Position numbers and translations under genes: made by a program
In this document: positions 1 through 33,776 of the stretch, in pieces
How the letters are laid out: each line of letters begins with the position of its first letter
How positions within the stretch are numbered: position 1 is the stretch's first letter
Virus record (IMG/VR): IMGVR_UViG_3300042992_002044
Location: 1-33,776 of that record
Length of the DNA stretch: 33,776 bases
Direction: 5' to 3' (one strand)
Source of the DNA: a virus
The notes under the pieces: generated by a model
What the model was told of the DNA's origin: nothing
Seen by the model: only the letters and a program-made list of their open reading frames with translations
Databases searched by the model: none

Positions 1-348
1 GATTGCTGACATTACTTCTGATTTACCTGAGTTTCCTTTTCCTGTAGCAAATTTGGCTCTACAGGTTGGGGGTATGACCACTACTGGCACGCCTAGTTCG
101 CGTAACGCGACTCTTACAACGCCTCCGAGTTCTCCTATGGAATGGGCTTGCGAATGTCGCGAGGCATACGAGTAGCCCTCTATCGCGACTATTTGAACAC
201 CAGCCTCTTGGGCTAGAGCCAAGATCTCGTTTCTTATCTCTAGGAGTCGTTCGGATCCTTTGTTTTTGGATCGGATGCTTGTTGTTAGACCGCCAATACT
301 CACACCCGTGCTGGTCAGGGAAAGGTCTAAACCCATTATTTTTGTCAC
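1..348 (-). CDS. RuvC-like Holliday junction resolvase, 3' end beyond the window
   Basis: Translating the minus strand from GTG at 348 (or ATG at 336) gives an open frame to the window edge. It begins with MGLDLSLTSTGVSIGG from the ATG, the first RNase H-fold strand with a catalytic Asp. Further on it has an IEGYSYA strand with the second acidic residue, and then a segment rich in Thr, Gly and Lys (FATGKGNSGK) as in phage RuvC-like proteins. Such enzymes resolve branched DNA before packaging. Only about 116 codons are present; RuvC proteins are usually 150-190 residues, so the C-terminus lies off the left edge. There is no clear ribosome binding site, so the choice between GTG and ATG is open. 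The gene diverges from the one starting at 391, with about 40 bases between. Confidence 0.8.
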   Translation of the reverse strand, partial: MTKIMGLDLSLTSTGVSIGGLTTSIRSKNKGSERLLEIRNEILALAQEAGVQIVAIEGYSYASRHSQAHSIGELGGVVRVALRELGVPVVVIPPTCRAKFATGKGNSGKSEVMSAI

Positions 349-378
349 ATTTTTAAGGTTACTACAGTTTATTTGCAC

Positions 379-384
379 TAATAT
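379..384 (+). promoter_or_regulatory. Candidate -10 box (TAATAT) for a leaderless gene at 391
   Basis: TAATAT lies six bases upstream of the GTG at 391, so transcription would start at or next to the start codon. No Shine-Dalgarno sequence is visible. The nine bases TAATATCTG recur at the same place before the small gene at 3889. No good -35 is seen. Inference only. Confidence 0.35.
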
Positions 385-390
385 CTGTAT

Positions 391-825
391 GTGGTAAACA
401 AAAAGTCTGCACCCCAAAAGAATATTGTTTCCATAGAAAAACAAGGTGGCTGGGGAGATGTTTCCTACTACCACAAACTTGAATGCGGTCATATAGAAAT
501 TAGGAAAAGGGCTTCCACTGCACCTAAGATTGCTTGCACTTGGTGCGTCATTGGCGAGCAAAAAGGAAAAGAACTTAGAGCGTTAACACTTGTACAACCA
601 CCAACACTTGAGGAGGTGTGGGACTTTTATGATGAAACAACATCAGAGGAGGTTGATGTTGCAAAACTTCGTGCGGGTGTTGCGAATGCCGTAGGGTGTG
701 CGCAGGAAAGTGTTGAAGTAATTTCTGTCGTTGATGAGGACAATGTGCTTCGTGTCAGTTATGTGACAGTTTTCCTAGATTTTGAAACAGCAAAAAGAAT
801 TGCCGAGAAGAACAAAAATATTTAA
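391..825 (+). CDS. Small protein with a Cys/His zinc-finger-like N-terminus
   Basis: The function is not recognised. The protein has 144 residues and starts at GTG. Residues about 30-52 hold C-G-H followed 15 residues later by C-x2-C (LECGHIEIRK, then KIACTWC), a plausible four-ligand zinc site. The second half is acidic and predicted alpha/beta, with no membrane segment. It is the first gene of a plus-strand run that continues into WhiB, 60 bases downstream, and the primase-helicase, which places it in the early or replication region. The GTG was chosen because the overlapping ATG at 389 stops at once and because a -10-like box sits just upstream. Confidence 0.7.
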   Translation: MVNKKSAPQKNIVSIEKQGGWGDVSYYHKLECGHIEIRKRASTAPKIACTWCVIGEQKGKELRALTLVQPPTLEEVWDFYDETTSEEVDVAKLRAGVANAVGCAQESVEVISVVDEDNVLRVSYVTVFLDFETAKRIAEKNKNI

Positions 826-884
826 CTCTGCGCCGATTTTCCTTGTAGTCTGATGCAGGTTATACACAGTTTGCGAGGGGCAAC

Positions 885-1256
885 ATGATTGACGCAAGTG
901 ACATCAAAAATTTTTTTGATACCGAAAAAGCAAATTGCAGGGGCAAAAACATTGTCATGTTTTATCCCAATCATTCACCAACCGATCGTCTTGGTAGAGA
1001 AAACGCTAGCAATGCTATACAGATTTGTTCGGAGTGTGAAGTTGTAGAAGGATGCTTGGATTATGCTTTGCATTATGAACCGCTTGGTTTTTGGGGCGGT
1101 AAGACAGAAGTTGAAAGAGAAGTTTTGAGAAGAGTTAGAGGTATCCATTTACCACCAGAGCGACAACCGTCTGACTCTATTCGTCGTTCCTCTAGGCGTG
1201 GTTTTATTAACAGTCAGGTACGAAAGAGTTTGAGTTCAATAAAAAATGAGCAGTAG
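885..1256 (+). CDS. WhiB-family Fe-S transcription factor
   Basis: The 123-residue product has the four cysteines of the Wbl family at 18, 48, 51 and 57 (C-x29-C-x2-C-x5-C), which hold a 4Fe-4S cluster, and the GFWGGKTEVER turn at 68-78 that contacts the primary sigma factor. A basic C-terminal tail (RRSSRRGF) would bind DNA. WhiB proteins are confined to Actinobacteria and their phages, which makes this the best host marker in the window. Phage WhiB proteins such as WhiBTM4 can interfere with host WhiB2 and septation; whether this one does is unknown. A GAGGGG ribosome site lies six bases upstream of ATG. The 3' end overlaps the start of the primase gene by 11 bases, suggesting translational coupling. 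Confidence 0.93.
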   Translation: MIDASDIKNFFDTEKANCRGKNIVMFYPNHSPTDRLGRENASNAIQICSECEVVEGCLDYALHYEPLGFWGGKTEVEREVLRRVRGIHLPPERQPSDSIRRSSRRGFINSQVRKSLSSIKNEQ

Positions 1257-2994
1257 TCACCTTCCGCATGTAGATAATTTTTTGTCTCGCTTGAAAGGTG
1301 TTCGCCCAACAAACAATGGTTGGGATGCACGATGCCCATGTCGGAATGATGACGAAAACCCTTCTCTTTCTGTGGGTATTGGTGCGGAGGACAAAGTATT
1401 AGTTGCGTGTCATCGTGGTCAAGGTTGCTCCGTGGTGGAGATCTGTCAGTCTGTTGGTTTGAAAGTTGTGGACTTGTATCCTCCGCAAAAAGAGGAACGA
1501 AAACTAACTCTGATTGCAACATACGATTACCGTGATGAGAACGGGATTCTATTGTTTCAGAAACAGCGTTTCGTTGACCAAAATGGCAAGAAAACTTTTA
1601 GACAGAGACGACCTGATCCAAGCGGTAATGGCAAATGGATTTTTTCTTTAGATAACACACCAAAAATTCTTTATCGTCTTCCGCAGGTTCTTGAAGCGAA
1701 GCGCAATGGTGAAGTGATTTGGCTGGTTGAGGGCGAGAAAGACGCTGACGCAGTTTTCGCTCAAGGCATGGTTGCTACAACCCCACCGAACGGCGCTGGG
1801 AAATGGCTTGACATTCATTCTCGCGCACTTGAGGGTGCAACAGTTTTCATTGTTGCAGATAATGACGAAGTTGGCAGAGAACACGCGATAAGCGTTGGCG
1901 ATGTTCTTTCTAGGCATGGTTGTGTTATCAACACATTCGTTCCACCTACGGGCTTTAAAGATGTCTCAGACATGATCAATGCTGGTAGGTCGCTTGATGA
2001 TTTGCTTGAACTAGACAGAACGCAACCATCGGCACAAGCAACGGTACATGAAGATGAAGAAGAAGAAATTGAAGCAGTTGTGCAGGCAACTTCACCTATT
2101 GAATCTTTGACTGAGCAACTTGTAAAAGTTTTATCAAATGAAGATTTGAGTGAGTCAACAAGAATCAACAGGGCATCCATGCTCGTAAATTCTTTCGGCG
2201 TGGAAGATAGAACCGACAAGGGAAGGCTTGTTAATTGGGCTCAACTTGTTTTAGAAGAAGTAGATGATTCGTATGATTGGGTTATTCCGAATGTTTTAGA
2301 ACGTGGAGAGCGCGTAATCGTTGTCGCTGCCGAAGGTGTTGGTAAGACAATGCTTGCGAGACAGATCGCTATTTGTAGCGCCTATGGGATACATCCTTTT
2401 ACTATGTCTCGGATGAAGCCAATCAGAACTTTAACGATTGACTTGGAAAACCCTGAAAAGATTATTAAGCGAACATCAGCCAGCATCCATGGAGCGGCAA
2501 GGCATCTCGGGTATTTGGATGGTGAGCCTGATTGCCATATCTTGATGAAACCATCGGGTGTTGACCTTATGCGACCAGCCGATAAAGCGTTTATTGAGCA
2601 AACCGTTGAAAGAATACGACCCGATTTGCTTTTGCTGGGTCCGATCTACAAGTCATTTGTTGATCCCGGTGGCAGGACATCAGAGGCGATTACGGTTGAG
2701 ATTGCTAAATACTTTGATATGTTGCGCGATTATTACAATTGTGCTCTTTGGTTGGAACATCACGCACCGTTGGGGACATCTTCAACTAGCCGTGATCTAC
2801 GCCCATTTGGTTCTGCTGTGTGGTCACGCTGGCCGGAGTTCGGCTTGTCTTTGACACCAGACCCTACTGCTGTTGGTGACTATGTTTATGATGTCCGCCA
2901 TTTCCGTGGTGCGCGAGATCTGAGAGAGTTTCCAACTAAGATGAGAAGAGGGAAAATCTTCCCGTTTGAAGTTATGGAATTCATGAAGGTTTGA
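1246..2994 (+). CDS. Primase-helicase: zinc finger, TOPRIM and RecA/RepA-like ATPase
   Basis: This is a 582-residue replication protein. The N-terminus has a CHC2-type zinc site (C30, C32, C55, C61). A TOPRIM domain follows with VEGEKDADAV at 161-170 and the VADNDEVG strand at 203-210, the metal-binding acidic residues of primases. An acidic linker (about 269-277) leads to a RecA-fold ATPase with Walker A AAEGVGKT at 361-368, a Walker B-like TIDLENP strand and an LLLLGP strand, then LEHHAP, like RepA/DnaB-type phage helicases. It would unwind DNA and lay primers at the phage fork. Its length suits a primase fused to a helicase. The start overlaps the end of whiB, and the next gene begins one base after its stop. 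Confidence 0.9.
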   Translation: MSSSHLPHVDNFLSRLKGVRPTNNGWDARCPCRNDDENPSLSVGIGAEDKVLVACHRGQGCSVVEICQSVGLKVVDLYPPQKEERKLTLIATYDYRDENGILLFQKQRFVDQNGKKTFRQRRPDPSGNGKWIFSLDNTPKILYRLPQVLEAKRNGEVIWLVEGEKDADAVFAQGMVATTPPNGAGKWLDIHSRALEGATVFIVADNDEVGREHAISVGDVLSRHGCVINTFVPPTGFKDVSDMINAGRSLDDLLELDRTQPSAQATVHEDEEEEIEAVVQATSPIESLTEQLVKVLSNEDLSESTRINRASMLVNSFGVEDRTDKGRLVNWAQLVLEEVDDSYDWVIPNVLERGERVIVVAAEGVGKTMLARQIAICSAYGIHPFTMSRMKPIRTLTIDLENPEKIIKRTSASIHGAARHLGYLDGEPDCHILMKPSGVDLMRPADKAFIEQTVERIRPDLLLLGPIYKSFVDPGGRTSEAITVEIAKYFDMLRDYYNCALWLEHHAPLGTSSTSRDLRPFGSAVWSRWPEFGLSLTPDPTAVGDYVYDVRHFRGARDLREFPTKMRRGKIFPFEVMEFMKV

Positions 2995-2995
2995 A

Positions 2996-3643
2996 ATGGC
3001 TGAAAAGGGTTTAACTAGAGAGTTTCTTGCTGAACGCGATTTGCGTATTTTCAAGATGAGGCAGGCTGGTATCCCTATAGCCGAAATTGCTAGACGGTTT
3101 GGGATTGGTTCTACGAATGTCTCTCATTCAATCCGTAGGCAGTTGGGTAAGTTGAATCAAGAGGCGTTACTTGCGTACCCTGAAGTTTTACAAATGGAAC
3201 TTGAGCGTTTGGACGCTTTGCAGTCCGCAATCTGGCCGATGACACAACACAGAAAACAAAAAATGGATGACGGCACAGAGGTTGCGATTGAGCCCGATAT
3301 TAAGGCGGTTTCAACGGTTCTTTCCATTATTGATAGGCGTGCGAAGTTGCTTGGTATGGAGCAGACGAACGTGAATGTGCAGATGGATTTGAGGGATGCT
3401 TCGCCTTTGCGTGCGGTTCTTGCTGGCGCTCCCGGTGTTCTTGGCGCAGAGAAATTTGATTCCGAGGCAGAGGGTAAGAAACTTCTTGCACTTATGGCTG
3501 ATGCTGGTATTCTTCCGAAGGAGCAGATCAGGGAACTGTTGAATGACTTCCCCGCCCTTGAAGATGGAGACGATATTCAGGATGCAGAAGTTATTGAAGA
3601 GGATATAAAAGAAGTTATTGAAGAGGATATAAAAGAAGAATAG
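2996..3643 (+). CDS. HTH DNA-binding protein, possible small terminase subunit
   Basis: The protein has 215 residues. Residues about 17-45 form a helix-turn-helix (KMRQAGIPIAEIARRFGI then STNVSHSIRR). A central stretch, DIKAVSTVLSIIDRRAKLLG followed by ME, resembles the oligomerisation region of small terminase subunits and related phage HTH proteins, where RRAKLLG is common. The C-terminus is very acidic and ends in a duplicated octapeptide. A small terminase selects DNA for packaging; a replication or regulatory role is equally possible because the gene directly follows the primase-helicase and no large terminase is in the window. It starts one base after the primase stop. Confidence 0.65.
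   Translation: MAEKGLTREFLAERDLRIFKMRQAGIPIAEIARRFGIGSTNVSHSIRRQLGKLNQEALLAYPEVLQMELERLDALQSAIWPMTQHRKQKMDDGTEVAIEPDIKAVSTVLSIIDRRAKLLGMEQTNVNVQMDLRDASPLRAVLAGAPGVLGAEKFDSEAEGKKLLALMADAGILPKEQIRELLNDFPALEDGDDIQDAEVIEEDIKEVIEEDIKEE
3587..3634 (+). repeat. Perfect 24-base tandem repeat, two copies, inside a coding region
   Basis: Bases 3587-3610 and 3611-3634 are identical and in frame. They duplicate the acidic octapeptide EVIEEDIK at the C-terminus of the preceding HTH protein. Exact identity points to a recent slippage duplication. Confidence 0.9.
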
Positions 3644-3649
3644 TTTCTT

Positions 3650-3787
3650 TTATTCGTACATCTCTCGTTGTGGCAAACGCAGTTCGTTCTTCATTTTCAT
3701 GAATTTTAGTGCCCAAATTACTGTTATTGCTGGTGCAAGAAGCAAGCAAGCGACTATGGTGGCGAGGTCTTTTTTGTGGTTTTTCAT
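3650..3787 (-). CDS. Small single-pass membrane protein (45 residues)
   Basis: Reading the minus strand from ATG at 3787 gives 45 residues: a basic N-terminus (MKNHKKD), one hydrophobic helix (about residues 8-27, TIVACLLLAPAITVIWAL), then a basic C-terminus, so probably N-in with one transmembrane segment. The stop lies seven bases past the end of the HTH gene on the other strand. There is no strong ribosome site; a GGAG lies about 14 bases upstream. The gene fills what would otherwise be a 200-base gap. The function is unknown; holin-like or superinfection-related peptides are possibilities but nothing specific supports them. Confidence 0.5.
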   Translation of the reverse strand: MKNHKKDLATIVACLLLAPAITVIWALKFMKMKNELRLPQREMYE

Positions 3788-3855
3788 AGGCAATATTGTA
3801 TATCTCCTAAAGAGATGAGTCTTATCTAATCTAACAATGTGATGAAAACTTGCAG

Positions 3856-3883
3856 TTGATCTCTTTTAGAGATGGCATAATAT
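3856..3883 (+). promoter_or_regulatory. Candidate promoter for the small gene at 3889, probably leaderless
   Basis: TTGATC (3856-3861), a 16-base spacer, then TAATAT (3878-3883). The ATG follows five bases after the -10, so the transcript would begin at or near the start codon. An inverted repeat ATCTCT-N3-AGAGAT lies inside the spacer region and could be an operator. Confidence 0.35.
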
Positions 3884-3888
3884 CTGCC

Positions 3889-4038
3889 ATGATAATCTTT
3901 CTTTCAATTTCAGTGGCAGTAATTGCTTCCCTGCATACATACCTTATGCGTTCCATTGACTCCTATGACAGGTATGGCGCTCAGCACACACTTCAGGAAT
4001 GGCGCGACTTTGAGAGGTCGCATTCAGTATTCCAATAG
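3889..4038 (+). CDS. Small single-pass membrane protein (49 residues)
   Basis: From ATG at 3889 the product starts with a hydrophobic helix (MIIFLSISVAVIASLHTYL) and ends with a charged tail of about 30 residues rich in Arg, Asp and His. It is likely a one-pass membrane peptide with the tail in the cytoplasm. A TTG start at 3850 would add 13 residues, but it overlaps the putative promoter and lacks a ribosome site. The gene diverges from the other small membrane gene at 3650-3787, with about 100 bases between. Function unknown. Confidence 0.5.
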   Translation: MIIFLSISVAVIASLHTYLMRSIDSYDRYGAQHTLQEWRDFERSHSVFQ

Positions 4039-4071
4039 TCAGTTTTCGTTTTTATTTACCTTGGTGAGACA

Positions 4072-4704
4072 TCACATGTCATCCCTGTAGAAAATTTCAA
4101 AACCGCAATGCATTATCGCAGATGCAAGAGTCCCAAAATAAACATCTCGTTCAATACTGTTATCTATTGGCTGTGAGTCAATTTTGAGTGATGCCTTAAG
4201 TGCGGCAGGGAACTGAATATCACGCATTACTCTTCCACCGTTGTACCAAAGCGTTTGCCCAAATTCAACTTTTCTGCCTAGTTTTACCTTGTATGGGAGT
4301 GTCACGAAAATATGGTCGTCTGCTTTTAGGTGGGTGAAAGAGATGCATTCTTCAACGGATGACTCGTTGTCTGCATATAGCGTCGCTAAGTCTTTTCCTT
4401 CAGTATCCGATGGGGACATTGAGCAGTAGCCCTCGGCTGCGAGCGTGTATTCGTCAATACCCCATCCCTGCCTCATGATGACCGATGCTTCTATGATTTG
4501 TTGAAGGCGTTCGTCTTTAGGTATACCAAATGTGTTTTTGAGTTGGACTATTGTGACTAATTCATTATTCTTCCAACCAAAAATATTAATATTTAAATCG
4601 GAGCCTATTCCGTCTTCGTCTATCAAAGCCAATTTTGCGGTTTTAACTGACTCAGCGCAGAGCGCTATTTTGTCCAAATCGGTTTCGTAAAATCCTGTGT
4701 ACAT
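4072..4704 (-). CDS. Hypothetical protein (210 residues)
   Basis: No family is recognised. The protein is acidic and soluble, with alternating hydrophobic strands (for example LALIDEDG, INIFGW, LVTIVQL, HIFVTLPYKV) that suggest a mostly beta or alpha/beta fold. There are no signal peptide, membrane segment or clear catalytic motif; its Cys residues are scattered. It stands alone on the minus strand between two plus-strand genes and ends 33 bases from the stop of the small membrane gene at 4038 (convergent). The start at 4704 has only a weak AGGG upstream. It diverges from the H1-like gene, so the 83 bases between them probably hold both promoters. Confidence 0.7.
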   Translation of the reverse strand: MYTGFYETDLDKIALCAESVKTAKLALIDEDGIGSDLNINIFGWKNNELVTIVQLKNTFGIPKDERLQQIIEASVIMRQGWGIDEYTLAAEGYCSMSPSDTEGKDLATLYADNESSVEECISFTHLKADDHIFVTLPYKVKLGRKVEFGQTLWYNGGRVMRDIQFPAALKASLKIDSQPIDNSIERDVYFGTLASAIMHCGFEIFYRDDM

Positions 4705-4787
4705 GTTGACCCAACCCTAGTGCATGGCTCACCCCCACAGAATGAAGGTTGCATTTTAGGGATTTTCTTTGTACTAAGGTTTTCTGT

Positions 4788-5087
4788 ATGGCACAAAAAT
4801 CAAACAAAAAAGCACCAGTTAAAAAAACAGCATCAAAGAAGTCCCCTGCAAAAAAGAAGGCTCCTGCAAAGAAGCCTGTCTCCAAGAAGGTTTCTGCCAC
4901 TGCTGAAAAAAGCAACAAAAATGCTTTGGCTGAAATTAAAATTGACACCGCAAAACCACAGTTCGTAAACGCTGAAAAATTTATGAAGTCATTCGTGGAT
5001 GAATCTGCTGTTTTGATTAAGGCAAATAACGTAAAATCTTTGCCTCTTCGCAAGAAAATGCTTGCGTGGTTCAAGATTAGCAAGTAG
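4788..5087 (+). CDS. Histone H1-like Lys/Ala/Pro-rich DNA-binding protein
   Basis: The 99-residue product begins with about 45 residues made almost entirely of Lys, Ala, Pro and Ser in PAKK/APAKK/VSKK repeats, like the tails of eukaryotic H1 and of actinobacterial HupB. About 55 residues follow that look folded (KFMKSFVDESAVLI, LPLRKKMLAWFKI). Such tails bind and condense DNA without sequence preference; here it could organise phage or host DNA or be packaged with the genome. ATG at 4788 was chosen because AAGG lies eight bases upstream; the upstream TTG at 4749 overlaps a possible TTGCAT-N17-TACTAA promoter. The methyltransferase gene starts 33 bases later. See the finding on the deacetylase-fold protein at 10991. 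Confidence 0.75.
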   Translation: MAQKSNKKAPVKKTASKKSPAKKKAPAKKPVSKKVSATAEKSNKNALAEIKIDTAKPQFVNAEKFMKSFVDESAVLIKANNVKSLPLRKKMLAWFKISK

Positions 5088-5120
5088 TCTGAACCCCATG
5101 AGGGGTTTACGAGGGGAAAA

Positions 5121-6497
5121 ATGACAACCGAAGATACGGTGCTGCCGTTTATTATTGATTCAAATATTCTGCTTGGCGATGTTCGTGAGACACTTGCATC
5201 TTTGTCGGATAACAGTATTCACTGTGTTGTTACATCACCTCCGTATTGGGGTCTTCGTGACTATGGAACCGCCACTTGGATTGGTGGTGACCCTGAGTGC
5301 TCACATAAACGAGATAGCAAGTTCAGTGAGAGTTGTTCAACTGGACAAAAACTTCTTGAAGGTGCAATAGGTGACGGCATCTATAAAGTCCAATGCCCTC
5401 GTTGTGGCGCGATGCGTAAAGATAGTCAACTTGGTTTAGAGCCAACCGTTGATGAATATGTTGAACATATGGTTGAGGTTTTTCGTGAAGTTCGCAGAGT
5501 TTTGCGGGAAGATGGAACTCTTTGGTTGAACCTTGGCGACTCGTATGCGGGCAGTAATGGAAACGGGTGGAAGCAGTCAATCGCTTCCACTAACGCTTCA
5601 AACGCTGGCGGGGAGAATGAAGATTTCAGGGCGAAGATTGGTCGTGACGATGGCGATCTGAAACCTAAAGATTTAGTCGGTATTCCTTGGCGTGTCGCCT
5701 TTGCTTTGCAGGCAGATGGTTGGTATTTGCGTCAAGACATCATTTGGGCTAAACCTAACCCTATGCCTGAATCTGTTCGTGACAGGTGTACCAAAGCACA
5801 CGAATACATGTTTTTGCTAACCAAAAAGTCACATTATTTTTTTGATAGTGAAGCGATAAAAGAACCAGCAAAATATGCTTACGATGATAGGGGATCTCGT
5901 GCAGACAGCCGTAAAGACGCAGGTATTTCTAACGCTATGCACGGTTCAACAGGAGCCTTTAGAAACAAGAGGTCGGTATGGACGGTAACAACGAAACCAT
6001 TCAAGGGAGCGCACTTCGCAACCTTTCCACAGGATCTGATAGAGCCTTGTATCTCCGCTGGTACGAGCGAAATGGGATGTTGTGCTCAATGTGGGTCTCC
6101 TCTGGTGCGTCAAGTGAACCGCAAGAGGATTGCTCGGAACGAGTTGCCAGTGGACGATCCTCGTTACCGACCAAACACCTACGAAGGCGCATATGGGGAA
6201 ATAAACGGCAAGGGCGACGCAGGTTATTCTCAAACCGACACGATCGGGTGGGAAAAGGGCTGTAAGTGTGAAACTGTTGAGACGGTTCCGTGCACGGTGC
6301 TGGATGTGTTCTTTGGTGCTGGTACTACAGGTGTGGTCGCACAGAAGTTGGGTAGATCATATTTGGGGTGTGAATTGAACCCTGAGTATGCACAAATAGC
6401 GACATTGCGTCTTTCGGATGAAAAGGAAAAATTGAGGGTCGCTGAGGAGATTAATGCAAGCCAGCCTTCACTTTTTGAGGTTACTTCTGAGGCGTAA
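5121..6497 (+). CDS. Beta-class DNA methyltransferase (N4-cytosine or N6-adenine)
   Basis: This is a 458-residue site-specific DNA methylase with the beta-class motif order. The catalytic TSPPYWGLRDYG is at 38-49, and the SAM-binding DVFFGAGTTG is at 395-404 with its acidic partner in YLGCELNP (E418). SPPY favours N4-cytosine methylation, but N6-adenine enzymes also carry it. Two zinc-ribbon-like insertions are visible: C-x2-C in VQCPRCGAMR near residue 93-96, and CCAQCG with a later CKC nearer the C-terminus. It would modify phage DNA against host restriction, or mark it for packaging or timing. No restriction endonuclease is adjacent, so it is an orphan. A GAGGGG ribosome site precedes ATG. 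An intergenic palindrome follows. Confidence 0.9.
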   Translation: MTTEDTVLPFIIDSNILLGDVRETLASLSDNSIHCVVTSPPYWGLRDYGTATWIGGDPECSHKRDSKFSESCSTGQKLLEGAIGDGIYKVQCPRCGAMRKDSQLGLEPTVDEYVEHMVEVFREVRRVLREDGTLWLNLGDSYAGSNGNGWKQSIASTNASNAGGENEDFRAKIGRDDGDLKPKDLVGIPWRVAFALQADGWYLRQDIIWAKPNPMPESVRDRCTKAHEYMFLLTKKSHYFFDSEAIKEPAKYAYDDRGSRADSRKDAGISNAMHGSTGAFRNKRSVWTVTTKPFKGAHFATFPQDLIEPCISAGTSEMGCCAQCGSPLVRQVNRKRIARNELPVDDPRYRPNTYEGAYGEINGKGDAGYSQTDTIGWEKGCKCETVETVPCTVLDVFFGAGTTGVVAQKLGRSYLGCELNPEYAQIATLRLSDEKEKLRVAEEINASQPSLFEVTSEA

Positions 6498-6513
6498 TAA
6501 ATGTTGTATTATT

Positions 6514-6527
6514 TACCTACATAGGTA
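6514..6527. promoter_or_regulatory. 14-base palindrome between methyltransferase and surface-protein gene
   Basis: TACCTA-CA-TAGGTA, six-base arms around two bases, lies 33 bases upstream of the ATG at 6561 in a 63-base gap. Its size and position suit an operator for a dimeric repressor; it is too weak for a terminator. Confidence 0.35.
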
Positions 6528-6560
6528 TTCCAGTATTTCTCTTTGACTTGGAGGTCAAAA

Positions 6561-6959
6561 ATGTCAGCATCAGCACCACTTCTTCTCCCAATGACGGTTA
6601 CAGGCGCATGCGCAACAACTTCAACTGTTGTTGTTCGCACTCCTGTCGCAGGTCGTGTCCGTGCAATCACAGTTGCAGTTGGTACTGCTCCTGCTGGTTC
6701 AGCACTTAGCGGAACTGTTCGCAAGGCAACATCCTCGGGAACGGTTGTCGGAACTTGGTCACTTGCAGCCGCCGCCACTTCGGCAGTAGCAACGATGTCA
6801 ACAGTTGATGGTGCGAACGAAATCGCAGAAGATGACTTGTTGCACCTCGTAGTCGCTGCTGTAGGTTCAGGAACTGCTGGTTCAAACTTGACCGCTCTTC
6901 TTCACATTGATCAGTCGGCAGACCAAGATGGTGTGAACGCCCTCTACCCTTATTCCTGA
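6561..6959 (+). CDS. Ala/Thr/Val-rich beta protein, possible capsid decoration or surface protein
   Basis: The 132-residue product is dominated by Ala, Thr, Val, Ser and Gly in alternating beta-strand patterns (STVVVRTPVAGRVRAITVAV, GTVVGTW) with few charges until the acidic C-terminal third. No enzyme motif or membrane helix is seen. ATG at 6561 is set by GGAGG with a six-base spacer; a TTG at 6543 would include that site. It stands alone between an operator-like palindrome and the strongest terminator in the window, and its codons end in C or A much as the capsid gene's do. These are marks of a highly expressed single gene. A virion surface role is an inference. Confidence 0.75.
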   Translation: MSASAPLLLPMTVTGACATTSTVVVRTPVAGRVRAITVAVGTAPAGSALSGTVRKATSSGTVVGTWSLAAAATSAVATMSTVDGANEIAEDDLLHLVVAAVGSGTAGSNLTALLHIDQSADQDGVNALYPYS

Positions 6960-6980
6960 TCTAAAAATTTAAACCCGACA

Positions 6981-7032
6981 AAATATTTAATCCCCCCACA
7001 TCCGTGCAGGTCTGTGGGGGGATTAAATATTT
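6981..7032. terminator. Bidirectional terminator, perfect 20-bp stem
   Basis: Arms 6981-7000 and 7013-7032 are exact reverse complements (20 of 20) around a 12-base loop. The stem has a CCCCCC/GGGGGG core flanked by AT-rich ends. It lies between the convergent genes ending at 6959 (plus) and 7044 (minus) and can stop transcription from both sides. Confidence 0.9.
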
Positions 7033-7043
7033 ATAGACATAAA

Positions 7044-7406
7044 TTATTTACTAAAAGTTATTGCCACCCTGTCGCCAGCAAGGCGCAGGAGATTAATCGC
7101 TTCTTTTTGGCTGTGTGACGAGCACCAGTCCGATATTTCTTTATTCACTATCAGTTCTAGGTATTCGCAGAAGAATCGCGCCCTACCAGTCATGAATGGC
7201 GCAACTCCACACTCCTCTGCTCCTGTTTCTCCTTGTGCAAGGAGTTTTTCTTTACCCCCACAGGCAAGAAGTATTGATCCCCAAATATCCACTTCCTTTG
7301 TATATGGGTCATATGTCGTGTAGTTGGAGAATCCTTGTTCCTCTATTATTTGCGCAGCCTTGTCGTAGACATCGTGAGCGCCAAGTTCTTTTAATGTTGG
7401 GAACAT
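7044..7406 (-). CDS. Hypothetical protein (120 residues)
   Basis: No family is recognised. It is a soluble, mainly helical protein with four Cys (ACGG, EECG, FFCE, WCSS), some of which could bind metal, though no clear spaced motif appears. Its ATG overlaps the stop of the gene at 7406-7663 as TAATG, so the two are translationally coupled and follow the reductase in one transcript. It is the last gene before the terminator at 6981-7032. A nucleotide-metabolism role is conceivable from context only. Confidence 0.65.
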   Translation of the reverse strand: MFPTLKELGAHDVYDKAAQIIEEQGFSNYTTYDPYTKEVDIWGSILLACGGKEKLLAQGETGAEECGVAPFMTGRARFFCEYLELIVNKEISDWCSSHSQKEAINLLRLAGDRVAITFSK

Positions 7407-7663
7407 TATTCTGTTTCAATTCCGTTCTTATGACAAAGATCGGCGTATGCGTGGTTTGGGCTTCCCCCTATGCCCACTGTCTGCTTGTACTCGTCGGTGA
7501 ATAGATCAACGGCATCGCAGTCATCACCTTGAAAATAGTTGAGCATCGCTTCCGTGAACTCATCGCACTCTGGAAAAGCAATCCACTTTCCGCCCTCATA
7601 TATCCCGCCGTATCTTGCTTCTCTTATGACGACGGGGTATATGCGAATCGGCTTTTGAGTCAT
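7406..7663 (-). CDS. Hypothetical protein (85 residues)
   Basis: No family is recognised. It is a small acidic alpha/beta protein (RIYPVVIREARYGGIYEGGK then WIAFPECDEF, with GDDCDAVDLF later). The ATG at 7663 begins one base after the reductase stop; an ATG at 7702 would overlap the reductase by 38 bases and add 13 residues. The downstream gene is joined by a TAATG overlap. The C-terminal part (VGIGGSPNHA) is Gly-rich. Because it is tightly coupled to the ribonucleotide reductase, a redox or regulatory partner is possible, but nothing in the sequence shows it. Confidence 0.65.
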   Translation of the reverse strand: MTQKPIRIYPVVIREARYGGIYEGGKWIAFPECDEFTEAMLNYFQGDDCDAVDLFTDEYKQTVGIGGSPNHAYADLCHKNGIETE

Positions 7664-7664
7664 G

Positions 7665-9593
7665 TCATTTGATTGGGCAAGCCCCTGTTGCGCAGTCATC
7701 AAGCGTTAGATCTAGACCTGTTGCCTGACTGAGAGGGATGCTTGTGTCAATTTTCTTTATTAGCGAGCCGTACTGTTCTGATGTGATTTCTTCGTACGGT
7801 GGCAGAGGGAAGTTGTGGTCGGCATGCAAAAGGAATGACACAGATTTCACTCCCGTGTCGTAATTCTTGGATAGCCATTCTTTGATGGATTCAAGTTCTT
7901 CCTTGCGGTAATACACGGTTACGGAAACGGCATTGTCTGCCCATTCGGTTTGCATTTTGCGCACCCACTCAAGTTGCTCCACTGCTGTCATGTTTTCTGC
8001 AAGGATTGCGTTGTCTGGTGATTTGCATGGGAACTCAACTACATAGCGTGTGTGGTCTTCTCTGCCGTCAATACCGATGTCCCAAACAACCTTGTGTCCT
8101 CGTTTGCGGAGACCCTCAACAAGGGCGTCAGACGCTCCAAAACGCACCCTACGGATGTAGAACGGTGCGAATGCTGGATGTATGCCCGGTGTTATGCCGG
8201 GAAGCAATGAGAGCGTGCCAGATGGTTGAACTGTTGTCAATCGGACAGAACGAGGGTATCCGTTCTCCTTTGAATACTTGACATCAAATTCGTCAAGATT
8301 TCGGTAAGCCTCATCCAGCCAAGAAACCTGTTCTTCTGAAGCCTGCAATACACCCGAGATGCTTTGACCTAGTCGCGCATTCTTGGACACGATCGCATTG
8401 GTTTTGGCATACGGGTAACTGAGCCTTGTGATCTGCTTTTGCACGATATAAAGCAACTCAGATAGTTCTTTGAATTGTTCAATTGAACAGATATTTGGGA
8501 GGAATATGGTTGAAAGGTTGCACGATTCACCGTCACCCAAACCGATTTCTGCACATGGGTTGAAGCCCTCAATTGTCTTGTCTGCACGCTCCTCTTTGAG
8601 GCGTCCAAACTTCCGTGCAAGCCTGCGGTTAACTAAACCGTACGGTTCACCACCACCCGTATAGCCCTTCCACAGTTCTGGCATGATGTGGTCGTAGTAG
8701 TCAGCGTAGATGCTGTTGTTGCTGTTGGCACGGTAGCCCGGAATTTCCCCTGATGCCCAGTTCTTCGCACGGAGGAACAGAACATCGTCAGGGTCGCCGA
8801 TTGCGATCTGTGCTGAACGGCGGGATGAACCCGAAACGACAACACGACCGATGATGTTGCAAATATCTAGGACATCAATTGAGCGAAGTTTTTTACCTTC
8901 TCGGTTTTGAAGCACCTTGGAAATATCTTCAATTCCATCAATCAGCGCTTGTGGTCCGCTTGCCGTTCCACCAAATGTCTTGAGGGGTGCGCCGAATTGG
9001 CGAATAAGAATCGTTGAATACGAGAACGACTTCCCTGTATCAAAATACGACTTCAGTACGCTGTGTAGGAGTCGCCTCCAACCCTGTCGCGAGTCAGGGA
9101 CAATAATGTCCGCATCGTTTGATCGCTCGTGAGTGATTTTTACATTGGTTAGAACCTTTGGAAGGTCATGAATTTTTGCTCGCTCTACAGAGAAACCAAC
9201 TCCGCCACCAAGCATGAGGTGGTCAAAAAGGAATTCAAAATCTTCTACTTTTTCTATGTTTACGAAATAGCAGTTATTCAATGATGCCGCGTTGAACTGT
9301 TTGATGAGCGGGGTTCCGAGTTGCCATAGTGCGCGACCCGAGAATGATCCTCGCAGGTTGAATACATGGTCGTAAAGTTTTTCTGCTTGATCTTGTGTTA
9401 GCGGGGTTCCAATGTCTATTGCTCCGTTTACACAGCGTTGTACTGTTTCTGCCCAAATTTCGTTTCGGTCTAGTTCTTCAATCCTGCGGGAGTATGTACG
9501 AAGATAGACAACTTCACCCAAACCGCTGAAACCCCATGGTGGTGTTTGCGTCTTGTAGCGGTCAACAAATTCTTGGGTGATTTTTGATGTCAT
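7665..9593 (-). CDS. Class II (adenosylcobalamin-dependent) ribonucleoside-triphosphate reductase
   Basis: The 642-residue protein resembles the monomeric Lactobacillus RTPR and would make deoxynucleotides for phage replication. Every key residue is in place: C108 (in LNNCYF), C347 and E349 in the NPCAEI loop, C358 eleven residues after C347, and the C-terminal redox pair C634/C639 (CATGAC). These spacings match C119, C408, E410, C419, C731 and C736 of the L. leichmannii enzyme. It starts with the family's WGFSGLGEVVYLRTYSR-type N-terminus. It is about 100 residues shorter than RTPR. No radical-tyrosine partner or NrdR box is seen. A promoter with TAATAT lies just upstream, and two small genes follow with no gap. 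Confidence 0.93.
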   Translation of the reverse strand: MTSKITQEFVDRYKTQTPPWGFSGLGEVVYLRTYSRRIEELDRNEIWAETVQRCVNGAIDIGTPLTQDQAEKLYDHVFNLRGSFSGRALWQLGTPLIKQFNAASLNNCYFVNIEKVEDFEFLFDHLMLGGGVGFSVERAKIHDLPKVLTNVKITHERSNDADIIVPDSRQGWRRLLHSVLKSYFDTGKSFSYSTILIRQFGAPLKTFGGTASGPQALIDGIEDISKVLQNREGKKLRSIDVLDICNIIGRVVVSGSSRRSAQIAIGDPDDVLFLRAKNWASGEIPGYRANSNNSIYADYYDHIMPELWKGYTGGGEPYGLVNRRLARKFGRLKEERADKTIEGFNPCAEIGLGDGESCNLSTIFLPNICSIEQFKELSELLYIVQKQITRLSYPYAKTNAIVSKNARLGQSISGVLQASEEQVSWLDEAYRNLDEFDVKYSKENGYPRSVRLTTVQPSGTLSLLPGITPGIHPAFAPFYIRRVRFGASDALVEGLRKRGHKVVWDIGIDGREDHTRYVVEFPCKSPDNAILAENMTAVEQLEWVRKMQTEWADNAVSVTVYYRKEELESIKEWLSKNYDTGVKSVSFLLHADHNFPLPPYEEITSEQYGSLIKKIDTSIPLSQATGLDLTLDDCATGACPIK

Positions 9594-9634
9594 TTTGTTC
9601 TCTTTCGGTGTAGGTGCAATTTAGGCAGAGAACT

Positions 9635-9663
9635 ATATTACAGCACCAAGGGTTTTAAGTAAA
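9635..9663 (-). promoter_or_regulatory. Candidate promoter for the ribonucleotide reductase
   Basis: On the minus strand TTTACT (9663-9658), a 17-base spacer and TAATAT (9640-9635), 41 bases before the ATG at 9593. The 73-base gap is too short for a cobalamin riboswitch. A purine-rich GAAAGAGA precedes the ATG as a weak ribosome site. Confidence 0.35.
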
Positions 9664-9666
9664 ATC

Positions 9667-9960
9667 CTAATTACTAGTAAGGTTATATTTTCGTGCTTCT
9701 TCTAGAGGTATGACTTGACCAACAGCGAATTTCCGTATCTTCGTGAAAACTCCCGGTGATACTTCTTCGGGCATAAAAAAATCTTCTTCAACTCTGAATG
9801 TTTGTTTACCGTCTAAAGAGTTGAACAGTCCAAGACCAAATATTTTTGTTGGTGGTTTATGGTTATCTGGCACACAGTTGCCGCTCGGGTCACCACACAC
9901 TATGCATGCTTCCGTTGACGCCCTCAAGATTTCTATGTCACCATATATGTATTCAGGCAT
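9667..9960 (-). CDS. Small Cys-motif protein (97 residues)
   Basis: It resembles, from memory, a family of small actinophage proteins with a CxVCGDPxGNC motif; the function is unknown. Residues about 19-30 read C-x2-C-x6-C (ACIVCGDPSGNC), a possible metal site, followed by a Pro/Lys stretch and a C-terminal part (KIRKFAVGQVIPLEEARKYNL) that looks like a structural strand-helix. ATG at 9960 is preferred over TTG at 9966; no strong ribosome site is seen. It lies between the terminator at 10001-10026 and the reductase promoter. A virion or DNA-binding role cannot be told apart. Confidence 0.6.
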   Translation of the reverse strand: MPEYIYGDIEILRASTEACIVCGDPSGNCVPDNHKPPTKIFGLGLFNSLDGKQTFRVEEDFFMPEEVSPGVFTKIRKFAVGQVIPLEEARKYNLTSN

Positions 9961-10000
9961 AAACAAGTGTATCTCGCCAAAGGCTTGCTGTTCACATGAA

Positions 10001-10026
10001 AAAGGAGCGCCTTTCGGCGCTCCTTT
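10001..10026 (-). terminator. Rho-independent terminator, minus strand
   Basis: Arms 10001-10011 and 10016-10026 pair over 11 bases around a four-base loop (GAAA on the minus strand), followed on the minus strand by five T in a row (counting the end of the stem). It ends the transcript of the gene at 10065-10307. Confidence 0.85.
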
Positions 10027-10064
10027 CCTCTATGCGAGGGGGCATAGATCCGTGACCCATTTAA

Positions 10065-10307
10065 TTATTTTTTGGGTGCGAACTTGTTCTCTTGTTGCAA
10101 AACCTTCATTTCTTCCGCAAAAACTGCATCAAACTCGTCCTTGTAGCGGATCTGAAGAACAAAAGATGCACGACGCTTTGCCTCTAGTTTGCGCTTTGCA
10201 TCAACCCTACGGGCTTCTGCGCGACGATTGCGTTCCTCTTCGGGTAGTGGCTTCCTGCCTCGGGTAACGCCTAGTTTGTTCTTCATCTGCTCATATGTTG
10301 TTGCCAT
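10065..10307 (-). CDS. Small basic, helical protein (80 residues)
   Basis: The product is highly charged, with an Arg/Lys/Glu-rich central helix (about residues 22-46, EEERNRRAEARRVDAKRKLE followed by AKRR) and a GRKPLP segment like an AT-hook or basic DNA-binding arm. It is probably a DNA- or RNA-binding helical protein; no named family. AGGAG lies five bases before the ATG. It has its own promoter (10353-10381) and terminator (10001-10026), so it is a single-gene transcript, which suggests a regulatory or DNA-organising role expressed independently. Confidence 0.7.
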   Translation of the reverse strand: MATTYEQMKNKLGVTRGRKPLPEEERNRRAEARRVDAKRKLEAKRRASFVLQIRYKDEFDAVFAEEMKVLQQENKFAPKK

Positions 10308-10335
10308 TGTGGCTCCTATGTGTTGTCTAGTGGGT

Positions 10336-10350
10336 ACTTAATTAATAAGT
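10336..10350. promoter_or_regulatory. Inverted repeat in the divergent promoter region
   Basis: ACTTA-ATTAA-TAAGT, just downstream of the -10 box of the minus-strand promoter at 10353-10381 and overlapping its likely transcription start. It could be an operator. Confidence 0.3.
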
Positions 10351-10352
10351 AG

Positions 10353-10381
10353 ATAATAACTAACCATTTGAGATAAAGCAA
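10353..10381 (-). promoter_or_regulatory. Candidate promoter for the gene at 10065-10307
   Basis: On the minus strand TTGCTT (10381-10376), a 17-base spacer and TATTAT (10358-10353), 45 bases before the ATG, with an AGGAG site downstream. It is among the better promoter matches found. Confidence 0.5.
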
Positions 10382-10406
10382 CCCTAATTTCGTAAAAATA
10401 TAGGGT
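10381..10406. promoter_or_regulatory. Inverted repeat ACCCTA/TAGGGT upstream of the phosphatase gene
   Basis: Six-base arms at 10381-10386 and 10401-10406 around 14 bases, in the 133-base divergent gap. It is followed by GTGACA (10405-10410), 17 bases and TAAATC (10428-10433), a weak promoter that would give a leaderless GTG at 10441. Possible operator. Confidence 0.25.
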
Positions 10407-10440
10407 GACATAGCGCATAAATAGGCTTAAATCGGGGGTT

Positions 10441-10986
10441 GTGGCGGAGACGCTAGAGGACTACACTTACGGTATGGATAATATAAACATACCTAAAACA
10501 TCAATAATCACCGAATTACCTACCGTAATGAACCTAAAAGAAGCACAGTTAAATTGCCGTGACTTTGACGCAGTAATTACAGCAGGACCATCTAGGCGGG
10601 AAGTTAGCGCCTTCGGACACCCGATACATAAAGTCGTTGAATTCCACGACACCATGTTTGAGAACAACGGCGGACCATCATACGAAAATGTTGCAGAACT
10701 CATTGAGTTCGGCGTAGGAGTCCCAAAACTCTTGGTTCACTGCCATGCGGGCATTTCTCGTTCTACAGCAACAGCATGGGGAGTGGCAATCGCCAACGGT
10801 CAAGAACCTTTGGAAGCATTCCTGCAACTACAACAAAACCACCCCAACGAAAGCAGTGTTTTTAGTCGCGGATTCAAGAGAACATTCGCCCCCAACATCC
10901 TCATAGTGAAACACCTTGACAAGTATTTCAACCTAGGTACAACCCTTCTTGAAATCCGACAGAAGCACACAGAGGGTGGCTGGTAA
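10441..10986 (+). CDS. Cys-based protein phosphatase (dual-specificity/PTP-like)
   Basis: The 181-residue protein has the phosphatase loop HCHAGISRS with catalytic C101 and R107, at the end of a beta strand (PKLLVHC) and before a helix. A likely general acid is D70 in VEFHDTM. Enzymes of this fold remove phosphate from tyrosine, serine/threonine or small molecules. The start is GTG at 10441 behind GGGGG; an ATG at 10474 would remove 11 residues. It sits directly before the deacetylase-fold gene, with four bases between, so the two are probably one transcript that edits host or phage modifications. Note the kinase-like proteins of the capsid operon in the same genome. Confidence 0.85.
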   Translation: MAETLEDYTYGMDNINIPKTSIITELPTVMNLKEAQLNCRDFDAVITAGPSRREVSAFGHPIHKVVEFHDTMFENNGGPSYENVAELIEFGVGVPKLLVHCHAGISRSTATAWGVAIANGQEPLEAFLQLQQNHPNESSVFSRGFKRTFAPNILIVKHLDKYFNLGTTLLEIRQKHTEGGW

Positions 10987-10990
10987 AGAT

Positions 10991-11932
10991 ATGAAAGTAT
11001 TTTGGAACAGCGATTACACGAACATTTCCCACGACTTTGACACATCACGCAAATCAAACAACATTGTTGCGCTGATCAAAGAAAACCAAGAAATGCCATC
11101 ACAGTTGAGACTGCATAAAGATATCCCAAATGTAGACATCTGTGATCCTTACACGAAGACCGATGTGGAAGTCACTGAAAGTTTGATCAACTCTTGGCTA
11201 ACCAAAAATTATGCTGAAGCGCTGAGGACGAACAACAATAGGCTTCTGTCTGAAAGTCAAGGTTTCAGATGGTGCCCTAACACTTATGCTTTTGCTCGCG
11301 CCCATGCGCACGGGTTGATTGCGTCAGTTGATGAGGTCAAATCGGTTGGCGGCAGGTGTGGAAGTTTGTCTTCAGGTCTCCACCATGCTTCTATGGGTTC
11401 TGGTGCGGGTTTCTGCACTATCAACGGGATTGCTTTGTCAGCGATCTACGCTCATGGGCAAGGTTTTGAGCCAATCATTCTTGACTTTGATGCCCACTGT
11501 GGCGGTGGAACAATGAACTTTCTGAACAAGTTCAACAACTCGTTGGATCACGAACAGACACCTATTCAGCATATTGATATGTCTACAAATCATTTTGATT
11601 CCTATGAAAGCGACGCAAAGTGGTCTTATCTTAATGTTCGTGGTATCAACGACGATTATCTTGACTGCATTAAAGAAGCACTTGAAATCGCCCGTCCATT
11701 AGTGACTGACAAAACTGTATTCATATACAATGCGGGTATTGACCCAATGGATGCATACGAAATTGATCAAGAAGTGATCAAACAGAGAGAAAAGTTGGTA
11801 TCTAATTTCATTGGTGACAGCAAAGCAATATTCGCCCTCGCTGGTGGATACTCAGGTCAAAATACAACACGAGACGATGTGGCAAAAACGCATCTTTACA
11901 ATATTTACGGATGGGCATGGAGCCAGAAATAG
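10991..11932 (+). CDS. Histone-deacetylase-fold amidohydrolase
   Basis: The 313-residue protein belongs to the zinc-dependent arginase/deacetylase superfamily (HDAC, AcuC, acetylpolyamine amidohydrolase). Visible motifs are the catalytic His pair H131-H132 in SGLHHASMGSGAGFC, the zinc ligands D167 and H169 in ILDFDAH, the third ligand D251 in YNAGIDPM, and the GGY (285-287) tyrosine that polarises the carbonyl. All catalytic residues are kept, so it should be active. Substrates could be acetyl-lysine on proteins, acetylated polyamines or small amides. ATG at 10991 was chosen over TTG at 10949, which overlaps the phosphatase. The length is close to that of bacterial members. Its 3' end overlaps the next gene by 22 bases. 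Confidence 0.88.
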   Translation: MKVFWNSDYTNISHDFDTSRKSNNIVALIKENQEMPSQLRLHKDIPNVDICDPYTKTDVEVTESLINSWLTKNYAEALRTNNNRLLSESQGFRWCPNTYAFARAHAHGLIASVDEVKSVGGRCGSLSSGLHHASMGSGAGFCTINGIALSAIYAHGQGFEPIILDFDAHCGGGTMNFLNKFNNSLDHEQTPIQHIDMSTNHFDSYESDAKWSYLNVRGINDDYLDCIKEALEIARPLVTDKTVFIYNAGIDPMDAYEIDQEVIKQREKLVSNFIGDSKAIFALAGGYSGQNTTRDDVAKTHLYNIYGWAWSQK

Positions 11933-12186
11933 TTCACGGGTTGTACGCAACCTACACAAACATCAAATGCAGATGCACGGAGTGCAAACAAGCCGCCGCC
12001 GAATATATGCGTGCCTACAGAAAAACCAGTGCAGGTAAATCTCAGGCTAAATTTCATCAAATTGTTGCCAACAAACGGTCACAAATTGCTATTCAATGGG
12101 TGAAAAATAACCATCCTCAAGAGTGGGCTAAAATATGTGAGCAAGCATTACATGGCTTGGACAAGAAAAAAAATGGAGACAAATAA
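11911..12186 (+). CDS. Small HG-x4-Y-x4-CRC-x2-C zinc-motif protein
   Basis: Residues 9-25 read HGLYATYTNIKCRCTEC, the short His/Cys motif (H-G-x4-Y-x4-C-x-C-x2-C) common in small proteins of actinobacteria and their phages, followed by a basic helix (AEYMRAYRKTSAGKSQ). It is thought to bind zinc and perhaps nucleic acid; no function is established. The rest is helical with several Trp. The start ATG at 11911 (or 11917) lies inside the deacetylase gene, so translation is probably coupled. The C-terminus is Lys-rich. Confidence 0.7.
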   Translation: MGMEPEIVHGLYATYTNIKCRCTECKQAAAEYMRAYRKTSAGKSQAKFHQIVANKRSQIAIQWVKNNHPQEWAKICEQALHGLDKKKNGDK

Positions 12187-12187
12187 T

Positions 12188-12418
12188 ATGGACTCAGAAT
12201 ATGATGAGATATTAGAGAAGTTGGAAGGTTTTATAAAAGAAACCGAAAAAAGGATCAAACAACTTGTTTCCGAAATCCAATCCCTAAAACTTGAGGTACA
12301 AGGTCTTGACCGTGGCGTTAAACAGAACCAAATCGCAAACGATCAGATCAAAGGGACATTGGGCTCCACATTAAAGACCTTGGGCGACCACTCTAAAGGG
12401 TTCGGCAAAAATGCTTGA
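12188..12418 (+). CDS. Coiled-coil protein (76 residues)
   Basis: The product is one long amphipathic helix with heptad hydrophobics (LEKLEGFIKETEKRIKQLV, then IQSLKLEVQGL) and Gln/Asn-rich later turns, so it probably forms a coiled-coil oligomer. ATG at 12188 is set by GGAG nine bases upstream; an ATG at 12137 lies inside the previous gene. Function unknown. The 3' end overlaps the next small gene by eight bases, and both encode coiled coils, so they may pair. Confidence 0.7.
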   Translation: MDSEYDEILEKLEGFIKETEKRIKQLVSEIQSLKLEVQGLDRGVKQNQIANDQIKGTLGSTLKTLGDHSKGFGKNA

Positions 12419-12569
12419 AAAGACATATGTAGCGGAACAAGGATTCAACCATTTAGTTAATAGCGAATTAGAAAAATTGCGCTTAGAGGTAGTGAATCTA
12501 AAGAAACAAATTGAGTATCTAAAAAGTGATTTGCGTTATCTAGAACTGCAAAACATTAAATACTTGTAG
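12411..12569 (+). CDS. Short coiled-coil protein (52 residues)
   Basis: From ATG at 12411 a 52-residue helical product with clear heptads (LEKLRLEVVNLKKQIEYLKS) reads to TAG at 12569. AAGGG lies ten bases upstream, and the start overlaps the previous gene by eight bases. Its stop is three bases from the convergent gene at 12573. It may form a hetero-coiled-coil with the 76-residue neighbour. Confidence 0.6.
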   Translation: MLEKTYVAEQGFNHLVNSELEKLRLEVVNLKKQIEYLKSDLRYLELQNIKYL

Positions 12570-12572
12570 TTC

Positions 12573-12920
12573 TTATTTTGCCTTCACTACACCATCAGGG
12601 ATAACAGCAAATCGGCATTTCCCTTCAGGGGCAACAGGCAAAGCGATAATTTTGCAAGATGATCCACCTTCATAGAGAACACAATTTGAGCATTTAACCC
12701 CGATTGATGCAACCTCATTTTTTGTTGGTTCGTCGTAACCAGCCCACACTCCAGTGTAGTCCTGATTAAACTTTCCGTACTGTTTAGTGATTTGTATCAA
12801 AGCATCAGCAAGCGCTTTTTCTTCAGGGTGAAGATTCGGCTCCATCGGTTTCGGCATGCTGACGATTCTCATCGGAAGTCGCGCCATCAGCATCTCTATA
12901 ATTGATTTTTCGTCGCTCAT
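12573..12920 (-). CDS. Small protein with a Cys4 metal-binding motif (115 residues)
   Basis: The C-terminal third has C-x2-C-x8-C-x11-C (KCSNCVLYEG, SSCKII, GKCRFAVIPDG), resembling small phage proteins of the type CxxC-F/Y-...-C-...-G-x-C-R/D that are often found near head genes and have been likened to HiPIP-type cysteine sites. It could hold zinc or an Fe-S cluster. The N-terminal part is helical with a Met/Pro-rich segment (MRIVSMPKPMEPN). ATG at 12920 begins one base after the nuclease stop; the longer frame to 12998 would lie inside the nuclease gene. Function unknown. Confidence 0.75.
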   Translation of the reverse strand: MSDEKSIIEMLMARLPMRIVSMPKPMEPNLHPEEKALADALIQITKQYGKFNQDYTGVWAGYDEPTKNEVASIGVKCSNCVLYEGGSSCKIIALPVAPEGKCRFAVIPDGVVKAK

Positions 12921-12921
12921 T

Positions 12922-13329
12922 TTACTTTGTTTCCTTTTTAAACTCCGCCCAAGTTTTATCCCCAACACCGTAATATTCTCTGGCGTTTCCTGATTCAATC
13001 ATATCAATATTCAGGCATGCTGTTTGAGCGTCATCAATTTTGTCTGATGAATAAATTCTTGCCAAAACACGACCATACTTGTCATTCTTGTCAGGAATGG
13101 TGTTAACAAAAACCCATTTGTGGTTAGTCATCCAATCTTCAACAAACTTTTTTGCTTTAATACCCAACTCTTTTTCCTTCAGATCTTTCGTTCTTGACTC
13201 TGGTGTATTGATCCCATATAGGCGAACACGAATTTTATGATGCACGCTGAAACCAAGATCAACCATAAGGTCAACCGTGTCTCCGTCAACTACTTTTAGA
13301 ATTGTTGCTCCATACCAAAATCTTTCCAT
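12922..13329 (-). CDS. Staphylococcal nuclease-like (thermonuclease) protein
   Basis: The 135-residue protein has the SNase fold signature: VVDGDTVDLMVDLG at 13-26 (calcium-binding Asp), RVRLYGINTPE with the catalytic Arg36 and Glu44, and KYGRVLARI with Arg87. The eight-residue Arg-Glu spacing matches Arg35-Glu43 of S. aureus nuclease. There is no signal peptide, so it acts in the cytoplasm or in the virion. It would cut DNA or RNA, for example host DNA for nucleotide recycling, in keeping with the reductase. It starts two bases after the upstream gene's stop, and the Cys4 gene follows after one base. Confidence 0.9.
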   Translation of the reverse strand: MERFWYGATILKVVDGDTVDLMVDLGFSVHHKIRVRLYGINTPESRTKDLKEKELGIKAKKFVEDWMTNHKWVFVNTIPDKNDKYGRVLARIYSSDKIDDAQTACLNIDMIESGNAREYYGVGDKTWAEFKKETK

Positions 13330-13331
13330 GA

Positions 13332-14093
13332 TTAATCCTTTTCTTTGGAGTTCTTGTATCGCTCAAGCATTCGTTTTCCTTTAGCCGCTAACTCCCTGGC
13401 ATCATCCGCGTTTTGGGGAACTGGTTCACCCCAAGCCGCTGCCGATAAAGCAAGCCGTGTTGGTTCACCTTTTTCATCTTTCATTGGTCCTGAAGGATTA
13501 GTGAAAAACCTTGTTAGGAATGAACCTTTTCTTCGCATCTTTTCTGGTGTGTCTGCTCTTCCCTTAACACCGGGTTTCAGGTTTGATCCTTCTGTCCTAT
13601 TGAAGTGCGCTCTTCCAGCGGCAGTTAAACCACCCTTTGGATCACGCAACGGTTTAGCGGACTTCTCTTTAACGATCGGACCACCAGCAACCCATGCGCG
13701 ACAAGTTCTCTTTGATGCACACTTAAAATCAAACGCTTCGCAATAACCAAGTTCGCCAGCGCTATCAATTGCTTCCCATTCGTCCTGACGATCCCCACCA
13801 GTTACACCTTTATTGATGCAATCTTTCATGGAGGGAGTTTGAATGAAAAGCGAACAGTTGCCACACAATTGTTTTTTTGCTGAACTACTACTTACATCCC
13901 ATTCTTTCGCCAACTTATCCCAATATTCGGTATTGGGTTCAGCGGGATTCAGCGGACCATACATTGCTGTCTTGATCGCTTTGCCACGGTTACTCAGGTT
14001 CGTTGCAATATCCTGAGTCGCTTTAGGGCATTTCTTTTCCGCTTTTACCCGAACATGTATTTGTTGTTCAGCAATGATGTCAGTGAATTTCAT
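13332..14093 (-). CDS. Cys-rich phage protein (253 residues), probably virion- or packaging-associated
   Basis: Central residues carry a cysteine cluster of the type CGNCSLF ... GYC ... FKC ... RTCRAWVAGGP, a module seen in many uncharacterised phage proteins; about six Cys could bind metals. Before it is a helical region (residues 15-90); after it is a basic, Gly/Arg-rich part with GLTAAGRAHFNRTEGSNLKP, similar to a short GLTxxGRxxF...GSNLKPGV segment known from phage structural proteins. It starts a minus-strand operon with the nuclease and Cys4 genes. An extended -10 (TGGGATAAT) ends eight bases upstream of the ATG, so the message may be leaderless. The exact role is unknown. Confidence 0.7.
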   Translation of the reverse strand: MKFTDIIAEQQIHVRVKAEKKCPKATQDIATNLSNRGKAIKTAMYGPLNPAEPNTEYWDKLAKEWDVSSSSAKKQLCGNCSLFIQTPSMKDCINKGVTGGDRQDEWEAIDSAGELGYCEAFDFKCASKRTCRAWVAGGPIVKEKSAKPLRDPKGGLTAAGRAHFNRTEGSNLKPGVKGRADTPEKMRRKGSFLTRFFTNPSGPMKDEKGEPTRLALSAAAWGEPVPQNADDARELAAKGKRMLERYKNSKEKD

Positions 14094-14101
14094 ATGTTCT
14101 C

Positions 14102-14110
14102 ATTATCCCA
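14102..14110 (-). promoter_or_regulatory. Candidate extended -10 promoter, probably leaderless
   Basis: On the minus strand TG-G-GATAAT (14110-14102) lies directly after the capsid-operon terminator and eight bases before the ATG at 14093. It would restart transcription for the nuclease operon. No -35 is seen. Confidence 0.4.
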
Positions 14111-14117
14111 CAAAACA

Positions 14118-14159
14118 CAAAACCCCCGCCCGAACCTTGCGGTCAGAGCGGGGGTTTTG
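14118..14159 (-). terminator. Terminator of the capsid operon
   Basis: Arms 14118-14129 and 14148-14159 are exact reverse complements over 12 bases (CCCCCGC core) around an 18-base loop. On the minus strand the stem ends in GGGGGTTTTG and is followed by T-rich sequence. It lies 15 bases after the capsid gene. Confidence 0.88.
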
Positions 14160-14174
14160 TTAATTACTTAGTGA

Positions 14175-15491
14175 TTACGGTGCTGCTGGAGCGTTATTGA
14201 AGGTAACCTTCACGAACGACTCTGGACGCTTAACTGCAAGAGCCAAACGCTGTTCAGCAAGGATCACAATTGCGTTACGCACGAAGAAGTCTGCATGCTG
14301 TTCGCTGATGCGAATGCTTGCTGACTCACGGTCGTAAATCTGTGCTCCCGTACCGAATGCTCCGATAAGTGCCTGACCTTCAGTCATTGCAGGGGTGTCC
14401 ACAACAGGGATCCTCCACAACTTCTGCTCGCCACCCATTGCAACCGAGACTGCTACGACATAAGCGCCGTTGCCATCCTTGGTCAATTCAATGTCTTCCC
14501 AATCGTTCGGGTGCAATACAACGCCCGATGGCTCGTAGTAAGCCAAGAATGAGAGGGTAGCGGCACGACGGAGTGCGTCTGCCTTGGTGTCGCTCATACC
14601 TGCGGTTGCCGAGTAGAAACCCGACGACCAGTTGTAGGTCTGAATGCCAGTGGTGTTCATGATACCTGTAAGGTTCTCGCCCGTTCCTGAACCGTTAAGG
14701 ATCTGTGCATCTTCCTGCAAGCGGAGACCGTACATCAACTCGTTGTCAATGATTGAGCGCAGTTGTGGCTCATCAGCAAGAACATTGCGGTGTGCGGCTT
14801 CCCAGTGAGCCAAGGTGCGAACAGGAGCCTGCTCACCAACGAAGGTGAAAGACGACTGTGGCTTGGCTGCAAATGCGGAACCATTACGCTCAGCAACAGG
14901 TGCCGCGTTGTTGGTGAATCCGGTCATGCGGAAGTATTCAATGATTGCAGCAGTCGTGGTGCGACTTGGGAACAAGTCACGAACACGCTTGGTGCGCATT
15001 GGAGGAACAACAAGGGCATCGCGTTGGATGGTGCCAAACTGTCCTGGGGTACCAGTTGGAAGTCCAGAGTACAAGTCTTTCTGACTGTAAACTTCACTGC
15101 TTGACTTGTATGGTGCTGGCATGTTTGCCGAACCACTTGCCAAAAGGGACTTGAACTCTGCTGAAGCAAGGAATGCCTCACCAATGCTCTTGCGACCAAA
15201 TGACTGTACTACTTGCTGTAGTTCCTGCGAAGCGTAAGCCGAAGCCTGTGCTACTGAGTCCTGTGGTTGTGAAGCCCATTGCTCAGCATCGCGCATTGCC
15301 TCAAGACCCTCAACGAGTCCCTTGATTTCGCGGATGTCTGCCATGTTCTTGTCAAACGCGGTCTTTTGTTCTGCGGATACTACTACGGTGCCGTCTTCAA
15401 TTTTGAAGTTGTCGGCGATGGTCTTGTTTTCTGCCATCTTGGTGCGCATTGCACCTTGAAGTTCAGTTAAACGGCTGTTGTCAAATGACAT
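14175..15491 (-). CDS. HK97-fold major capsid protein
   Basis: The 438-residue protein fits the PF05065-type capsid family. Residues about 5-80 form the coiled delta/scaffold domain (LTELQGAMRTKMAENK, DIREIKGLVEGLEAM), probably removed by the prohead protease. A flexible stretch follows, then the shell domain: VVPPMRTKRVRDLFPS, SFTFVGEQAPVRTLAHW, the spine helix LRSIIDNELMYGLRLQEDAQ before ILNGSGTG, GVVLHPNDWEDIELTKDG, and a C-terminal A-domain strand (ADFFVRNAIVILAEQRLALAV). ATG at 15491 is set by AGGAG eight bases upstream; GTG at 15500 is too close to that site. It has its own promoter candidate and terminator, so it can be made in excess of the upstream cargo proteins. Confidence 0.95.
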   Translation of the reverse strand: MSFDNSRLTELQGAMRTKMAENKTIADNFKIEDGTVVVSAEQKTAFDKNMADIREIKGLVEGLEAMRDAEQWASQPQDSVAQASAYASQELQQVVQSFGRKSIGEAFLASAEFKSLLASGSANMPAPYKSSSEVYSQKDLYSGLPTGTPGQFGTIQRDALVVPPMRTKRVRDLFPSRTTTAAIIEYFRMTGFTNNAAPVAERNGSAFAAKPQSSFTFVGEQAPVRTLAHWEAAHRNVLADEPQLRSIIDNELMYGLRLQEDAQILNGSGTGENLTGIMNTTGIQTYNWSSGFYSATAGMSDTKADALRRAATLSFLAYYEPSGVVLHPNDWEDIELTKDGNGAYVVAVSVAMGGEQKLWRIPVVDTPAMTEGQALIGAFGTGAQIYDRESASIRISEQHADFFVRNAIVILAEQRLALAVKRPESFVKVTFNNAPAAP

Positions 15492-15574
15492 GTTGTTCAC
15501 TCCTAGTGAATTGGATTTGGTTGGTGATTACTTATGTTTTTATTGCAGACTTCGGTAAGCACCTAGTCCAGTTA

Positions 15575-15603
15575 CTATTACTGTAATACGAGAATAACAT
15601 CAA
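15575..15603 (-). promoter_or_regulatory. Candidate promoter for the major capsid gene
   Basis: On the minus strand TTGATG (15603-15598), a 17-base spacer and TAATAG (15580-15575), about 84 bases before the capsid ATG, in the only gap over 130 bases of the operon. A partial dyad (CAGTAATAGTAACTG) covers the -10. Confidence 0.45.
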
Positions 15604-15624
15604 AGTAGTATTAAAAATGCAACC

Positions 15625-16899
15625 CTATAAAATCAGACTATTTGAGTAATGTCGTTTGACCACTTTTGGGCAACATCCTTTGGAATATTTGACTCCGTAT
15701 TCGCCTTCTTGGAATCCAACCCACTTTTTGCTCGTTTTACGGTTCCTCCATGGGTGATCCAACGGAAGTAGATCGTTGTCATCAAAGTATTTTACATCGG
15801 CTGGTTTGTCGGAGTTCAGCAACGCCAAAAACTTGTAGACACGCTTCTTTGCAACATCTTTTGAACCATCTTCCAAGCCTCGTAAGAACACTATTTTTAG
15901 GTCACGAAGGTTAGTTTTTGCTGTAGGTTTTGCTTTGGCGTTGTTGTTTCTTACTCGTACAGCCAAATCGTTGATATCGCTACTAGTCACGGTTGGTGGC
16001 TTCTTCTTAGGTTTTGGAACACCCTTAAAAGAGAGCACCCCCTCCCCGAATAAAGACTTACCCGGATTTGGGTACTGTGCAGCCTGTTGATTATGCAGAT
16101 TCCGTGCATATGTATCGGCATCTTGTATGTTTGAAAACTTACCTAAATGCTGACCGCTTCTTTGGTAGTGCTTAATGGCTTCTCGGTCGCTTACTATTAC
16201 GCCACTCCCATTAGGTCTTTTGATTACCGTAGGGATGACAACAGCCGTATTCCCTTCGGTGATTGTCATGGAACGAACCGTGCTGATAGACCCGTCGCGA
16301 TTTTTCACAACAGGGCGATTATTTAAATCTATATTGCCTTTGGTTATTTCACCCTTTGGTCGTTTCTCCTGTTTAGGTGAAACCCGTGTATCATCTGCAC
16401 CACCCGGTGTGGACGCAACATAGCCGTCACCGTCGCCATCAATTGGTTTATTCCCACTACTGTCAACAGAACCACCAATGGGTGTACCTAAAACTTTTTT
16501 CCCAAATTTGGAACCTTGTCGTCTTGGGTTGTTCCTAGGGCTGTTATCCCCTCGGATACCTGTTACACGGTTGTAGTCAGACACATTCGTGCAAGGAAGC
16601 CAAACCAGTTTTCCATCCCGTGCCGTATAGCGACGAATACCTATACATCCAAGATTGCGTGCACGGATACGGGCAGACTCAGGGTCACTGAAAGTATCAG
16701 GGTCTGTGGAACGGCTAACAAAGTTAACGAAACCCTTCTGCTCTACAGGTTTTTCTAAAGTCTGCTTTTTGTTCATGCCTTTGATGTACTCGGCAGGATT
16801 TTGATTTTTCACTATTGTAAAGTAATAAAAATCAGCCTTCTCGGCAGGGGAGAAGGTCTGTATCAGAGAGGCTAATTCTCTTGATTCTTTTGGTGTCAT
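15625..16899 (-). CDS. Modular virion-type protein with GC-G-C, DGDGDG and NRPVVxNxDGSISTVRS modules
   Basis: The 424-residue protein shows domains in order: a helical start; a Cys module at about 84-103 (LGCIGI ... VWLPC); a linker GKKVLGTPIGGSV then the calcium-binding-like DGDGDGY at 154-160; then, at about 190-276, a module (NNRPVVKNRDGSISTVRS ... HLGKF ... LHNQQAAQY) that I recognise from internal virion and cell-wall-degrading proteins of many phages; and a basic C-terminal domain of unknown type (residues 300-424). No catalytic residues are identified. It overlaps the preceding gene by four bases (ATGA). Shared modules with the 431-residue neighbour argue for common targeting. Likely packaged or tail-associated; this is inference. 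Confidence 0.75.
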   Translation of the reverse strand: MTPKESRELASLIQTFSPAEKADFYYFTIVKNQNPAEYIKGMNKKQTLEKPVEQKGFVNFVSRSTDPDTFSDPESARIRARNLGCIGIRRYTARDGKLVWLPCTNVSDYNRVTGIRGDNSPRNNPRRQGSKFGKKVLGTPIGGSVDSSGNKPIDGDGDGYVASTPGGADDTRVSPKQEKRPKGEITKGNIDLNNRPVVKNRDGSISTVRSMTITEGNTAVVIPTVIKRPNGSGVIVSDREAIKHYQRSGQHLGKFSNIQDADTYARNLHNQQAAQYPNPGKSLFGEGVLSFKGVPKPKKKPPTVTSSDINDLAVRVRNNNAKAKPTAKTNLRDLKIVFLRGLEDGSKDVAKKRVYKFLALLNSDKPADVKYFDDNDLLPLDHPWRNRKTSKKWVGFQEGEYGVKYSKGCCPKVVKRHYSNSLIL

Positions 16900-18191
16900 T
16901 CTGCACTCTCCTCAACAGCAAGCATTGACCTATCAAGAATAAGAATCACATTTGGCGAAACAGGGGAGCCAGAAACATCAGCAACAAATCCGTTGGAAAC
17001 TCTCAAATTCAACCTAGAACCTCTTACCCCTTTAGAGACCAAAACTCTCCCGATATCGTCATCCCCATAAAAGGATGTTATTCCCTTTTTCACTCTCTCG
17101 CGATGTCCTGTTACTTCATCTGCGAAGTCTTCGCGTTCCATCAAAAAATCTGGAGGGATAGCAACTTTTATAACTTCACCTTTTCTTAGATTCCCCTGAT
17201 CGTCAAACCCACCTTCGGCATAAACCTCGGCACTTTCTCTGTCTAGTGAGAAATGTATACCGTTACCGTGAGCACCCAATCCTGCAAAATAATCACCTTT
17301 TCTGAAACCATCTGCCAGATCTTTGGCTTCAACAATAACTTCGTCATTTTCTGTATCAACGATGCTTGCAATCCCGCGATACGCAATAGTCCATCCCTTT
17401 TTTTCTAGACTTGCCATTTCCAAAGATGAAACAACTTTTGGTAGACCTGTAAATCCCTGCATCTCAGCAATCATTTCCAATTGAATATCAGGCTTAACAT
17501 CATTTTTTATTTTACTGAGTCTTTTGTTGTACTCTTTTCCGCCGTCTGATTTTTTGAATTCCTGAGCGTCTTTGCCAAAAAGTTTTCCCAATTGTTTTGT
17601 TATGTCTTTAGCCATTTTATTTTTACTATTCGCGATCGTGCTAGGAGCAACAGGAATATTGTCTTCTCCGTCGGGACCAGTAGTGAACCCGTCGCTATCG
17701 CCGTCAAACTCTGCTACACCACCAATAGGGCGACCTAAAGACTTGCCGGAAAACGAGCCAGTTACAAGCCCACCACCCGGCAAGGTTGCGATACCAGAAA
17801 TAGGTTTCTCGTCAAGGTTCTCCCAACCCCGTTTGGGTGCTTTGTGGTTGCAAACCGCATAATACTTTTTCCCTGCAAGAAGGATCGTTCGGACACCACC
17901 ACAACCACGAGCCTTAGAAATAGCGACAGCATCAGCACGATTCTCGTAATATGCATCAGACTTTGTTTCTAAACGCTTTGTCCTTTGAACCATTTTGGGC
18001 AACGGCTTCTTCTTTTTGGAAGCACGAACTTTCAGGTATTCGTCTTTACCTTTTTTGATTGCTTCATATTCTTCACGCGAGGCGCAAGGCATCCAGCCTT
18101 TACCGTCTTCGTATACGCCTTGGCATCCAAGCATGCGTGCAACACGAAGAGCCTGATCGCGCGTTGTTTTATTCTTCTCGTCTTCAGACAT
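16896..18191 (-). CDS. Modular protein with an ADP-ribosyltransferase-like C-terminus
   Basis: The 431-residue protein begins with two GC-G-C modules (LGCQGV...WMPC at 22-36; RGCGGV...YYAVC at 95-114). A GKSLGRPIGGVAEFDGDSDGF segment at 149-169 matches the neighbouring protein. The C-terminal half has features of the ART fold: YRG at 271-273 (NAD-binding Arg), DYFAGLGAHGNGIHFS at 300-315 (the G-x-G-I-x-F-S strand) and AEVYA at 321-325, as in ART-like domains fused to phage MuF proteins. A clear catalytic Glu (ExE) is not seen, so activity is uncertain. If active it would ADP-ribosylate host proteins, as T4 Alt does. It overlaps both neighbours by one to four bases. Confidence 0.75.
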   Translation of the reverse strand: MSEDEKNKTTRDQALRVARMLGCQGVYEDGKGWMPCASREEYEAIKKGKDEYLKVRASKKKKPLPKMVQRTKRLETKSDAYYENRADAVAISKARGCGGVRTILLAGKKYYAVCNHKAPKRGWENLDEKPISGIATLPGGGLVTGSFSGKSLGRPIGGVAEFDGDSDGFTTGPDGEDNIPVAPSTIANSKNKMAKDITKQLGKLFGKDAQEFKKSDGGKEYNKRLSKIKNDVKPDIQLEMIAEMQGFTGLPKVVSSLEMASLEKKGWTIAYRGIASIVDTENDEVIVEAKDLADGFRKGDYFAGLGAHGNGIHFSLDRESAEVYAEGGFDDQGNLRKGEVIKVAIPPDFLMEREDFADEVTGHRERVKKGITSFYGDDDIGRVLVSKGVRGSRLNLRVSNGFVADVSGSPVSPNVILILDRSMLAVEESAE

Positions 18192-18454
18192 TATTCTTTT
18201 TCTTTTTTAGATATTTTTTCAACCTCTGAAGCATATTCCATAGACATCGCGTACTGATCAAATAGTTCATCTATTTTGTCCGCATTCTCTTTATTCATCA
18301 GATATGAGACCATTGACTCAAGGTCGCCATCTTTTCCGTTTTCGTTTGCATACCCGTAGGCAATGGCAATAATTTTAGAACGTGTTTCAGGGTTCTTTAC
18401 TGTCGTTAGCAGTTGATTTTTGATTGAGTTTTTTTGTTCTGTTGTGAGTTTCAT
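18191..18454 (-). CDS. Small helical partner protein (87 residues)
   Basis: This is an all-helical, charged protein (KLTTEQKNSIKNQLLTTV, MSVEYASEVEKISKKE-like C-terminus). It overlaps the 931-residue gene by one base at TAATG and the ART-like gene in the same way, so it is translated in step with both. It is the fourth small gene found directly after a large modular gene in this operon. A chaperone or immunity role is inferred from position only; no family is recognised. Confidence 0.7.
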   Translation of the reverse strand: MKLTTEQKNSIKNQLLTTVKNPETRSKIIAIAYGYANENGKDGDLESMVSYLMNKENADKIDELFDQYAMSMEYASEVEKISKKEKE

Positions 18455-21249
18455 TACGCCAACCTTGGTGGTTCTACTCGTATTCTAGGGCGAGCAATTT
18501 TTGCTTTCTTGGGAAGTTTCTGACCAATTTTTTGTTCAGCAAAAGATAGCGTTCCACCACCAAATCCAAGATTTGCTTTAAACCATTGTTTCACATATTC
18601 CATCTTTTCCCTGTCACCAGTAGGATCATCCAAAGCAAAGATTATGTCTTGATGCTGATACTGCTTACCACCTCTTGCTTGTGCAAGGATTGATTTGATT
18701 CGCGCATATTCTGCGTCATTATTTATCAATCCGCCAGCACCAAAATCCTCATAAAATTTGAGAGGCGACTGAAGCACTTGTAGGTCTCTATCGGTCAAAC
18801 CATAGTTTCTTTTGAATCCAACACGAGCCCAAACATACTGACCATCATCGGCTGCGTTCACATTTGCTTTAGTGACACCTATTTGCTTCAGATAGAGAAA
18901 CGCATGTTGGTTATAAATTGTTTGAATATCAGCACCCCTATCAATTTTGCTTGTTACAAACATTGAATTTTGGCTTACGATACCCTGCGACACGCTTACG
19001 CTCCGAGACGAAGTAGCGATTTTTGCTCTTATAACTTCACCATTTGCGTTAATCTCGTCAAACTGAACCTGAACTTGAAACCCATTTTGGGGAGACACTG
19101 TTGCCGTAGCACGGTAAAGTTTCCCGTTCTTACCTTCAATTCTTTGGTGAGAATAAGCCTGTTTCAAGTACTCTGCCTTTTGCGGAGCAGTGAGTCTTCC
19201 CCATTTTACGGGTGTCATGTCTTCATATGGTGCACCACCGTTTGGGTGCCGTTGCTTAAGATACTTAGCAAGTTTTCCTTGACGACGTTCAATCGCCTCG
19301 TTCACCTGATCATTGATCTTCTTCGCTACATCTTCTGGAAGCGGTCTAGGAATATTTGTTGCATCTGTGTTGAAAACAAAACCTTGTTTCCTTCTTTCTG
19401 ATGCTTTCCGTATTTCTGGTCCTAATGCTTCTATCAACTGAATATGACCTTCATATTTTCCAATATCGGATTGCAGTTGAGCAATTTTTTTCATTGTTTC
19501 AACACGGTTGAATTCTTTTACTTCTGGAGTATTGCCAAGAGGTGAACGCATAAGTCTGAATTCTGCGCTGAGTTGTGTTTCTAATTCCGCAAGTTTGGTT
19601 CGCGCACCTGCAACTCCACCTTGCGGTCTTACATATCCAATATATTTTCTTTTCGCTTCGGTAACTAAAGCCGATACATCAGCATTGGGATTTGCCCTCA
19701 GTAAATCTGCAACTCTTGAAAGTTCTTTTTGGAAGTTTCGTACCGCAAGTTGGCGACCTTCATTTTGGTTAAACAGTGCTTGATCGGCTGCTAAGCCAAG
19801 TTGTCCCAAAAGTTTTGGATCTCGCATTTGAAGTAATACTTCTTCAATAAGATCTTCATCTTCTTTTTTGAATTTCGCCGCTTCCATCTTGGGGGCAACA
19901 TGCTTTAGTTCATCTGGCACATCCCTAACATCGCGTCTTGTCGGAGCATTGAAAGGTTCGTCAATTGGGTTTGGCACGCTTGACGGTTTCGGGGCAGGTG
20001 TTTCTCTTCTGTCGGAAGGCAGTTTATTGTGTTTCTCTACTTCTTTCCAAGCATTGATAACGTCATTGAGTTCTTCTTTTAATTCACGCACATTCATTTG
20101 TTCGTTTGCACCAGAAACAACATCAAGGGGACTCAAATCACCCCTATTCTGTGCTTGCTGTATGCGATCAAGTTGTGCTTGATGTATCAAAATATTTCTT
20201 TTTGCAAGGTTTAGAGCGTTTGACCTTGGGTTCTGATCTGTTTGATTTATATCAGGGAAGTTAATTGGATCGTTTATTATTCTTAAACGTGCGTTCAATA
20301 CATCTCTGTTGATTCGTTCAACAAAAGTTTCATCATTTAGCACATTATTCAAGTTCATGTGCCTTATTTTTTTGGGGCGAGCAGCCTCTGCCCTAACCTC
20401 TTCGGAACGAGCGGCATTGTCGCTTTCTCCGCGTGGAGCAGGTCGCGGAACTCGTCTTTGTTCTGATTCGGCATCAAGCATCGCACCAATGTCGCCTTCG
20501 GGTTTCTTTCTAGGGCGACGAGGTTTAACCACCTTTGGTTCTACAACTGGTTTTTCAACAATGTTTTGTGCTTGTTGTCTTGGTGCTTTAGGCTTGTTTG
20601 TTGCTTCAACAACTGCACGACGACGGCGACGAGCAGGTGCTTCACCAGTACGAGGTGCACCGGGTTGTTCAATCTCACGATCCATGCGTCGTTGTTCTGA
20701 TTCTCTAACATTTGGCGCACGCCTTCTCTGTGGTGCACGAGGAGCAGGTGGAGTAGGGGTTAACTCTCTTGGAGTGGCAGGTGCATCAACGGATGGTTGT
20801 CGGGTAACAACAGTTCGCCTACGGGCACCACGAGGACTTGGGGTATCGGAAACTTCTAATCTGTCTGCAACACCACGCAAACCTCGCTCTAGGCGACCTG
20901 CGCCACCGCTTTGAGGATTAAGTCTTGCAAGTATTCGTCGTTCACGACGAGCAATACGACGACCACGGCGAGCATCATCAACATTCTCTAAGCGTTGACC
21001 AATATCTGATATTTGATTAGCGATGCGTCGTGCGACACCCCAACCGCAAGACCGACCAAAGCGATCGGTTATCTGTCCGCCATACCGTGTCCCCGTTGGA
21101 CAGCGCCAGCCTCCACGACGGTTGGTGCCGGGTATAGAAAGACTTGGATCCCACATGGCGCGAACAGCCTTGACTTCATAAGCAATAGTTGACGTGTTCC
21201 GTTCGCTAAGAAAAGATTTTGCCTTAAAGTCGGCGATATTCTGAAGCAT
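18454..21249 (-). CDS. Large modular protein A: shared Cys module, Pro/Arg linker, coiled coil, unknown C-terminus
   Basis: The 931-residue protein has at 33-92 the shared module (WDPSLSIPGTNRRGGWRCP, GGQITDRFGRSCGWGVARR). A disordered Pro/Arg/Ala/Glu-rich linker (about 100-290) contains RMDREI and QPGAPRTGE, also found in the 890-residue paralogue. Charged helices and probable coiled coil cover about 290-620. The C-terminal domain (620-931) is folded and unrecognised, with DGQYVWARVGFKRNYGLTD and QDIIFALDDPTGDREKM as notable motifs. There is no kinase core, unlike its relatives. ATG at 21249 has AAGG eight bases upstream. Probably a capsid-packaged cargo protein with its own enzymatic domain; this is inference. 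Confidence 0.78.
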   Translation of the reverse strand: MLQNIADFKAKSFLSERNTSTIAYEVKAVRAMWDPSLSIPGTNRRGGWRCPTGTRYGGQITDRFGRSCGWGVARRIANQISDIGQRLENVDDARRGRRIARRERRILARLNPQSGGAGRLERGLRGVADRLEVSDTPSPRGARRRTVVTRQPSVDAPATPRELTPTPPAPRAPQRRRAPNVRESEQRRMDREIEQPGAPRTGEAPARRRRRAVVEATNKPKAPRQQAQNIVEKPVVEPKVVKPRRPRKKPEGDIGAMLDAESEQRRVPRPAPRGESDNAARSEEVRAEAARPKKIRHMNLNNVLNDETFVERINRDVLNARLRIINDPINFPDINQTDQNPRSNALNLAKRNILIHQAQLDRIQQAQNRGDLSPLDVVSGANEQMNVRELKEELNDVINAWKEVEKHNKLPSDRRETPAPKPSSVPNPIDEPFNAPTRRDVRDVPDELKHVAPKMEAAKFKKEDEDLIEEVLLQMRDPKLLGQLGLAADQALFNQNEGRQLAVRNFQKELSRVADLLRANPNADVSALVTEAKRKYIGYVRPQGGVAGARTKLAELETQLSAEFRLMRSPLGNTPEVKEFNRVETMKKIAQLQSDIGKYEGHIQLIEALGPEIRKASERRKQGFVFNTDATNIPRPLPEDVAKKINDQVNEAIERRQGKLAKYLKQRHPNGGAPYEDMTPVKWGRLTAPQKAEYLKQAYSHQRIEGKNGKLYRATATVSPQNGFQVQVQFDEINANGEVIRAKIATSSRSVSVSQGIVSQNSMFVTSKIDRGADIQTIYNQHAFLYLKQIGVTKANVNAADDGQYVWARVGFKRNYGLTDRDLQVLQSPLKFYEDFGAGGLINNDAEYARIKSILAQARGGKQYQHQDIIFALDDPTGDREKMEYVKQWFKANLGFGGGTLSFAEQKIGQKLPKKAKIARPRIRVEPPRLA
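20974..21153 (-). repeat. Shared Cys module, copy 1 (coding)
   Basis: This encodes residues 33-92 of the 931-residue protein. At the protein level it is nearly identical to the copies at 23826-24005 and 27256-27435, while the DNA differs at many third codon positions. Confidence 0.9.
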
Positions 21250-21252
21250 GGT

Positions 21253-21564
21253 TTAAGCCTTAAAACTTTTTTTATTTGGAAGAGATTTAATTTGATTTTT
21301 ATACATTTCTTCAGTTACTTGCCCATCAGAACTGTATTGTGCGGACATTGAATTAAGACGGTAAAGAATATATTCCATTCCGCTTCCCTCTAAAGGGATC
21401 TCGTTTCGTGCCGACGATTCTGAAAGAATTTCAATAAGTTGATCAACAAGTTCTTTATCGGAAGCGTGTATTTCTACAAGTCCATCAATATTTTTTCCAG
21501 CGCAAGACCCATTTACCTTGTTTGTAAATGGATCCATGAATTGACCTATAAAAAACTCTTTCAT
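21253..21564 (-). CDS. Small acidic partner protein (103 residues)
   Basis: It is unrecognised, with an alpha/beta start (MKEFFIGQFMDPFTNKVNG), a mid part with HASDKELVDQLIEILSES and a Lys-rich end. ATG at 21564 follows AAAGG with a five-base spacer and begins two bases after the stop of the 955-residue kinase-like gene; a GTG at 21570 would overlap it. The next large gene follows after three bases. As with the other small genes, it may be a chaperone, regulator or immunity protein for the upstream gene product; the evidence is positional. Confidence 0.7.
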   Translation of the reverse strand: MKEFFIGQFMDPFTNKVNGSCAGKNIDGLVEIHASDKELVDQLIEILSESSARNEIPLEGSGMEYILYRLNSMSAQYSSDGQVTEEMYKNQIKSLPNKKSFKA

Positions 21565-21566
21565 GA

Positions 21567-24434
21567 TCACCTTTGGTTACTTGGAATTATATTGACTATC
21601 TCATTTTCGGCGTTGCGAAGGTTTGCAAGACTTCGTACCATGCCATCATAAAGTGCTCCTGCTCGGGCTTTATTTGAGTCAGTCTTACTTACTTTCTGCA
21701 ATGCGTCTGTTATGAATTGTTCACGACCGACAGCAAGTGTTTTTTCTGTTTGCACAACAACCTGTCTGTACACTTCTTGAATTCGCGCATAAGTTTCACG
21801 CCTTTGCGCGTCTGACATAGCGGGTAGTGCGGTGCGCATTGTGGCAAGAATGTCCTGATCCATTGAGAAACCCCGTTGGTAACGATCAAACAGCCCTCCG
21901 TGTGCCCTTCCAGCCCAACCCAAGTCCATCGGAACGACATGCGCTAATTTCTTGCCGTCTGGTAATTCCACTACACGACCCATACCGTTGCCTCCGTGGC
22001 GGTCGCTAACACCAAGAATATAGTTGGCTAGAACATTGGACAATCTTTCAGGAAGACCTTTATCTGGAAGAGCGTTCAGGGCTCCTTTGTTGAAATCGTA
22101 CCCACCAGCAGCACCGCCGATTACTGCCCCTTCAGGCACGTCGTTGTGTGCCAGAGGGATCATGATGTAAGGGGTTCCTTTTCGGACTGTTCCAAGAGGC
22201 TTTCGTACATCTGCTTCAAGTTTACCGTCTTGAATTGCTCCGTCTTCCAAGATCCCTACAGCAGCCAAGTAGTTCCATCCAATGAGTTCGCCGACATTGT
22301 CGGCAGGTTTTGCAGCCTTGAAAACCCATCCCTGATTAGTCGGATTTCCATTTTCATCACGCAAAAAGTAAATTTTAGTTACACCTACAGCGCCACCGTT
22401 GGGTTGTACTTTTTTGAAACGCTTATTTGTGTCTCGTGGGTCTGATGAAGCGTTTGCCTCTATGGCAATGTGCATGAATTTTGCTGGAACTTTTTGTATG
22501 TCTCCACCATTTTTTATATGGTCAATTGCTTTTTGTTCCGTATTAATTGTTCGGTCTTCTTCGGAAACAAACTTTCCGATAGGGGAGTTCCTTCTGTCTA
22601 TCTTTAACTTACCATGAGCATTTTTTGATCTTGCAAACTTACGGAATGGTGATTTCTTTTGTCCTTGAGCCGCTGCTCTTGGTGCAGTAGGTGGTTTAGG
22701 TGTCGTTGGTGAATTGTCTTCTGTCGCTGGGAATTCCCCTGAAGGACCGCCAGCAGCAGCATAAATAAATTCTGCGAAGTTGTTGTAGTCACTTACCGTA
22801 TGGCGACCGCCATAGCCCTGTTCGTAAGAGTTCCCATCTGGTTCGCGTAGAGTAAATTTTGTTAATTTTCCATTACCGTCAAACTCTGGAGTAAGCGTGT
22901 AACCATTTCGTGTCCACATAGTTTTATCTGTGTTAAGAACCCAATTTGAATTTAAATTCAACTTTTCCAAATTGTTCAGTGGTTGATTATTAGGTGCTTG
23001 TCCCTGTTGTTGAGCAGGACGTGCTGGTCTCACAGGTCGCGCTGGTGCTGGCTCTGGAACATCATCGGCGGTTGGTTTGCGTGTAGCGCTACGAGCGGCA
23101 CCTGCTGTTGTTGCCTTCTTGCGACGACCACGATTATTCCGTGGGCGACGAGCCTGTGGTGTTGGCGGTTCAAAATCTTGTGGTGCACTACGACCGTGAG
23201 CATCTTTCCAAGCGTCACGAAGATTAGGTTTGTTGATTGCATACCATTCACGCCGTGTCAGCATTCCTGCGTTTCCACCACCTGCGCGAATCTCACGAAC
23301 ACGCTTAGCGTATTCATCGTATTTTCTTAATACATACGGGCTGAAACCTTCGGTTGCACTTGCGTCTGATGCTTCGCGTGCTGTGAGTACATCAACGTTT
23401 TCTGCTTGTGGTGCAACGCGTGGGCGTGGCTGTGGTCGTCTTTGTCCTGCTGGCGCTGGTCGGCGTGCAGGACGAGGTGTTGACGCAGGCGTTGGCGCTG
23501 TTTCAGGAATAACATCGCGTCTCCTGTTTTGTGGTCTACGAGCCGATGGTGCACCTGCTTCAGGTAGTACATCTTCGCTTCTTTCGCGACCACCATTTCC
23601 GTTAACAACTCTGTCTAAAACACTTCCGGGTCGCAGGTCATCTGCTATGCGGTTGCCAAGTTCAGCAAAACCAGGACCGCCTCTTCGCTGTCGCGGTTTA
23701 GCACCACCTTCAAGACGATCAGCAATACCGCGCAATCCACCTTCAACGCGACCAGTCTCAGGAACTCCACCAAGCCGTCTAATCATTCGTGCGTTACGAC
23801 GGTCAAGGCGACGCTTTCGTTTGTCGTCGTCTCGTTGTTCTAAGCGTTCACCGATGTCGGCGATTTGGTTGGCGATGCGACGCGCTACGCCCCAACCGCA
23901 CGAACGACCAAAACGATCGGTGATCTGTCCGCCATATCGTGTCCCTACAGGGCATCGGAAACCACCACGACGATTCGTGCCGGGAATAGAAAGACTCGGA
24001 TCCCAAATTGCTCGCACACCTTTGATTTCAAAGTTGAAAGATGATTGGGTTTGGTCAGAGATAAATGATGAAGCCTTGAAACTCAGAACATTTTGGAATT
24101 CTTCGTTTGAAAACTCAGAAAGTAAAACCTCAGATATTGAAAGAACAGGAAGGTTTTTGGTTTCTACAATTTCCGGTTTAAGGAATGCAAGGTTTGCAAC
24201 CTTTTTCTCTATCGCTGATCCTGATGGGCTTGGACCTTCAATAATTTTTGATGAGTCCATTGTTTGAACTAGTTCAGGTTTTGTTATAGGTGTTTTGCCA
24301 TATTCTTGACGGAGAAATGTGGCAACTTCTTTAGCGGCTTCGGTCATTGGCTTGAAGGTGGATCCTTCAGGGGTCGTTGAGACGACCATAAATGGTGTGT
24401 TGTCGCGATTTTTGATAATGAAAACTAGGTTCAT
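21567..24434 (-). CDS. Large modular protein B with PI3/4-kinase-like domain
   Basis: The 955-residue protein has an N-terminal region of about 110 residues (MNLVFIIKNRDNTPFMVVST) resembling the starts of the separate small partner proteins. The shared Cys module follows at 144-203, then a Pro/Arg-rich linker to about 480, a short domain with WTRNGYTLTPEFDG, and a kinase-like C-terminus: TEQKAIDHIKNGGDIQKVP, a likely ATP-binding Lys in GWVFKAAKP, catalytic SDRHGGN at 810-816 and metal-binding D837 in VPMDLGWAGRAH. DRHxxN followed by an acidic strand is the hallmark of PI3/PI4-kinase-like enzymes. It may phosphorylate protein or lipid in the host. The start has GGAAAG upstream. Confidence 0.82.
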   Translation of the reverse strand: MNLVFIIKNRDNTPFMVVSTTPEGSTFKPMTEAAKEVATFLRQEYGKTPITKPELVQTMDSSKIIEGPSPSGSAIEKKVANLAFLKPEIVETKNLPVLSISEVLLSEFSNEEFQNVLSFKASSFISDQTQSSFNFEIKGVRAIWDPSLSIPGTNRRGGFRCPVGTRYGGQITDRFGRSCGWGVARRIANQIADIGERLEQRDDDKRKRRLDRRNARMIRRLGGVPETGRVEGGLRGIADRLEGGAKPRQRRGGPGFAELGNRIADDLRPGSVLDRVVNGNGGRERSEDVLPEAGAPSARRPQNRRRDVIPETAPTPASTPRPARRPAPAGQRRPQPRPRVAPQAENVDVLTAREASDASATEGFSPYVLRKYDEYAKRVREIRAGGGNAGMLTRREWYAINKPNLRDAWKDAHGRSAPQDFEPPTPQARRPRNNRGRRKKATTAGAARSATRKPTADDVPEPAPARPVRPARPAQQQGQAPNNQPLNNLEKLNLNSNWVLNTDKTMWTRNGYTLTPEFDGNGKLTKFTLREPDGNSYEQGYGGRHTVSDYNNFAEFIYAAAGGPSGEFPATEDNSPTTPKPPTAPRAAAQGQKKSPFRKFARSKNAHGKLKIDRRNSPIGKFVSEEDRTINTEQKAIDHIKNGGDIQKVPAKFMHIAIEANASSDPRDTNKRFKKVQPNGGAVGVTKIYFLRDENGNPTNQGWVFKAAKPADNVGELIGWNYLAAVGILEDGAIQDGKLEADVRKPLGTVRKGTPYIMIPLAHNDVPEGAVIGGAAGGYDFNKGALNALPDKGLPERLSNVLANYILGVSDRHGGNGMGRVVELPDGKKLAHVVPMDLGWAGRAHGGLFDRYQRGFSMDQDILATMRTALPAMSDAQRRETYARIQEVYRQVVVQTEKTLAVGREQFITDALQKVSKTDSNKARAGALYDGMVRSLANLRNAENEIVNIIPSNQR
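23826..24005 (-). repeat. Shared Cys module, copy 2 (coding)
   Basis: This encodes residues 144-203 of the 955-residue protein, the same 60-residue module as copies 1 and 3. Here it is internal because an extra N-terminal domain of about 110 residues precedes it. Confidence 0.9.
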
Positions 24435-24437
24435 TGT

Positions 24438-24518
24438 TTACTTTCCACATTCGTGAAGATATTCAGCAAGCCATGCAAATCTTGAGGTTGCATTATCGCT
24501 ACCGTAAAATGGTATCAC
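24438..24518 (-). CDS. Possible tiny ORF (26 residues) in the operon's 122-base gap
   Basis: GTG at 24518 opens a frame ending in TAA three bases before the ATG of the 955-residue gene; the product contains IPFYGSDNATSRFAWLAEYL and a Cys near the end. The frame is open about ten codons further upstream without a start codon. Because every other junction upstream of this point in the operon, as far as the scaffold gene, is almost gapless, this could be a real peptide, a leader, or a remnant of a larger gene. There is no ribosome site. Confidence 0.25.
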   Translation of the reverse strand: MIPFYGSDNATSRFAWLAEYLHECGK

Positions 24519-24556
24519 TAAGTGGGTGATATTAATTTTAGGTTGATGTCAATATA

Positions 24557-24853
24557 TTATTTGTTATCTAATTTTTTGTGACCCAAGGCAACTAGGAAAT
24601 TATTAATTTTATCCTTATTTGAACCCTTGTACTCAAGTATTTCTGCATGACGGTATGAGTACCCATGCAACATACTCTCAAGGTCAGCCCTATCCGACGA
24701 GCCTTTCTTGACCGCCAAAAAGTGTTCATTGTCCTTTTTGTCTGAATCTTTATCCTTTGAGTAATACTTAATAATCCCTTTATCGTCCTCAACTATGACG
24801 AGTGGATCCACCTGAACTAGTGGGTCTTTGGAGGTGATGATCGCTGCTCTCAT
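24557..24853 (-). CDS. Small charged partner protein (98 residues)
   Basis: The product begins with beta strands (MRAAIITSKDPLVQVDPLVI) then a Lys/Asp-rich middle (YYSKDKDSDKKDNEHF) and a helical end. Its N-terminus resembles that of the 105-residue protein at 29243 and the first 30 residues of the 955-residue kinase-like protein (M-hydrophobic strand-D-P-V strand-G). It starts five bases after the 890-residue gene. Probably a partner (chaperone or immunity) of that protein; function inferred from position. Confidence 0.7.
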   Translation of the reverse strand: MRAAIITSKDPLVQVDPLVIVEDDKGIIKYYSKDKDSDKKDNEHFLAVKKGSSDRADLESMLHGYSYRHAEILEYKGSNKDKINNFLVALGHKKLDNK

Positions 24854-24858
24854 GGTTC

Positions 24859-27531
24859 CTATGATCCTATAATCAAATCAGCAAGTCTGCCGGGGTCAAC
24901 ATCTGTTATATATTTCATTTTTCTTTGCGGTTTTACGCCAACCCTCAAAAGAGCCTGATCCCCACCCCTAGGGTTAGCGGTTCCATCCCCACCGGCTTTC
25001 AGTACATCTTCAACAACATTCATATACGGGTTTTTACGCTCTGCCTCACGGATGGACTTCTGAACCTCTTCAACGGCTAAGAGTATCTCGCGCCGACTTA
25101 TTTGCCTATCTTTGAATTGCTGTCTCAATGTTGCAAGCATCTCGTTTCTTCTACCACCAACATCGTTGCCTAAAAAGCCTCGTAATCCTTCGTCGTTGCC
25201 ATCATAATTTTCGTGAGCCCGCCCACCCCAGTTGACATCAAACCCAAGAGAAGGATCAATTGGGACGAACCGCTTCTTACCACTGGAGTCAGTCGCTACA
25301 AAGAAGTTCCCTCCATGGCGGTCTCTGTTGACCATGATGTAGTCCAAAAGTGTCGCTCTAACACGATCGGCAGGTTTTATTTGCGACACGGCTACTTGAT
25401 TTCTTCCGTCTGTCAGCACCCCATCAACGTAGTTCCCTGCGTGTTCATAAACAATAGCCCTACCAGCGCTGTTAGGGGCACCCGGTCCACCTTTTTGTTT
25501 CCCATCCATTCGCACACCACCGACAGGCATGCCAAGTCTACCAGCAAGATTATTGCCGATCACTTCATGAATGTCTTCGTTTTCTGCATGGGCACCACTT
25601 TGGTATTTTAAGAAAAACTTGTTCCCAGTGATGGCGTCGGTAAACATATGCATATTGTTGGGAATGTTGCCGTTAACACCACCACCAGCATCTGATTTAG
25701 AGAATCTTGTTGTTGCACCGTGTAGTGCTTCACCCAATAACTCATCAGGGACATCAGCCAAATCTCCACCTTTTTCTAGGTGGTCAATTGCTTGCTCCTT
25801 GGTATCCATACCTTTGTTCCCCAATGGAACGCTTTTCACATCAGGCAAACCGTCTTCACCTAATTTGTTCAGTTTTTCTGGTGCATGACCATCTTTTGCT
25901 TTTGGTGGTGAGACATCCCATCCACCTTCTGGTTCTGGTATGTCTGCTGGTCGTTGTGGTGGTTGCGCTGGTGACTGTACGCGTGGAGCGTTCTGGTCGT
26001 TGACATTATTATTTGGTACAACAACTTGATTTCGTTGCCTAAATTCAATAGCAGCATCAATTTCAGCAAGTCTTAATTCGGCAGCGGAAACTCCGTCTTT
26101 TATTTTTTCTTTTTGTCCCCACATTCGCAATAAATTATCTCTGGCTTCGTCTCTTTCTCGTTCGCTACCATTCTTTTTACTCTGCCAGTCTTCAAAGGCT
26201 CTATCAAATCCTGCTTGAGCCTCTTTGAGAAGTTCTTGATCTCTAATTTTCTTTCCCAAAACTTCTTCTTTGGACATGTTGCGCAAATTATTGTAAGCGT
26301 TCGGCTTGTATCTTTCAATTTCCCCTTCTACTGCTTTGACTAAAGCCTCGTCTCTTTGCTGGTCAAACTCCCTGCGAGGGTTTATGTCTCTTGCTGGCAG
26401 TGGCGGTGGACCTGCTCGTCGTGCAGGTGCTTCAGGTTCAGGCTGTGGCGCTCCTGCTTGTTGCCCAAATATTTGTTGGTTAACAAAATTGCCACGAGCA
26501 TTACGCTTATTGTTGTCATCGTAATACCGACCAAACCTTCTCTCTAGTTCGGCTTTTTCTTCGCCTTCAGGGAAGTCTGGTTTACGCCAATACGCATCTT
26601 CGGGTAATCCGCGAAGATCGCCAAATCGGTTAACAACATTACGGATAGAACGATCGTCCGGTATGCTCCCTCCCAACTCGTCTGCTGTTGGGTTCCATGC
26701 GGGTGGTGGTGGAATTGGTGATGATTGTTCCGCTGGTCGTTCTGGTGGTTTTGGTGCGGGTTTTCTGCGTGGCACCTTTGTCGGTACAGGTTTTGAACCG
26801 TCAACAAAATCTGCTTCAGGTTTTCTTCTAACAGTTCTTTTTGCGCCTTGTTGTGTAGCGTTTCGTCGGCGTCGTCGTGGAGCATTTGGTGCGGGTGGTT
26901 CACCTGTGCGTGGTGCGCCGGGTTGAACTATTTCTCTGTCCATTCTTCGTGCTTCTGATTCACGGAGATTTCCTCTTCTCCGAGGTGCCCGTGCTGGTTC
27001 TCTTGCTGGTTGTTCAGCATCTCCGCCAACAGGGATTCTTGGACGAGCAGGAGGTTCTATGCGTGCAGGATTTTGAACAGCGATTCGTGGACGAGCAGGA
27101 GCGCGTGGAGTAGTTACTGGTTTTCCAGTTGCTCCACCATCTAACGCGTCTGCCAAACCGCGAGCGCCACGCTCAAGTAAGCCGGGTTTATCTTGACGAG
27201 CCAAAAACCGTTGCACACGCGCATTCCGTTTTGCCAAACGAGCATTTCGTTTACGGTCGTCAACATTCTCTAGCCGTTCACCAATATCTGCTATCTGGTT
27301 TGCGATTCTCCGAGCAACACCCCACCCGCAAGACCGTCCATAACGGTCTGTAATTTGACCGCCGTATCTTGTGCCAACAGGGCAACGCCAACCGCCACGA
27401 CGATTCGTGCCCGGAATAGACAAACTTGGATCCCAAAGCGCACGAGCGCCTTTAACATCATAATTAAAAGTACTTGCAGTTTGCTCAGCGAGAAACGCGA
27501 GCGCCTTGTAATTCACTTCATTCTTGAGCAT
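24859..27531 (-). CDS. Large modular protein C with PI3/4-kinase-like domain
   Basis: The 890-residue protein carries the shared Cys module at 33-92 and a Pro/Arg/Ala linker with RRMDREIVQPGAPRTGE, matching protein A. Helical/coiled regions span about 390-530. The kinase-like C-terminus contains TKEQAIDHLEKGGDLADVP, a candidate ATP-binding Lys in NKFFLKYQSG, catalytic NRDRHGGN (D737, H739, N742) and D759 in VPIDPSLGFD, followed by NWGGRAHEN as in protein B. All core residues of the DRHxxN/D pair are present, so activity is plausible. Its ATG follows directly on the stop of the 572-residue gene, and a 98-residue gene follows after five bases. Confidence 0.85.
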   Translation of the reverse strand: MLKNEVNYKALAFLAEQTASTFNYDVKGARALWDPSLSIPGTNRRGGWRCPVGTRYGGQITDRYGRSCGWGVARRIANQIADIGERLENVDDRKRNARLAKRNARVQRFLARQDKPGLLERGARGLADALDGGATGKPVTTPRAPARPRIAVQNPARIEPPARPRIPVGGDAEQPAREPARAPRRRGNLRESEARRMDREIVQPGAPRTGEPPAPNAPRRRRRNATQQGAKRTVRRKPEADFVDGSKPVPTKVPRRKPAPKPPERPAEQSSPIPPPPAWNPTADELGGSIPDDRSIRNVVNRFGDLRGLPEDAYWRKPDFPEGEEKAELERRFGRYYDDNNKRNARGNFVNQQIFGQQAGAPQPEPEAPARRAGPPPLPARDINPRREFDQQRDEALVKAVEGEIERYKPNAYNNLRNMSKEEVLGKKIRDQELLKEAQAGFDRAFEDWQSKKNGSERERDEARDNLLRMWGQKEKIKDGVSAAELRLAEIDAAIEFRQRNQVVVPNNNVNDQNAPRVQSPAQPPQRPADIPEPEGGWDVSPPKAKDGHAPEKLNKLGEDGLPDVKSVPLGNKGMDTKEQAIDHLEKGGDLADVPDELLGEALHGATTRFSKSDAGGGVNGNIPNNMHMFTDAITGNKFFLKYQSGAHAENEDIHEVIGNNLAGRLGMPVGGVRMDGKQKGGPGAPNSAGRAIVYEHAGNYVDGVLTDGRNQVAVSQIKPADRVRATLLDYIMVNRDRHGGNFFVATDSSGKKRFVPIDPSLGFDVNWGGRAHENYDGNDEGLRGFLGNDVGGRRNEMLATLRQQFKDRQISRREILLAVEEVQKSIREAERKNPYMNVVEDVLKAGGDGTANPRGGDQALLRVGVKPQRKMKYITDVDPGRLADLIIGS
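27256..27435 (-). repeat. Shared Cys module, copy 3 (coding)
   Basis: This encodes residues 33-92 of the 890-residue protein. Compared with copies 1 and 2 the residues are almost unchanged but many codons differ, so the copies are old and kept by selection. Confidence 0.9.
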
Positions 27532-29250
27532 TTATTTTTTCTTCTTTGCGCTGACCAAGTCTGGCTTAATGAAGGTTTCGTACTGCCAACGAGGTGCTGT
27601 TCTTTCAATACCGTCAAGACCTGTGTAAGTAACAAGTTCCAACGGCTTAGGAACATTTCCTGTATCGGTGATAAACTTAAATGCACCTTCTGAGTTTTTG
27701 GCAAAATTCTCAATATTTGAAATAATGTTATCTTTTGTGCTTGATTCTGCAAGAGAGTTAATCATTCGTGGGAACTTGCGCTTCTCGCCAATCGTAAATG
27801 GTCGTGAACGCTCAATACTTACCACTACACCGTTTGGTGCAACAAACGCAATTTTACTCATTGAAGGACCACCCAATAGTGCCAGATCATCTGCTCCTAT
27901 ATCAGCAGGTAGTTGAATGGCGCGAACCATTGCGCCGTCAACCATGTCAGGGTTCTCGCTAAAAGAACGAAGAACAGATGAAGCAACAACAGGACGCAAA
28001 ACCACTCCGTCTCTGCGGATCATTCTGCCTTCACCTTTTGGTGCGCCTTTAAGCAAGTTGATTGAATCCGATACTGAACGGTTGAATTTATCTTTTTGGA
28101 ATGCACCTGTTCGTGGTATCTGTGCCATGCGCTGAATTTGAATTGTTCGCGCTGCTGTCGGTGAACCTTCTAATACTTCGGACAGATTCTCTGCTCGCGC
28201 TTGTGGAAGTTTTGGTGATGCTGTCGGGCGCATTGCTCGCCTTATGAGTTCTAGCGGACCTGGTATTTCAAACAACTGCGCACCACAAGTGGAGAAACGA
28301 TTGTCCGTGAAACGACCACCAAATTCAAAACCGGCAGGGCATCGTGCTTGACGCCTGCGATTAGGCTTGAGCCTGCTGAGCGCCCCACCGCCACCGCCGG
28401 GAATAAGTGCGCCATAAAGTCTTGAGCGAATAGGTGCGCTGAATGGGGATATGTTGCCCGGTGTTACTACAGAACCAACTGCCTGAGCCGCTCTACCAAG
28501 TCCACTTGAAGAACCAACAAGACCTGCTTTGATTTCCATGTCTTCAGCGTCATCTTTTTCAACACGGTATCCACCGCCACGCTTCTTGTATTCGCGAACA
28601 AGCCAAGCGTTAGCGTAAGCAGAAGGGTATACATTGAATTTCTTTTTTGCTTCGGCTTTTACTCGCGCATAAAGTTCTTTGTCCGTTGGGATATTCGCAC
28701 CTTTTAATGTGGTCTCATCAGATTTGAATGTGGACACATTGATCGGCTTGTTTTCTTCTCGGTTACCCGCTGTTTCTGCACGACGCTTTCTGCGAACAGC
28801 GGAATCAATTTCTTCTGCGGACATTCTCATCGCTGTAGATTTCTTTACACACTTAGGGTATTTACCTGAATCTGCGTCTCCGCGACCACATGACTCAAAT
28901 CCGCCACCTTTTTTCGGGCGTGAAATATCAACCCATTCTTCTTCAAACCATTTCCCTAATCCACCGCGCTTGGATTCATCACCGATAAAGGTTTCTGCAC
29001 CTAGTTTTGATGTACGAGACTTTAGGTAAAGTTTTGCTTTAAAGTTTAGAAGAGCCCTACTTCCGTCAAGCGGAGTTTTACGAACATCTGATCCTTTAGT
29101 GAAAAGGAATTTTGTTTTTGCATTATCAGGGTTAAAATAAATTTCCTCACCAGAGACAATATTCGTCCGTTTCATAGCAGTTTTCATACGCATAGACATA
29201 CGGAGTTTTCTCGCAAAATACTCAAAGTCTTGGTTGAGATAACTACTCAT
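27532..29250 (-). CDS. Modular protein D: DUF5872-like region plus a divergent Cys module
   Basis: The 572-residue protein has at about 99-230 the features of DUF5872-type proteins: KWFEEEWVDISRPKKGGGFE, CGRGDADSGKYPKC, then VYPSAYANAWLVREYKKRGG at 208-227; these occur in many phage and giant-virus proteins of unknown role. KAGL at 241-244 precedes a Gly-rich stretch. A divergent Cys module follows at 303-323 (RCPAGFEFGGRFTDNRFSTCG). The last 200 residues are unrecognised and end in Lys residues. The N-terminus has the FKAKLYLKSRTSK-type segment seen before the module in proteins A-C. It overlaps the upstream small gene by eight bases. Probably part of the same cargo set. Confidence 0.75.
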   Translation of the reverse strand: MSSYLNQDFEYFARKLRMSMRMKTAMKRTNIVSGEEIYFNPDNAKTKFLFTKGSDVRKTPLDGSRALLNFKAKLYLKSRTSKLGAETFIGDESKRGGLGKWFEEEWVDISRPKKGGGFESCGRGDADSGKYPKCVKKSTAMRMSAEEIDSAVRRKRRAETAGNREENKPINVSTFKSDETTLKGANIPTDKELYARVKAEAKKKFNVYPSAYANAWLVREYKKRGGGYRVEKDDAEDMEIKAGLVGSSSGLGRAAQAVGSVVTPGNISPFSAPIRSRLYGALIPGGGGGALSRLKPNRRRQARCPAGFEFGGRFTDNRFSTCGAQLFEIPGPLELIRRAMRPTASPKLPQARAENLSEVLEGSPTAARTIQIQRMAQIPRTGAFQKDKFNRSVSDSINLLKGAPKGEGRMIRRDGVVLRPVVASSVLRSFSENPDMVDGAMVRAIQLPADIGADDLALLGGPSMSKIAFVAPNGVVVSIERSRPFTIGEKRKFPRMINSLAESSTKDNIISNIENFAKNSEGAFKFITDTGNVPKPLELVTYTGLDGIERTAPRWQYETFIKPDLVSAKKKK

Positions 29251-29560
29251 TTTTTGCCGATTCTTTCGGTTCTTCAGGTTCCGCTATTTCTGCGGGCAAG
29301 GTTGTCTTCCACTTTTTAGCCAACTGCCTTAAAAGTGTAATATTTTTTTCATCCAGCACATTAGTACTAACACTATGATACGACATTCCCGAGGTTGCTT
29401 TTTCAATAGTGTCCCTTTGGGACAGAAACAATTCGTTTGTCAAACTTGATGCGAACTTCGGGTCAGGGGCTACCACACCAAAAATGCCGTAATCCCCCTC
29501 AAGAAGAACATATGGGATACCTGAAACATCGGCACTCGGGGTAACTAGGGCGTATCTCAT
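29243..29560 (-). CDS. Small partner protein (105 residues)
   Basis: This is an alpha/beta protein starting MRYALVTPSADVSGIPYVLL and ending in an acidic tail (AEPEEPKESAKNE). Its start overlaps the kinase-like gene at 29557 by ATGA, and its end overlaps the 572-residue gene by eight bases. The N-terminal pattern resembles those of the 98-residue small gene and of the 955-residue protein's extra domain. It may be the cognate partner of the kinase-like protein upstream. No family is recognised. Confidence 0.7.
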   Translation of the reverse strand: MRYALVTPSADVSGIPYVLLEGDYGIFGVVAPDPKFASSLTNELFLSQRDTIEKATSGMSYHSVSTNVLDEKNITLLRQLAKKWKTTLPAEIAEPEEPKESAKNE

Positions 29561-31398
29561 ACAACACTCGCGACTATATCTTCCAACGCTGAGTCAGCCT
29601 TGAGTTTTGGTGGTTTTACAACAAGGTCTGCCAATTGTTTTGGGGTCATTGCTTGCATCTCTCTTAAGCGTGACGACGCCTTTCCGATGTCTGCCTGCAT
29701 CTTTTCCATTTCTTTCAACTTTTCGGGAGACATCGCCCATTCTCCTATCAAATTACGATCTTTCAGCATCTCGTCAAGTTGACTCAAGAGACGATTTTCC
29801 AATGAATCTGCGTCAATTTTCTTTATATCTTGGAGAACTTTTTCAGCATCCTCAACCAGTTTTGCATGCTTCTCAACTGTCCCACCGTGGCGACTATTCA
29901 GTTCTTGACCAAGATAACCATATTGAAGACCGCCAGCAAACTTTTCTGCTGTTTCGCTGAAATCAAAAACGTTGAGAATAAAACTATGGTCAATGGGGAC
30001 TGCGTCCACACCATCAGAGTTTTCAGCAAAAAGGATGTTTCCGCTATGCCTGTCACCATTAGCCATAGCAATATCCATGATTTGCATATGGAGTAGTTTG
30101 CGACTGTCCACCTTTGCCAATGTTTCAGGGGTGGCAGAGAGTATTTGTCCCTCATATGAGTTGTGAACCAAATCGGTTACTACTCCCATGGCTGCCTGTG
30201 TCGGGGATGCTTGAACAACTCGCAAAGATGAAGATGGATACCCAAAGTCTTCTGTCATGGAAACAGCAAGAACTTCGCTCGCTGGCTCATACCATCGGGA
30301 TGCTCCTCCCTTGGTCAGAGGGGCATTGCTTAACGGGGATTTTTTATCCCAAAGTTGTGTGCGTGAAGCGTATTTAACGCCCAACATTTGACCTGTAGTT
30401 CTATCACGCAAGCGGTTCATTCCAACCACTCCCCCACCAGTGCCAATAAGTTCAAACCTCTTCAGTTCCGCAATGTTCCCATCCTCGTCGTAAACATCAA
30501 TATTTTCTAGGATTGCGTCAAGAACCAGAGTGTCGCTGATTTCGTTCAGTTTCCCGCCATTAGCGATATGTTGTGAAGCCTTTTCACCAGTATCAATGTT
30601 TTTATCCACGCTAGGTAAATCACGGGCAATGTTCCTACCGTTGGCATCAGCAACACCAATTTGTGGGTCAAAGTCTTTAGCCTTGGCAATAGCGCTGTTG
30701 CCTTTCTTGAACCCGCTAGGGGATTTGACCACGGGTGGATCAGCCTTTGGATCGTCTTTTTTATCTTTGCGACGCTTTAATGTCGCTAAGAGGAAATTCT
30801 TTGCATCAACGGTGGCGTCTCGTTTAATCTTCCCCGCTACTGCTTCCAACTGTTCTTTTTTCTTGTCAGATATTTTCCCGCGCCTATGAAGCGAGTCAGT
30901 AGCAAAGTCCAATAGTTGCGCACCGCCAGACTTCAATAAAACCATACCGAAAAGCGTAGATTGTGTCATTGAATCTGAACCATCTGCGTACATGTAATCC
31001 ATTGTTTGCAGGGCAATCATCGCCGCTGCTTTTGAACCATTTTTTACTTTTTCAGATTTGAAAATTACCCGAGCGCCATCAATCAATTTTCCAGCCATGG
31101 AAGCCGCCCCGCGTGCTGCTGATTCAGCAGAAGGGGTGAGGCAGTTGGACATCTGCATGTCGGTGAACTGATTTGCGTTAGGTGTACCGGGTGGGCATCG
31201 CAACTTACCCAAAGAATCAACTATCACCCCCGCAGCACGCGCCGCTCTATGACCAACAGAGGTTAACTCTGGTCGGTCTTTTACAGTAGGTCCAAGGAAA
31301 CCTTTGAACAGCAAAACATTCTCTTGAACAGCAGCAACAGATTTGCGGTATTCTGCAACTCTCTCGTTTGCGTCAAAAGCGCGAGACGATTTAATCAT
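29557..31398 (-). CDS. Modular protein E with PI3/4-kinase-like domain
   Basis: The protein has 613 residues from ATG at 31398 (617 if TTG at 31410 is used, directly after the previous stop). It lacks the long Pro/Arg linker. At about 67-86 it has a divergent Cys module (RCPPGTPNANQFTDMQMSNC). After helical segments comes the kinase-like part: TGEKASQHIANGGKLNEIS, a Gly-rich GTGGGVVGMNRL, a candidate Lys in MLGVKYASR, catalytic NGDRHSGN (D449, H451, N454) and D470 in VPIDHSFIL. The end has AMTPKQLADLVV, echoing the end of protein C. It may be the simplest form of this kinase family. The next small gene overlaps by ATGA. Confidence 0.82.
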   Translation of the reverse strand: MIKSSRAFDANERVAEYRKSVAAVQENVLLFKGFLGPTVKDRPELTSVGHRAARAAGVIVDSLGKLRCPPGTPNANQFTDMQMSNCLTPSAESAARGAASMAGKLIDGARVIFKSEKVKNGSKAAAMIALQTMDYMYADGSDSMTQSTLFGMVLLKSGGAQLLDFATDSLHRRGKISDKKKEQLEAVAGKIKRDATVDAKNFLLATLKRRKDKKDDPKADPPVVKSPSGFKKGNSAIAKAKDFDPQIGVADANGRNIARDLPSVDKNIDTGEKASQHIANGGKLNEISDTLVLDAILENIDVYDEDGNIAELKRFELIGTGGGVVGMNRLRDRTTGQMLGVKYASRTQLWDKKSPLSNAPLTKGGASRWYEPASEVLAVSMTEDFGYPSSSLRVVQASPTQAAMGVVTDLVHNSYEGQILSATPETLAKVDSRKLLHMQIMDIAMANGDRHSGNILFAENSDGVDAVPIDHSFILNVFDFSETAEKFAGGLQYGYLGQELNSRHGGTVEKHAKLVEDAEKVLQDIKKIDADSLENRLLSQLDEMLKDRNLIGEWAMSPEKLKEMEKMQADIGKASSRLREMQAMTPKQLADLVVKPPKLKADSALEDIVASVV

Positions 31399-31410
31399 CG
31401 CCTCAACCAA

Positions 31411-31740
31411 CTATTTGTCGCTAGATTCTGACGCTTTGTTAAAGAAAGAAAGTGGAACAACATCATCATCCTCTGCATCTTTTTTCTTAGAAGGCTTTTT
31501 CGTTTCCACTTTGGTTTCTTGTGCATCCTCAACAGGTTCATCAACGCTGATCTCTACTGATGCAGGTGTTTCAACTTCCAACACTGCTTCTTCAACGACA
31601 ACTACTTCCTCTTTGACTTCAACCTCAACAACAGAAATCTGAACTTCAGGCGTCTCAACTACGGGCACTTGTTCTTGTTTTGTGTCAAAAGCAAGACCAG
31701 AAGTGTTCACTGAGTCAAAAGGTTGGTTTTCTTTTTTCAT
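31411..31740 (-). CDS. Acidic low-complexity protein (109 residues)
   Basis: The product is dominated by Val, Glu, Asp and Pro (VEVEVKEEVVVVEEAVLEVE) with a Lys patch (KKPSKKKD) and a C-terminus VPLSFFNKASESSDK. It is likely disordered. Its start overlaps the scaffold-like gene by TAATG. Acidic proteins beside capsid genes are often scaffolding or capsid-packing helpers; it could also be a DNA mimic. Function unknown. Confidence 0.65.
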   Translation of the reverse strand: MKKENQPFDSVNTSGLAFDTKQEQVPVVETPEVQISVVEVEVKEEVVVVEEAVLEVETPASVEISVDEPVEDAQETKVETKKPSKKKDAEDDDVVPLSFFNKASESSDK

Positions 31741-33068
31741 TAAATGTCGCCAAGACCTGTTTCAATTTCAAGCATTTCAAGTTCCATCAAACTGCTTAGG
31801 AACTCTTTCGCTTCGTCATCCAAAAGAGTCTTTTCTTCCGACCATTCGGCAGGAATCATGTCTTCTTTGTCAAGTTCCATTGCACGCTTCTTGATGTGTG
31901 CTTTTGCTTTTTCTTTATCTTTTGCGCGACCGTAAGACATGATTGCGTTCTTCAAGTCTTCTTCGTCCTTGATTGGGTATGAGCCGTCTGGCAAAGCCAT
32001 TCCGCCCTTAGCCATTTCGTCACGCTCATCTTCGCTGTACATTGCCTTAAGGGCAACATCGGCTACTTCTGCATCAATGTCTGCGGCTTCTTCAGGATCG
32101 TATTCATCAAATCCGAGGATTTCACCGTCAACACCAACATAAACATCGTATGACTTTCCGTCTACGCCTTCAATTTCTACAGCGTAAGCGTCGTAACCAT
32201 CAAACATATCTGCGTCTACAGAAACAACTTCGCCTTCAATTGACTTGGTTGCAATATCTGAAGCCTCACTGAACGAGATTACTTTTTGTCCGGGTACGGT
32301 TGCTACTTCACCGATCAAATCTTCATTCAAAAGGTGCCAGCCCATGCACTCGCCTGACGAACCGTCAAAGTAAGCCTCAACTGGCTTTCCATCTTTGCGT
32401 TGAACATCAACAACAAAAACATCAACTTCGTCCGCGTAGCCAGAGTCAAGAACTTTTCCTGCGAACATGCTCTCTGCCATTCCTTCAATTTCAAGAAGAC
32501 TTGGCATTGTGTCTTGTTGTTCACATCCACCTGGGCATGATGCACAGATTTCTGAACCACCCGCATAGACGCGACGCTCAATGGCGCAAACAAAAGCAAG
32601 ATCGTCGTAGTCAGCAGACTTGACACCCATTGTTTCCATGCGCTTAGCGCGAGCCTTCTTGCGTTGCTCCATCATCTTTTCAATCTCGCTGTACATCTTC
32701 TCTTCTTCATCATCAAGATCTTCAGGCATGTCTTCTTCGTCGTCTTCTTCTTCCATATCCACGACTTCAGTAGGCTTCTTTTTCTTTTTTGCAGGAGCAG
32801 GGGTCATTCCCTCTTCCATCATTGCGAGATCTTCTTCCATCTTTGCTCCCTTTTCGTCTGAAGCGGTAACCCACTCAGATTTTTCGGTTGCTACTTCTGG
32901 TGCTGCGTCAGCAGGTACGGCTTCTTCCGTTTGCGTGACAGCCTTCGCTCCACACTTGCCACAAACTTTTGCGCCGGGCTTGTAGCCACATTCTGTTAAC
33001 TCCAAACCTTTGGCGCATTCAATTCCGCCGTCTGCAAGAAGTTTTACTGTTGGTGTTTCGCTAGCCAT
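31740..33068 (-). CDS. Scaffold-like acidic protein with PepSY-like and LPDGSYPI/HIKKRA modules
   Basis: From ATG at 33068 (AAGGAG eight bases upstream) the protein has 442 residues. It shows a Cys-rich start (IECAKGLELTECG, KVCGKCG), a very acidic middle (EEEDDEEDMPEDLDDEEEK), a CxxCPGGC segment, then two repeats resembling PepSY domains, one ending SYDVYVGVDGEILGFDEYD, and a C-terminal LPDGSYPIKDEEDLKNAI ... AHIKKRAMELDKEDMIPAEW. The last is a module I know from the C-termini of phage prohead proteases and scaffolds. It would guide capsid assembly. The frame stays open upstream to ATG 33218, adding 50 Cys-rich residues without a ribosome site; either start is possible. Confidence 0.75.
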   Translation of the reverse strand: MASETPTVKLLADGGIECAKGLELTECGYKPGAKVCGKCGAKAVTQTEEAVPADAAPEVATEKSEWVTASDEKGAKMEEDLAMMEEGMTPAPAKKKKKPTEVVDMEEEDDEEDMPEDLDDEEEKMYSEIEKMMEQRKKARAKRMETMGVKSADYDDLAFVCAIERRVYAGGSEICASCPGGCEQQDTMPSLLEIEGMAESMFAGKVLDSGYADEVDVFVVDVQRKDGKPVEAYFDGSSGECMGWHLLNEDLIGEVATVPGQKVISFSEASDIATKSIEGEVVSVDADMFDGYDAYAVEIEGVDGKSYDVYVGVDGEILGFDEYDPEEAADIDAEVADVALKAMYSEDERDEMAKGGMALPDGSYPIKDEEDLKNAIMSYGRAKDKEKAKAHIKKRAMELDKEDMIPAEWSEEKTLLDDEAKEFLSSLMELEMLEIETGLGDI

Positions 33069-33216
33069 GTTCGTGGACTCCTTGTAGTGCATTGTTTTTG
33101 CAATACACTTTGTTGGATTAGAGCAAACAGAGCATGGCGTCAAGCGTTTATCGCCTGACATCAGACACTGATATTTTGCTGTTTTTTGTGGTAAACCTGT
33201 TATTGAAGTATAACCC

Positions 33217-33242
33217 ATATTAGTGTTTTGTTTTTGTTACAA
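33217..33242 (-). promoter_or_regulatory. Weak promoter-like sequence before the scaffold gene
   Basis: On the minus strand TTGTAA (33242-33237) and TAATAT (33222-33217) are separated by only 14 bases. If used, transcription would start after the ATG at 33218 and favour the start at 33068, leaving a leader of about 140 bases. Confidence 0.2.
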
Positions 33243-33272
33243 ATGGAACAGTCTTAAAAACCGTTTTTTTAT

Positions 33273-33776
33273 TTACATTGAGTCCATGATGTTGAGCAAC
33301 GCATCAAATGCTTCGTCCTCTACACCATCAATCTCAACCATCACTCCGTCCTCGGTGACTTCTGATTTGATTTGATAATAATCCAGAATTGGATCCAAAA
33401 GTTCTTTGACTTCGTACAGTGATCGTTCAGCAGAAGAAACCATGAGAGTTTCTTTCTCATCCAAGGACAATGACTTAGCCTCAATCTCTGAAGCCACACC
33501 ACCTGAACTCAACACTTCCTTGAGAAGGTTGAAAGCGTTCTGTAGTTTTGTCATATTCCGTGAACTGATAACCCGTCCTGCTTTGACTTCAATGTCTTCA
33601 TCGGCGTCTTTGCCCATGAGTTCAGCAATAGCCGCCATCAGCATGCCCATCATCTGCTTAGGGTCTTTGCCTCCGCCACCGCAACCACAGTCATCATCGT
33701 CGTCAGAGTCTTTGTAGTAAGGCATTTCCATAACTCCGCCGTTATCGTCATCGCCTTCCATGACCCAGTTTTTCTT
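33273..33776 (-). CDS. C-terminal part of a prohead protease or protease-scaffold fusion, 5' end beyond the window
   Basis: The frame is open to the right edge, so the start is missing; the ATG at 33761 is probably internal. The visible 167 residues hold an Asp/Cys/Gly-rich stretch (DSDDDDDCGCGGGG) and then KAGRVISSRNMTKLQNAFNL. The latter matches the KAGRVLSxxN-x2-KL motif common at the end of HK97-type prohead proteases and fused scaffolds. The end is acidic and helical. The catalytic domain is not in view, so protease activity is inferred only from this motif and from the capsid operon context. Confidence 0.7.
   Translation of the reverse strand, partial: KKNWVMEGDDDNGGVMEMPYYKDSDDDDDCGCGGGGKDPKQMMGMLMAAIAELMGKDADEDIEVKAGRVISSRNMTKLQNAFNLLKEVLSSGGVASEIEAKSLSLDEKETLMVSSAERSLYEVKELLDPILDYYQIKSEVTEDGVMVEIDGVEDEAFDALLNIMDSM

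What the first reader, a model, noticed from the sequence alone, without database searches (positions are those of the whole stretch)
15625..33068. Sixteen kilobases of large modular enzymes between scaffold and major capsid genes
In HK97-type phages protease, scaffold and capsid genes normally sit side by side. Here about 16 kb, in one orientation and almost without gaps, separates them and encodes seven large proteins (424-955 residues), three with kinase-like cores and one ART-like. The position suggests that these proteins are assembled with the head and packaged. T4 Alt is an established case of a packaged, injected effector; a set of several such enzymes with shared tags would be a new arrangement. 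The layout is seen directly; packaging and injection are inferred.
Basis: partly seen in the sequence, partly recalled or inferred. Interest (0 to 1): 0.93.

Follow-up and report, generated by a model that had tools for sequence, protein, structure and literature searches.

The report
Swappable enzyme cargo inside phage head operon
A family of uncultured aquatic viruses that probably infect actinobacteria keeps, in the middle of its head-building genes, a row of tagged slots whose enzymes (kinases, acetyltransferases, toxin-like proteins) are exchanged between viruses together with a small partner gene, which suggests that the virus packs a changing set of enzymes into its head and injects them into its host with its DNA.

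Summary
The layout is real. Sixteen kb and seven large same-strand genes (424-955 aa) separate a scaffold gene from the HK97-type major capsid gene, and the segment is 100% identical to part of an independent 144,873-bp contig. In 18 relatives the portal-to-capsid interval is 18-37 kb (median 25 kb) with a conserved slot order. The prohead protease, just outside the window, is itself a slot: relatives fuse it to extensions of up to 4736 aa in all, carrying ArdC, MPTase-PolyVal or UvrD domains. A short Cys-tag (RCPxGTxxGGQFTDxxxSxC) marks 2-5 proteins per phage. In 16 long genomes all 52 tag copies lie between portal and capsid genes. Behind conserved tags the C-terminal enzymes are swapped between close relatives, together with a small downstream gene (Spearman 0.91, 32 slots). 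The window carries three intact kinase-like domains (one family, nearest solved structure CtkA) and one GNAT-like acetyltransferase fold. The ART call rests on motifs only. Best explanation: a multi-slot set of head-packaged, co-injected effectors, each with a cognate inhibitor or chaperone. It works like T4 CTS internal proteins, P1 Dar and MuF/polyvalent proteins, but the tags, carrier and multiplicity are new. Packaging and injection remain inferred.

The parts
14175..15500 (-). Major capsid protein (HK97 fold), 441 aa; downstream border of the cargo region
   Evidence: PF05065 7.7e-48, phrog_10 1.2e-65
15625..16899 (-). P15625, 424 aa: second half of the MCP-adjacent slot; GC-type tag, variable middle, conserved C-terminal tag (residues 282-424)
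   Evidence: C-tag kept at 67-92% in relatives with unrelated cargo
15628..16056 (-). Conserved C-terminal tag of the MCP-adjacent slot
   Evidence: 93% DNA identity to G001 where the middle of the slot is not alignable
16896..18191 (-). ART16896, 431 aa: DUF3721-type N-tag plus ART-like cargo
   Evidence: PF12518 4e-8; tag in 32/36 relatives of the slot
16899..17633 (-). ART-like cargo domain (motifs YRG and GNGIHFS-x6-A-x2-Y only; not confirmed)
   Evidence: motifs; negative tests; a 92%-MCP relative carries Arr-ms (PF12120 6.2e-6) in this slot
18191..18454 (-). s18191, 87 aa small partner that follows the P18454 C-domain
   Evidence: co-segregation with the P18454 C-domain
18454..21249 (-). 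P18454, 931 aa: T1 tag, Arg/Pro/Ala-rich linker, helical region plus GNAT-like domain
   Evidence: AlphaFold pLDDT 89; Foldseek top hits GNAT acetyltransferases, best E 0.006, GCN5 prob 1.00
18544..19152 (-). GNAT-like acetyltransferase fold of P18454
20959..21132 (-). T1 Cys-tag of P18454
   Evidence: HMM 4e-28
21253..21570 (-). s21253, 105 aa small partner found only with the K21567 kinase C-domain
   Evidence: present in 3/3 loci with that C-domain, absent from 5 relatives that keep the tag but carry another C-domain
21567..24434 (-). K21567, 955 aa: T1 tag, Arg/Pro/Ala-rich linker, kinase-like C-domain
21747..22589 (-). Kinase-like domain of K21567 (SDRHGGN...PMD)
   Evidence: iterated HMM 6e-52, alignment
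23811..23984 (-). T1 Cys-tag of K21567
   Evidence: HMM 1e-27
24557..24853 (-). s24557, 98 aa small partner of the K24859 kinase C-domain
   Evidence: identity tracks the C-domain: 99/99, 74/73, 32/31, at most 27/none
24859..27531 (-). K24859, 890 aa: T1 tag, Arg/Pro/Ala-rich linker, kinase-like C-domain
25045..25860 (-). Kinase-like domain of K24859 (NRDRHGGN...PID)
   Evidence: PF00454 0.0037; profile A4 hits CtkA 3akj E 0.0016
27241..27414 (-). T1 Cys-tag of K24859
   Evidence: HMM 7e-28
27532..29250 (-). P27532, 572 aa: DUF5872 and CGR modules, T1 tag, conserved C-region; a core slot, not swapped in close relatives
   Evidence: PF19197 4.8e-14, phrog_23735 1.5e-15; 82-95% over the full length in G001-G004
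28222..28371 (-). T1 Cys-tag of P27532
   Evidence: HMM 2e-19
29243..29560 (-). s29243, 105 aa small partner of the K29557 kinase C-domain
   Evidence: present only where the K29557 C-domain is present in whole or part
29557..31410 (-). K29557, 617 aa: T1 tag plus kinase-like C-domain
   Evidence: PF00454 1e-6, over cut-off
29791..30648 (-). Kinase-like domain of K29557 (GDRHSGN...PIDHS)
31060..31227 (-). T1 Cys-tag of K29557
   Evidence: HMM 2e-21
31411..31740 (-). s31411, 109 aa acidic protein after the scaffold
   Evidence: sequence
31740..33218 (-). Scaffold-like protein, 492 aa, with ALPDGS-type C-terminal module
   Evidence: profile hits Gordonia phage protease C-terminal halves 1e-34 and 9e-32
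33273..33761 (-). C-terminal 162 residues of the Peptidase_S78 prohead protease (full ORF 700 aa, outside the window)
   Evidence: 100% match to residues 539-700 of the protease ORF in contig 3300034105_003474; S78 in 17/17 relatives

Best explanation
The region is a multi-slot cargo system of a virulent, probably actinobacterial, phage family. Each slot protein has an assembly module (T1 Cys-tag, DUF3721/GC tag with C-terminal tag, or the S78 prohead protease itself), usually an Arg/Pro/Ala-rich linker, and an exchangeable C-terminal enzyme. The tags take the proteins into the procapsid with protease and scaffold (inferred), they are retained and injected with the DNA (inferred), and the kinases, acetyltransferase and other enzymes modify host targets or block host defence in the first minutes (inferred). 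The small gene after each swapped enzyme encodes a cognate inhibitor or chaperone that keeps the enzyme harmless or packageable in the producing cell (pairing shown, role inferred). Enzyme plus partner are exchanged between phages as one cassette (shown).
For: Slot order conserved in 18 relatives, portal-to-MCP 18-37 kb. Tag restricted to the head interval, 52/52 in 16 genomes; 110/121 tag stretches found by DNA pattern have head genes, and the pattern hits at least 119 stretches in viral contigs against 2 in the genomes of 84,980 bacterial and archaeal species. S78 protease fused to ArdcN, MPTase-PolyVal, UvrD, KTSC. Zeta toxin, sigma70_r4 and Arr-ms in the MCP-adjacent slot of relatives. Three kinase-like domains with intact Lys, DRHxxN and Asp; GNAT fold. 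Cassette swapping with abrupt loss of DNA identity at the tag/enzyme boundary; in G002 the K21567 enzyme end plus s21253 is 95% identical between 76-79% tag DNA and unalignable linker DNA. Partner identity tracks C-domain identity: Spearman 0.91, partial 0.86 given the tag. WhiB in 13/13, tyrosine integrase in 0/13.
Against: No virion proteomics. Position and tag are assembly-linked but could mark transient core proteins removed at maturation. A kinase-family domain is present in all 54 loci with enough sequence, and the near-universal copy in the P27532 slot of divergent phages looks catalytically dead, so part of the family may be structural. The ART identity is unconfirmed. The tag has not been seen in any cultured phage record searched, so nothing biochemical can be transferred.
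Confidence: 0.7

Rival explanations
1. The tagged proteins are inner-core or scaffold-like assembly proteins of an unusually complex procapsid. The enzyme-like folds are largely structural and the proteins are degraded or expelled at maturation.
For: Tight linkage to portal, protease, scaffold and MCP. The P27532 slot is conserved over its full length and its kinase-like domain in divergent phages lacks catalytic residues.
Against: Wholesale swapping of C-domains between phages with 87-97% identical MCPs is not expected of structural parts. Catalytic residues are intact in the window's three kinases. The repertoire includes ArdC, Zeta toxin, sigma region 4 and UvrD.
Confidence: 0.15
2. The genes are morons: enzymes made in the infected cell, inserted among the head genes by chance or for late expression, and not packaged.
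For: Cassette exchange and the mobile small partners are typical of morons. Cultured relatives (Gordonia ChisanaKitsune, Cantare) carry RNA ligase, VIP2-type ART and HNH genes between portal and protease.
Against: Shared tags found nowhere else in the genomes, fusion of cargo to the prohead protease and fixed slots across 18 genomes.
Confidence: 0.1
3. The products are toxins released on lysis or grazing that act on eukaryotic predators ('Trojan horse'), as proposed for freshwater phages with VIP2-like ARTs.
For: The proposal exists for freshwater actinophages (PMC6802176). The ART-like slot and aquatic origin fit.
Against: The ART identity fails family tests. Most cargo in the family (ArdC, UvrD, sigma region 4, GNAT, kinases) points to a bacterial cytoplasm. 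Nothing that resembles a translocation or receptor-binding part was identified by the family searches.
Confidence: 0.05

Closest known systems
T4 internal proteins and Alt with the capsid targeting sequence (CTS)
   Same: A diverse set of proteins unified only by a conserved targeting sequence, taken into the scaffolding core and injected with DNA (PMC3012670, PMC5512222)
   Different: Different tag (Cys-x17-18-Cys T1, DUF3721/C-tag, or the S78 protease itself); much larger modular proteins; a co-swapped small partner gene; actinophage HK97/S78 head rather than T4 gp21-type; packaging not shown
Polyvalent proteins (Iyer et al. 2017) including the P1 Dar system
   Same: MPTase-PolyVal and ArdC-N in the giant protease fusions; kinase, GNAT and Zeta-type enzymes; head-gene context (PMC5512222, PMC12810830)
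   Different: Several tagged slots in one operon, one variable enzyme module per slot, swapped with a partner; the kinase family here is PI3/4K-CtkA-like with DRHxxN, whereas the paper describes a C-lobe-less protein kinase
MuF polymorphic toxins (Jamet et al. 2017)
   Same: Conserved N-terminal head-assembly part, variable C-terminal enzyme, small downstream ORF, location in the packaging module (PMC5576092)
   Different: MuF is present here but at the C-terminus of the portal (PF04233 9.2e-8), not as carrier; the phages lack an integrase, whereas MuF toxins are tied to temperate phages; several slots per phage
Gordonia phages ChisanaKitsune/GMA6 and Brevibacterium phage Cantare
   Same: Nearest cultured MCP (46-48%), portal and S78 protease; extra genes including VIP2-type ART between portal and protease
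   Different: Protease (with the scaffold module in the Gordonia phages) sits directly before MCP; no T1 tag, kinase or GNAT of this family in those head genes

Membership tests
HK97-type head operon | portal, S78 protease, scaffold, PF05065 capsid protein in order on one strand | tested here: met
   but protease, scaffold and MCP are pulled apart by cargo
T4 CTS internal proteins / Alt | T4-type N-terminal capsid targeting sequence | not tested
   not compared directly; the conserved tags are T1 and DUF3721-like
T4 CTS internal proteins / Alt | protein found inside the virion and injected | not testable with these tools
   no virion proteomics available
Polyvalent proteins | large multidomain phage proteins with hub domains such as MPTase-PolyVal or ArdC-N in virion gene context | tested here: inconclusive
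   met in relatives G018 and G019; no hub domain in the window's own seven proteins
MuF polymorphic toxins | MuF domain as N-terminal carrier of the toxin | tested here: not met
   no MuF in the seven window proteins; MuF lies at the portal C-terminus in relative L088
Polymorphic toxin / immunity architecture | conserved N-terminus, exchangeable C-terminal domain | tested here: met
Polymorphic toxin / immunity architecture | small downstream gene that follows the C-terminal domain | tested here: met
   whether it confers immunity is not testable here
PI3/PI4-kinase-like (CtkA/HipA-type) kinases | conserved Lys, DxxxxN catalytic loop and metal-binding Asp | tested here: met
   for the three window domains
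GNAT acetyltransferases | GNAT fold | tested here: met
   Foldseek top hits all GNATs, but E 0.006 at best; CoA binding not tested
ADP-ribosyltransferase (VIP2/PF03496 type) | significant profile or fold match | tested here: not met
   (model failed)

The most novel reading that the evidence does not exclude
A dedicated capsid-borne delivery system in virulent phages: several tag-defined slots in the head operon, each loaded with an exchangeable effector and cognate inhibitor or chaperone, so that the virion carries a changeable set of enzymes. It would be a phage-head analogue of polymorphic secretion effectors, with a new packaging tag and the prohead protease itself used as a carrier of giant cargo.
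Probability: 0.45. Interest if true: 0.93.

Novelty: new variant of a known kind. Interest (0 to 1): 0.84.

Why it matters
Proteins injected with phage DNA are known from a few models (T4, P1, N4), and how cargo is chosen is understood for very few. A widespread family with a short, recognisable packaging-tag candidate, many natural cargo swaps and cognate partner genes would allow head cargo to be predicted from sequence, would give a catalogue of first-minute takeover and anti-defence enzymes for phages of abundant uncultured aquatic actinobacteria, and could provide a tag for loading proteins into phage heads.

Tried and rejected
ART reading: no hit in Pfam or NCBIfam, none with PF03496 on the two genomes, no profile match to Gordonia phage VIP2-type ARTs, unusable AlphaFold model from a two-sequence alignment (pLDDT 36). 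Downgraded to motif-only. Ubiquitin hits of the kinase profile in PDB were set aside as repeat-summed weak matches with no stretch passing on its own in the long chains. Assembly artefact rejected by the 100% identical independent contig. Temperate lifestyle not supported (no tyrosine integrase in 13 records; serine integrases not searched). Contractile tail: no Pfam sheath in 13 records, inconclusive because a divergent sheath would be missed. First script of the slot comparison failed and was redone.
Full report
WHAT IS THERE. The window is one IMG/VR record of 33,776 bp. On the minus strand, reading from the right end, it holds the last 162 residues of an ORF (33273-33761), a scaffold-like gene (31740-33218), then seven large ORFs with five small ones around and between them, and the major capsid gene (14175-15500). 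Window 4494-33776 is 100% identical over 29,283 bp to a 144,873-bp contig from another sample; there the cut ORF is complete (700 aa) and is preceded by a 734-aa ORF at the portal position. In relatives the first is Caudovirus prohead protease (Peptidase_S78, 17 of 17) and the second is a portal (PF04860, 19 of 20 records) with a C-terminal MuF domain in the near relative L088. The scaffold call is supported: its C-terminal module is the same as the C-terminal half of Gordonia phage capsid maturation proteases. In those cultured phages S78 and the scaffold module form one protein directly before MCP. In the window family the unit is split twice: protease plus extension, scaffold, 16 kb of cargo, MCP.

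THE ARRANGEMENT IS A FAMILY TRAIT. A search with the capsid protein gave 80 viral loci. In the 18 relatives read from portal to MCP the distance between gene starts is 18-37 kb, median 25 kb, with 4-9 ORFs of at least 300 aa and a largest ORF of 990-4736 aa. Slot order is the same: portal, S78 slot, scaffold, T1 slot, P27532-type slot, one to three further T1 slots, DUF3721 slot, MCP.

TAGS. Five of the seven window proteins share a short tag, consensus RCPPGTxxGGQFTDxxGSxC (two Cys and one Thr invariant in 30 diverse copies). HMM search found 106 copies in 105 proteins of 49 genomes or loci. In 16 long records 52 copies were found. I compared each position with the portal and MCP coordinates: all 52 lie between portal and MCP, an interval that is about 22% of the sequence searched. 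An MCP-independent DNA pattern for the tag hit at least 119 stretches in viral contigs but only two in the bacterial and archaeal genome collection, both in one MAG, one of them with a scaffold gene beside it. Of the 121 stretches 110 carried portal, S78, scaffold or MCP by HMM; most of the others are short pieces. The two proteins without T1 form the slot next to MCP: a DUF3721-type N-tag (32 of 36 relatives) and a conserved C-terminal tag, which in most relatives are the two ends of one protein.

CARGO IS SWAPPED, WITH A PARTNER. Compared with G001 (MCP 97% identical) the window keeps the K21567, P18454 and ART16896 N-terminal parts at 89-100%, but the K21567 and ART16896 C-domains are different or barely related and that of P18454 is only about 49% identical. 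At DNA level identity drops from 82-95% to nothing at the tag/enzyme boundary. In G002 the K21567 kinase end plus s21253 is 95% identical, while the tag half of the same gene is only 76-79% and the linker between them does not align: a recent cassette transfer. Every K21567-type slot in 8 phages is followed by a small ORF of 87-114 aa at -13 to +19 bp, and that ORF changes with the enzyme. Over 32 slots in four slot types, partner identity follows C-domain identity (Spearman 0.91; partial 0.86 when tag identity is held) and follows tag identity only weakly (partial 0.34). The loci are related, so these are descriptive measures rather than exact probabilities.

WHAT THE CARGO IS. Three window C-domains are one kinase-like family: conserved Lys, DRHxxN loop, Asp; PF00454 over cut-off for one of them; best full-domain PDB match CtkA, E 0.0016. 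The family occurs in 76 proteins of all 54 loci with enough sequence. The copy in the P27532 slot of divergent phages reads TDQRxR in place of DRHxxN and is probably inactive. The P18454 C-domain folds with pLDDT 89 and its Foldseek matches are GNAT acetyltransferases (best E 0.006; GCN5 at probability 1.00, rmsd 2.9). The ART-like domain has the motifs of an ART (YRG; GNGIHFS-x6-A-x2-Y) but failed every family test available and its model failed; a relative with 92% MCP identity has a Pfam-supported Arr-type ART in the same slot. Elsewhere in the family the MCP-adjacent slot carries Zeta toxin (8 of 36), sigma-70 region 4 or pentapeptide repeats, and the S78 protease ORF carries ArdC-N with MPTase-PolyVal (two genomes), UvrD helicase (two) or KTSC. 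ArdC-N and MPTase-PolyVal are the two commonest domains of polyvalent proteins (PMC5512222).

HOW IT PROBABLY WORKS. Shown: position, tags, slots, cassette exchange, paired partners, enzyme folds for four proteins, cargo on the prohead protease in relatives. Inferred: the tags take the proteins into the procapsid, where the S78 protease must also be; the long Arg/Pro/Ala-rich linkers of K24859, K21567 and P18454 (40-47% P+A+R+G) are flexible and may contact DNA; the proteins leave with the DNA; the enzymes modify host proteins or defences; the partner restrains or escorts the enzyme in the producing cell. The protease fusions are the strongest argument for packaging, because the carrier is a procapsid protein. 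WhiB in 13 of 13 records and no tyrosine integrase in 13 indicate actinobacterial hosts and probably a virulent life, in contrast to MuF toxins, which are tied to temperate phages (PMC5576092).

COMPARISON. T4 internal proteins are a diverse defence set with only a capsid targeting sequence in common (PMC3012670); P1 carries at least six Dar proteins (PMC12810830). The window family works like these but was not shown to be a member of either. It has the architecture of polymorphic toxins but not their MuF carrier. The exact arrangement was not found in the papers searched and the tag gave no hit in 50,697 phage records (one query, tblastn, E up to 10).

VERDICT. Observation confirmed with corrections (protease outside the window, ART unproven, small partners overlooked). 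Interpretation partly supported and strengthened by comparative evidence. Interest 0.84.

Noticed in passing
window 10441-11932 (+): A dual-specificity-phosphatase-like gene (PF00782, weak, 0.0046) overlaps a histone-deacetylase-family gene (PF00850, 3e-16). ORFs of similar size lie at the same place in close relatives. A phosphatase and deacetylase next to kinase and acetyltransferase effectors could reverse their marks (speculation).
   Followed up: partly
window 885-1256 (+): WhiB-family regulator (PF02467 9.7e-13), found in 13 of 13 long relatives; points to actinobacterial hosts.
   Followed up: yes
window 7665-9593 (-): Ribonucleotide reductase with B12-dependent insertion domain (PF17975, PF02867, PF21995).
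   Followed up: no
window 5121-6497 (+): N6/N4 DNA methyltransferase (PF01555 2.2e-43).
   Followed up: no
window 13332-14093 (-) and P27532: DUF6321 and DUF5872/CGR short modules. P27532's modules match short stretches of Pelagibacter, Roseobacter and Synechococcus phage proteins; by annotation of unknown function.
   Followed up: partly
L105 (G018), L106 (G019), G008, G012: Single ORFs of 3462-4736 aa between portal and MCP; several have N-terminal S78 protease and mostly unannotated sequence.
   Followed up: partly
L236 (JASLZV010000001.1): Phycisphaerae MAG contig carrying T1 tag and scaffold gene; probably a phage contig binned into a MAG.
   Followed up: no
P27532 slot in divergent relatives (e.g. 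L060, L038, L071): Near-universal kinase-fold domain with lost catalytic motif (TDQRxR), possibly a pseudokinase with a structural role.
   Followed up: partly
relative L088:8706-10910: Portal protein with C-terminal MuF domain (PF04233 9.2e-8).
   Followed up: partly
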